Origin: Tridacna crocea
Taxonomy: Eukaryota > Mollusca > Bivalvia > Cardiida > Cardiidae
DNA: 64,000 nt
Assembly: GCA_943736015.1 (NCBI GenBank)
Contig: OX031061.1
Coordinates: 55,000,192 to 55,064,191 of the forward strand
Direction of reading: 5' to 3'
Shown: positions 1 through 64,000 of the stretch, in pieces
Layout: each line of letters starts with the position of its first letter
How positions within the stretch are numbered: position 1 is the stretch's first letter
Translations under genes and position numbers: made by a program
The notes under the pieces: generated by a model
The model's input: only the letters and a program-made list of their open reading frames with translations
Told to the model about the DNA's origin: nothing
Database searches by the model: none

Positions 1-46
1 TCTTTTATACACTGTTTGCATTTTTGCCCTTGTTATGTTTCAACAG

Positions 47-210
47 ATGGTTCACAGAAAGTCCCTCATGGAGCCAATGCCAAATCAACTAGAAAGGAAT
101 CATTAAAGTCTGCCATCAGAATGCAAGGTCAGATGGTTCGTCAAAATAGTGGGAAGAAAGGGAAAACTTACTTCGTTAAGTTTGCGGAGACAACTGAAAA
201 TGTGAACAAG
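47..210 (+). CDS. internal coding exon of zinc-finger gene (shared linker, part 1)
   Basis: The exon follows a pyrimidine-rich tract ending in AG at 45-46 and stops at a plausible AAG|GTAGAA donor (intron from 211). The first two bases finish a codon begun in an upstream exon outside the window (phase-1 intron); 54 complete codons follow, ending in phase 0. The peptide is basic and polar (GSQKVPHGANAKSTRKES at its start, a KKGKTYFVKF stretch near its end) and matches no domain I can name. It joins in frame to the exon at 1801, which also starts in phase 0. Because it begins in the same phase as the zinc-finger exons downstream, an upstream exon could in principle skip it and splice straight to a finger cassette. 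No start codon is claimed; the gene starts left of the window. Confidence 0.75.
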
Positions 211-221
211 GTAGAATGAGA

Positions 222-1257
222 ATAACTCTTTACCAAATAACAAATTTTTGGAATGGACCAAATTCAAAGCATCTGCTGATAACAAGTTTGTAATATGATT
301 TCTGATTTTATAGGATAGAAAATATTGTGAGAAAAAGAGCAAATGCTGCCTCCCAGCATCGACAGGCTTCTTTCTCAGGGTCATTAATTTCGGGATTGTG
401 TGTTAAAAAGTTAACTCTTGCCGTGATAGACCCCACAATAAATGGCATGTATTTACTTGTGAATATCAAGATCAGACTGCAGTCTTCTTTTCAGGGTATT
501 CTATCTAAAAGAGCTCAGTTGAAATAGCTATACACGTATTTGCATATTTAGTACCAATGGAGAATGTCTGTTTAGTTCATTTGGCACATAGGGCACCATA
601 GTCTATTTTTGTTTTCATGACGTTCTTTTGAATTCATTGCCGCATGACATAGCTAGCCCAATTCTAATACACAAGCCCAAGCCCCGAAAGCTCAGTCCAT
701 AGCACACAGGACTTGAGGAAAGGGGGTCGTGAGTTTGATCCCTGGCCTAGCCAATTTCTTTCCAAGGATTGTTGTTTTGATGATGGTTATGTGGGAAAGC
801 AGCCAGAGGCTTGGAAAGAATATTGTGCAGAGTACTGATATTAACACAAACTCCAGGAAAGGATGGATAGGTGCACTGGCGGCCATGAAATAACTATAAC
901 TCAAATAATGTTGAGAAAGGCGTTAAACAACATACAATCAAACATACTAATACACTGGGCAGATAATTCAGGAGGTGTGATTCTAAACTTTTGCTTTGCC
1001 AAACCAAAATTGTTTGTAGGCATCATGGAAGTCATACTGAAAAAAATATTCCTCTCTGCTAAGCGTATTGTCAGCCTATGTGACTGTGTAAAAGTACAAA
1101 CTGGCTTGAGAGGCTGCTGTGTGTAGGTGTACAGTTAATTAATTTGACAACGCTGACATTGCAGAAACGTTGCAACATTTGAGCCACATTAAATTGTCAT
1201 CTGCAAATACTGTCAATTTGGACAAGGCAAAAATTTTGTCGTGTGGTGTAGGGTTAA
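222..1257. mobile_element. TTAA hairpin MITE remnants in intron 1 (222-414, 1140-1257)
   Basis: The 222-414 copy starts with CTCTTTACCAAATAACAAAT, keeps the two arms but a ruined palindrome, and ends at TTAA 411-414. It begins only 12 bases after the donor of the first exon. The 1140-1257 copy is a right half ending GTGTGGTGTAGGGTTAA. The SINE at 664-955 lies between them; the remainder of this stretch holds nothing recognised. Confidence 0.6.
664..955 (+). mobile_element. tRNA-derived SINE, family 1, with 9-bp target duplication
   Basis: A tRNA-like head with A-box-like AAGCTCAGTCCATAGCACAC and B-box-like GTGAGTTTGATCCCTGG is followed by the family body (GTGGGAAAGCAGCCAGAGG) and a tail ending near ACATACAATCAA. 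CTAATACAC is repeated exactly at 664-672 and 947-955, as expected of target-primed retrotransposition. It lies in the intron between the two linker exons. Confidence 0.75.
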
Positions 1258-1495
1258 CCAACCAGTTTTTTTTTTTTTTTTAATGCAATGGAATGGGATT
1301 TTCATTAATGGAATACTGGAGAGATGGTGTTTGAAAGGAATATTTTTAAGGTTTCTTTTATATTATAAAAATATTGGTCAGTAATAACCAGTTAGTTTTT
1401 CAGACCCTCATGTACAGTTTGCTAGCAAAATATTATGGGAAAAACTAAAAAAGAGCAATTGAATAAAGCAATGCCTGGTTTTTCGATAGTTCTAC

Positions 1496-1719
1496 TTAAC
1501 CCTTTACCACATGACAAAATTTTAGACTTGTTAGAATTGAAAGCATTTGTGGATGACAGTTTTAGTATGGCTCATATGAAATTGTTTTTCTTTGATAGGG
1601 TAGAATGTGGGAAAAGGAGAAAATGCTGGTAACCAGCATTTTCTCCTTTTCCCACAATGTTTTCCAAAGCCTTCTCTTTCAGGGGTATTAAAAATCATCA
1701 TTGTGTGGTAAAGGGTTAA
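1496..1719. mobile_element. complete TTAA hairpin MITE (piggyBac-like)
   Basis: Bounded by TTAA at 1496-1499 and 1716-1719, with CCCTTTACCACA and TGTGGTAAAGGG termini. The central palindrome (ATGCTGG|TAACCAGCAT flanked by GGGAAAAGGAGAAA and its complement) is perfect for tens of bases per arm. With no room for a gene it must be non-autonomous. The TTAA target with CCC/GGG ends is characteristic of piggyBac-superfamily elements. It lies 81 bases upstream of the 1801 exon. Confidence 0.85.
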
Positions 1720-1800
1720 ATATTGTTTATTAACAGGGGAGCAGAAGGTCATATTTGTATTGCGGTGCCTGATAAGAAATGCTGATGTTTTATTTTTCAG

Positions 1801-2697
1801 TTTGAGATTTTAGATGCATCAGGGCAAGCCCAGAAGGTGATCACAGACACTCGGAATACTCAAGGTCTAACTAGATCAAAAAGACAGATAAAAACACCTA
1901 AAAGGTTGTTGGATAGTGATGCATTTGTCCAACTCAAGCCATCCTCTAAAACATCTAAAAACATCAAACAAACAAATCCTGAACCAGACATCAAAACTCT
2001 GCAACTGCCGTATATCACAATTTGTGAACTGAGTAAGAATGACTTGTTTGTTGAAATTGAAGTGGAACCTGAATTTCAGTTAAGTCCCATAGAATTTATT
2101 GAAGAAGTGAATGGTAGGTTAAAATATGGTCTTAGTTTATCTAAAGAGAAGAATATTGTAAAAGATGAGTTAGAAGAATCAACAATAGAACACAATGAGC
2201 AGAAACCAGACATTGGAGGAAATGAACAGAAACAAGATAGAGAAGAAAAAGAAAAACGGCATAAGAGAAAAAAAAAGAAAAAGACTGCAGAACAAGTAGA
2301 TGATTTAAAAGACATTCCTGTACCGCAAATAAACAATTCGAACAATATTTCAAATGAGACCGTAAATGACACTGATGAAACCATGAAGGAGTTACAAGAA
2401 AATGAAACCCCATGTCTAGAACCTATAAGTGATGTGACAGATGAACAAACACAAACAGTGCAGGAAGATGATGATAATGAGGATGACGACTATGATCCAA
2501 CAGAGGAAGCAGAGGTAGAGAAAGCTAAACCACAGAAAGAAAGAAAGCTGAAAGAAGAAACTAAACCTAAAAGAAAATACACGAAAAGGAAAGCTTACAA
2601 TCAGGACAACACTCATTATACAGTGGTTACAAATGAAGAAGGTGAGATCAGTTATGTCTATTTTGAAGAACAGAAATTTTACGCTTATCCTTATTAA
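1801..2697 (+). CDS. large linker exon of zinc-finger gene; alternative short C-terminus ends at 2697
   Basis: An acceptor (TTTTATTTTTCAG) ends at 1800 and the frame is open from the first base (FEILDASGQAQKV...) to TAA at 2695-2697, 298 codons. Visible features are a lysine/arginine cluster KRHKRKKKKK at 2254-2283, an acidic run (EDDDNEDDDYD) at about 2464-2496, and a second basic cluster KPKRKYTKRK at 2563-2592. The basic clusters look like nuclear localisation signals; most of the rest is charged and probably disordered. A consensus donor lies inside the exon at 2642. Splicing there would drop the last 18 residues (EISYVYFEEQKFYAYPY region) and join the exon to a zinc-finger cassette. The annotated end is therefore either a real short isoform or intron read-through. 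The stop codon lies in the TTAA that begins a transposon copy. The gene family is not recognised beyond a C2H2 transcription factor. Confidence 0.8.
   Translation, partial: FEILDASGQAQKVITDTRNTQGLTRSKRQIKTPKRLLDSDAFVQLKPSSKTSKNIKQTNPEPDIKTLQLPYITICELSKNDLFVEIEVEPEFQLSPIEFIEEVNGRLKYGLSLSKEKNIVKDELEESTIEHNEQKPDIGGNEQKQDREEKEKRHKRKKKKKTAEQVDDLKDIPVPQINNSNNISNETVNDTDETMKELQENETPCLEPISDVTDEQTQTVQEDDDNEDDDYDPTEEAEVEKAKPQKERKLKEETKPKRKYTKRKAYNQDNTHYTVVTNEEGEISYVYFEEQKFYAYPY
2634..2650 (+). other. alternative splice donor, phase 1 (cut after 2641)
   Basis: The sequence GAAGAAG|GTGAGATC matches the metazoan donor consensus closely. The upstream frame ends with one base (G) of a codon. All three downstream zinc-finger exons start with two bases (GC, GA or GT), so the joint codon is glycine every time, as in the unspliced reading (GGT). 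This phase and residue agreement is the main reason for treating the cassettes as parts of one gene. Confidence 0.75.
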
Positions 2698-3100
2698 GCC
2701 CTTTACCACACAATCCGAAACTTTTTACAACCCTTGGCAGAGCCCCGGTAGCTCAGTCAGTAGCGTGCTGGACTTGAGAACACAGGGTCCAGGGTTTGAT
2801 TCCCGGTTATGACCTTTGTCTCATTCATTTTCTTTCTAAGAATTAATGATAGCCATTGCGATAGGATTCATTCTTCTACCACTGCTGACCATCGTTTCGA
2901 TGATGATCATGTGGGAAAGCAGCCTCTGGAAAGAAAATTGTGCAAAGTACTGGTTAAAGAAACTCCAGGAACGCATGTATAGGTGCACTAGCTTTGGCAA
3001 TGTAACTGAAATGATGTTGAGAACAGAGTTAAACACCATACAGTCAATCATGTAATGACCCTGGGAAAAAGGCCTTTTGAAAACAATGGGAAAAATTTAA
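2694..3100. mobile_element. TTAA hairpin MITE interrupted by a SINE (2694-2732 and 3057-3100)
   Basis: TTAA at 2694-2697 followed by GCCCTTTACCACACAATCC is a left terminus. After the SINE the arm resumes (GACCCTGGGAAAAAGGCC, TTTTGAAAACAATGGG). The first TTAA contains the TAA stop of the 1801 exon read-through frame. The right half is lost or scrambled. Confidence 0.65.
2733..3056 (+). mobile_element. tRNA-derived SINE, family 1, nested in a TTAA element
   Basis: The head GGTAGCTCAGTCAGTAGCG and B box GGGTTTGATTCCCGG are well kept; the body and the tail (ACACCATACAGTCAATCA) match the copies at 664 and 32542. The sequence before and after it reads as the two pieces of one TTAA transposon arm, so the SINE landed inside that element. 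The flanks ACCCTTGG and ACCCTGGG could be an imperfect target duplication. Confidence 0.75.
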
Positions 3101-3149
3101 TGTGAAAAAAGGGCAAGGCAGTGCCCCCTGCTGTTCCACTCTATAGAGT

Positions 3150-3706
3150 AAACACTATCACTAGCATTTTCTCCTACTCCCACAATGTTTCAACTCATTA
3201 CCAAATGACAAAAGTTTAGGCTTGTCCAAATTGAAAGCGTTTGCAGACGACAAAATAAAAGTGATTGAAAATTTGAAATTTGTTTTGTGAAGGGTTAGAA
3301 AACATTGTGGGAAAAGGAGAAAATGCTGTTTACCAGCATTTTCTCCTTTTTCCACAATGTTTTCTAAAGGCTTCTTTCTCAGGGTCGTCAAAAGTAGGGA
3401 TTGTGTGGTAATGGGTTAAATAGTCATCTTTTTCAAGGTGGTAAAAAGTCAGGATTTTGCAATAAAAGGTTAACTTTAATTCATTACCAAATGACAAAAT
3501 TTTAGGTTTGTCAAAATCAAAAGCATTTGGAGACGACAGAATAAAAGTGACTCAAAATCTGAAATTTTTTGTGGTAAAGGGTAGAAAGCATTGTGGGAAA
3601 GGGAGAAAATGCTGGTTACCATCATTTTCTCCTTTTTCCCACAGTGTTTTCAGAAGGCTTCTTTCTCAGGGTCATCAAAAGTAGGGATTGTTTGGTAATG
3701 GGTTAA
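3150..3706. mobile_element. two complete TTAA hairpin MITEs (3190-3419, 3476-3706)
   Basis: Both run from a CATTACCAAATGACAAAA left end to a GATTGTNTGGTAATGGGTTAA right end. A stray hairpin half precedes the first (about 3155-3188). Both carry the CATTACC/GGTAATGGG terminal variant, unlike the CTTTACC variant elsewhere, so at least two terminal subtypes exist. Confidence 0.8.
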
Positions 3707-3844
3707 CTCAATTGTTGTCCATAATGGCTTTCAATATTGACTAAAGTCTGAAGTTTTGTTATCTGGTGCACAGTCACACATCAAGGTTTCTGACGAATTC
3801 ATACTTTAGATAACTTTAGGTCCAGGGACTGATTTAAATTGAAG

Positions 3845-4135
3845 AGATATTGATTGATGGTAGAATGTTTAATGCTGCTTTCAAATTTATTTCAATTTTA
3901 TCATGGCAACCAGTGCACCTGTCCACAGTTTCCTGGAGTACAGTGCTTTACTCAATATTTTTTTCAAGCCACTGGCTGCTTTCCCACGTATTCATCATTA
4001 AAACTATGATCTGCAGCGAGAGAGGGTCACAGTGACAATTTTTGGAAAGAAATTGGTCGAACTGCAAATCAAACTAGCAAGCCCATGTTCGTTAGTCCTA
4101 CACAGTACCAACTGCGCTACTGGGACTGGTGAATT
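3845..4135 (-). mobile_element. SINE family 1, minus strand, diverged
   Basis: Read on the minus strand it begins with a tRNA-like head (CCAGTAGCGCAGTTGGTACT) near 4128 and runs through the family body (GGAAAGCAGCCAGTGG) to the TCAAT tail near 3850. It is more diverged than the plus-strand copies and no target duplication was found. Confidence 0.6.
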
Positions 4136-4176
4136 GACGAAAGAAGTAAAGGCCTGAACAATTTGAAAAACAGCCT

Positions 4177-4866
4177 TAACCCCTTACCAAAGGACAAAGT
4201 TAGGATGGGTCCAAATTGAAAATATATCCAGACAACATATTAACCCATTACCACACAATCCCTACTTTTGACGCCCCTGAGAAAGAAGCCTTTAGAAAAC
4301 ATTGTTTGAAAAGGAGAAAATGCTGGTAACCAGCATTTTCTCCTTTTCCCACAATGTTTTCTACCCTACTGGAAGCAAATTTCAATATTTCAGTTACATT
4401 TATTTTGTTGTCTGCAAGTGCTTTCAATGTGGACCAGTTTAAACTTTTCTGGTTTGGTAAAGGGTTAAACATGACTTGACAAATGAAATTTGTTTTGGAA
4501 AGGGTAGAAAATACCAGCATATTCTCCTCTTCCCACAAAGTTTTCAAACGGATTCTTTCTCATGGTCGTTAAAAGTCGAAATTGTGTGGTAAAGGGTTAA
4601 AAAGCAGATATCCCTTATTGCCACAATTTCTTTAGCAGAGGTCATCTGCACATCTCAAGAATTTGTTTCAAGAAAGTTATGGGTTACCCCTGTTCCCAAA
4701 TGACAAATTTTAGACCTTTCCAAATTGAAAGCATTTGCAGATTACAATTTGAAAGTGTTACATATCGACATGAGTTTTTTAACAGGGTAGGAAACATTGT
4801 GAGAAAAGAAAAAAAATGCTGATTCCTCAAGATCAGTACAACTTGGGATTGTATGGTAAAGGGTTA
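4177..4866. mobile_element. TTAA MITE cluster (4177-4239, 4240-4468, 4475-4599, 4685-4866)
   Basis: The 4240-4468 copy is complete with TTAA at both ends. It is inserted against a left-end fragment (4177-4239) and followed by a palindrome-plus-right-arm fragment ending in TTAA near 4597 and a decayed copy ending GTATGGTAAAGGGTTAA near 4866. Confidence 0.75.
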
Positions 4867-5233
4867 ATGGGCTGGCCTGGCCAGATTGAATGAAGTTAAC
4901 ACTTAACAACATAATATGTATTATATAACAAATGATGGCATGTATCCTATTGGACATGTATTTCTGTTGTGGATGTTGAATCAAAAGTGCACCAATATAC
5001 CAGTATTTTTTGCACATAATTGGAATACCATTGGTGCAATACAACTAGTAGCACTTTCTTTGGGTATTGTTGGCAAAGAGAAAAAAAATGGATCTTTGAA
5101 CTGTCATCATGAAATAATCAAAATGCTGCTGATAGGGTGTACATTTACCATGCTTAGAACCAGGCTTTTATACATTTTTTTGTGCAAAAATATTTGAATT
5201 TTCATAAAGGTGATGTATATTTTTTCCTGATAT

Positions 5234-5546
5234 TAGCTTACCTGAGCACGAAGTGCTGAGAGTGAGCTATTGTGATCACTACAGCATTTTCTGCTCATCT
5301 GGAATATAACAGTCATCTCCAGCCTGAACATCTTCAAATTTGATATGCATGATTGTTGAAAAAATCTTTGAGTTATTCCCCCTTTGACCATCATTTTTAT
5401 CATCTCAAGTCATATTGTGACAATTTGCTGCTCTTGTTTCATTATCATTTGGCCTTGAACCTTAATATTTGGTATTTATCTTTATTTTAGACTTTTACTG
5501 CTTAGTACTCAGGTGAGCAGTATAGGACCATCATGGTCCTCTTGTT
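5234..5546 (+). mobile_element. Helitron-like dispersed repeat, short copy
   Basis: It starts AGCTTACCTGAGCACGAAGT and ends with a hairpin GGACCATCATGGTCC followed by TCTTGTT. It has no terminal inverted repeats and no internal tandem units. The terminal hairpin suggests, but does not prove, a non-autonomous Helitron or Helentron. Confidence 0.55.
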
Positions 5547-5764
5547 TTCTTCTTTAACTATGGAAGAAATACGGTTTTAATCCAATATAATTATAAGATG
5601 AACTTTGGAACTGTATAATACCTGTGGCAATATAAATTCTCAGAAATAAGCAAGGTGACCCACATCTTTTTTTACTGTAATCTCCCAGAGATATGATGAG
5701 CTTTGTACATGTATGTGCAAAGTTTGAAAAAGATCTGTCCATTAGAAAAATTTGTCATATTATA

Positions 5765-6209
5765 CATCATTAACCACATGACAAAATTTTATTCTTGTTC
5801 ATATTGAAAGCTTTTGCAGATGACAATTCAATTGAGGTTGAAATGATGAGACTGTAAAAAGGATAGAAAACATTGAAATGATGAGACTCTGTAAAAGGAT
5901 AGAAAACATTGTGGGAAAAGGACAAAATTCTGGTCACCAGCATTTTCACCTTTCTGCACAATGTTTTCTACTCACTCAAAGATATAGTCTGTCAGGTTTA
6001 GTCTGTCAGTTTTAGTCACATTTAACCCTTTACCAAACAATCCCTGAGAAAGAAGCCTTCTGAAAACATTGCTGGAAAAGGAGAAAATGCTGGTAACCAG
6101 CATTTTCTCCTTTTCCAACAATGTTTTCTATCCTGCTGTAAACAAATAGTATTTTTTGAGTTACATTGATTTTGTTGTCTGCAAGTGCTTGCTGTGTGGT
6201 AAAGGGTTG
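5765..6209. mobile_element. TTAA MITE pair, decayed (5765-5990 and 6022-6209)
   Basis: The first has the left arm, then a local duplication of GATGAGACTGTAAAAGGATA at 5845-5905 and a damaged palindrome. The second starts TTTAACCCTTTACCAAACAA, keeps a clean palindrome and ends GTGGTAAAGGGTTGA. Confidence 0.65.
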
Positions 6210-6264
6210 AACTTTTCTCTAGAAATGCTTTCTAGTGAAGAGATGATCTATCACTGTTCAGGTT

Positions 6265-7926
6265 TTTAGCTCCACTGGCCGAAGGCCAGCGGGCTTATGT
6301 CATGGCCCGTTGTCCGTCGTGCGTCCGTCCGTCCGTCCTTGCGTTAACTTTTTCTTTAAACATCTTCTTCTCTGAAACTACCCATCCAATTTGGATGAAA
6401 CTTCACAGAAATGATCCTGCCATGGTCCTCTTCAGAATTTCTTGAAAGAATTTAATTCCTTCAAAAACTCTGGTTGCCATGGCAACAAAACTGAAAAATT
6501 TTGAAAATCTTTGAAAATCTTCTTGTCTGAAACCGTAAGGCCTAGAGCTACCAAATTTGGCATGTAGCTTTATCTAGTGGACCTCTACCAAGTTTCTTCA
6601 AATTATAGCCCTGGGGTCAAAATTGGCCCCGCCCCGGGGGTCACAAGTTTTACATGGGCTTATTTAGGGAGGACTTTAAAACTCCTCTTCTACCTAGGCA
6701 TACGGCCTAGGGCTACCAAATTTGGGATGTTGTTTTATTTAGTGAACCTCTACCAAGAGTGTCTAAATTATAGCCCTGGGATCAAAATTGGCCCCGCCCC
6801 GGAGGTAACAAGTTTTACATGGGCTTATATAGGAAGAACTTCAAAATTCTTCTTCCACCTAGCCATAGGGCCTAGGGCTACCAAATTTGGCATGTAGCTT
6901 TATCTAGTGGACCTCTACCAAGGGTTTCCAACTTATAGCCCAGGGGTCAAATTTGGCCCCGCCCCGGGGGGTAACAAATTTTACATGGGCTTATATAGGG
7001 AAAACTTTCAAAATCTTGTTGCACCTAGCTATAAGGACTAGGGCTATCAAATTTTGCATGTAGCTTTATCTAGGGGGTCTCTACCAAGGGTGCCCAAAAG
7101 TATAGCCCTGGGGTCGAATTTAGCCCCCGTCACAGGGGATCACAAGTTTTGCATTGGCTTATATAGGGAAACTTTAATAATCTACTTGTACATAGCCATA
7201 AGGCCTAGGGCTACCAAATTTTGCATGTAGCTTTATCTAATGGGCTTCTACCAAGAGGGCCAAAATTTTAACTTTGGGGGTCAAGTTTGACCCCATCCCA
7301 AGGGTCACAAGTTTTACATTGGCTTTATAAACCTGTCTCATGGGTCACATATTTTACAGGACCTTTTATTGAGCAAACTTGTTGTACAGGGCTTTTTATT
7401 GGGCAAGATTCAAAAATCTTCGTGTCTATAACCACACATTCTAGTTTCATATTGTAGATCTGGGGTAAAAATTGGCTTCATCCAGGGATCACAAGTTTAA
7501 CATGGACCTCAAGATACAGTCACTTTAATTTATACATTAATCAAGGGAAATAACTCTTTTTATGTAAGATAAAGTTTGGTACTATTTACCGCCCTTGATT
7601 ATCAAACTGCATTGATACATAATTGATGCTAGACATTAAGATTTTTGATAGAAAATATTCTGTTTTCAAGTGTTATTCATTTTTTTGATGCTAATAGTTA
7701 TGCTTACATGAGGTGAATAATAAATTCAGAGTAAGGTTTCTATCATTCAGTTTATTTTTCCAAGGATTTTACCTTTCATGCTAATGAATTAACCTGCTTG
7801 TACTGCCTGACAGCGTTCATTGTTTTTGAAGGCCCTCTTTTTCATGGTCGTGAACACTTCAATTTGTGTGGTAAAGGGTTAAAAAGCCAGTGGAGCGATA
7901 CAGGGCCATCATGGCCCTCTTGTTAG
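6265..7926 (+). mobile_element. Helitron-like repeat with about 165-bp internal tandem units
   Basis: It begins TTTAGCTCCACTGGCCGAAG and CGTCCGTCCGTCC and ends GGGCCATCATGGCCCTCTTG. Between are five diverged units whose GGCCTAGGGCTACCAAATTT start recurs near 6539, 6704, 6868, 7033 and 7201, a period of about 165. A TTAA MITE fragment (about 7840-7881) sits near the right end. Apparent small reading frames here simply follow the tandem units. Confidence 0.65.
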
Positions 7927-7939
7927 AAATAACAATAGT

Positions 7940-8485
7940 GATTGCTTCACTCAGAACAATTTACCAAGCATCAAAATTTCAGACTAGGCCAAATTAAAGG
8001 CATTTGTAGATGACAAATTTGATGTGGCAGAAATGAGGGAATTTGTCTTGGAGGGTTTTTCATGTTCGTCAAATAGAAGTCACGTGATTATGTGGTAAAG
8101 GATTGAATAATATACACCTATCTATTTTATGTGGGTTATAAATTAAGTTCTTGTAGCATATTTTTTTCACTCCCTATGTTCTCTTTCTGGAAACTTTTGC
8201 ATGTATTTGTAATGTTGGTAGTTCAAAAGGCTGACCAGGCTATGCAATTAGAATCTGGAACCCAATTAACCAATTCCCTTACAGTCCAGACTTTTAATAA
8301 CCCGGGGAGATCAAACTTCTGAGAACATGGTGGGAAAAGAAGAAGAAACCAGTAACCAGCATTTCCATTTCCCACAATGTTGTCTAACCTTTTAGAAAAA
8401 AAGCCAGTCATATATGTTGTTTGCAAAATTTTATGCTCTCAATTTGAAGCAGTCTAAGATATTGTCATGTGATAAAGGCTTACTG
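7940..8485. mobile_element. two badly decayed TTAA MITE copies
   Basis: About 7958-8105 keeps a left arm (TTTACCAAGCATCAAAATTT) and the end GTGGTAAAGGATTGA. About 8255-8480 keeps GTGGGAAAAGAAGAAGAAAC, CAGCATTTCCATTTCCCACA and a weak end. No gene is seen in this stretch. Confidence 0.45.
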
Positions 8486-8573
8486 TAAATTGCTGAAATT
8501 TTAGCTCTTCATTACTTTCAACCAAAAAGCTACACTGGAGAGAATGTCTGAAGGAAAAAAAGTATAAAGATCT

Positions 8574-8764
8574 GGGTCCGTATTCACCAACCATTCTTAA
8601 GAACATTCTTAGTCTTATTCTCCAGAATTCTGTGAACGTAACAGAATTTATGATTGGAAACTATTTGGTTTAGCCAATTAGAAGTTCTGTTACTTTCACA
8701 CTTAGAAAATCTTGCAGAACAAGACAGAGAATATTCTTAAAAATGGTTGGTGAATACGGAACCC
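8574..8764. mobile_element. foldback element, family 3, with about 30-bp inverted termini
   Basis: GGTCCGTATTCACCAACCAT at the left is mirrored by ATGGTTGGTGAATACGGA at the right. Inside are a second inverted pair and the GTTACTTTCACAC core shared with the copies near 21880-22194. Confidence 0.65.
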
Positions 8765-8999
8765 GGTAGTGCTACACAACAGAAAACATTTGAAAAAAAA
8801 AAGGAATCTTAGTTCCACATGAAACAACTTTACCACATATTAATCTACGACATGGCTGTAAAAGTCTGCTCAAGCATTTAATATGATAATGATAATGTTG
8901 ATTTTTCATTTTTACTGAACCACCAATTTCATTTTTACTGGACATTTGTTGACAGCAAATTAAATGCTGCCAAAATTATTGAATTTGCTTTTGAAAATC

Positions 9000-9965
9000 G
9001 AGAAACAATAAAAAATGAGCGTGGTGGCTAAATCTTAGATAAATTTGAGCGTTCTTTAGAGGCCATAGAAACTAAGTCTGAATGCTTTTCTTGATGATAT
9101 CTGAGACAAGTTGGAAATTATGTCAGGTAAAAAAGTAGGTCGCTTGGCCAAATATTTGTAAAATTTTGTTTGCACTCTGGAGGCAACATGTTCAGCCCAA
9201 TACTCATGAAACTAGGTCAGAATAGTTGTCTGGATGATAACTTGGACAAGTTAGAAACTGAGTCATGTCAGGTCAATAAGTAGGTCACTTGGCTAAATCT
9301 TGGAAAAAACCCAGACAAGTTGGAAATTATATCATGTCAGGTCAAAAAGTGTGAGACAGGGCTAAATCTTAGAGAAAAGTTTGTGTGCATGCATTATAGA
9401 CACCACAATTTCAACATGGTAATCAAGTGGGAACTTGGGTTTTGCATGTCAAATAGTAGGTCACTGGGCTAAATCCTAGAAAAAACCCAGACAAGTTGGA
9501 AATTAAGTCATGTCAGTTCAAAACATATGACACTGGGCTAAATCTTAGAAAAAAATGTGTTTGCATTGTAGAGGCCACACTTCCAACATGGTAATCATGA
9601 AATTGTGTCTGAAAGTTTGTCTTCATGATATCTTTGACAAGCCGGAAATTGGGTTATGTCAGGTGAATAAGAAGGTCTTGTGGACTATCTTAGAAAAACC
9701 TTGTATGCACCATAGAGGCCACATTTTCAGCCTGATGTTCATGAAACTTGGTCCAAAGTTGTCTTGATGATATCTCAGACATGGTTGAAATTGGGTCACA
9801 GCAGATCAAAAAGTAGATCTCAGGGGCAAATTTTTGAAATCTTGTATTAAATCTAGAAGCTATATTTCAGTTTGATATTCATGAAACATTATCAGAATAT
9901 TTGTCTTGATAAAAATATCAGAGTTCAAAAATAGGTCAAGTTGGTCAAAAGCCGTTTACTTAAAC
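9000..9965. repeat. diverged tandem repeat region
   Basis: Phrases such as GGTCACTTGGCTAAATCTTG, AGAGGCCACA, TTCATGAAACTTGGTC and GACAAGTTGGAAATT recur many times from 9000 to 9960 with irregular spacing of roughly 70-150 bases. This looks like an old tandem array eroded by deletions. It is the main content of this gene-free stretch upstream of cassette A. Confidence 0.6.
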
Positions 9966-10169
9966 TGGTGTTTAACATCATTTAAACCAGGAATTCTTCA
10001 GCTTTATCAACCACAGATACTGTAACTTCACCCATGTTAACGCTTTAGGGCCAATGTGTATATTTCTATCATAAATGAAGATAAAAATGACAGCAAAACC
10101 TGAGGTCAGATTTACACTATGGTTAGGGGCATGTTATCTTTGATCTACATGTATTTTTGACACAGATTG

Positions 10170-10490
10170 ACTTTGACCCTTTTACTGAACAATCCCTGGT
10201 TTTTATGACACCAAGGTAGAAGCCTTTTTTGAAGACATTGTGGGAAAAGGAGAAAATGCTGGTTACCAGCATGAAAAATACCAACTCAGAAATTGAAATA
10301 TGTTTCCAGCATAGTAGAAAACATCGTGGGAAAAGGAGAAAATGCTGGTTACCAGCATTTTCTCCTTTTCCCACAATGTTTTCTACTATGCTGGAAACAT
10401 ATTTCAATTTCTGAGTTGTCTTTATTTTGTCAGCTGCAAGTGCTTTCAATTTGGACCAGTGTACAATTTTGTTATTTTGTAAAGTATTAA
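10170..10490. mobile_element. TTAA MITE with an enlarged foldback
   Basis: Left end CCCTTTTACTGAACAATCCC near 10178, right TTAA at 10487-10490. Beyond the usual palindrome there is an extra inverted copy of the right arm: about 10278-10345 is the reverse complement of about 10353-10423, preceded by another half palindrome at 10225-10275. This gives one arm pair of about 70 bases. Confidence 0.75.
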
Positions 10491-10903
10491 ATTTTCACTT
10501 TAAAGCAATTGCAGCTAGCCAAAGGCACTGGCGTGTGTATTTCTTGTTTCCTATGATACGGATAATTTTGCACAAATTTATGCACTGAGCTTAGTGAAAA
10601 ATACCAATACTTTTGTGTAGAACTGATGGTCACAGAATGAGAATACCATTGTTTTTTGTAGTCCTATTTTTAAGACCATACATCTGTTATTTCACATTTT
10701 GACATTCATAGTGTATGTAGGCAAATGAAAAGTAAAATGTGAATGTCCAATAGATAAATGTTGAACAGCAAACAAGCATGTCTACGCTTAAATATTTGGA
10801 CCATATTTTTGGGGGCTCTTTGATATTAATTGCTGCAAAGAATCGTCACAAGTTGTAAGTCTGTAAGCCCTTACTAAGGTTTCCTTACTTTTCAACCTTC
10901 CAG
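10491..10903 (+). other. intron sequence before cassette A
   Basis: No repeat or reading frame was recognised in this AT-rich stretch beyond the pyrimidine tract and acceptor at its end. Confidence 0.4.
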
Positions 10904-11721
10904 GCCAGAAAGTGTTTGCTTGTAAAATCTGTGGGAAGGAATGTAAATCAGCAACAAATGTGATAGATCATTTATATCGACACACAAATTGCCGTCCAAA
11001 CATCTGCCAGTTCTGTGATATGGCTTTTAAGTCAATAAAGGCTCTTAAACGTCACGAGGTCCGCCATCAGGAAAAATCCATTATCTGTGATACTTGCGGC
11101 GCCTTGTTTTATTCAAGATCTGATTTGAAAAGTCATTTTGACACACATACAAATGAACGGAAATACATCTGCAAGGACTGTGGCAAAGGTTTCAATCATA
11201 GCTCAACGTTGGCACGACACCGACAGATTCACAGACAAAATCGTAGTAAGTTTCAGTGTCATGTTTGTGGTACAACATTTCAACGGACAGATGGAGTAAA
11301 ACGTCACATGCAAAATATACACAACATAAGGGACAAGACTAAGGACATGGTTGGAAACAAAACGCACACGAAAAAAAGGGAGACCAAGAAAAAAAGAAAC
11401 GCATCGGAGTCACATGGAGGTTGCTCAGTCATTGGAAATCAAACAAGCCAGTCTTTAAGTCACAATGGTGATTCTGCTGAGGAAATGTGTTTATCCACAA
11501 GGACCTTTCAGGATAGAGTTAGTGACAATTCTCTTGTACAAGACTATCAGATGAGAAATGGTGCTAGTGCCAAACATTACTTTACCAGTATTTCTGAATT
11601 AGTGCCTAGTTTTTCTGGACAAACAACAGTTACTGTACATCAAACTCCACAGGACTTATGTCAGTTAACCCTTTACCAAACAGTCCCAAATTTTAACAAC
11701 TCTAATGAAGAAACTTTTTGA
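10904..11721 (+). CDS. 3'-terminal zinc-finger cassette A (five C2H2 fingers)
   Basis: The acceptor TTCAACCTTCCAG ends at 10903. After two bases of a split Gly codon the frame runs QKVFACKICG... to TGA at 11719-11721, 271 residues. Fingers, all C-x2-C-x12-H-x3/4-H, lie at 10921-10983, 11005-11067, 11086-11148, 11170-11232 and 11257-11322; the last has x4 between the histidines. Predicted base-contacting residues (-1,2,3,6) are S,T,N,D; S,K,A,R; S,S,D,S; H,S,T,R; R,D,G,R. By alignment these correspond to fingers 1, 3, 4, 5 and 6 of cassettes B and C, so the equivalent of finger 2 is absent. A basic stretch (KKRETKKKR) and a polar tail follow. The last 18 codons and the stop, from 11665, lie in a TTAA transposon. 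Expected role: sequence-specific DNA binding in the nucleus. Confidence 0.85.
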
Positions 11722-11906
11722 AAACCTTGTCGGAAGAGGGGAAAAATGAATGCTGGTAACCAGCAATTTTTCCTTTAACTACAAGGTTTTCTAACTTTTC
11801 ACAGAATAATCTCAAAGTTTGAGTCAAATTTGTCATTAAATATGTGCAAATCAAATGCTTTGAACTTGGACAAGTCCAATATTTTGTTGTTTGGTAAAGA
11901 GTTTAA
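11665..11906. mobile_element. TTAA hairpin MITE inserted in the coding end of cassette A
   Basis: TTAA at 11665-11668 followed by CCCTTTACCAAACAGTCCC is a standard left end; the right end TTGTTTGGTAAAGAGTTTAA closes at 11906. The cassette A frame enters it in phase (TTA ACC CTT TAC) and stops at 11719-11721, so the element is partly coding. The palindrome is partly decayed, which suggests the insertion is not very recent. Confidence 0.8.
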
Positions 11907-11989
11907 GGACTTGACATTTACCAAGAAAAATGTAGATAAATTCATTACCTGTTACCTTTTTTTAGAGTATACAGTATAAGGCTTAGGCA

Positions 11990-13470
11990 CAAGGAAAGCT
12001 CTGTGCAGACAACAAATGATGGTTGAGATATTTTAAAATTGTCTTTGATAGGGTGGAAAATATTTATAGAACAAGAAATTAACCCTTTCCCAAACAATCT
12101 CTGGTTTTCACAAACCCTGAAAAAGAAAGCTTTAAAAAACATTGTGGGAAAAGGAGAAAATGCTGGTAACCAGCATTTTCTCCTTTTCCCACAATGTTTT
12201 CTACCCTAGCTTAGACAATTCTCTCCATTTGAGGTGCACTAAAATTGTTGTCTGCAACTGCTTTTAATTTGGACCAGTCTTACGTTAATTTTTAAAATTT
12301 TGTCGATTAATCATTTACCGCATAATCCCAACTTTTAACACCCCTGTGAAAGTAGCCTTTTGAAAACATTGTGAGAAAAGGAGAAAATGCTGGTAACCAG
12401 CATTTTCTTCTATTCCCACAATGTTTTCTTCCCTTCCTAAAGCCAATTTCAATTCTTCAGTCACTTTTATTTTGTCGTCGCTAATGCTTTCAATTTGGAC
12501 CAGTCTAAAAATTTGTTGTGTGGTAAAGAACTAATAAAGGATTATTTTGGATACCTATAATTATACTTTGCAGACTACAATTAACCCTTTACCAGACAAC
12601 AAAATTTTAGCCTTGTCCAAATTGAAAGCATTTGCCGACGACAATTTCAAAGTGGCTCAAATGGTGTAAGTTTTCTTTGATGGAGTCTGAGTTGTTGAAA
12701 GTCAGGATTTTGTGTTAACTCTTTACCACACAATCCCGACTTTTGACGACCCTGAGGAAGAAGCCTTTTGAAAACATTGTGGGAAAAGGAGAAAATACTA
12801 GTAACCAGCATTTTGTCCTTATCCCACAATGTTTTCTACCCTTCCCAAAAGGAATTTCAATTTTTCAGTCACACTCATTTTGTCGTCTGCAAATTCTTTC
12901 AATTTTGACAAGTCTTTAATTTTGTCGTGTGGTAAAGAGTTAAACAGTTAACAGGCTAGAAAATGTTAAGGGAAAAGGAGAATATGCTAGTTACCAGCAT
13001 TTTCTCCTTTTCCGGCAATCTTTCATAGGTTTTTTTTTTTCAACTTTTTTAATACCTGGTAAAGAGATGATGAAACAATGCCATGTTTCATGACCCTGAT
13101 GTAAAAGGCTTTTGAAAAAATTGTAGCAAAAGATGAAAATGCTGGCAATCAGCATTTCTCCTTTCTGCATAGTATGTTCAGCCTTATTAAAAACTTTACT
13201 TCATTTGTAACGATGCAGAATTGAATTTGTCATCTGCAAACTTTAAACCTTTACCTAACAAGAAATTTTGACTTAACCAAACAGAAAGCGTTTGCAGACA
13301 ACAATTTAAATATTGTCTAAATGATTGTTTCTGTCTACGATAGTTAGAAAACATGGTGGGAAAAGGAGAAAATGATGGTAACCAGCATTTTCTCCTTTTC
13401 TCACATTGTTTTCAAAAGCATTCTCTTTTAGGATCATGAAAAGCGCATTATTTGTCAATGGGTCAATTAG
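11990..13470. mobile_element. TTAA MITE cluster between cassettes A and B
   Basis: Recognisable copies: 12079-12310, 12307-12534, 12581-12718 (palindrome deleted), 12715-12943, then decayed ones at about 12957-13060, 13070-13240 and 13243-13467. The first and second share the TTAA at 12307-12310; the third and fourth share 12715-12718. This is intron sequence if cassette B is used. Confidence 0.75.
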
Positions 13471-14005
13471 TATTAATTTGTGGTTCGGAAAGGAGTTAAA
13501 AACAACCCTACTTTAAAAAAAAGTATTTTACATAGACATTAATTTTGTGATAATTCCTCACTTACTCATGTTTTTTTCTAAAATTTTATCAGTGTTTGGC
13601 CAAGACTCAGCAGTGCATTGCCAAAGGACAGTCCCACACAGCAAGATGCAACAGTGGGGATAGAACCCAGAACACCTGGATATTGCATCCACTGTTGCAA
13701 CTTCGCCATAAGGACTTCCTGAAACTGTCTCTTAATTTCTCCTTATGGTTATAACCCAATGATTAGAAAAACTCTATCTCTCCTAATAAACGCTCACTGA
13801 AGCTATGCAAAACATAGATGATTAGCCTTTGTTTGTACCCAAATTTGCAAAGCATAAAGTCAAATTTTGTACATGTATTTGTTTGTCTTTAGTGACCTTA
13901 AAAAGGGAAACATTGATCGAATTAGAGGAATTAGTATATACTTTGATATTGTCCCATTGTATTTGCACTAGATGAAAGTATGCAATATTTTTCCATATTG
14001 CATAC

Positions 14006-15571
14006 TTAACTCATTACCACACGACAAAATTTTAGACTGGTTCAAATTGAAAGCATTTGCAGACGACAAAAAAAAGGTGACTGAAAAATTGAAATTGGTT
14101 CTGGTGAGGGTAGAAAACACTGTGGGAAAAGGAGAAAATGCTGGTTACCAGCATTTTCTCCTTTTCCTACAGTGTTTTCTAAAGGCTTCTTTCTCAGGGG
14201 CGTCAAAAGTAGGGATTGTGTGGTAATGGGTTAATAATCCTTTTTACCTGATATGTCAATTTGAGGCTCTTCCATTTCAGCAGCAAATAAAGATAAAAAT
14301 ATGGACAAATGAGGATACAAATATCTGATTGAGTTGAAAACATTGTGGGAAAAGGAGAAATTGCTTGTGATGAGCAATTTCACCTTTTGCCACAATGTTT
14401 TGCAAGGGCTCCTACAAGCAATGCTTAGATATGAGTATCTATGGAGTAAAGGATTAAGAGATCAGAAAATTACTTCTGTTTTATATGAGCTGAATGGATC
14501 CTCTTTACAAAACCACAAAAATGTTTAGACATGCCTAAAATGAAAGCATTAATTTTGTGGATGACAAAATTAATGCGAAAGAAAAAGTGAAATTTACTTT
14601 GGGACAGGTAGGAAACTGTGGGTATAGGAGAAAATGATGGTTACCACAAAAGGCCTCTTTCTCTGGGTTGTTGAAAGTTGGGATTGTGTGGTAAGGAGTT
14701 ACAGCAATTATGATAGTTGTCAAGTACATTTTCGCTTGAATATTTCCCAAGATATCAAATATGTTTAGCCCTTTTCCATTCAGTCTGGAGTTTTGAATTC
14801 TCTAAGAAAGAAGCTTTTGGAAAACATCATGGAAAAGGAGAAAATGATGGTAATGAGCATTTTCTCTATTTCCCACAATGTTTTCTTTCTTTTCAGATAA
14901 TCTGAGCTCATTTTTACCCATTTAGATATATCATTTAACTCCTTACCACACTGTCCTGACTTTTAACAACCCAGAGTATGAAGCCTTTTGAAAACATTGT
15001 GGGGAAGGAAGAAAAGGCTGGTAATCAGCAGTTTCTGCTTTTCCCCACAGTGTTTTCTACCCTTCCCAAACCAAATTTCAGTTTTTCAGTCACATTTATT
15101 TTGTCGTCAGCAAAATGCTATCAATTGGGACAAGTCTAAAATTTAGTTGTTTGGTGAAAAGTTAAAGATCTTTTTAATTTGGAAGTCTCAAAACTTAGAA
15201 AATACTAGCTTTATTCCCTTTCCAACAATATTTTGAACAGAAAATTTTGTGAGAGTCAGTTATATCCTGGATTAAGTGGTAAATGGCAATTTGTAGTTAT
15301 TCTTACCATTTTAAGGGTAATTTGTAGTTATTCTTACCATTTTAGGGGAAGAGTAAGATTTAACACTGTACCAAAATACATAATTGTAGACTAGTCCAAA
15401 TTGGAAGCATTTGCAGACTACAAAATGAATGTGACTAACAGATTGAAATTTGTTTTGGGAAGAGAAGAAAACATTGGGGGAAAAGGAGAAAATGCTGGTT
15501 ACCAACATTTTCTCCTTTTCCCACAATGTTTTTAGTAGGCTTCCTACTAAAATTATTTGGGAAAGGGTTAA
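14006..15571. mobile_element. TTAA MITE cluster upstream of cassette B
   Basis: Complete copies: 14006-14234, 14935-15165 and 15360-15571, each with TTAA at both ends. Partial copies: about 14330-14410 (palindrome only, with a different but still matched inner stem), 14520-14703 and 14765-14935. A 20-base duplication AATTTGTAGTTATTCTTACC occurs at about 15289 and 15319. Confidence 0.75.
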
Positions 15572-15709
15572 ATGGATGCTTTTAAAGCCACATATGAAAT
15601 GTTGTTGTCGAAGGAAAAAAGGGCTTACGAGCAAGAAACAGAATTTCACAGGTGTTGTGAAAAACTATAAATAGGATAAAGCCAATGTTGTTTTCTCTAC
15701 TCATTTTAG

Positions 15710-16611
15710 GAAAGACAGTACACAAGTGTAAATTCTGTGGATTAGAAGTACGTCTCCTAGGAAACATGAGGGATCATGTCCGGACCCATACTGGTGAAAA
15801 GCCGTTTCAGTGCGAAACCTGCGGGAAAAGGTTTGGTAGCCAGACTAATTATAGTCTCCATATGAAATGTCACTCTGCAGATAGACCGTTCGTCTGTGAC
15901 ATATGTGGCTTTGCATTCAAAATAAAAAAACAGTTAAAGCTGCATAAACAACGACATACGTCCTCAAGATCAAAGATATGCCAGCATTGCGGCCAAGGGT
16001 TCTATAGTACAACAGAATTACGTAACCATATACTCAGACATTCGGATGAAAAACTGTTTAAATGTGAGGTTTGTGACAAATCCTTCACTCAGCCAAGCTC
16101 TTTAAAGCGACATAAATTTCTACACACGGGTGATGGTCAGCATCAGTGTCATTACTGTGGGGCCGTATTTAATAGACGAGATTATTTTCGTTCTCATTTG
16201 GTCAAGAAGCATTCAGTTTCAGAAGATGCTCTTGATACTCTTGTTCCAAATCTTCACCCAGGACGTAAAGTCAGTAAGTCTGAATTCACTATAAAAAATG
16301 AAGAAAATGTGGAAACCAGTGAAGAAGTCTCGCTGGTTCCTGTAAGTGGAATGGGAGGGGAACCATTATATATTAGAATAGATGACAAAAACTATGCCGT
16401 ACAGTATTTGAATACCTCGGATGACACGCAAGTGATGTATTGTGAAGAAGCTGACACGATGATTGCCTCACAACCTGGATCGGAAATTGAAACGGCTGAT
16501 AACGTTCAATATATTACTGAACAGAGTTTTAACAATGTGGAACAGAACTTTGTCAATGGTGAAGGTGTCGGTGAAATCACCTTTACAATTGTTTCAAACG
16601 TTGACTGCTGA
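15710..16611 (+). CDS. 3'-terminal zinc-finger cassette B (six C2H2 fingers)
   Basis: The acceptor TCTCTACTCATTTTAG ends at 15709. Two bases (GA) complete a Gly codon and the frame continues KTVHKCKFCG... to TGA at 16609-16611, 299 residues. Fingers lie at 15727-15789, 15811-15873, 15895-15957, 15979-16041, 16063-16125 and 16147-16212, with TGEKP-type linkers best kept between fingers 1 and 2. Predicted contact residues (-1,2,3,6): L,G,N,D; S,T,N,L; I,K,Q,L; S,T,E,N; Q,S,S,R; R,D,Y,S. The acidic tail of about 130 residues contains a segment (LYIRIDDKNYAVQYL) that resembles one in cassette C, so the tail is probably a shared regulatory region. A GTAAGT at 16274 inside the tail is a possible further donor, also phase 1. 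A TTAA transposon begins 13 bases after the stop. Confidence 0.87.
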
Positions 16612-16623
16612 AGATCAGTGCAC

Positions 16624-19270
16624 TTAAGCCATTACCAAACGACAATATTTTAGGCTTGTCCAAATCGAAAGCATTTACAGACAAAAAAATAAAAGTTAAT
16701 GAAAATTTGAATTTGTTTTGTAAAAAGTAGAAAAAGAAAACATTGTGGGAAAAGGAGAAACTGCTGGTTTCCAGCATTTTCTCCTTTTCTCACAATGTTT
16801 TCTTTCTCAAGGTTGTTAAAAATCGGGATCGTTTAGTAAACAGTGAAGCCTTTACCTCATGTCCCCTTGTTTAAACTCTTAACCAAATGATAAAATTTTA
16901 GACTGCTTCAAATTAAAGAACTTGCTGAGTTGCAGATGACAAAATAGATGTAACTCAAAAATTGAAATCTGTTTTCAGTAGCCTATAAAACTTGAGTAAT
17001 CATTGAAAACACTGTTGAAAAAGGAGAAAACGCTGGTAACCAGTGTTTTCAAAAGGCTTCTGTCTCATGGTGGTAAAAACCAGGTATTGTTTGGTAAAGG
17101 TTTAACTCTTTACCAAGCAACAATATTTTGGATTAGTCTGAATTGAAAGCAATTTGGGAATGAAAGAAAACATTATGAGACAAGGAGAAAATGTTGGGTA
17201 CCAGCATTCTGGTTTCCAGCATTTTCTTCTTTTCCTACATTGTTTTCGAAAGCTCTTTCTCTCAGGGTTGTTAAAAGTCAGGATTGTGTGGTAAAGAGTT
17301 TAAGACCGTTGGGAAAATTCTTTTGAAAACATTGTAGGAAAAGCAATTAAATGTGGGTATTTTCCTCCTTTTCTCACATTTTTTTCTACCTTTTCCAAGA
17401 CATCTTTATTATGTCTGCTGCGTCTAATATATTGTCTGCAAGAAAATTCAGTTCACAGGGGTCTAAAATTGTTACGGCAAAGGGTCAGTGTAGATCAGTG
17501 ATCAGACTGTGTTGTGTTGTGCTGTTAGATCTTGAACTTTACTATCCATAAATGCAAAATTGGTTCTTAACAGCATTAACTCTTTACCTCCCAGTGCCGA
17601 CTTTTAACGAACCTGAGAACAAAAGTTTTTGAAAACTTGCGAAAAGGAGAAGATGCTGGTCACCAGCATTTTCTCCCTTTCCCACAATGTTTTCTACCCT
17701 TCCCAAATCAAATATCTATTTTTTGATTCCAATTTATTTTGTTCGCTGCAAATGCTTTCAATTTGGGCTAGTCCAAAATTTTGTCGTTTGGTAAAGAGTC
17801 AACTCTTTTCCAAACAACTCCTGGTTTTAACCACCCCAAGAAAGGAGCCATCTGAAAACACTGTTGGAAAAGGAGAAAATGCTGGTAACCAGCATTTTCT
17901 CCTTTTCCCACTATGTTTTTTACTCATCCAAAGTCGGATATCATTTTTGAGTCACCTTCATTTTGCCGTCTGCAAATGCTTTTAGTTTGGACAGGTCTGA
18001 AATTTTGTCGTTTAGCAAAGGGTTAAGATTGGAGGCTTATAGATGCATGGAATTCTCATTCTTGTTTTATAAGAGACTCAAATTTAGCAAGCATAAAATT
18101 TATTTTTCTTTTATTTCTTTGCCAAACAAGCCCTGTTTCAAGCTTTGGAAAACTTCGTGGGAAAAGGAGAAAATACTGGTAACCAGTATTTTATCCCTTT
18201 CTTACAAGGATTTTTATCCTTTCAGAGACAAATTTCATAATTTGAAATGCTTTTAAGCTGTCGTCTGCAAATTATTTCAATATGGGTCGGTCTAACATTT
18301 TGTCGTTTGGCAGAGCTCCAGAAAGAGGTAGTGACAAGCATTTTCTCCTTTTCTTGCAATATTTTCTACAATTTCAAAGTCAGAAAGCATCATAATACAT
18401 GTAGCTCTTTACCAAACAACAAAATTTTTGACCAGTCCAAATTTAAAGCATTTGTAGACAACAAAATACCGGTAAATGTGAATTGAAAATTGAAACTTGA
18501 TTTAGAAAGGGTAGAAAACATTGGGAAAAGGAGAAAATGATGGTTACCAGCATTTTCTCCTTTTCCCACAATGTTTTCAAACGCTTTCTTTCTCAGGGTC
18601 ATTTTAAGTCAGGAATGTGTGGTAAAGAGTTAACCAGGTTAAATTGGTTGTCTCTAGTTGCTTTGAATTTGGTCCTGCCTAAAATATTTTCATTTGGTGA
18701 AGAGCCAAACCTTTACTAAACAAAATTATTTCAGACTTCTAAATTGAAAACCTTTGCAGACAACGTTTGTGGCCAAAATAATGAAATTTGTCCGAGATGG
18801 AAGAAAACATTGTGGGAACAGGAGAAAATGCTGGTTGTCATTTTCTCCTTTTCCCACAATATTTTCAAAGCCTTCTGTGACATAATCAAACAGTTGAGAG
18901 TTTGTTGTGTGATATGTAATAGTGGAAAGCAAAGAGATGGGACTAAATTTGAGCAGTTTATTTAAGTGTTAATAAAATTTATTGGATGTAATCTTTTGGA
19001 TTAAATTTGTTTGTTCTGTCAGTCCTGTTCATTTGTTGCTTAAAACTCTTTACCAAATGACAAAATTTTGGACAAGTCCAAATTAAAAGCACTTGCAGGC
19101 GACAGTTTAAATGTGAATTGAAAATTAAATTTTGATATTGGAAGGATAGAAAACATTATGGGAAAAAGAGAAAATGCTGGTTACCAGCATTTTCTCCTTT
19201 TCCTATAATGTTTTCAAAAGCTTTCCTTCTCAGGATCATTAAAAGTCAGGATTGTGTGATAAAGAGTTAA
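16624..19270. mobile_element. dense TTAA MITE cluster downstream of cassette B
   Basis: Copies at 16624-16846, 16871-17105, 17102-17303 (sharing TTAA 17102-17105), a remnant at 17310-17480, 17576-17803, 17800-18026, 18110-18320, 18400-18633, 18700-18925 and 19040-19270. Almost the whole 2.6 kb is this family. The copy at 18110-18320 has an inner stem changed on both sides (AATACTGG / CCAGTATT). Confidence 0.75.
16688..16693 (+). promoter_or_regulatory. candidate poly(A) signal AATAAA for cassette B
   Basis: AATAAA occurs 77 bases after the stop of cassette B and is followed within 20-30 bases by a T/GT-rich stretch (TTTGAATTTGTTTTG). It lies inside a TTAA transposon copy, whose arm often carries ACAAAATAAAAGTGA. 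Use of the site is inferred. Cassette A has only a weaker ATTAAA near 11834, also in transposon sequence. Confidence 0.4.
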
Positions 19271-19319
19271 TACTGTTTTCAGTTCTATTTGTCATCCCAA
19301 AATGGGCATTCTAATGCAA

Positions 19320-19512
19320 AACCCCAGACAAGAGGGAGTGTAATGGTATTCTTAAGTCATTATTTCTTTTCAAAACTCTACGTTGTGGGTACTCATTAGA
19401 ATTGTCTCAATGACACAATTCTGATGAGTACCCACAACATACGTTTTAGTGGAGAATTAACTAATATTTCCAATCTTTAAATCAAAATCGCTCCGCTTCC
19501 TGTATCCGGAGC
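19320..19512. mobile_element. palindromic foldback element, family 4
   Basis: Two roughly 30-base arms (GTTGTGGGTACTCATTAGAA and its mirror) meet at about 19410, and GAGGGAGT / GCTCCGCTTCC-like ends flank it. The sister copy is at 32232-32402. Confidence 0.6.
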
Positions 19513-19549
19513 TCAGGTAATGTGCATGTAATGTGCATATACCTACTTT

Positions 19550-20530
19550 AGACATACCGTCCGTCCATGCATGCATGAGTCCGCCCGTGCGTGCGTTAAA
19601 CTTACTTCTCAAACATCTTTTTCTTTGAAATTACCCATTCAATTTTGATGAAACTTCGCAGAAATGATCCTGCCATGGTCCTCTTCAGAAGTTATTGAAA
19701 GAATTTTATTCCTTCAAAAACTCTGGTTGCCATAGCAACAAAACTGAAAAATATTGAAAATTTTTAAAATCTTCTCTGAAACCATAAGGCCTAGGGCTAC
19801 AAAATTTGGGATGTAGCTTTATCCAGTGGACCTCAACCAAGTTCCTTCAAATATTAGCCCTGGGGTTAAAATTGGCCCTGCCCTGGGGTTCACAAGTTTT
19901 ATGGGCTTATATAGGGAAAACTTTAAAATCCTCCTGGTACGTAGCCATAGGGCCTAGGGCTACCAAATTTGGCATGTATCTTCATCAAGTGGTTATATAC
20001 CAAGAGTGCCCAAATTATAGCTCTTGGGTCAAATTTGTCCCTGTTCCTGGGGGTCACAAGTTTTATATTGGCTTATATAGGGAAAATTTTAAAATCTGTC
20101 TGGTATCTAGCCATAGGGCATAGGGCTACCAAATTTGGCATGTATCTTTATCGAGTGATTGTCTACCAAGAGTGCCCAAATGATAGCTCAGGGGTCAAAT
20201 TTGGCCTGGCCCCGGGGTCACAAGTTTTATGTGGGCTTACAAAGGGAAAACTTTAAAAATCTTCTCATACCAAGCAACAAAGCCCAGGGCTACTCAATTT
20301 TGCAACTAGCTTTATAAAGTGGTTGTCTGACAAAGGTGCCCAAATTATAGCCCTTGGATTAGATTTGGCCCCGTCCTGGGGGTCACAAGTTTTTCATGGG
20401 CTCATATTGGAAATTTTTTAAAAATCTATTTGTACAAATATACTCCGCTGAGCGATATGGGACCATCATGGTCCCCTTGTTACTTATTAGCCAGTGGAAC
20501 AATACAGGACCATCATGGCCCTCTTGTGTT
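19550..20530 (+). mobile_element. Helitron-like repeat, diverged, with two successive 3' hairpins
   Basis: It shares the CGTCCGTCC...GCGTTAAA head, the GGTTGCCATAGCAAC box and about 165-bp units (CCTAGGGCTACCAAATTTGG recurring) with the 6265 copy. Two terminal hairpins occur, GGGACCATCATGGTCCCC near 20458 and GGACCATCATGGCC near 20507, suggesting fusion or tandem insertion of two tails. Confidence 0.6.
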
Positions 20531-20898
20531 TTATAAATACATGTTACTTCTGCTAGCATATTCTCCTAAATTGTGTGATCAGTTTCTACTTAACTTTCAA
20601 CAAATTCATCCATGCACTGGTATGTTTCTCTTCCAAATTTGCTCAAATGATTCCTGCCTGTTCGATAATTAAATCACAGGATCACATAGTAAGAATTTGA
20701 ACAACACATAATCACAAACATTTACTGAGGACAGATTTTACTAAAACATTGCACATAAAAAGCTCATTATGTCTCTATATGACAGTAAAAAAGATGTGGG
20801 TGATGCTCGTTTCTGAGAAATTTGCTTCTAAAAAGGGTATACATGTATATATACACTTCCAAAATTCAGCTTATATTGGATTTTGAACCAGCTTTTCT

Positions 20899-21712
20899 TT
20901 AACCCATTACCACATAATCCTTACTTTTGACGACCCCGAGGAAGAAGCTTTGAGAAAACATTCTGAGAAAAGGAGAAAATGCTGGTAACCGCATTTTCTT
21001 CTTTTCCCAAAATGTTTTCTACCATTCACAAAACAAATTTCAAAATTACAGTCACTTTTATTTTATCTGCAGATGCTTTCAATTTGGACAAACCTAAAAT
21101 ATTGTTGTTTGTAATGAGTTAATAGCGAGTTAAATACAAATATCACTGGAAAAATGTGGTGCCTTGCCAAAGGACACTCCAATATGACTTTAGAGCTTTT
21201 AACCCTTTACCACACAATCCTGAGTTTTAACGACTGTTAGGAGGAAGCCTTTTGAAAACATTGTAGATAAAGGAGAAAATGCTGGTTCCTAGCATTTTGT
21301 CCTTTTCCCACAATGTTTTTTCTACCCTTCCAAAACAAATTTTGATTTTTCAATCACATCTGTTTTCTCATCTGCAAATGCTTTCAATTTAAACTATTCT
21401 AAAATTTTGTCATTTGGTAAAGAGTTAAAAGTGAGTTAAACACAAATATTACTAGAAAAATCCGGTGCCTTGCCAAAGGACACTCCCATATGGCTTTAGA
21501 GCTTTTAACCATTTACCACACAATCACAAGTTTTAATGACTCTTAGAAGGAAGCCTTTTGAAAACATTGTAGAAAAGGAGAAATTTTCTCCTTTTCCCAC
21601 AATGTATTTTCTACCCTTCCAAAATAAATTTTGATTTTTCAATCACACTTATTTTGTCGCCTGCAAATGGTTTAAAGTTGGACCAGTTTCAAAGGTAAAG
21701 AATTAAGTTCCA
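20899..21712. mobile_element. three TTAA MITEs, two in a tandem duplication
   Basis: Copies at 20899-21122, 21199-21428 and 21505-21706. The last two each follow the same spacer of about 77 bases (GTGCCTTGCCAAAGGACACT core at about 21161 and 21467), so spacer and element were duplicated as a unit of about 305 bases. The duplicates have since diverged; the last has lost the centre of its palindrome. Confidence 0.75.
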
Positions 21713-21879
21713 GCCAGGACTAAGCCATAATCTGATTAAAAGTCTGATTTCTTTTAAAACACTCAGAGTTTAGATATATTTAAAGTTTATTATATTCACC
21801 ACATGTAAGAAAGAGTAAACACAGTACTGGTTTAAGAGTTGAAATGGAAATTTTGTCATGCAGGCAACCTTTAGTATCC

Positions 21880-22194
21880 TGCTCGGTCTTATTCTTCAAG
21901 ATTTCGTGACCGTGAAAGTCACAGGACTGCTGATAGGCTAAACCATGTTGTGTGGCCAATCAGAAGTCTTGTTACTTTCACACTGACAAAATTCTTAAGA
22001 ATAATACTAACAATGTTCTAAAAGAATGGTTGGTGAGTACGCTCCAAGATTTCCTGACCGTGAAAGTAACAGGACTTCTGATTGGCTAAACCATTTGGTT
22101 TAGCCAATCAGAAGTCCTTTTACTTTCACATTGACAAAATTCTGAAGAATAAGACAAAGAATGTTCTAAAAGAATGGTTGGTGAGTACAGACCC
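21880..22194. mobile_element. foldback element, family 3, partly duplicated in tandem
   Basis: Two successive partial copies (about 21880-22040 and 22041-22194) share TGACCGTGAAAGT, CAATCAGAAGT, ACTTTCACA and end in AAAGAATGGTTGGTGAGTAC. The second ends only about 67 bases before the cassette C exon. Confidence 0.6.
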
Positions 22195-22261
22195 TGTTGT
22201 GACAATAGGATAGTCAGTTTATTTCAGATAATAATCATTTATGCTTAATTTTCCATTGCAG

Positions 22262-23046
22262 GTAAAAGAAAATTCAAGTGTAATTTCTGTGGAGCTGAGA
22301 TGCAGTCTGGTGGAAACATGCGTGACCATATACGATCGCACACAGGCGAAAAGCCGTTTGAATGTGAGGTCTGTGGTAAAACTTTCAAGAGTAATAATAA
22401 CTTGAAAGGACACATGGTGGTACATAGCAATGAACGCCCATATGTCTGTGATATTTGCGGATTTGCCTTCAAGCAAAAAGGACTTCTGAAAATCCATCGG
22501 ACCCGACATAATCCAGATTCGAGTCGATTTACATGCCATATATGTGGGAAAGGGTTTTACTCATCAACTGAAGTCAAGAAACATATTCCAAGTCATACTG
22601 GAGAGAAAAAATATGAATGTAAGATATGCAACAGAAAATTCACTCAAGATAGCGCCTTGGCAAGACATCGGTTTGTTCACACAGGAAGCAAGCCTCATAT
22701 GTGCGAAATCTGTGGTATGACTTTTGTACGTAAAGAACACTTTCGAAAACATAACGAAAAATTTCATTCAAGTGATAACACAAAGGTGAAAACTGAAATA
22801 GCTCATCCGAGTGAAATAATTGTTGATATACAAGGTGAGGCCACAGATGCAACAAATAATCTTATAGATAAAGAGATGATATATCTACAGTTAGACGGGA
22901 GTGTGTACTCAGTGCCTGCTGTAAATGACAGTAAGGGTACTGACATATTATACCAGGCCATGGAAATTCCAGTACAAAATACAGAAATAATCATTGTTAC
23001 AGACAGCAATGAACTGGACAGAAAAATTGAATATTCTGAATTGTAG
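22262..23046 (+). CDS. 3'-terminal zinc-finger cassette C (six C2H2 fingers)
   Basis: The acceptor AATTTTCCATTGCAG ends at 22261. Two bases (GT) complete Gly, then KRKFKCNFCGAEM... continues to TAG at 23044-23046, 260 residues. Fingers lie at 22279-22341, 22363-22425, 22447-22509, 22534-22596, 22618-22680 and 22702-22767. Predicted contact residues (-1,2,3,6): S,G,N,D; S,N,N,G; Q,G,L,I; S,T,E,K; Q,S,A,R; R,E,H,K. Finger for finger it is a paralogue of cassette B (for example GNMRDH in finger 1, CDICGFAFK in finger 3, GFYSxTE in finger 4). The contact positions differ at several fingers, so the DNA target should differ. The tail holds EMIYLQLDGSVYSV, aligned to the B tail, and ends in EYSEL. 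A TTAA transposon starts 19 bases after the stop. Confidence 0.87.
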
Positions 23047-23064
23047 TAGCTCTTAAAAATTGGG

Positions 23065-23620
23065 TTAACCCTTTACCGAACAATCCCTGGTTTTTACGAC
23101 CCTAAGAAAGAAGTCTTTTGAAAACTTTATGGGAAAAGGAGAAAATGCTGGTAACCAGCATTTTCTCCTTTTCCCTTAATGTTTTCTATCCTATCAGAGA
23201 CAAAATCATTGTTTGAGATACATGGGTTTTTGTCACCTGCAAATGCTTTCAATTTGAAGGAGTCCAAAATTTTGTCCTTTGGTATAGAGACTTTATTAGA
23301 GACTTAAGCTTTTCTCAAACAAAAAATTTTAAACTCTTTAAAATTAAGAGTGACTGTAGCCAACAAATTTGAAAGTGGTACAAATGAACTGAGGTTCTGT
23401 GACAGGGTATAAAATATGGTGGGAAAAGGAGAAATGCAGGTTACCAGCATTTTCTCTTTTTCCCACAATGTTTTCAGAAGGCCTCTTTGTCAATGCAGTG
23501 AAAACATGGGGTTGTTTGGGAAAGTGTTTATAACACTTGTAAGAAAACCATTTCAAAACATTATGGGAAAAGGATAAAATGCTGATAATTGGCATTTTTG
23601 GCTTGGTTGCTTTCGAAGAA
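23065..23620. mobile_element. TTAA MITEs after cassette C (23065-23294 and decayed 23300-23600)
   Basis: The first begins TTAACCCTTTACCGAACAAT 19 bases after the cassette C stop and would lie in its 3' UTR. The second keeps palindrome halves and ends weakly. Confidence 0.7.
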
Positions 23621-23714
23621 AACATTGAGGGTATGTCATAGCAGCACCTGACATGTCATCTGCACTGTTCTCTTTGTAGTTTTGCAGACCTTTTGCACAC
23701 AGGGTTCCTATATA

Positions 23715-24073
23715 TTTATTATACTGCAAAGAAATTTCTTGTGATCTGATTGGTTAACATGCCAGGAACATACTTATCATGTTCCCTGGGAAAAACCATG
23801 TAAAGCTAGTTTCCCTTTTGAGTGCCCCATAAACATCACTACATGTGAAACACAACATCCAAAATGGTGGCGTCGATTGATCACCGGAATGCATGTTTAT
23901 GCACCAAACTGCATGTTTTAGTGACATCACTTTCTGGCGACGTCATTTTTCATCGAATGTGGGGACTCAGAAGGGAATTTCTATTTCGTCGGCATACTCG
24001 ATTCGTGAGATCATAAAACAGGAAAATTTCGCTTGACATGGTTTGAAAGGGTAAAACTTTGCAGTATAATAAA
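23715..24073. mobile_element. short DNA transposon with exact 17-bp terminal inverted repeats
   Basis: TTTATTATACTGCAAAG at 23715-23731 is the exact reverse complement of 24057-24073. No reading frame of transposase size lies between, so it would be non-autonomous. The superfamily is not assigned; the flanks are too AT-rich to call a target duplication. Confidence 0.65.
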
Positions 24074-24084
24074 TTTTTTGTACA

Positions 24085-24206
24085 GTCAGGAGGCAGGGGA
24101 CTTGGAAACTTGTTCACGGCTGTGGTGAATCATGTTGCCCCGAGCCGAGGTGGCGACGTGATTCACCACAGCCGTGAACAAGTTACCAAGTCCCCTGCAA
24201 CCTGAC
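24085..24206. repeat. large foldback with 48-bp arms
   Basis: Arms 24085-24132 and 24159-24206 pair with three mismatches around a 26-base GC-rich loop (GCCCCGAGCCGAGG). The arms are richer in GC than their surroundings. It begins 12 bases after the preceding inverted-repeat element and may be a separate insertion. Confidence 0.65.
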
Positions 24207-24579
24207 CATACAATTAATAATATCAAGTTGTGCATGTGTAATTTTCCTGACCCTGTTGCGATTTGTTACAGAATTATCTCCCCTTGAACTTTTTTCAGCT
24301 CTAACTTTTGTACTAAACCATTCTGCATTCTGTACCAAAGACACATTTTCGTGACAAGGAGCTGGCAGGTGGTATAATCACATTTTGTGATAGCTCTAGT
24401 TTGAGCTCTTTTTGCTCTTTTGTCTGTTACTTTTTTCACTTGTAAGTTGTTAAACTGTACAATCTTTTGAAAAAAAAAAAAAATGACAATGAAGCAAAAT
24501 ATAAACTGCTCACCTTGTTTCTTAGTCCCAACAGGAAACGACTATTGTGCTCATTTTTACCCAACAATCCATTCCAACC

Positions 24580-25181
24580 TTAACTCTTTACCACACGAGA
24601 AAATTTTAGACTGGTCCAAATTGAAAGCATTTGCAGACGACAAAATAAAGGTGACTAAAAATAGAAATTTGTTCTGGGAAGGGCAGAAAACACTGTGGGA
24701 AAAGGAGAAAATGCTGGTTACCAGCATTTTCTCCTTTTCCCATAGTGTTTTCAAAAGGCTTCTTTCTCAGAGGCGTCAAAAGTAGGGATTGTGTGGTAAT
24801 GGGTTAAGCACAACTCCCAGACCTCGCATGGACAGTGTGGATCATGATCAGACTGCATACTAGTAGATTGTGTAGTCTTATCATGGATCTACCCTGTCTA
24901 ATTCGTAATAATGAAATAATTCCCCATTCCCTATAACTTTGAGATACCAACATTTTTTTTTTACATCACAGGCCTGAAAGTTACATTTACCACTTTACCA
25001 CACAATGACGACTTTTGAAGACCCTAAGAAAGAAGCCATTTGAAAACATTGTGGGAAAAGGAGAAAATTCAGGTAACCCTATCGAAGGAAAATTGCATCA
25101 TGTGAGCCACTATGTAATTGTCATATCCAAATACTTTCCATTTAGATAGGTCTAAAGTTTTGCCATCCAGTAAAGGGTTAA
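24580..25181. mobile_element. TTAA MITEs (24580-24807 complete, 24985-25181 partial)
   Basis: The first has both TTAA ends and a nearly perfect palindrome. The second keeps one palindrome arm only (TTGTGGGAAAAGGAG) and ends TAAAGGGTTAA. Confidence 0.75.
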
Positions 25182-25261
25182 GTTATAATACCAGGATAAG
25201 AGTTGACTGACATGTCTAACTGCAGAGCCCTATTGCTGTAATGAGAATATTTATCAGATTA

Positions 25262-25440
25262 TAGACTGTATAGTGTTTAATTGCTATTTTCAACATTATT
25301 TCAGTTTTACTACAGCAGCCAGTGCACATATCCATGCATTCCTGTTACCAATGCTATGCACAGTTTTCTTTTCAAGCCACTGGCTGCTTTCCCACATAAC
25401 ATTGTTGAAAGAGTGGTCATTGGTGGGATATCAGGTTGTA
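25262..25440 (-). mobile_element. SINE family 1, minus strand, 5'-truncated
   Basis: The body and tail match (minus-strand reading GGAAAGCAGCCAGTGGCTTG and ACACTATACAGTC), but the tRNA-like head is missing, as in typical 5' truncation. Confidence 0.6.
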
Positions 25441-25601
25441 GAATATTTTTCTAAAAGAGTATAATAGTAATACAGGCAGTAGCCTACACAAATCGGGACT
25501 ACTATACAGTAACAGATCATTGCATTTGACTACCAGTATGCAATTCTAATTGTTTGTATTGCAAGTGCAAAATAAAAAAAATCTAATTATAATTGTTTTT
25601 A

Positions 25602-26125
25602 GCTCACCTGAGCACAACATGCTCAAGGGGAGCTTTTAGGGTCACCTGGTGTCCGTCGTGTGTCAGTGCGTCGTCAACAATTCTTTAAACATGAACCCCT
25701 CCTAAATGGCAGGGCCAATTTGGACCAAACTTGGCTGGAATGTTCCTTGGGAGGTCCTCTTTAAAACTTGTTCACAGAATATGATTCCATCGAAAACTCT
25801 GCTTGCCATGGCAACCAAATGGAATTTTTTAGCAAATTCTTAAAAAATCTTCCTGCTGGTCAGATTTTGAAATAATTTCACAGATATGTTCCTTGGGTGA
25901 CCCTTTTCAAAAGTTGTACGTGAAATTTTGATCTGTCAAAAAATGTGGCTCTGATAAATGGGAGCTACTTGCACTTTACAGAAATGAAGGAATTCTTAAA
26001 AAATCTTCTATGAAACCCCTGGTCAGATTTTGATTTCACAGAGATGTTCTTTGGGTGACCCTTTTCAAAACTTGTTTGCAAAATTTCGATCCGTCAAGAT
26101 ACAAGGCTCTGGTGAATGAGCAAGG
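25602..26125 (+). mobile_element. Helitron-like repeat, 3'-truncated
   Basis: It starts TTTAGCTCACCTGAGCACAA and contains repeated TTCCTTGGGTGACCCTTTTC-type units; the 3' hairpin is absent and similarity fades after about 26125. Confidence 0.55.
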
Positions 26126-26754
26126 AAGTGTATTTTCGGATAAAGTATTTTTCGTTTTTAGATATAAATGTATTTATGGATATCACATGATACTTGAGAT
26201 TTTTCTAGAAGTAACTTACAAAAATATTTGACCGTATTGTCTTTTAAATAAAAGATATTTGATCTAATACGTAATCGGAAAATACACTTCCTGGCCCTTC
26301 CTGGGAATGCCGTGACGTCAGCGAATAGCCTCCTCGATGTATAGAAATTGTCAAAGAAATTGTAAAACATGACAAATATCTCCGGTTAAAAGGTGTCTAC
26401 TGAGGAATCACCGAATGCTGCAGGTACATTTTTCTGTGGTCTATGGCTAGGCTAAAAGAAATTATGATCAATGTTTGTTTCATGGGTGATTTTGAGTGGG
26501 AAAGGCCGTCTTTTGCTAGCAATCAAGATGTTTCATTCCTTGTGTTTATATTATATAGGGGAGATTTTTTTTTTCATATTTGATCATTTATTTTGGTTAT
26601 AGAATGTCAAATTCCTGTGCTATATCAGATTCCCATCTTAAACTTGCGATCCCTGGAATGGGATGGTGCCAATTTTCACCCCAGGCCTATAATATGAAGA
26701 AACGTGTTAAACATGCATTAGCCCAATTAAGGCCTAGTGGTTTCAGAGAAGAAG

Positions 26755-27235
26755 ATTTTTAGAAATGCTTTTTTCAGTTTTGTTGCCATGGCAGCCAGAG
26801 TTTTTGAAGGAATCAAGTTCTTTTTAAGAAATCATGAAGAGGACCATGGCAGGATGATATCTTAAAAGTTTCATCAAATTTATATGGGTAGTTTCAGAAA
26901 AAAAGATGTTTGAAATGAAAGTTAACTCTTTACCATACGACGGAATTTTAGGTTTGTCCATATCAAAAGCATTTGCAGACGACCAAACAAAAATGACTTA
27001 AAATGTGAAGTTTGCTTTGTGAAGAGTAGAAAACATTGTGGAAAAAGGAGAAAATGCTGGTTACCAGCATTTTCTCCTTTTCCCACAATGTTTTCTAAAG
27101 GCTTTTTTCTCAGGGTCGTCAAAAGTAGGGATTGTGTGGTAATGGGTTAACACACTCGCAGACAGACGGGTGCACGACGGACGCCGATCCATGACATGTA
27201 TAAGCCCCCAGGCCTTCGGCCGGTGGAGCTAAAAA
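26755..27235 (-). mobile_element. Helitron-like repeat, minus strand, carrying a TTAA MITE
   Basis: Read on the minus strand it begins with the AGCTCCACCGGCCGAAGGCC head, a CGTCC stretch, then the MITE insertion at 26922-27150, and ends near the TGCCATGG box at about 26780. The tandem units and 3' tail are missing. Confidence 0.6.
26922..27150. mobile_element. complete TTAA MITE inserted in a Helitron-like repeat
   Basis: TTAA at 26922-26925 and 27147-27150. Removing the element and one TTAA restores the host repeat: the same point in the copies at 6343 and 19595 reads GCGTTAAC or GCGTTAAA without insertion. This is an internal empty site confirming TTAA target duplication. Confidence 0.85.
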
Positions 27236-27399
27236 ATGTAACAGCTAGCCATAAACAGGCAAATCAGAACTTGATGGTCCATCGTTGGTGATTGTCATGA
27301 ACTTGAAATGCAATCCAGTAGCTTATCTTTCATTACTTCATGTCTCATCTGGACTCTATTATGAAGTTCAGAGTATTGCCTCAATAGCTTCCTTCAATT

Positions 27400-27510
27400 A
27401 AGCCCTAAGGTGCTAAGCGCGAGTCGCTGACCTTTTAAAAACAGTATAGATCAAGATCAGACTGCACAGAATGTGCAGTCTGATCTTGGATCTACATTGG
27501 CTGACAAGGA
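27400..27510. repeat. GATC-type foldback (also near 24830, 34180, 34950, 35150, 41222)
   Basis: GATCAAGATCAGACTGCACA and its mirror meet at about 27470. Related but less perfect foldbacks containing AGACTGCA or GCCTGTGCA pairs lie near 24830-24895, 34180-34245, 34950-35005, 35150-35225 and 41222-41335. Confidence 0.5.
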
Positions 27511-27583
27511 GATATATGTTATTCATTAAAACATGACTTTGAAATAGCAACATTTGGTTTCTACAAAGGAATTTGAGGTTGCT

Positions 27584-27703
27584 AGAGAACTCCTACCCTG
27601 GAGAACTCGTACTCTGGAGAACTTGTACCCCGATCTGAAGGGTACAAGTTCTCTGGAGAACTCGTACCCTGGGTACGAATTCTCCAGAGAACTCGTACCC
27701 TAC
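27584..27703. repeat. mixed direct and inverted short repeats
   Basis: The word GAGAACTCGTACCC and variants occur several times in both orientations within 120 bases, e.g. GGAGAACTTGTACCCC mirrored by GGGTACAAGTTCTC, then CTCGTACCCTGGGTACGA. Confidence 0.6.
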
Positions 27704-28082
27704 AGATTGGTTTTTGGGATAAATTTGTATCATTCAGATTTTGGTGAATTGATGATTTTCATTTTATGTTTTGTGAAATGAGTAAGTTATACATTGTTAC
27801 TGAATGTTTCATGGATTAAAATGAACAGGAAGTAAGGTAAATGAGCAGGTAAATCCAAGAATGATGAAATTATCAGTAAGATCTACATAATCTGGATTCA
27901 TCTAATGATTCGAAGATAGGATTATTTTTTAAGCTTGTTTAGATATTTTTAGGTTTGTTAATGGAGTATGCCAACTTTCTCACAAAAGGAGTCAAAGGTG
28001 TCGGGTACAATGAAGTCCCATGTCAGGTGCACACTTGCCATTTACCAGCATTTACCCCTATATAGTTCTTCAAAAGAACTCT

Positions 28083-29830
28083 TAACCCTTTACCAATCAA
28101 TTGCATGGTTTTATGAGGAATCAGACTTATATAAACATTGTTGGAAAAGGATTAAATGATTATAACCGGTTCTTTATTCTGTAACATTAAAAGAAAATAA
28201 TCTAGCTCTTTGAATCTTGATGGATCCAAATAGTGCTAAGTTGCTAAATACCACCCTGTGGGAGATAGCTTTTGAAAATGTTGTTGGAAAAAAGGAGGGT
28301 GCTTATATAACCGGCATTTTCTCATTTTCCCACATTTTTTCCACCCTTTGAGTCCGATAAATGAATAGGTCTGTACCAAAAATGAATTTGTTTTATGTAT
28401 ATTATGAGATATATACAATTTTGAAGAGACTACAAGTTCACATATAGCAATATTTGCATTTTCTCTCGCTCTCTCTCTCTCATTTTCATTGTGCAGTCTT
28501 CTTCTATGTTTTCTGAGACGTTTACTTCATGTCCTTGAGTTTTAAACCCACCAAAGAAGTAACCTTTGTGGGAAAAGATGCAAAATCACATAACCAACAT
28601 GGTCTCCTTTTTCCACGTGTTTTCTCACTGTTTCAAACAATTTTGAGAGTTTTTTCAGACGGCTTCTATGAAATTTTGACTTGCAAGCCGTTCTATGTAA
28701 GGATTTTTGTATTGCTGAAACATTGTGGACAAATGATGTCACTGACTTTTCCAATCATTACCCTCAACTCTTTTGGCGCCAAAAGTATACAGGGGACTTC
28801 ATCGACGACTCACTAAACTTCAGGAAACATTTTTTTCTGAAAGGTTTTGCTGAGAATCCTGATGGTGTAAATCCAAGCTCAAACGACAGTTTTTGTTTAT
28901 TGATCTTGTACTTTACTATCTGTTTCGATTCTAGCGTTAAATCAGTTAAGGGTTCAATATTGAATATTGCAATTATGTTACAGTAAATTTATCATTGTGA
29001 AAATCACACCTTTCTTGCTCTCTTTGTTCAGGAAATCCGCCTTCTTTCCTTAATAATATAGGCTAGGGGTACGGTACCACATCTCTAGCCACTGCCAATG
29101 TAGAAACTCTTCCAGTTAATCACTGTTGAAATCGGTTCTTCGGAAAATTAGAGGAATCACTCAAGGATATGTGAAATCACTGAAATCACCTTGTGATTTG
29201 GTGGAAGTAATATATTCATGGGGGAAACAATCCATTTATTTATGAACACACAGGACATTGTTATTATGCACTATCCGATTATAACCTATACTTTCTGAAA
29301 CCTGAAATCATCTGACACTGAGAAAGAAAGCTGGTGCAAAAATTGTGCAAGAGTAAAAAATACTGGTAACCGGCATTTTCTTCTTTTTTCTGCAATGCTT
29401 TCTCGATCTTAATTGTCAAAATTCAGATGTACAGCTGTATATGCTTTTTATTCCTTGAAAAATTATTGCAAACAATCCACTAATCACTGCTTATCCAGCA
29501 TATATAATCTAGTAAGATTTGTATACAACAACTAAACTCACCTGACTCTTTGCCAAACAGCAAAGTTTTAGACTGGTCCAAATCAAAAGCATCTGCAGAC
29601 GACAACTTATGTAAGAAATTGAAAACATTGCGGGAAAAGGAGAAAATGCTGGTAACCAGCATTTCTCAATGCTGGTTACCAGCATTTCTCATTTTCCCAC
29701 AATGTTTTCAAAAGGCCTTTATCTCAGGGTTGTAAAAACCAGGGATTGTTTGGTTACCAGCATTTTCTCCTTTTCCCACAGTGTCTTAAAAAGGCATTTA
29801 TCTCAGGGATTGTTTTGTTAAGGGTTGATC
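28083..29830. mobile_element. decayed TTAA MITE copies and a compound one at 29541-29830
   Basis: Weak copies at about 28083-28165, 28230-28400, 28535-28700 and 29310-29475 keep GTTGGAAAA or GTGGGAAAAG and CCAGCATTTTC-like words. The 29541-29830 copy contains the inner palindrome twice and a repeated right half, as if rearranged after copying. No gene is seen here; a short CT microsatellite sits at 28461-28481. Confidence 0.55.
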
Positions 29831-29894
29831 ACATGTACACCTACATGAATGTGGACATTTCAAGAAAAGTAGCCAAAGTTCAAATACATTGACT

Positions 29895-30283
29895 GTTACA
29901 CCTTACAGCTGCTGATGCTGATGTGGGGATCTATTGCAGAAGGTGATCAAGATCAGAAGCATGTAGAAGTTACACCTTACAGCTGCTGATGATGATGTGG
30001 GGATCTATTGCAGAAGGTGTAGATCTAGGTCAGAAACATGTAGTAGTTACACCTTACAGCTGCTGATGCTGATGTGGGGATCCATTGCAGAAGGTGTAGA
30101 TCAAGGTCAAAAACATGTAGAAGTTACACCTTGCAGCTGCTGATGCTGATGTGGGGATCTACATGTATTGCGCATACGGTGTAGATCAAGATCAGAAGCA
30201 TGTAGTAGTTACACTTTACAGCTGCTGATGCTGATGTGGGGATCTATTGCAGACAGTGTAGATCAAGATTAGAAACATGTAAT
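29895..30283. repeat. minisatellite, five units of 74-85 bp
   Basis: Units start with GTTACACCTTACAGCTGCTG at 29895, 29969, 30046, 30123 and 30208. Unit lengths are about 74, 77, 77, 85 and 75 bases; the fourth carries a small ACATGTATTG insertion. Confidence 0.75.
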
Positions 30284-30448
30284 GAGACAGTTAGACACAG
30301 TCCAATCAGCATCGCTCCTTTTAAGAAGAAGTAATATCTGGATTCATTCGTTCAAATGGAGGGTTTCATTTTAGCTATTCATTTGTCTTTGACTGCATAT
30401 AATTATGTTAAACAATAAGGGTTTGTGTGAACATGTGAAGTGCAATGC

Positions 30449-31565
30449 AAACAAGAGGTCCATTGGCCCTGGAGCGCTCACCTGAGACTATAGCTTTATA
30501 TCAAAGCTCTATGCCATCAAGTTTCAGAGAAGAAAATTTTTAAAGTTTTCCTTCTTTGTTCCTGTGTTTGAACTTATGACCTGCGGGGCTGGGCCAGTTT
30601 TGACCCCAAGGGTATCATATGAACAAACTTGGTAGAGGTCCACTAGGACATGCTACATATCAAATATCAAAGCTCTATGCCTTTTAGTTTTTGAGAAGAA
30701 TATTAATTTTTCATTCTTTGTTCCTGTGTTTGAACTTGTAACCCCCAGGGCGGGCCAGTTTTGACCCCAGGGGTATCATATGAACAAACTTGGTAGAGGT
30801 CCACAGGGAGATGCAACATACCAAATACCAAAGCTTTACGCCTTCAAGTTTCAGTAAAGAAGATTTTTAAAGTTTTCCTTCTTTGTTCCTAGGCTAAAAT
30901 TTGTGTCCTCTGGGGTGGGGCCAGTTTTGACCCAGGGGCATCATTTGAAAAAACTTGGTAGAAGTCCCTATGGAGATGCCACATACCAAATATCAAATCT
31001 CTATGCCATCTAGTTTCAGAGAAGATTTTTAAAGTTTTCCATCTTTGTTCCAATGCTCAAACTTGTTGACCCCAGGGCGTGGGCCAGTTTTGATTCTAGG
31101 GGCATCATTTGAACATGCTAGGTAGAAGTCCACTAGGAGATGCCACAGACCAAATACCAAAGCTCTACACTTTCTAGTTTCAGAGAAAAAGATTTTTAAA
31201 ATTTTCCTTCTTTGTTGCTATGCTCAAAGTTGTGACCCCCGTGATTTGGCCGGTTTTGACCTCATGGGAATCATTTGAACAAACTTGGTAGAGGTCTTCT
31301 AGGAGATGCTACATACCAAACATCAAAGGTCTAAGCCTTCAAGTTTTAGAGGAGAAGATTTTTTTAAAGTTTTCCTTCTATGTTCCTATGCTCAAACTTG
31401 AGACCCCCGGTATGGGGGCCAGTTTTTACCCCCAGAAGCATCATTGAACAAACTTGGTAGAGGTCCACTAGGAGATACCACATACCAAATACCAAAGCTT
31501 TATACCTTCTAGTGTCTGAGAAGAACGTTTTCAAAGATTTTGTATTTTTTTCCTTTTTGGCAAGT
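30449..31565 (-). mobile_element. Helitron-like repeat, minus strand, with about six tandem units
   Basis: ACAAGAGGTCCATTGGCCCT at its left edge is the reversed 3' hairpin end. The unit marker (AAAGCTCTATGCC and variants) recurs near 30500, 30665, 30827, 30992, 31153, 31321 and 31489, again about 165 bases apart. The 5' head is missing. Confidence 0.6.
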
Positions 31566-32231
31566 CTTAAAGATAATCTATACTCATAAGTATTAACTCT
31601 TTACCATTCAACCAAATCTTAGACCAGTCCAAATTGAAAGCATTTGCAGACAACAAAATTCATGCGACTGAAATATTGAAATTTGTTCTGGGAACAGTGA
31701 AAAACATTGTGGCAAAGGGAGAAAATTCTAGTTACCAGCATTTTCGCCTTTTCCAACAATGTTTTCAATGAGCTTCTTTCAAAAATTTGTGAAAACCAGG
31801 GATTGTTTGGTAAAGAGTTAATGATACATCTATACATGTACTCGCTGTCATGAAAAATTCAGTTTTCAGTCAGTTTATCACCCATTTCATCCTAATTGTA
31901 TGAAACTGTGATCATTCTTGCATCTTAACCCTTTCCCAAACTATTCCTGGTTTTTACGGGTCAGGAATAGAAGCCTTTTGAAACATTGTGGGAAAGGAAG
32001 AAAATGCTGGTAACCAATGTTTTCTACCCTATCATATAGAAAAATCATCTTTTTAGCAACTGTTAATTTGTCATCTGTGAAATGCTTTCAGTTTGGTCTG
32101 GTCCAAAATTTGCCGTTTGGGAAAGGGTTGATACCAAATGTTGCTCCAGATGGCTGCAAGGTTGCACAGATTACAACAGAGAGTAAATGCGTTTCACTTC
32201 ATTAATTTATAAAGTAAACATATGCTGTCAT

Positions 32232-32402
32232 ACAGAGCTCCAGGTAAGAGGGAGCAATTGTCTTCTAAATCCATTATTTCTCTCTGAAGCCCTATGTTGT
32301 AGGTCCTCATTAGAATTGTCTCTTTGAGACAATTCTAATGAGTACCTACAACATAGGATTTAGTGGGAGATAACCAAAATCACTCCCTCTATCTGGAAGT
32401 CT
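32232..32402. mobile_element. palindromic foldback element, family 4, well preserved
   Basis: Arms at 32293-32324 and 32328-32359 (32 bases) differ at one position, with a 3-base loop. Outer ends GAGCTCCAGGTAAGAGGGAG and CTCCCTCTATCTGGA are inverted to each other. Confidence 0.65.
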
Positions 32403-32541
32403 GGTCAAATCTGATTTTAATGAGGACATCCCTCGAGCTTCTTTAATATTTATTGGCAATTTATCTATGTCATACATCTGACCTAATTTGAAGCTATTTC
32501 AAACACTATCAACTTTCACAGGGTTTTCCTCTCTGGCTGCC

Positions 32542-32866
32542 AATCCATAGTAGCTCAGTCAGTAATGAGCAGGACTTGAGAATATGGGGTACAGGGTTCG
32601 ATCCCTGGTTATGACCGCTGGCTCGGCCAGTTTCTTTCCAAGGATTGATGCTCGTCATTGAGACAGGATTCATTCCTCTCCCACTGCTGACCATTGTTTC
32701 TACAATGATCATGTGGGAAAGCAGCCAGTGGCTTGGAAAGAAAATTGTGCAAAGTACTGGTAAAAGAAATCCAGGAATGCATGGATAGGTGCACTGGCAG
32801 CTGCTATATAACTGAAATAATGTTGAAAAGGGCATTACACACCATACAGTCTATCAATCAATCAGT
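32542..32866 (+). mobile_element. tRNA-derived SINE, family 1
   Basis: The head TAGTAGCTCAGTCAGTAATG and B box GGGTTCGATCCCTGG are the best preserved pol III promoter elements in the window. The body contains GTGGGAAAGCAGCCAGTGGC, and the tail ends in ATCAATCAATCAG simple repeats. Confidence 0.75.
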
Positions 32867-34239
32867 CCTCACTAGCTATCAGAATATATCCTTAACCACA
32901 CAACAAAATTTCAGACCTGTCTAAATTGAAAGACTGTGATGCAGACAACAGTTTGAAGTAGCTAAAGATAAATTTTTCTTTAACATGGTGGGAAACATTG
33001 TGGGAATAGAGAAAATGCTGGTAACTAGCATGTTTTCCTATTGCCACAATGTTTACAAAAGGATTCTTCCTTTGTCATTAAAAGTTGCGACTGTGTTGAA
33101 ACGTGTTAAGGCACAAGCAGCTTTCTTTTGCCAGAAACACTTTTGTTAAACACAGATTCAGGAAAGTCTATCCTTCCACATTTTTTTTTTAATTTCTGTG
33201 TAATGTTCCACACTTGTATAATTGTTTCCCAAGGGCACTTTTGAGACATGTCCCCTTCTTCTTGCTTTGTAAAATGGCAGCTAGGCAGTCTGTCATTCCA
33301 GGTGCGTGGTGTGACTGAATGTGCTCCAGAAAACACTCTTTATCTTCCTCCCTTCGTAAACTCTTTTACCTGCAGTTTGAATATGTTTTCTTCCATTTAC
33401 AGCAAATATTTTAATAGCTCAGTCATATTTTATGCAAAGACTGTGGCCCTTGGTAGTACATGTAGTTAACAAGGCTTCTTTTTGTTGACAAACCTGTGGT
33501 GGCATATTTCTGCCACAAGATACGAGGTAGCTATTGCAATAATTTAACCCTTGACCACATGGCGAAATTTTAGACCTATCTGAATTGAAAGCATTTGTAA
33601 ACCACAGTCTCAAAGTGGCTCAAATGGTGCAATTTTGCTTTCATAGGGTAGAAATCTTTGTGGGAAAAGGAGTAAAATGCTGGTTACTGGCATTTTCTCC
33701 TTTTCCCACAATATTTTCAAAAGCTTCTTACTCAGGGTCATTAAAAGTCGTCATTGTGTGGTTACAACATTGTGTGCCTACAACTGACACTCATATTACC
33801 TATAATTAAATATGGTTCCTGAGCACCTTCATCAAGAACCTTATGAATTCTCCTATTCCCCAAATAGTTTTGAAGTTGTTCCAAGGAAGCATTTTGATTT
33901 GTATTTGTGATTTTAAAGAACTCTGTTCATATAGAGTCTTGTCTAAATTTACTGATTAACTCTTTGTGGTAACAACAAAATTTTAGACTGGTCTTAATTG
34001 ATAGCACTTGCTGAGGACAATAGAGCTATCACAATAACTTTGTCTCCAGGTCAGCTTCGAGCATGATTGAAATATTTAAGCAAAAAATATTAAGTTTATC
34101 ATGATACTTTTTTCAGGAAACTTTTTCTTATCTGATAATATATTAACCCTTATGCTACTTACTTAGTATGAATAAATGCTCTTTTGCAGACAGTGAAGAT
34201 CAACATAAGGCATAGAGCATACTGTCTGATCTTGGATTA

Positions 34240-35776
34240 CCAGCATTGGTAAAAAATATTGTTTACCAGCATTTTGTCCTTTTCCCACAATTTTTTCAAG
34301 GCATTCTTTCTCAGGTTGGTCAAAAGTCGAGATTGTGTGGTAAAGAGTTAAACAAAAACACTTAAACTGTGTTTATGTGATCTTTAACTATGCTTGTGAT
34401 GAGTAAATTTCAAGAAAGCACTTCTGATAAGTTCTTTTTTTCCTATTTACTTACTGGTCTTATGCAAACACAGAAATTGGGTGCCATTCCACATTACAGC
34501 TTGTCTTCATCTCTGTCAATACCTGGGCATATGCACTGACTTGGCTTTGTGGCTGGTCTGGGACCTTAGGTGTTTGCTATAATTACAACATATTTCATTT
34601 GATAACAAAATTAATGTGGTTTAGATTAGTTGGTTGGTTGCATTTGGGTTTAACACCACTTTAACAGCTAAGGTCATATCATGGCAGTCCATGAAACAGG
34701 TGTTTCCTGACTTTCTTACACCGGTACTAACACAACTTTCTTTCCAAAGCCACCACCTACTTTTTTCACATATATGCTTCAGCACAGGTGAGAGGCGAAA
34801 ATATGCCGTAAATATACCGTAAAGAAAGTTCGCCTCAACCGGATGTCAAACTCACAACCACCTGGTCACGAGTCCGACATGCTCACCACTGAGCCACCCA
34901 GGTGGGCAAATATGATTTAGATGCAGAGAATTGACCTTACAGCTGACTAAGTTTCGATCCAGATCAGCCTGTGCTATCTGCACAGGCTGACCTGGGTTAA
35001 TTCTTTTCCCTATTAGTCAATTTTCTGTCTGTCAAAGGCTCAGTCTACCTCATAATTAAGTTGGTTGTAAAAAAGTGGGTATGTGATGTCTTGCTTCTAT
35101 GGATCACCAAGATGCATTAAGCTCCATTTTGTCAGATCATGGCTCACATACAAATGTAAAGATAGTGGGCAGTGCAGTTTCAATATCAGACTACAAGTTC
35201 CATGCAATCTGATCTTGACCTAAACTATGTGCAAAAGCAACTTGCACTGATGCTACCTCTCCAAGGAATTATGCTTTGATAGGATAGAAAACTTTGTTAG
35301 AAAAGGAGAAAATGCTGGTTACCAACATTTTCTCCTTTTCCCACAATGTTTTCTAAAGGCTTCTTTCTCAGAGTTGTCAAAAGTAGGGATTGTGTGGTAA
35401 TGGGTTAATTCCTCTGCGAAATGTGAAGACTGAACTGGGCAGAGACCTTCTGCTATCATTCAATTTTCTGTGTGCTGAAGGACCATTTTTCCTGTAGATT
35501 CAATCATTCATTAGACTAAATGAATTTTATGGAACACAGATATTTGCATTATTCCTTTACCAATCAATCCCCGGTTTTTACGACCCTGAAATGGAAGCCT
35601 TTTGAAAACATTTATGGGAAAAGGAGAAAATGCTGGTAACCAGCATTTTCTCCTTTTTGCACAATGTTTTCTACCCAGTTGGAAAAAAAAATCAATTTTT
35701 AAGTCATGTTGTTTTTTTCGTCATCTGCAAATGCTTTCACCTTTCACCCTAAAGTTTTGTCAATTGGTAAAGGGTT
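34240..35776. mobile_element. TTAA MITE halves (34240-34351, 35275-35408) and a copy at 35551-35776
   Basis: The two halves comprise palindrome plus right arm and end in TTAA at 34348-34351 and 35405-35408. The third has both arms and a good palindrome, with eroded TTAA at each end. Confidence 0.65.
34620..34922 (-). mobile_element. tRNA-derived SINE, family 2, with 7-bp target duplication
   Basis: On the minus strand the head reads GGTGGCTCAGTGGTGAGCAT, then a B-box-like GTTGTGAGTTTGACATCC, a body containing TGTTAAAGTGGTGTTAAACC, and a tail AACCAACCAACTAA. TTTAGAT flanks it exactly at 34620-34626 and 34916-34922. The body differs from family 1. It resembles in style the V-domain SINEs known from molluscs, but that placement is not verified. 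Confidence 0.65.
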
Positions 35777-36130
35777 TGTCTCCTTTTGCAAGAGCATGCC
35801 TCATTTATATGAAATAGTGGACTTTATGGATCCATGTTCTATGTGGTCTAATCTTGACCTACTGTATTATATAGGTTGATCTTACTTCCCCAAGTTGGTG
35901 CGAGTCGTATCTGGGTTTACAGTTGAAAATACTGTTTACAGGTTGTGTTGCATTTTATACGCTCTGGGCCCTTCAGGATTCTACCATTCCAATACCAAAC
36001 CAACAGTCTGTCATCATCTGTAAGACAGTGTGTAAGGTGGAAAAAATGAATAGGATAATAAATAAAATTATAAAAATTCTTGATTATTTTATAAACAAGT
36101 TATGAACAATCTCATCCAAACTGCTGCTTT

Positions 36131-37554
36131 ACCCCTAGCAAAACAACCTGTGTTTTAATGATCCTGAGAAAGAAGGCTTATTAAAATATTGTAGGAAAAG
36201 GAAAAAAATACTGGTAACCAGCATTGACTCCTTTTCTTACAATGCTCTCTACCTTTTCAGAGACAAATCCCATTATTGAAGCCATATTCAGGGTTTTATC
36301 TACAATATTATTGCTTTCTAAGGACAAAATCTAACACTTTATCATCTGGCATGGAATTAAATACAAGTCTGTTTATTTTCAGCAATTTTACTTCTTGGAT
36401 TTAACTGTTTTTCTTGCATCTGCAGCTCAGCATAAAAATTCCATTTTTCAAAAATTTCTGCATAATTCTTTGTAGTTTTGAAGAAAACGGTCTACATTGG
36501 ATTTGTCATCTACAAATGATTTCAGTTTGGATGAGTTTAACATTTTATTGTTGTGTCTGTGAGGTAGAACATCTGCCTCATAAGCCAAAGATCTCAAGAT
36601 TGTTATGTGGGAGCAGGTGTCAACTTAGGGATTTTTCATTGGCTCTCATATTCCCCGTGAGTACTGGTGTAGTTCCCAGGAAGCAGAATCGAGAGAGATT
36701 AATATAATTTGTAAGAACTTGTTTCTCAATGATGTATAATAAATTTGCCTAACCCTTTACCAAAGAATTCCTGGATTTAACAACCCTGAGAAAGAAGCAT
36801 TTTGAAAACATCGTGGGAAAAGGAGAAAATGCTGGTAACTAGTACTTTCTCCTTTTCCAACACTGTTTTCTACCTTGCTGGAAACAAATTTCAATTTTTG
36901 AGTTACATCTATTTTGTAGTCTGCAGGTTCTTTGGATTTGGATCAGTCTAAAATTTTGTTGTTTGGTTAAGAGTTAAACTAAACTGAACTAAAATTTTGT
37001 TGTGTGGGAAAGGGTCAAATCTAAAAATTTGAGCTTCATAGGCTTCATAACCTGTTTATTCTACTTTTATTGTGAAACAAGTCCAATGCAGCTCAACAGA
37101 TTATTTCTATCTTCGAAATTGTAGAAAACATTCTGAAAAAAGGAGAAAATGCTTGTAACCAGCATTTTTTCCCTTTTCAACAATGTTATCAAAATGCTAC
37201 TCCGTCAGTCATAAAAACCTCTGTTTGGAAATGGGTTAATGTAGTTGTAGAGTAAAGGGTAATTCATAATGTCATGTGAAGGGCAGGTACAGTGACTGTG
37301 TACATTATGTAGTTTTTAAAAGTTTAACCCTTTACCAGATGACAAAATTTTAGCCCCATCCAAATTGAAAGCATAATTTTGAAGATGACAAATCAATGTG
37401 GCTCAAATGGTGCAACTGTTTAGTGATAGGTAGAAAACATTGTAGGAAAAGGAGAAAATGCTGGTTACCAGCATGTTCTCCTTTGCCCACAATGTTTTCA
37501 AAAGGTTTCTTTCCAAAGATCGTCAAAAGTCATAATTGTGTGGTTAAGGGTTAA
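36131..37554. mobile_element. TTAA MITE cluster (36131-36361, 36750-36977, 37116-37238, 37324-37554)
   Basis: The last is complete with TTAA at 37324-37327 and 37551-37554. The second ends in TTAA at 36974-36977. The others are decayed or half copies. Confidence 0.65.
36545..36710 (+). mobile_element. possible decayed tRNA-headed SINE fragment
   Basis: GAGGTAGAACATCTGCCTCA followed by AAGCCAAAGATCTCAAGATT resembles the D-arm to B-box span of an elongator tRNA head. No second copy occurs in the window to confirm a family. Confidence 0.3.
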
Positions 37555-37862
37555 ATGTTTAAATGTTCTATTGGAGCGAAGAGTCCTGTGTGTGTTTGTT
37601 ATCTATTTGGAGGGCTGTGCTTGTTGCATGGCACATGGATTCTGTGAATCATGGGATAGCAAGTCATGTTAAAGGTGGCTATCCAGAATTCTCACATCCC
37701 ACCAAATTAAAAAATATTTATATCATTGAAATTTATATGAAGAAACAATACAAATCATCAATAATTAAGAATCATAGAAATACAAAAAAAAAATTTTGAT
37801 GGTATTCCCTTAAAAGGCTATGCAGCCTCTTAAACTATTTTTAGATTTCCCGCCAAAAATAA

Positions 37863-39065
37863 ACAAGAGGACTGTGATGGTCCTATATTGCTCACCTGAG
37901 TACCACGCTGTAAAATCAAACTTGTGACCCCTGGGCAGGGACAGTTTTGACCCCAGGGGCATCCTAAGAAAATACCAAGTAGAGGTCCACTAGGAGATGC
38001 TACTTACAAAATATCACAGCTCTACGCTTTTTAGTTTCAGAGAAGTAGAATTTTAAAGTTTTCCTTCTCTCTTCTTATGTTTTAAACTTGTGACCCATGG
38101 GGCAGGGCAAGCTTGGACCCCCAGGGGCGTAGTATGAAGAAACTTCGTAGAATTCCACTAAGAAATGCAACACACCAAATATCAAAGCTCTACGCCTTCT
38201 AGTTTCAGAGAATAAGAAATTTAAAGTTTTCCTTCTTTCTTCCTATGTTTCAAACTTGTGACCCCCGGGGCAGGACCAGTTTTGACCCAAGGGGCATCAT
38301 ATGAACAATCTTGGTAGAGGTCCACTAGGGGATGCTACATAATAAATATCAAAGCTCTGCACCACCTAGTTTCAGACAAGAAAACTTTTAAAGTTTTCTT
38401 TCTTTGTTCCTATGATTCAAGCTTGTGACCCCCGGGGAGGGGCCAGTTTTGACCCCAGGGACATCATAAGAACAATCTTGGCAGAGGTCCACTAGGAGAT
38501 GCTACACACCCAATATCAATGCTCTGCACTTTCTATTTTCAGAGAAGAAAATCTTTAAAGTTTTCTTTTTTTGTTCCTAACTTTCAAACTTGTGACCCCC
38601 ACGGAGGCCCAGTTTTGACCCCAGGGGCATCATATGATCTTGGTAGAGGTCCGCTAGGAGATGCTACATACCAAATATCAAAGCTCTGCACTTTCTAGTT
38701 TCAGAGAAGAAGAACATATGAACAATCTTGGTAGAGGTCCACCAGGAGATGCTACATACCAAATATCAAAGCTCTACGCGTTCTAGTTTCAGAGAAGAAG
38801 ATTTTCAAAGATTTTTCTATTTTTTCCTTTTGGTTGCCATGGCAACCAGAATAATGGCTGGAATTCAATCTCTTGAACAACTTTTGTAGAGGCTTACCCA
38901 AGGAACATCCCTGCCAAGTTTCATCAAGATTGGCCCAGTGGTTTCGAAGGAGAAGATGTTTAAAGAAATTGTGGACGACGGACGACAAATGACGCACGTC
39001 GCATGATGGACGTTGGGCGATCACAAAAGCTCACCATGAGTACTTCGTGCTCAGGTGAGCTAAAA
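37863..39065 (-). mobile_element. Helitron-like repeat, minus strand, near full length
   Basis: It runs from ACAAGAGGACTGTGATGGTC to CACTTCG-type sequence and GCTCAGGTGAGCTAAAAA, i.e. both family ends are present. It contains about five units with the GGTAGAGGTCCACTAGGAGA marker and the GGTTGCCATGGCAACC box. Confidence 0.65.
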
Positions 39066-39597
39066 AGCATTGTGGGAATGTTAAGTGACTGGCATGTGAC
39101 TAATAATGCTGAAATTCCATAACATAAGAAACATGTAATTATTTTCCATAATGTCTTCTTCAGGCGCGATGTATGAAGCTTTGTCTGTGTATTTCCAGTG
39201 TGTAATTAAGCGAGTTTCTCATGTAAAAATACACTGTGTTTCCCCTGGGTGTCGACCTGGGCCGTAGTAAATTTCTAATTTCTCTTGTTGTCAGATGGTT
39301 TTCGAATACTTGGGTTTTATGAATAAACATTAAAAGGTTTTTGGAGTATAGGGACGCTTTTTTGTATTCTTGTAAAATTTTCGTCCAAAAATCTGAAGGG
39401 CCACCTTTAAGCTATAAACTGAGGAGTCAGCAACCATCTTTAGACATGCACTTTTGCAAGGTATATACCTGAATAGTGTGCGGCAGTGCTGGAAAGAGTT
39501 CTGGGGTAAGCTTTATCTTAGAGAATTTCACTTTTAGAGCATACTTTTTTAGGGTAGACTTTGAAACCATTGATTGTTGAAAGGTTGTCCTGTTTTT

Positions 39598-41088
39598 AGC
39601 TCAACTTAGCACAAAGTGCTAAAGGTGAGCTATTGTGATTACCTTATGTCTGGCGTCCGTTGTCTACCAAAATTGTTCAAAGAACTCTGGTTGCCATGGC
39701 AACAAAAAGAAAAAAAAACAAGAGGACCATGATGGTCCTATATCGCTCACCTGAGTACCAAGCTTAAAAATCAAACATGTGACCCCTGGGCAGGGCCAGT
39801 TTTGACCCCAGGGACATCATATAAACAATCTTGGTAGAGGTTCACTAGGAGATGCTATGTGTACATACAAAATATCAAAGCTCTGCACCTTGTTTCAAAC
39901 AAGAAGAATTTTAAAGTTTTCCTTTTTTGTTCCTATGTTTCAAACTTGTGGCCCGCGGGGTGGGGCTAGTTTTGACCCAAGGGGCATCATTTGAACAATC
40001 TTGGTAGAGGTCCACTAGGAGATGCTACACACAAAATATCAAAGCTCTGCACCTTATACTTTCAGAGAAGAAAAATTTTAAAGTTTTCCTTCTTTGTTTC
40101 TATGTTTCAAACTTGTGACCCCCGGGATGGGACCAGTTTAGACCCCCGGGGACATCATATGAACAATCTTGGTAGAGGTCCACTAGGAGATGCTACAAAC
40201 CAAATTTCAAAGCTCTACGCCTTCTAGTTTCAGAGAAGAAGATTTTCAAAGATTTTGCAATTTTTTTCCTTTTGGTTGCCATGGCAACCAGAGTTATGGG
40301 TGGAATTCAATCTCTTGAACATCTTTGGTAGAGCTTCATCCAAGGAACATCCCTGCCGAGTTTCATCATGATTGGCTCCGGTTTAGGACGAGATGTTTTA
40401 AAGAAATTCTGGAGGACGCACGACAGACAACGGACGCCGGATATTTAGCGATCACAAAAGCTCACCAGGAGCACTTCGTGCTCAGGTGAGCTAAAAACAG
40501 AATCTTTGAAAATCTTCTTCTCTGAAACTAGAAGGCGTAGAGCTTTGATATTTGGTATGTAACATCTCCTAATGGACCTCTACTGAGTTTGTTCAAACTA
40601 TGCCCCTAGGGTCAAAACTAGCCCCCGCCTTGGGGGATAACGAGTTTGAGCATATGAACAAAGAAGGAAAACTTTAAAAATCTTCTCCTCTGAAACTTGA
40701 TGGAGTAGAGCTTTGATATTTGGTATGTAGCATCTCCTAGTGAACCTCTACCAAGTTTGTTCAAATTATATCTCTAGGGTCAAAACTGGCCCCACCCCTG
40801 GGGTCACAAGTTTGAGCATAGGAACAAAGAAGGAAAACTTTATAAATCTTCTCCTCTGAAACTTGAAGGTGTAGAGCTTTGATATTTGGTATGTAGCATC
40901 TCCTAGTGAACCTCTACCAAGTTTGTCCAAATTAAAACCCTGCGGTCAAAACTGGCCCAACCCCAGGGGTCACAAGTTTGAGCATAGGAACAAAGAAGGA
41001 AAACTTTAAAAATCTTCTCTGAAACTTGAAGGTGTACTGCCAGTAGAGCTTTGATATTTAGTATGTGATATCTCCTATATGTAGTTTT
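39598..41088 (+). mobile_element. Helitron-like repeat split by insertion of another copy
   Basis: The head (39598-39717) ends in the GGTTGCCATGGCAACAAAAA box. The body resumes at 40498 with CAGAATCTTTGAAAATCTTC, exactly what follows that box in the 6265 copy. The intervening 39719-40496 is a complete copy in the opposite orientation. Confidence 0.65.
39719..40496 (-). mobile_element. Helitron-like repeat nested inside another copy
   Basis: Both family ends are visible: ACAAGAGGACCATGATGGTC at the left and GCTCAGGTGAGCTAAAAA at the right. It sits in an A-rich stretch of the host copy and is the younger of the two. Confidence 0.65.
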
Positions 41089-41179
41089 AAAGGTTTATTT
41101 TAATCCTTACCACAAAGTCTGACTTTTAAGAACCCTGGGGAAGAAAGCTTTCGAATACATTATGGTAAACAACATTTCC

Positions 41180-42129
41180 TCATGATTGACTGTCATATTT
41201 AACCTTATTTGGCCTGCAACATGTGAAAAAGAGTATTCGAACGTTTGCGTCAAGAGTCATCTCTGATTAGCCTGTGCAGTCTGCGCAGGCTAAACTGAGA
41301 CGACTCTTTCTATTCTTACACAATTTTCTGTTTTGTGCAAGTCTGCTGTACATAACACAAAATTGAATATTGTCATAAAGTATTGTCTCGGATCAATCTG
41401 CGTGGATTGCAATCTGGTCAATGAAGACAATTTACACATATGAATGAAAGCCCATCCCTATCTTCTTTCCAACCAATGTTTATTAATATTAGTCAGCATT
41501 CGTTATAGAAATAGTCTTAGACTGTTGTTTTATAAATAAATAATCATTCTGGCTTATCATTCAATATACGACAGTAGTAAATTATACGGCACAATCAGTA
41601 ATCCACGAGGGGAAGGTTTTCTCTTAGGTTTCAATGAATACAATGGAAAAAAATGGTGGCAATGCACACAGGAAATCGGCCAGGAATTCTCACCTATTTT
41701 CAAAACCTTTTTTCAAATTTCACAAAGAAATTATAGCATCTTGTAATAATTACAGTCACGGCCATCATATGACATAAGCTTTTAAGAAGGCGATTAATTC
41801 TAAACAATCAACCAATCAAACTACAATTTCTGAAATTAGTCAAACCTGTTTCGTGCAAACTTCTGTGAATCCGTTTTCACTTCACTTTCTGTTTATTTGG
41901 AACAAACAAATCATTATAGTTTCGAATTGGCCAGGGTCAAAATTATAAATAATAGAGAAAGATTTTTTTTTATCCAATTCTGATAAGAAGAAAACTTAAT
42001 ACACACATGAATTGCGCAAGAAGGTGATTTCTATCGTTCCTTCTTCCCAAGTTTGAACCAAAATGCGAAACGGAAGTTAAGGCTTTGGCTGTAGCTGTCA
42101 CAACACTATAAAGCAAAATCGACTATCTA
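41180..42129. other. low-repeat stretch left of the macrosatellite
   Basis: Apart from a foldback at 41222-41335, no repeat family, exon or convincing reading frame is seen. It forms the flank against which the array starts abruptly near 42130. Confidence 0.4.
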
Positions 42130-43630
42130 TCTAGTGGATTTAAAGTCTTCTTTAAAGGCTGCTGTGCAGTCCTTGGCAAACTGCCAGGCCTGCACCATCC
42201 ACACATGCCAGATTTCACTGAAAATGGGCAACCATTTAAGAAAATAGGGGCGTAGAAGACCATGTTTTGGTCTTTTCAAGCCCCTTTCAAGCTTTCAAGA
42301 GTTACTTCCCTTAAACCCTCAATGCACTCGGCCCCCGCCCCCCTCCCCAGCCCTTAAGTGGTTTCGCTTTTCTAACTCAGCCCACAATAAATGCTGCACA
42401 TTGAAACTTTCCATAAACCAAAGTGATCAATGTACAGTGTAAAAAAAAAAAAAATGCCCAGAAATTAATGCGACAAGTGGCTAAAAAAAGACTGAAAACT
42501 CTTTCAGTTGCTTCCTATTGCATATATCAAACAAGGGCAACTGAAGTGTAATTTTTCTAATCTCTTCAAACCACAACAAGAAACCCAGTTACGTTGACTA
42601 TGTGCCAGTTACGCTCATGCGAAAACCCCAGAAATTAATGCGACAAGTGGCTAAAAAAAGACTGAAAACTCTCAGTTGCTTCCTATTGCATATATCAAAA
42701 AAAGGCAACTGAAGTGTAATTTTTCCAATCTCTTCAAACTGCAACAAGAAACCCAGTTACGTTGACTACGGTCACACACGTGCCAGTTACGCTCATGCGA
42801 AAACCCCAGAAAATAATGCGACAGGTGGCTAAAAAAAGACTGAAGGCTGTTTCAGTAGCATCTGCTTCTTATTGCATAAATCAAACAAAAGGAATTAATT
42901 TTCAATGTATATTTTTCTCTCTAATCCCTTTATACCGTGACGACAAATCTATTTACGTTGACTGCCGTCTCAAAGGTGCCGGTTACGTATACGCGAAAAC
43001 GCGCAAAATCAACTTTCGGAACATTTCATGGCAGAGGACACCTGTTGCTTAATAGGTCAAATATAGGGAATTTAATTTCTAATATCTGTTTTTCATTTCT
43101 GCAATCCTTTTTTACCGTGACAACAAACCCTTTTAGGTTGTGTATTGTCTCGCAGGTGCCACTTACGTGTCCGCAAAAACATGAAAAATCGACTTGCGGA
43201 ATATTTCATAGCAGACGACAACTGTTGCTTAAGTCAATTAAAGGGATTTTTCTCTTTCTTTTTCTCTCACTAGGGCCATCGATTTGGTTACGGTGACCAT
43301 CTCACCCATACGTGACTGTTACGTGCCGCGCATAAAATCGTAAAATCAACTTTGACACTTTCGGAGGCAACTGATACCTGTCGTACAAATCAAAGAAAGG
43401 TAAACAGAATTTTCCCCTGTTTTCTTACCAGGGTCACGAAAACATTGAACCAATTTTGACGACCACGCGAGTCAAAAGTCAATTTTATGTTTAATTGCTG
43501 CGCAAAAATATGAAATTCAAAAGCAACTTTTTCCGATAAAAAAATCTTGTTGTCGTTTGAAGAATTTAGAAGAAGGCCATAAAGACACAATAAGATGTAA
43601 GAATAACTAAAAATCAATTGCTTCTTTGAC

Positions 43631-43758
43631 AGGGTAGAAAACATTGTGGGAAAAGGAGAAAATGCTGGTAACCTGCATTGTCTCCTTTCCTCAGATTATT
43701 TTCAAAAGCATTCTCTTTCAGGGGTGTTAAAACGTGTCAATGTGTGGTAAAAGGTTAA
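43631..43758. mobile_element. half TTAA MITE captured in the macrosatellite unit (first unit)
   Basis: AGGGTAGAAAACATTGTGGG through AAATGCTGGTAACC and the right arm to GTGTGGTAAAAGGTTAA at 43755-43758 is the right half of the TTAA element. The left terminus is absent. The same half recurs once per unit (45437-45564, then every 1,830 bases). Confidence 0.8.
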
Positions 43759-44258
43759 TAAGAATAAACAGATATCCCCACCCCCCCATCAGCCAATCAA
43801 ATCTCTTCCCTGTCTGAAATTATCCAATCAGAGAAGCTTTAAGGAAATCGGCATGGATACCAACAGCCAATCAGAGAAGACTTTAAGAAATTCAACAGCC
43901 AATATGGTGCCCAAATTCATCGATAAGAAACAGTGAAAGAAACGGCATAAAAGTGGATTTAAAGTCTTCTTTAAAGGCTGCTGTGCAGTCCTTGGCAAAC
44001 TGCCAGGCCTGCACCATCCACACATGCCAGATTTCACTGAAAATGGGCAACCATTTAAGAAAATAGGGGCGTAGAAGACCATGTTTTGGTCTTTTCAAGC
44101 CCCTTTCAAGCTTTCAAGAGTTACTTCCCTTAAACCCTCAATGCACTCGGCCCCAGCCCTTAAGTGGTTTCGCTTTTCTAACTCAGCCCACAATAAATGC
44201 TGCACATTGAAACTTTCCATAAACCAAAGTGATCAATGTACAGTGTAAAAAAAAAAAA

Positions 44259-45400
44259 AATGCCCAGAAATTAATGCGACAAGTGGCTAAAAAAAGACTG
44301 AAAACTCTTTCAATTGCTTCCTATTGCATATATCAAACAAGGGCAACTGAAGTGTAATTTTTCTAATCTCTTCAAACCGCAACAAGAAACCCAGTTACGT
44401 TGACTATGTGCCAGTTACGCTCATGCGAAAACCCCAGAAATTAATGCGACAAGTGGCTAAAAAAAGACTGAAAACTCTCAGTTGCTTCCTATTGCATATA
44501 TCAAAAAAAGGCAACTGAAGTGTAATTTTTCCAATCTCTTCAAACTGCAACAAGAAACCCAGTTACGTTGACTACGGTCACACACGTGCCAGTTACGCTC
44601 ATGCGAAAACCCCAGAAAATAATGCGACAGGTGGCTAAAAAAAGACTGAAGGCTGTTTCAGTAGCATCTGCTTCTTATTGCATAAATCAAACAAAAGGAA
44701 TTAATTTTCAATGTATATTTTTTTCTCTAATCCCTTTATACCGTGACGACAAATCTATTTACGTTGACTACCGTCTCAAAGGTGCCGGTTACGTATACGC
44801 GAAAACGCGCAAAATCAACTTTCGGAACATTTCATGGCAGAGGACACCTGTTGCTTAATAGGTCAAATATAGGGAATTTAATTTCTAATATCTGTTTTTC
44901 ATACCTGCAATCCTTTTTTACCGTGACAACAAACCCTTTTAGGTTGTGTATTGTCTCGCAGGTGCCACTTACGTGTCCGCAAAAACATGAAAAATCGACT
45001 TGCGGAATATTTCATAGCAGACGACAACTGTTGCTTAAGTCAATTAAAGGGATTTTTCTCTTTCTTTTTCTCTCACTAGGGCCATCGATTTGGTTACGGT
45101 GACCATCTCACCCATACGTGACTGTTACGTGCCGCGCATAAAATCGAAAAATCAACTTTGACACTTTCGGAGGCAACTGATACCTGTCGTACAAATCAAA
45201 GAAAGGTAAACAGAATTTTTCCCTGTTTTCTTACCAGGGTCACGAAAACATTGAACCAATTTTGACGACCACGCGAGTCAAAAGTCAATTTTATGTTTAA
45301 TCGCTGCGCAAAAATATGAAATTCAAAAGCAACTTTTTCCGATAAAAAAATCTTGTTGTCGTTTGAAGAATTTAGAAGAAGGCCATAAAGACACAATAAG
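44259..45400 (+). repeat. monomer block inside the macrosatellite unit (unit 2 shown)
   Basis: Six diverged monomers are marked by a CpG-rich box of the type GTTACGTTGACT...GTGCCAGTTACG...GCGAAAA. The box recurs near 44394, 44562, 44758, 44938, 45093 and 45256, spaced about 168, 196, 180, 155 and 163 bases. The rest of each monomer is AT-rich and more diverged. The 1,830-bp unit is therefore a higher-order repeat. Confidence 0.75.
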
Positions 45401-45597
45401 ATGTAAGAATAACTAAAAATCGATTGCTTCTTTGACAGGGTAGAAAACATTGTGGGAAAAGGAGAAAATGCTGGTAACCTGCATTGTCTCCTTTCCTCAG
45501 ATTATTTTCAAAAGCCTTCTCTTTCAGGGGTGTTAAAACGTGTCAATGTGTGGTAAAAGGTTAATAAGAATAAACAGATATCCCCACCCCCCATCAG

Positions 45598-45783
45598 CCA
45601 ATCAAATCTCTTCCCTGTCTGAAATTATCCAATCAGAGAAGCTTTAAGGAAATCGGCATGGATACCAACAGCCAATCAGAGAAGACTTTAAGAAATTCAA
45701 CAGCCAATCAGAGAGCTTCAAAATGGCTCCAAAATGGTGCCCAAATTCATCGATAAGAAACAGTGAAAGAAACGGCATAAAAG
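45598..45783 (+). promoter_or_regulatory. CCAAT-box cluster with TATA-like motif (one per unit; unit 2/3 junction shown)
   Basis: CCAAT occurs at 45598, 45629, 45672 and 45704, three of them as CCAATCAGAGA, followed by TCATCGATAAG near 45747 and GCATAAAAGTGG at about 45775. Spacing and order resemble a metazoan pol II promoter reading to the right, and an AATAAA lies about 240 bases further on (46022). The block recurs in every complete unit; the first unit has lost 25 bases after its fourth CCAAT. Function is inferred only from motifs. Confidence 0.35.
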
Positions 45784-48700
45784 TGGATTTAAAGTCTTCT
45801 TTAAAGGCTGCTGTGCAGTCCTTGGCAAACTGCCAGGCCTGCACCATCCACACATGCCAGATTTCACTGAAAATGGGCAACCATTTAAGAAAATAGGGGC
45901 GTAGAAGACCATGTTTTGGTCTTTTCAAGCCCCTTTCAAGCTTTCAAGAGTTACTTCCCTTAAACCCTCAATGCACTCGGCCCCAGCCCTTAAGTGGTTT
46001 CGCTTTTCTAACTCAGCCCACAATAAATGCTGCACATTGAAACTTTCCATAAACCAAAGTGATCAATGTACAGTGTAAAAAAAAAAAAAATGCCCAGAAA
46101 TTAATGCGACAAGTGGCTAAAAAAAGACTGAAAACTCTTTCAATTGCTTCCTATTGCATATATCAAACAAGGGCAACTGAAGTGTAATTTTTCTAATCTC
46201 TTCAAACCGCAACAAGAAACCCAGTTACGTTGACTATGTGCCAGTTACGCTCATGCGAAAACCCCAGAAATTAATGCGACAAGTGGCTAAAAAAAGACTG
46301 AAAACTCTCAGTTGCTTCCTATTGCATATATCAAAAAAAGGCAACTGAAGTGTAATTTTTCCAATCTCTTCAAACTGCAACAAGAAACCCAGTTACGTTG
46401 ACTACGGTCACACACGTGCCAGTTACGCTCATGCGAAAACCCCAGAAAATAATGCGACAGGTGGCTAAAAAAAGACTGAAGGCTGTTTCAGTAGCATCTG
46501 CTTCTTATTGCATAAATCAAACAAAAGGAATTAATTTTCAATGTATATTTTTTTCTCTAATCCCTTTATACCGTGACGACAAATCTATTTACGTTGACTA
46601 CCGTCTCAAAGGTGCCGGTTACGTATACGCGAAAACGCGCAAAATCAACTTTCGGAACATTTCATGGCAGAGGACACCTGTTGCTTAATAGGTCAAATAT
46701 AGGGAATTTAATTTCTAATATCTGTTTTTCATACCTGCAATCCTTTTTTACCGTGACAACAAACCCTTTTAGGTTGTGTATTGTCTCGCAGGTGCCACTT
46801 ACGTGTCCGCAAAAACATGAAAAATCGACTTGCGGAATATTTCATAGCAGACGACAACTGTTGCTTAAGTCAATTAAAGGGATTTTTCTCTTTCTTTTTC
46901 TCTCACTAGGGCCATCGATTTGGTTACGGTGACCATCTCACCCATACGTGACTGTTACGTGCCGCGCATAAAATCGAAAAATCAACTTTGACACTTTCGG
47001 AGGCAACTGATACCTGTCGTACAAATCAAAGAAAGGTAAACAGAATTTTTCCCTGTTTTCTTACCAGGGTCACGAAAACATTGAACCAATTTTGACGACC
47101 ACGCGAGTCAAAAGTCAATTTTATGTTTAATCGCTGCGCAAAAATATGAAATTCAAAAGCAACTTTTTCCGATAAAAAAATCTTGTTGTCGTTTGAAGAA
47201 TTTAGAAGAAGGCCATAAAGACACAATAAGATGTAAGAATAACTAAAAATCGATTGCTTCTTTGACAGGGTAGAAAACATTGTGGGAAAAGGAGAAAATG
47301 CTGGTAACCTGCATTGTCTCCTTTCCTCAGATTATTTTCAAAAGCCTTCTCTTTCAGGGGTGTTAAAACGTGTCAATGTGTGGTAAAAGGTTAATAAGAA
47401 TAAACAGATATCCCCACCCCCCATCAGCCAATCAAATCTCTTCCCTGTCTGAAATTATCCAATCAGAGAAGCTTTAAGGAAATCGGCATGGATACCAACA
47501 GCCAATCAGAGAAGACTTTAAGAAATTCAACAGCCAATCAGAGAGCTTCAAAATGGCTCCAAAATGGTGCCCAAATTCATCGATAAGAAACAGTGAAAGA
47601 AACGGCATAAAAGTGGATTTAAAGTCTTCTTTAAAGGCTGCTGTGCAGTCCTTGGCAAACTGCCAGGCCTGCACCATCCACACATGCCAGATTTCACTGA
47701 AAATGGGCAACCATTTAAGAAAATAGGGGCGTAGAAGACCATGTTTTGGTCTTTTCAAGCCCCTTTCAAGCTTTCAAGAGTTACTTCCCTTAAACCCTCA
47801 ATGCACTCGGCCCCAGCCCTTAAGTGGTTTCGCTTTTCTAACTCAGCCCACAATAAATGCTGCACATTGAAACTTTCCATAAACCAAAGTGATCAATGTA
47901 CAGTGTAAAAAAAAAAAAAATGCCCAGAAATTAATGCGACAAGTGGCTAAAAAAAGACTGAAAACTCTTTCAATTGCTTCCTATTGCATATATCAAACAA
48001 GGGCAACTGAAGTGTAATTTTTCTAATCTCTTCAAACCGCAACAAGAAACCCAGTTACGTTGACTATGTGCCAGTTACGCTCATGCGAAAACCCCAGAAA
48101 TTAATGCGACAAGTGGCTAAAAAAAGACTGAAAACTCTCAGTTGCTTCCTATTGCATATATCAAAAAAAGGCAACTGAAGTGTAATTTTTCCAATCTCTT
48201 CAAACTGCAACAAGAAACCCAGTTACGTTGACTACGGTCACACACGTGCCAGTTACGCTCATGCGAAAACCCCAGAAAATAATGCGACAGGTGGCTAAAA
48301 AAAGACTGAAGGCTGTTTCAGTAGCATCTGCTTCTTATTGCATAAATCAAACAAAAGGAATTAATTTTCAATGTATATTTTTTTCTCTAATCCCTTTATA
48401 CCGTGACGACAAATCTATTTACGTTGACTACCGTCTCAAAGGTGCCGGTTACGTATACGCGAAAACGCGCAAAATCAACTTTCGGAACATTTCATGGCAG
48501 AGGACACCTGTTGCTTAATAGGTCAAATATAGGGAATTTAATTTCTAATATCTGTTTTTCATACCTGCAATCCTTTTTTACCGTGACAACAAACCCTTTT
48601 AGGTTGTGTATTGTCTCGCAGGTGCCACTTACGTGTCCGCAAAAACATGAAAAATCGACTTGCGGAATATTTCATAGCAGACGACAACTGTTGCTTAAGT

Positions 48701-51700
48701 CAATTAAAGGGATTTTTCTCTTTCTTTTTCTCTCACTAGGGCCATCGATTTGGTTACGGTGACCATCTCACCCATACGTGACTGTTACGTGCCGCGCATA
48801 AAATCGAAAAATCAACTTTGACACTTTCGGAGGCAACTGATACCTGTCGTACAAATCAAAGAAAGGTAAACAGAATTTTTCCCTGTTTTCTTACCAGGGT
48901 CACGAAAACATTGAACCAATTTTGACGACCACGCGAGTCAAAAGTCAATTTTATGTTTAATCGCTGCGCAAAAATATGAAATTCAAAAGCAACTTTTTCC
49001 GATAAAAAAATCTTGTTGTCGTTTGAAGAATTTAGAAGAAGGCCATAAAGACACAATAAGATGTAAGAATAACTAAAAATCGATTGCTTCTTTGACAGGG
49101 TAGAAAACATTGTGGGAAAAGGAGAAAATGCTGGTAACCTGCATTGTCTCCTTTCCTCAGATTATTTTCAAAAGCCTTCTCTTTCAGGGGTGTTAAAACG
49201 TGTCAATGTGTGGTAAAAGGTTAATAAGAATAAACAGATATCCCCACCCCCCATCAGCCAATCAAATCTCTTCCCTGTCTGAAATTATCCAATCAGAGAA
49301 GCTTTAAGGAAATCGGCATGGATACCAACAGCCAATCAGAGAAGACTTTAAGAAATTCAACAGCCAATCAGAGAGCTTCAAAATGGCTCCAAAATGGTGC
49401 CCAAATTCATCGATAAGAAACAGTGAAAGAAACGGCATAAAAGTGGATTTAAAGTCTTCTTTAAAGGCTGCTGTGCAGTCCTTGGCAAACTGCCAGGCCT
49501 GCACCATCCACACATGCCAGATTTCACTGAAAATGGGCAACCATTTAAGAAAATAGGGGCGTAGAAGACCATGTTTTGGTCTTTTCAAGCCCCTTTCAAG
49601 CTTTCAAGAGTTACTTCCCTTAAACCCTCAATGCACTCGGCCCCAGCCCTTAAGTGGTTTCGCTTTTCTAACTCAGCCCACAATAAATGCTGCACATTGA
49701 AACTTTCCATAAACCAAAGTGATCAATGTACAGTGTAAAAAAAAAAAAAATGCCCAGAAATTAATGCGACAAGTGGCTAAAAAAAGACTGAAAACTCTTT
49801 CAATTGCTTCCTATTGCATATATCAAACAAGGGCAACTGAAGTGTAATTTTTCTAATCTCTTCAAACCGCAACAAGAAACCCAGTTACGTTGACTATGTG
49901 CCAGTTACGCTCATGCGAAAACCCCAGAAATTAATGCGACAAGTGGCTAAAAAAAGACTGAAAACTCTCAGTTGCTTCCTATTGCATATATCAAAAAAAG
50001 GCAACTGAAGTGTAATTTTTCCAATCTCTTCAAACTGCAACAAGAAACCCAGTTACGTTGACTACGGTCACACACGTGCCAGTTACGCTCATGCGAAAAC
50101 CCCAGAAAATAATGCGACAGGTGGCTAAAAAAAGACTGAAGGCTGTTTCAGTAGCATCTGCTTCTTATTGCATAAATCAAACAAAAGGAATTAATTTTCA
50201 ATGTATATTTTTTTCTCTAATCCCTTTATACCGTGACGACAAATCTATTTACGTTGACTACCGTCTCAAAGGTGCCGGTTACGTATACGCGAAAACGCGC
50301 AAAATCAACTTTCGGAACATTTCATGGCAGAGGACACCTGTTGCTTAATAGGTCAAATATAGGGAATTTAATTTCTAATATCTGTTTTTCATACCTGCAA
50401 TCCTTTTTTACCGTGACAACAAACCCTTTTAGGTTGTGTATTGTCTCGCAGGTGCCACTTACGTGTCCGCAAAAACATGAAAAATCGACTTGCGGAATAT
50501 TTCATAGCAGACGACAACTGTTGCTTAAGTCAATTAAAGGGATTTTTCTCTTTCTTTTTCTCTCACTAGGGCCATCGATTTGGTTACGGTGACCATCTCA
50601 CCCATACGTGACTGTTACGTGCCGCGCATAAAATCGAAAAATCAACTTTGACACTTTCGGAGGCAACTGATACCTGTCGTACAAATCAAAGAAAGGTAAA
50701 CAGAATTTTTCCCTGTTTTCTTACCAGGGTCACGAAAACATTGAACCAATTTTGACGACCACGCGAGTCAAAAGTCAATTTTATGTTTAATCGCTGCGCA
50801 AAAATATGAAATTCAAAAGCAACTTTTTCCGATAAAAAAATCTTGTTGTCGTTTGAAGAATTTAGAAGAAGGCCATAAAGACACAATAAGATGTAAGAAT
50901 AACTAAAAATCGATTGCTTCTTTGACAGGGTAGAAAACATTGTGGGAAAAGGAGAAAATGCTGGTAACCTGCATTGTCTCCTTTCCTCAGATTATTTTCA
51001 AAAGCCTTCTCTTTCAGGGGTGTTAAAACGTGTCAATGTGTGGTAAAAGGTTAATAAGAATAAACAGATATCCCCACCCCCCATCAGCCAATCAAATCTC
51101 TTCCCTGTCTGAAATTATCCAATCAGAGAAGCTTTAAGGAAATCGGCATGGATACCAACAGCCAATCAGAGAAGACTTTAAGAAATTCAACAGCCAATCA
51201 GAGAGCTTCAAAATGGCTCCAAAATGGTGCCCAAATTCATCGATAAGAAACAGTGAAAGAAACGGCATAAAAGTGGATTTAAAGTCTTCTTTAAAGGCTG
51301 CTGTGCAGTCCTTGGCAAACTGCCAGGCCTGCACCATCCACACATGCCAGATTTCACTGAAAATGGGCAACCATTTAAGAAAATAGGGGCGTAGAAGACC
51401 ATGTTTTGGTCTTTTCAAGCCCCTTTCAAGCTTTCAAGAGTTACTTCCCTTAAACCCTCAATGCACTCGGCCCCAGCCCTTAAGTGGTTTCGCTTTTCTA
51501 ACTCAGCCCACAATAAATGCTGCACATTGAAACTTTCCATAAACCAAAGTGATCAATGTACAGTGTAAAAAAAAAAAAAATGCCCAGAAATTAATGCGAC
51601 AAGTGGCTAAAAAAAGACTGAAAACTCTTTCAATTGCTTCCTAGTGCATATATCAAACAAGGGCAACTGAAGTGTAATTTTTCTAATCTCTTCAAACCGC

Positions 51701-54700
51701 AACAAGAAACCCAGTTACGTTGACTATGTGCCAGTTACGCTCATGCGAAAACCCCAGAAATTAATGCGACAAGTGGCTAAAAAAAGACTGAAAACTCTCA
51801 GTTGCTTCCTATTGCATATATCAAAAAAAGGCAACTGAAGTGTAATTTTTCCAATCTCTTCAAACTGCAACAAGAAACCCAGTTACGTTGACTACGGTCA
51901 CACACGTGCCAGTTACGCTCATGCGAAAACCCCAGAAAATAATGCGACAGGTGGCTAAAAAAAGACTGAAGGCTGTTTCAGTAGCATCTGCTTCTTATTG
52001 CATAAATCAAACAAAAGGAATTAATTTTCAATGTATATTTTTTTCTCTAATCCCTTTATACCGTGACGACAAATCTATTTACGTTGACTACCGTCTCAAA
52101 GGTGCCGGTTACGTATACGCGAAAACGCGCAAAATCAACTTTCGGAACATTTCATGGCAGAGGACACCTGTTGCTTAATAGGTCAAATATAGGGAATTTA
52201 ATTTCTAATATCTGTTTTTCATACCTGCAATCCTTTTTTACCGTGACAACAAACCCTTTTAGGTTGTGTATTGTCTCGCAGGTGCCACTTACGTGTCCGC
52301 AAAAACATGAAAAATCGACTTGCGGAATATTTCATAGCAGACGACAACTGTTGCTTAAGTCAATTAAAGGGATTTTTCTCTTTCTTTTTCTCTCACTAGG
52401 GCCATCGATTTGGTTACGGTGACCATCTCACCCATACGTGACTGTTACGTGCCGCGCATAAAATCGTAAAATCAACTTTGACACTTTCGGAGGCAACTGA
52501 TACCTGTCGTACAAATCAAAGAAAGGTAAACAGAATTTTTCCCTGTTTTCTTACCAGGGTCACGAAAACATTGAACCAATTTTGACGACCACGCGAGTCA
52601 AAAGTCAATTTTATGTTTAATCGCTGCGCAAAAATATGAAATTCAAAAGCAACTTTTTCCGATAAAAAAATCTTGTTGTCGTTTGAAGAATTTAGAAGAA
52701 GGCCATAAAGACACAATAAGATGTAAGAATAACTAAAAATCGATTGCTTCTTTGACAGGGTAGAAAACATTGTGGGAAAAGGAGAAAATGCTGGTAACCT
52801 GCATTGTCTCCTTTCCTCAGATTATTTTCAAAAGCCTTCTCTTTCAGGGGTGTTAAAACGTGTCAATGTGTGGTAAAAGGTTAATAAGAATAAACAGATA
52901 TCCCCACCCCCCATCAGCCAATCAAATCTCTTCCCTGTCTGAAATTATCCAATCAGAGAAGCTTTAAGGAAATCGGCATGGATACCAACAGCCAATCAGA
53001 GAAGACTTTAAGAAATTCAACAGCCAATCAGAGAGCTTCAAAATGGCTCCAAAATGGTGCCCAAATTCATCGATAAGAAACAGTGAAAGAAACGGCATAA
53101 AAGTGGATTTAAAGTCTTCTTTAAAGGCTGCTGTGCAGTCCTTGGCAAACTGCCAGGCCTGCACCATCCACACATGCCAGATTTCACTGAAAATGGGCAA
53201 CCATTTAAGAAAATAGGGGCGTAGAAGACCATGTTTTGGTCTTTTCAAGCCCCTTTCAAGCTTTCAAGAGTTACTTCCCTTAAACCCTCAATGCACTCGG
53301 CCCCAGCCCTTAAGTGGTTTCGCTTTTCTAACTCAGCCCACAATAAATGCTGCACATTGAAACTTTCCATAAACCAAAGTGATCAATGTACAGTGTAAAA
53401 AAAAAAAAAATGCCCAGAAATTAATGCGACAAGTGGCTAAAAAAAGACTGAAAACTCTTTCAATTGCTTCCTATTGCATATATCAAACAAGGGCAACTGA
53501 AGTGTAATTTTTCTAATCTCTTCAAACCGCAACAAGAAACCCAGTTACGTTGACTATGTGCCAGTTACGCTCATGCGAAAACCCCAGAAATTAATGCGAC
53601 AAGTGGCTAAAAAAAGACTGAAAACTCTCAGTTGCTTCCTATTGCATATATCAAAAAAAGGCAACTGAAGTGTAATTTTTCCAATCTCTTCAAACTGCAA
53701 CAAGAAACCCAGTTACGTTGACTACGGTCACACACGTGCCAGTTACGCTCATGCGAAAACCCCAGAAAATAATGCGACAGGTGGCTAAAAAAAGACTGAA
53801 GGCTGTTTCAGTAGCATCTGCTTCTTATTGCATAAATCAAACAAAAGGAATTAATTTTCAATGTATATTTTTTTCTCTAATCCCTTTATACCGTGACGAC
53901 AAATCTATTTACGTTGACTACCGTCTCAAAGGTGCCGGTTACGTATACGCGAAAACGCGCAAAATCAACTTTCGGAACATTTCATGGCAGAGGACACCTG
54001 TTGCTTAATAGGTCAAATATAGGGAATTTAATTTCTAATATCTGTTTTTCATACCTGCAATCCTTTTTTACCGTGACAACAAACCCTTTTAGGTTGTGTA
54101 TTGTCTCGCAGGTGCCACTTACGTGTCCGCAAAAACATGAAAAATCGACTTGCGGAATATTTCATAGCAGACGACAACTGTTGCTTAAGTCAATTAAAGG
54201 GATTTTTCTCTTTCTTTTTCTCTCACTAGGGCCATCGATTTGGTTACGGTGACCATCTCACCCATACGTGACTGTTACGTGCCGCGCATAAAATCGAAAA
54301 ATCAACTTTGACACTTTCGGAGGCAACTGATACCTGTCGTACAAATCAAAGAAAGGTAAACAGAATTTTTCCCTGTTTTCTTACCAGGGTCACGAAAACA
54401 TTGAACCAATTTTGACGACCACGCGAGTCAAAAGTCAATTTTATGTTTAATCGCTGCGCAAAAATATGAAATTCAAAAGCAACTTTTTCCGATAAAAAAA
54501 TCTTGTTGTCGTTTGAAGAATTTAGAAGAAGGCCATAAAGACACAATAAGATGTAAGAATAACTAAAAATCGATTGCTTCTTTGACAGGGTAGAAAACAT
54601 TGTGGGAAAAGGAGAAAATGCTGGTAACCTGCATTGTCTCCTTTCCTCAGATTATTTTCAAAAGCCTTCTCTTTCAGGGGTGTTAAAACGTGTCAATGTG

Positions 54701-57700
54701 TGGTAAAAGGTTAATAAGAATAAACAGATATCCCCACCCCCCATCAGCCAATCAAATCTCTTCCCTGTCTGAAATTATCCAATCAGAGAAGCTTTAAGGA
54801 AATCGGCATGGATACCAACAGCCAATCAGAGAAGACTTTAAGAAATTCAACAGCCAATCAGAGAGCTTCAAAATGGCTCCAAAATGGTGCCCAAATTCAT
54901 CGATAAGAAACAGTGAAAGAAACGGCATAAAAGTGGATTTAAAGTCTTCTTTAAAGGCTGCTGTGCAGTCCTTGGCAAACTGCCAGGCCTGCACCATCCA
55001 CACATGCCAGATTTCACTGAAAATGGGCAACCATTTAAGAAAATAGGGGCGTAGAAGACCATGTTTTGGTCTTTTCAAGCCCCTTTCAAGCTTTCAAGAG
55101 TTACTTCCCTTAAACCCTCAATGCACTCGGCCCCAGCCCTTAAGTGGTTTCGCTTTTCTAACTCAGCCCACAATAAATGCTGCACATTGAAACTTTCCAT
55201 AAACCAAAGTGATCAATGTACAGTGTAAAAAAAAAAAAAATGCCCAGAAATTAATGCGACAAGTGGCTAAAAAAAGACTGAAAACTCTTTCAATTGCTTC
55301 CTATTGCATATATCAAACAAGGGCAACTGAAGTGTAATTTTTCTAATCTCTTCAAACCGCAACAAGAAACCCAGTTACGTTGACTATGTGCCAGTTACGC
55401 TCATGCGAAAACCCCAGAAATTAATGCGACAAGTGGCTAAAAAAAGACTGAAAACTCTCAGTTGCTTCCTATTGCATATATCAAAAAAAGGCAACTGAAG
55501 TGTAATTTTTCCAATCTCTTCAAACTGCAACAAGAAACCCAGTTACGTTGACTACGGTCACACACGTGCCAGTTACGCTCATGCGAAAACCCCAGAAAAT
55601 AATGCGACAGGTGGCTAAAAAAAGACTGAAGGCTGTTTCAGTAGCATCTGCTTCTTATTGCATAAATCAAACAAAAGGAATTAATTTTCAATGTATATTT
55701 TTTTCTCTAATCCCTTTATACCGTGACGACAAATCTATTTACGTTGACTACCGTCTCAAAGGTGCCGGTTACGTATACGCGAAAACGCGCAAAATCAACT
55801 TTCGGAACATTTCATGGCAGAGGACACCTGTTGCTTAATAGGTCAAATATAGGGAATTTAATTTCTAATATCTGTTTTTCATACCTGCAATCCTTTTTTA
55901 CCGTGACAACAAACCCTTTTAGGTTGTGTATTGTCTCGCAGGTGCCACTTACGTGTCCGCAAAAACATGAAAAATCGACTTGCGGAATATTTCATAGCAG
56001 ACGACAACTGTTGCTTAAGTCAATTAAAGGGATTTTTCTCTTTCTTTTTCTCTCACTAGGGCCATCGATTTGGTTACGGTGACCATCTCACCCATACGTG
56101 ACTGTTACGTGCCGCGCATAAAATCGTAAAATCAACTTTGACACTTTCGGAGGCAACTGATACCTGTCGTACAAATCAAAGAAAGGTAAACAGAATTTTT
56201 CCCTGTTTTCTTACCAGGGTCACGAAAACATTGAACCAATTTTGACGACCACGCGAGTCAAAAGTCAATTTTATGTTTAATCGCTGCGCAAAAATATGAA
56301 ATTCAAAAGCAACTTTTTCCGATAAAAAAATCTTGTTGTCGTTTGAAGAATTTAGAAGAAGGCCATAAAGACACAATAAGATGTAAGAATAACTAAAAAT
56401 CGATTGCTTCTTTGACAGGGTAGAAAACATTGTGGGAAAAGGAGAAAATGCTGGTAACCTGCATTGTCTCCTTTCCTCAGATTATTTTCAAAAGCCTTCT
56501 CTTTCAGGGGTGTTAAAACGTGTCAATGTGTGGTAAAAGGTTAATAAGAATAAACAGATATCCCCACCCCCCATCAGCCAATCAAATCTCTTCCCTGTCT
56601 GAAATTATCCAATCAGAGAAGCTTTAAGGAAATCGGCATGGATACCAACAGCCAATCAGAGAAGACTTTAAGAAATTCAACAGCCAATCAGAGAGCTTCA
56701 AAATGGCTCCAAAATGGTGCCCAAATTCATCGATAAGAAACAGTGAAAGAAACGGCATAAAAGTGGATTTAAAGTCTTCTTTAAAGGCTGCTGTGCAGTC
56801 CTTGGCAAACTGCCAGGCCTGCACCATCCACACATGCCAGATTTCACTGAAAATGGGCAACCATTTAAGAAAATAGGGGCGTAGAAGACCATGTTTTGGT
56901 CTTTTCAAGCCCCTTTCAAGCTTTCAAGAGTTACTTCCCTTAAACCCTCAATGCACTCGGCCCCAGCCCTTAAGTGGTTTCGCTTTTCTAACTCAGCCCA
57001 CAATAAATGCTGCACATTGAAACTTTCCATAAACCAAAGTGATCAATGTACAGTGTAAAAAAAAAAAAAATGCCCAGAAATTAATGCGACAAGTGGCTAA
57101 AAAAAGACTGAAAACTCTTTCAATTGCTTCCTATTGCATATATCAAACAAGGGCAACTGAAGTGTAATTTTTCTAATCTCTTCAAACCGCAACAAGAAAC
57201 CCAGTTACGTTGACTATGTGCCAGTTACGCTCATGCGAAAACCCCAGAAATTAATGCGACAAGTGGCTAAAAAAAGACTGAAAACTCTCAGTTGCTTCCT
57301 ATTGCATATATCAAAAAAAGGCAACTGAAGTGTAATTTTTCCAATCTCTTCAAACTGCAACAAGAAACCCAGTTACGTTGACTACGGTCACACACGTGCC
57401 AGTTACGCTCATGCGAAAACCCCAGAAAATAATGCGACAGGTGGCTAAAAAAAGACTGAAGGCTGTTTCAGTAGCATCTGCTTCTTATTGCATAAATCAA
57501 ACAAAAGGAATTAATTTTCAATGTATATTTTTTTCTCTAATCCCTTTATACCGTGACGACAAATCTATTTACGTTGACTACCGTCTCAAAGGTGCCGGTT
57601 ACGTATACGCGAAAACGCGCAAAATCAACTTTCGGAACATTTCATGGCAGAGGACACCTGTTGCTTAATAGGTCAAATATAGGGAATTTAATTTCTAATA

Positions 57701-60700
57701 TCTGTTTTTCATACCTGCAATCCTTTTTTACCGTGACAACAAACCCTTTTAGGTTGTGTATTGTCTCGCAGGTGCCACTTACGTGTCCGCAAAAACATGA
57801 AAAATCGACTTGCGGAATATTTCATAGCAGACGACAACTGTTGCTTAAGTCAATTAAAGGGATTTTTCTCTTTCTTTTTCTCTCACTAGGGCCATCGATT
57901 TGGTTACGGTGACCATCTCACCCATACGTGACTGTTACGTGCCGCGCATAAAATCGAAAAATCAACTTTGACACTTTCGGAGGCAACTGATACCTGTCGT
58001 ACAAATCAAAGAAAGGTAAACAGAATTTTTCCCTGTTTTCTTACCAGGGTCACGAAAACATTGAACCAATTTTGACGACCACGCGAGTCAAAAGTCAATT
58101 TTATGTTTAATCGCTGCGCAAAAATATGAAATTCAAAAGCAACTTTTTCCGATAAAAAAATCTTGTTGTCGTTTGAAGAATTTAGAAGAAGGCCATAAAG
58201 ACACAATAAGATGTAAGAATAACTAAAAATCGATTGCTTCTTTGACAGGGTAGAAAACATTGTGGGAAAAGGAGAAAATGCTGGTAACCTGCATTGTCTC
58301 CTTTCCTCAGATTATTTTCAAAAGCCTTCTCTTTCAGGGGTGTTAAAACGTGTCAATGTGTGGTAAAAGGTTAATAAGAATAAACAGATATCCCCACCCC
58401 CCATCAGCCAATCAAATCTCTTCCCTGTCTGAAATTATCCAATCAGAGAAGCTTTAAGGAAATCGGCATGGATACCAACAGCCAATCAGAGAAGACTTTA
58501 AGAAATTCAACAGCCAATCAGAGAGCTTCAAAATGGCTCCAAAATGGTGCCCAAATTCATCGATAAGAAACAGTGAAAGAAACGGCATAAAAGTGGATTT
58601 AAAGTCTTCTTTAAAGGCTGCTGTGCAGTCCTTGGCAAACTGCCAGGCCTGCACCATCCACACATGCCAGATTTCACTGAAAATGGGCAACCATTTAAGA
58701 AAATAGGGGCGTAGAAGACCATGTTTTGGTCTTTTCAAGCCCCTTTCAAGCTTTCAAGAGTTACTTCCCTTAAACCCTCAATGCACTCGGCCCCAGCCCT
58801 TAAGTGGTTTCGCTTTTCTAACTCAGCCCACAATAAATGCTGCACATTGAAACTTTCCATAAACCAAAGTGATCAATGTACAGTGTAAAAAAAAAAAAAA
58901 TGCCCAGAAATTAATGCGACAAGTGGCTAAAAAAAGACTGAAAACTCTTTCAATTGCTTCCTATTGCATATATCAAACAAGGGCAACTGAAGTGTAATTT
59001 TTCTAATCTCTTCAAACCGCAACAAGAAACCCAGTTACGTTGACTATGTGCCAGTTACGCTCATGCGAAAACCCCAGAAATTAATGCGACAAGTGGCTAA
59101 AAAAAGACTGAAAACTCTCAGTTGCTTCCTATTGCATATATCAAAAAAAGGCAACTGAAGTGTAATTTTTCCAATCTCTTCAAACTGCAACAAGAAACCC
59201 AGTTACGTTGACTACGGTCACACACGTGCCAGTTACGCTCATGCGAAAACCCCAGAAAATAATGCGACAGGTGGCTAAAAAAAGACTGAAGGCTGTTTCA
59301 GTAGCATCTGCTTCTTATTGCATAAATCAAACAAAAGGAATTAATTTTCAATGTATATTTTTTTCTCTAATCCCTTTATACCGTGACGACAAATCTATTT
59401 ACGTTGACTACCGTCTCAAAGGTGCCGGTTACGTATACGCGAAAACGCGCAAAATCAACTTTCGGAACATTTCATGGCAGAGGACACCTGTTGCTTAATA
59501 GGTCAAATATAGGGAATTTAATTTCTAATATCTGTTTTTCATACCTGCAATCCTTTTTTACCGTGACAACAAACCCTTTTAGGTTGTGTATTGTCTCGCA
59601 GGTGCCACTTACGTGTCCGCAAAAACATGAAAAATCGACTTGCGGAATATTTCATAGCAGACGACAACTGTTGCTTAAGTCAATTAAAGGGATTTTTCTC
59701 TTTCTTTTTCTCTCACTAGGGCCATCGATTTGGTTACGGTGACCATCTCACCCATACGTGACTGTTACGTGCCGCGCATAAAATCGAAAAATCAACTTTG
59801 ACACTTTCGGAGGCAACTGATACCTGTCGTACAAATCAAAGAAAGGTAAACAGAATTTTTCCCTGTTTTCTTACCAGGGTCACGAAAACATTGAACCAAT
59901 TTTGACGACCACGCGAGTCAAAAGTCAATTTTATGTTTAATCGCTGCGCAAAAATATGAAATTCAAAAGCAACTTTTTCCGATAAAAAAATCTTGTTGTC
60001 GTTTGAAGAATTTAGAAGAAGGCCATAAAGACACAATAAGATGTAAGAATAACTAAAAATCGATTGCTTCTTTGACAGGGTAGAAAACATTGTGGGAAAA
60101 GGAGAAAATGCTGGTAACCTGCATTGTCTCCTTTCCTCAGATTATTTTCAAAAGCCTTCTCTTTCAGGGGTGTTAAAACGTGTCAATGTGTGGTAAAAGG
60201 TTAATAAGAATAAACAGATATCCCCACCCCCCATCAGCCAATCAAATCTCTTCCCTGTCTGAAATTATCCAATCAGAGAAGCTTTAAGGAAATCGGCATG
60301 GATACCAACAGCCAATCAGAGAAGACTTTAAGAAATTCAACAGCCAATCAGAGAGCTTCAAAATGGCTCCAAAATGGTGCCCAAATTCATCGATAAGAAA
60401 CAGTGAAAGAAACGGCATAAAAGTGGATTTAAAGTCTTCTTTAAAGGCTGCTGTGCAGTCCTTGGCAAACTGCCAGGCCTGCACCATCCACACATGCCAG
60501 ATTTCACTGAAAATGGGCAACCATTTAAGAAAATAGGGGCGTAGAAGACCATGTTTTGGTCTTTTCAAGCCCCTTTCAAGCTTTCAAGAGTTACTTCCCT
60601 TAAACCCTCAATGCACTCGGCCCCAGCCCTTAAGTGGTTTCGCTTTTCTAACTCAGCCCACAATAAATGCTGCACATTGAAACTTTCCATAAACCAAAGT

Positions 60701-63700
60701 GATCAATGTACAGTGTAAAAAAAAAAAAAATGCCCAGAAATTAATGCGACAAGTGGCTAAAAAAAGACTGAAAACTCTTTCAATTGCTTCCTATTGCATA
60801 TATCAAACAAGGGCAACTGAAGTGTAATTTTTCTAATCTCTTCAAACCGCAACAAGAAACCCAGTTACGTTGACTATGTGCCAGTTACGCTCATGCGAAA
60901 ACCCCAGAAATTAATGCGACAAGTGGCTAAAAAAAGACTGAAAACTCTCAGTTGCTTCCTATTGCATATATCAAAAAAAGGCAACTGAAGTGTAATTTTT
61001 CCAATCTCTTCAAACTGCAACAAGAAACCCAGTTACGTTGACTACGGTCACACACGTGCCAGTTACGCTCATGCGAAAACCCCAGAAAATAATGCGACAG
61101 GTGGCTAAAAAAAGACTGAAGGCTGTTTCAGTAGCATCTGCTTCTTATTGCATAAATCAAACAAAAGGAATTAATTTTCAATGTATATTTTTTTCTCTAA
61201 TCCCTTTATACCGTGACGACAAATCTATTTACGTTGACTACCGTCTCAAAGGTGCCGGTTACGTATACGCGAAAACGCGCAAAATCAACTTTCGGAACAT
61301 TTCATGGCAGAGGACACCTGTTGCTTAATAGGTCAAATATAGGGAATTTAATTTCTAATATCTGTTTTTCATACCTGCAATCCTTTTTTACCGTGACAAC
61401 AAACCCTTTTAGGTTGTGTATTGTCTCGCAGGTGCCACTTACGTGTCCGCAAAAACATGAAAAATCGACTTGCGGAATATTTCATAGCAGACGACAACTG
61501 TTGCTTAAGTCAATTAAAGGGATTTTTCTCTTTCTTTTTCTCTCACTAGGGCCATCGATTTGGTTACGGTGACCATCTCACCCATACGTGACTGTTACGT
61601 GCCGCGCATAAAATCGTAAAATCAACTTTGACACTTTCGGAGGCAACTGATACCTGTCGTACAAATCAAAGAAAGGTAAACAGAATTTTTCCCTGTTTTC
61701 TTACCAGGGTCACGAAAACATTGAACCAATTTTGACGACCACGCGAGTCAAAAGTCAATTTTATGTTTAATCGCTGCGCAAAAATATGAAATTCAAAAGC
61801 AACTTTTTCCGATAAAAAAATCTTGTTGTCGTTTGAAGAATTTAGAAGAAGGCCATAAAGACACAATAAGATGTAAGAATAACTAAAAATCGATTGCTTC
61901 TTTGACAGGGTAGAAAACATTGTGGGAAAAGGAGAAAATGCTGGTAACCTGCATTGTCTCCTTTCCTCAGATTATTTTCAAAAGCCTTCTCTTTCAGGGG
62001 TGTTAAAACGTGTCAATGTGTGGTAAAAGGTTAATAAGAATAAACAGATATCCCCACCCCCCATCAGCCAATCAAATCTCTTCCCTGTCTGAAATTATCC
62101 AATCAGAGAAGCTTTAAGGAAATCGGCATGGATACCAACAGCCAATCAGAGAAGACTTTAAGAAATTCAACAGCCAATCAGAGAGCTTCAAAATGGCTCC
62201 AAAATGGTGCCCAAATTCATCGATAAGAAACAGTGAAAGAAACGGCATAAAAGTGGATTTAAAGTCTTCTTTAAAGGCTGCTGTGCAGTCCTTGGCAAAC
62301 TGCCAGGCCTGCACCATCCACACATGCCAGATTTCACTGAAAATGGGCAACCATTTAAGAAAATAGGGGCGTAGAAGACCATGTTTTGGTCTTTTCAAGC
62401 CCCTTTCAAGCTTTCAAGAGTTACTTCCCTTAAACCCTCAATGCACTCGGCCCCAGCCCTTAAGTGGTTTCGCTTTTCTAACTCAGCCCACAATAAATGC
62501 TGCACATTGAAACTTTCCATAAACCAAAGTGATCAATGTACAGTGTAAAAAAAAAAAAAATGCCCAGAAATTAATGCGACAAGTGGCTAAAAAAAGACTG
62601 AAAACTCTTTCAATTGCTTCCTATTGCATATATCAAACAAGGGCAACTGAAGTGTAATTTTTCTAATCTCTTCAAACCGCAACAAGAAACCCAGTTACGT
62701 TGACTATGTGCCAGTTACGCTCATGCGAAAACCCCAGAAATTAATGCGACAAGTGGCTAAAAAAAGACTGAAAACTCTCAGTTGCTTCCTATTGCATATA
62801 TCAAAAAAAGGCAACTGAAGTGTAATTTTTCCAATCTCTTCAAACTGCAACAAGAAACCCAGTTACGTTGACTACGGTCACACACGTGCCAGTTACGCTC
62901 ATGCGAAAACCCCAGAAAATAATGCGACAGGTGGCTAAAAAAAGACTGAAGGCTGTTTCAGTAGCATCTGCTTCTTATTGCATAAATCAAACAAAAGGAA
63001 TTAATTTTCAATGTATATTTTTTTCTCTAATCCCTTTATACCGTGACGACAAATCTATTTACGTTGACTACCGTCTCAAAGGTGCCGGTTACGTATACGC
63101 GAAAACGCGCAAAATCAACTTTCGGAACATTTCATGGCAGAGGACACCTGTTGCTTAATAGGTCAAATATAGGGAATTTAATTTCTAATATCTGTTTTTC
63201 ATACCTGCAATCCTTTTTTACCGTGACAACAAACCCTTTTAGGTTGTGTATTGTCTCGCAGGTGCCACTTACGTGTCCGCAAAAACATGAAAAATCGACT
63301 TGCGGAATATTTCATAGCAGACGACAACTGTTGCTTAAGTCAATTAAAGGGATTTTTCTCTTTCTTTTTCTCTCACTAGGGCCATCGATTTGGTTACGGT
63401 GACCATCTCACCCATACGTGACTGTTACGTGCCGCGCATAAAATCGAAAAATCAACTTTGACACTTTCGGAGGCAACTGATACCTGTCGTACAAATCAAA
63501 GAAAGGTAAACAGAATTTTTCCCTGTTTTCTTACCAGGGTCACGAAAACATTGAACCAATTTTGACGACCACGCGAGTCAAAAGTCAATTTTATGTTTAA
63601 TCGCTGCGCAAAAATATGAAATTCAAAAGCAACTTTTTCCGATAAAAAAATCTTGTTGTCGTTTGAAGAATTTAGAAGAAGGCCATAAAGACACAATAAG

Positions 63701-64000
63701 ATGTAAGAATAACTAAAAATCGATTGCTTCTTTGACAGGGTAGAAAACATTGTGGGAAAAGGAGAAAATGCTGGTAACCTGCATTGTCTCCTTTCCTCAG
63801 ATTATTTTCAAAAGCCTTCTCTTTCAGGGGTGTTAAAACGTGTCAATGTGTGGTAAAAGGTTAATAAGAATAAACAGATATCCCCACCCCCCATCAGCCA
63901 ATCAAATCTCTTCCCTGTCTGAAATTATCCAATCAGAGAAGCTTTAAGGAAATCGGCATGGATACCAACAGCCAATCAGAGAAGACTTTAAGAAATTCAA

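Follow-up and report, generated by a model that had tools for sequence, protein, structure and literature searches.

Does a single bivalve gene swap the whole DNA-binding end of its protein by choosing among three last exons? The principle is already known in insects, where swapping of whole DNA-binding ends through last-exon choice is best known from BTB proteins; at this locus it would give three proteins that probably read different DNA sites from one gene. In annotation, a gene of such design is readily mistaken for three independent zinc-finger genes. Moreover, a clear BTB-less case derived from terminal-exon duplication would show that the design stems from exon duplication combined with phase matching and not from the BTB family. 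The sequence considered here is a 64,000-nucleotide stretch of the Tridacna crocea genome (the window, whose coordinates are used throughout, negative values lying upstream), which was examined together with 100 kb on each side, 264 kb in all. An earlier note on the window had proposed that one donor site is joined to three downstream zinc-finger exons, referred to below as cassettes A, B and C. Our analysis makes it quite probable that these are alternative last exons of one gene, joined in cis.

Shared exons, splice junctions and zinc-finger arrays

Two plus-strand coding exons precede the cassettes. The first (47..210, +; 54 full codons) is entered in phase 1 and left in phase 0, with the borders cag/ATGG on the 5′ side and CAAG/gtagaa on the 3′ side (slashes mark splice positions), and its reading frame stays open into position 1801. 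Its splice sites are only fair, the acceptor and the donor each lying at the 90.4th percentile; this and all later percentiles were obtained with a splice matrix from the GT and AG sites of the 264 kb. The second exon (1801..2641, +; borders ttttcag/TTTG and GAAG/gtgaga) encodes an acidic/basic linker in which acidic and basic runs are abundant, and which is predicted to be mostly disordered (AF2 single-sequence mean pLDDT, 47.8). Close to its end sits KRKYTKRK, likely a nuclear localisation or DNA-contact stretch. When the 1.05-Gb genome (31 contigs) was searched, each of the two exons matched only itself, and a Pfam scan of the shared exons (window 49-210 and 1801-2694) returned no family at E ≤ 1.

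The earlier note had recommended looking for shared N-terminal exons outside the window. Such an exon was found about 3.4 kb before the window, with the standing of a candidate: on the basis of frame, phase and splice sites, a short exon of 27 codons (aacttcag/AGTC ATG AAG ... GAAACAG/gtaata) may be the first coding exon. It exits in phase 1, and exon 47-210, which is entered in phase 1, completes the codon GAT; its donor and acceptor lie at the 97.6th and 92.8th percentiles. Including this candidate, the predicted proteins would have 634 (A), 662 (B) and 623 (C) residues, of which about 363, at the N-terminal end, would be common to all three.

The shared phase-1 donor, AAG/GTGAGA (2642..2650, +), lies at the 99.9th percentile of 13,181 GT sites. 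Downstream, the acceptors end at 10903 for A (ccttccag/GCCA), 15709 for B (cattttag/GAAA) and 22261 for C (attgcag/GTAA), at percentiles 98.4, 96.0 and 96.3 of 14,433 AG sites; in none of the three does any other AG from the upstream stop to the first finger score higher. Every one of the three joins splits a glycine codon across the junction (GGC in A, GGA in B, GGT in C) and produces a single open frame with one stop, and in all three cassettes the distance from the acceptor to the first finger cysteine codon is exactly 17 nt. The donor and acceptor coordinates of the earlier note, the phase-1 match between them and the three glycine codons were thus all reproduced. The corresponding introns would measure 8.3, 13.1 and 19.6 kb for A, B and C. 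Upstream of the cassette B fingers, within the pyrimidine tract of the B acceptor, there is an in-frame ATG at 15685.

Past the donor, the open frame continues with GEISYVYFEEQKFYAYPY and then a stop (2642..2697, +); if the donor were left unused, this read-through could possibly give a fingerless isoform. The 18-residue read-through tail was also compared with the tails of the cassettes, and the likeness was not significant, the score being reached by 296 (B), 2018 (C) and 2215 (A) of 3000 shuffles.

Each cassette is a terminal exon that carries a full C2H2 array and its own stop, as the earlier note had stated. Tandem fingers of the form CX2CX12HX3-5H, the pattern of C2H2 zinc-finger proteins, number five in A (10904..11721, +), six in B (15710..16611, +) and six in C (22262..23046, +), and Pfam agrees (zf-C2H2, PF00096; E-values 2.7e-20, 4.8e-23 and 1.4e-27, respectively). 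In addition to frame and acceptor, coding scores speak for these exons: in leave-one-out scoring, A reached +24.3, B +20.7 and C +33.7 bits, and exons 47-210 and 1801-2641 together +60.0 bits. At its 3′ end, cassette A runs into a copy of a dispersed repeat, whose initial 57 nt (11665..11721, +) supply the final 18 residues and the stop of the cassette; the end motif of the repeat is at 11665. Residues 254-271 of A have many matches across the region, all of them weak (best E, 0.016).

Probable kinship of the three cassettes

With their identical spacing between acceptor and first cysteine, the three cassettes resemble ancient tandem duplicates of a single exon. Among non-self matches in the genome, the best match of B is C (210 bits; next, 125) and the best match of C is B (208 bits; next, 135), and the likeness extends beyond the fingers into the tail (B residues 5-243 with C residues 5-230, 43%). 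Because the best matches are reciprocal and the tail is shared, the kinship of this pair is firm, and the two clearly look like ancient tandem duplicates of a single terminal exon. All six fingers of B score best against the same-numbered finger of C, and the finger order is collinear, the observed score being attained by one of 720 orders (observed order counted).

Cassette A probably shares its terminal-exon origin with B and C, to judge from match rank, finger order and tree. Its top genome matches are C (108.7 bits) and B (100.1 bits), followed by one at 84.5 bits; in the opposite direction A ranks only in row 15 of the match list of B and row 13 of that of C (self counted), and the identity of A to C is only about 40%. 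Finger order is collinear here as well, the observed score being attained by one of 120 orders for A and B and by four of 120 for A and C (observed order counted in both). The register is shifted by one: five of five A fingers score best against the next-numbered finger of B and four of five against the next-numbered finger of C, the fifth finger of A scoring best against the second of C and not the sixth. The MAFFT alignment and the order test pair finger 1 of A with finger 2 of B and C; by acceptor spacing, finger 1 of A would instead correspond to finger 1 of B and C. A tree was built from five-finger blocks of A, B and C and of ten arrays of the same genome picked for likeness to one of the three, two duplicate rows having been dropped. 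The three cassettes group together with moderate support (FastTree 0.90, ultrafast bootstrap 71), the pairing of B with C inside this group is weak (0.62 and 62), and A, which has one finger fewer, has the longest branch of the three.

Single gene or separate genes

A codon-usage scan of both strands from −60,000 to +42,000, with a model trained on four finger-gene ORFs (one counted twice) and on this gene, returned five stretches that reached the threshold of 12 bits, namely the three cassettes, the large shared exon and, 56 kb upstream, a TIR-like exon. Between the cassettes it picked up nothing coding of large or linker size. The accepted 54-codon exon at 47-210 likewise stayed below the threshold, so small exons may still be present, and the claim of the earlier note that no other coding exon lies between the cassettes holds for large exons, whereas small ones can escape detection. 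Candidate initial exons, defined by an ATG, at least 25 codons and a phase-1 donor, numbered four in the gaps, which total 17,810 nt (one of the four is cassette B itself, and two use a common donor), while four control stretches contained 3, 4, 1 and 3; own first exons for the cassettes are thus not indicated by any excess of candidates in the gaps. The further cassettes that the earlier note had suggested looking for did not appear in the 264 kb, where the C2H2 pattern gave no fourth finger array and tblastn no cassette relics; elsewhere in the 264 kb the pattern occurs at two single places (7735-7923 and −61594 to −61517), which we take for chance hits. Neither Rfam at gathering scores nor a tRNA scan of the window returned anything, and of three stretches in viral contigs that matched a pattern none was confirmed.

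These observations bear on the possibility that the cassettes are three separate tandem zinc-finger genes, one of them using the shared exons and the other two having small upstream exons and promoters of their own. Tandem C2H2 arrays do exist elsewhere in this genome, for example in clusters on contigs C17, C9 and C15 and at neighbouring places in the match lists, and short first exons could slip past the coding scan. We nevertheless consider three genes unlikely for the following reasons: (i) The shared linker exon has a single match in the genome, but the copies of the C9 pair each hold their own linker in the finger exon. (ii) The gaps contain neither a linker-sized coding stretch nor an excess of initial-exon candidates, and, small exons aside, no finger array here has a linker-sized upstream coding exon of its own, as would be expected of a tandem cluster. 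(iii) One donor fits all three acceptors, and the spacing to the first cysteine is identical. The same three clusters were searched, short of a genome-wide survey, for a second locus of the design proposed here, and none qualified: in C17 the last finger of the repeated five-finger ORFs is cut short and splicing onward seems likely, and the ORFs of C9 and C15 appear to be tandem genes or else broken copies.

A different reading is that one terminal exon works and the other two are decaying, disused duplicates. Cassette A would be the natural suspect, since it has the longest branch, one finger fewer and a final 18 residues derived from a repeat copy. We judge this very unlikely: the C2H2 pattern is still matched by 17 fingers and all three frames are intact, even though A and C have diverged so far, and good acceptors have been retained in all three cassettes. 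A lost finger would escape a pattern count, so for A the argument from intact fingers is partly circular. Under neutrality, a frame of some 270 codons would almost certainly have acquired a stop at the divergence between A and C; a rough estimate, (61/64)^270, is about 2e-6. Finally, the cassettes might be transcribed from their own promoters and joined in trans to the shared exons, as in Drosophila mod(mdg4), whose last exons have independent promoters (PMC12692577), and partly in lola. A trans-spliced locus would likewise show same-phase last exons far downstream, as seen here with introns of 8.3, 13.1 and 19.6 kb, but this reading is scarcely credible, as the sequence does not require it and the cassettes lie nearby, in the orientation of the shared exons.

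One gene with three terminal finger exons, the central proposal of the earlier note, is thus the best-supported reading, given the single-match shared exon, the agreement of phase and spacing in three of three cassettes and the absence of a large linker exon; we infer from these features that the three junctions are used and that they are spliced in cis. Built on the observed frames, phases, splice-site quality, B-C homology and single genome match of the shared exon, the model would run as follows. One plus-strand gene would encode a common N-terminal region in which no BTB domain was found, and splicing of its pre-mRNA would link the only donor, at 2642, with one or another of the three alternative last exons, each supplying a complete C2H2 array, a short tail, a stop and presumably a poly(A) site of its own. 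The output would be three transcription-factor-like proteins with the same front and different DNA-binding ends, presumably acting in the nucleus. The three ends would go back to a single terminal exon that was duplicated in tandem long ago; B and C still have their six collinear fingers and a portion of the tail in common, and A is the most diverged. The locus would then offer a simple three-way case of how a cell picks a last exon across 8 to 20 kb.

Comparison with known genes and predicted DNA targets

Broad shares an exon design that groups it with the lola and fruitless type of BTB zinc-finger genes. The vertebrate gene ZFP64, a C2H2 gene without BTB, has alternative finger exons at its 3′ end, in two finger sets compared with the three proposed here.

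Drosophila lola joins common 5′ exons to alternative 3′ exons, most of which encode zinc fingers (PMC1947980; PMC11426971), and fruitless of insects has common exons and a connector followed by the alternative terminal finger exons zA, zB and zC (PMC3572092). The clam gene resembles both, as far as can be told from sequence alone, in having common 5′ exons with a single donor and several same-phase terminal C2H2 exons with their own stops (three of three). By comparison, lola differs in its N-terminal BTB domain, its approximately 20 isoforms, compared with three cassettes here, and its use of both cis- and trans-splicing, and fruitless in the BTB domain of its common exons; fruitless also has sex-specific 5′ splicing. 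The gene mod(mdg4) likewise joins a single common part to many alternative 3′ exons (PMC12692577), but its ends are mostly FLYWCH rather than C2H2 and it also carries a BTB domain (PMC11426971), and it is described as exclusively trans-spliced, with some last exons on the opposite strand (PMC12692577).

No N-terminal BTB/POZ domain was found in the common part of the clam gene, the Pfam search (E ≤ 1) having covered window 49-210 and 1801-2694. An upstream BTB exon was sought by profile search and by eye among 136 plus-strand ORFs of at least 55 aa from −55.4 kb to the window start, and was not found; a BTB domain split over very small exons is possible. With 150 of 177 candidates scored, the BTB profile PF00651 has at least 114 matches across the genome, of which five are on the contig of the locus, at 46.1, 40.5, 40.5, 19.1 and 18.7 Mb; the locus is at 55.0 Mb, and the nearest match among the candidates scored is thus 8.9 Mb away. 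As no BTB was found, the gene would work like lola or fruitless but is not to be classed with the BTB genes, and the parallel that the earlier note drew with lola, Broad and mod(mdg4) stands for the design only, those proteins carrying a BTB domain. Among the matches listed from the open-licence literature, no mollusc gene of the same design was recognised by title or start of abstract. It is unlikely that a BTB-less non-arthropod gene independently evolved a lola-like switch in which tandem terminal-exon duplication gave three swappable ends for one N-terminal part and a dispersed repeat, lodged at the three coding ends and also at the read-through stop, gives 3′ end signals that aid the choice.

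The residues of a finger helix that contact DNA are usually −1, 2, 3 and 6. By hand count, these are the same in B and C at 12 of 24 places, similar to the agreement outside the contact comparison, where 70 of 135 positions of the five-finger blocks agree. Since contact residues agree about as often as other finger positions, the DNA targets of the cassettes are likely to be different but related. A PDB search with cassette B retrieved general C2H2 relatives, with ZNF568 at the top.

The dispersed repeat at the coding ends

A dispersed repeat whose ends resemble TTAACCCTTTACCA and whose palindromic core is GAGAAAATGCTGGTAACCAGCATTTTCTC, MITE-like as judged by eye, has copies starting at window positions 2695, 11665, 16624 and 23065. 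All four stops have such a start within 56 nt: the stop that ends the in-frame read-through past the donor of the shared exon (2697), and those of the putative alternative C2H2 last exons, cassettes A, B and C (11721, 16611 and 23046, respectively). Based on the background rate, i.e., the 11.8% of sampled non-coding positions that lie equally close to the repeat, the chance of finding four of four stops at such proximity is approximately 2e-4, for a distance that was picked post hoc. In cassette A, the final 18 residues and the stop codon come from a copy of the repeat.

The repeat is very dense across the 264 kb from −100000 to 164000 (negative coordinates, and those beyond 64000, denote flanking sequence). 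Allowing one mismatch in the core and two in the end motif, we found 168 plus-strand and 103 minus-strand cores and 100 plus-strand and 158 minus-strand end motifs in this interval; one shuffled sequence gave 0 and 2, respectively.

Tandem arrays in and after the gene

Two tandem copies of a 148-nt unit (89% match) occupy positions 21897–22188, and the pair stops approximately 75 nt upstream of the cassette C acceptor. Several arrays with units of ~165 nt, which appear by eye to be related to one another, are dispersed across the gene and downstream of it (6536–7329, 19782–20407, 30498–31541, 37916–38714, 39771–40256 and 40504–41036). From 42457 onward, the rest of the window is taken up by a long head-to-tail array of ~1,830-nt units, which probably extends as far as ~163600. 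Its copies are nearly identical inside the window, and the regular spacing of matches suggests a total length of more than 120 kb.

A possible neighbouring gene and other C2H2 clusters

Upstream, outside the window, a minus-strand ORF (−56271 to −55492) resembles, by eye, an exon encoding a TIR domain; it would belong to an adjacent gene that lies on the opposite strand.

Other C2H2 clusters occur on three further contigs of the same genome. The cluster on C17 (19.17–19.25 Mb) consists of repeated five-finger exons, which appear to splice onward; that on C9 (50.75–50.77 Mb) contains what look like paired genes, each with a separate linker; and the copies on C15 (27.17 Mb) are in part broken.
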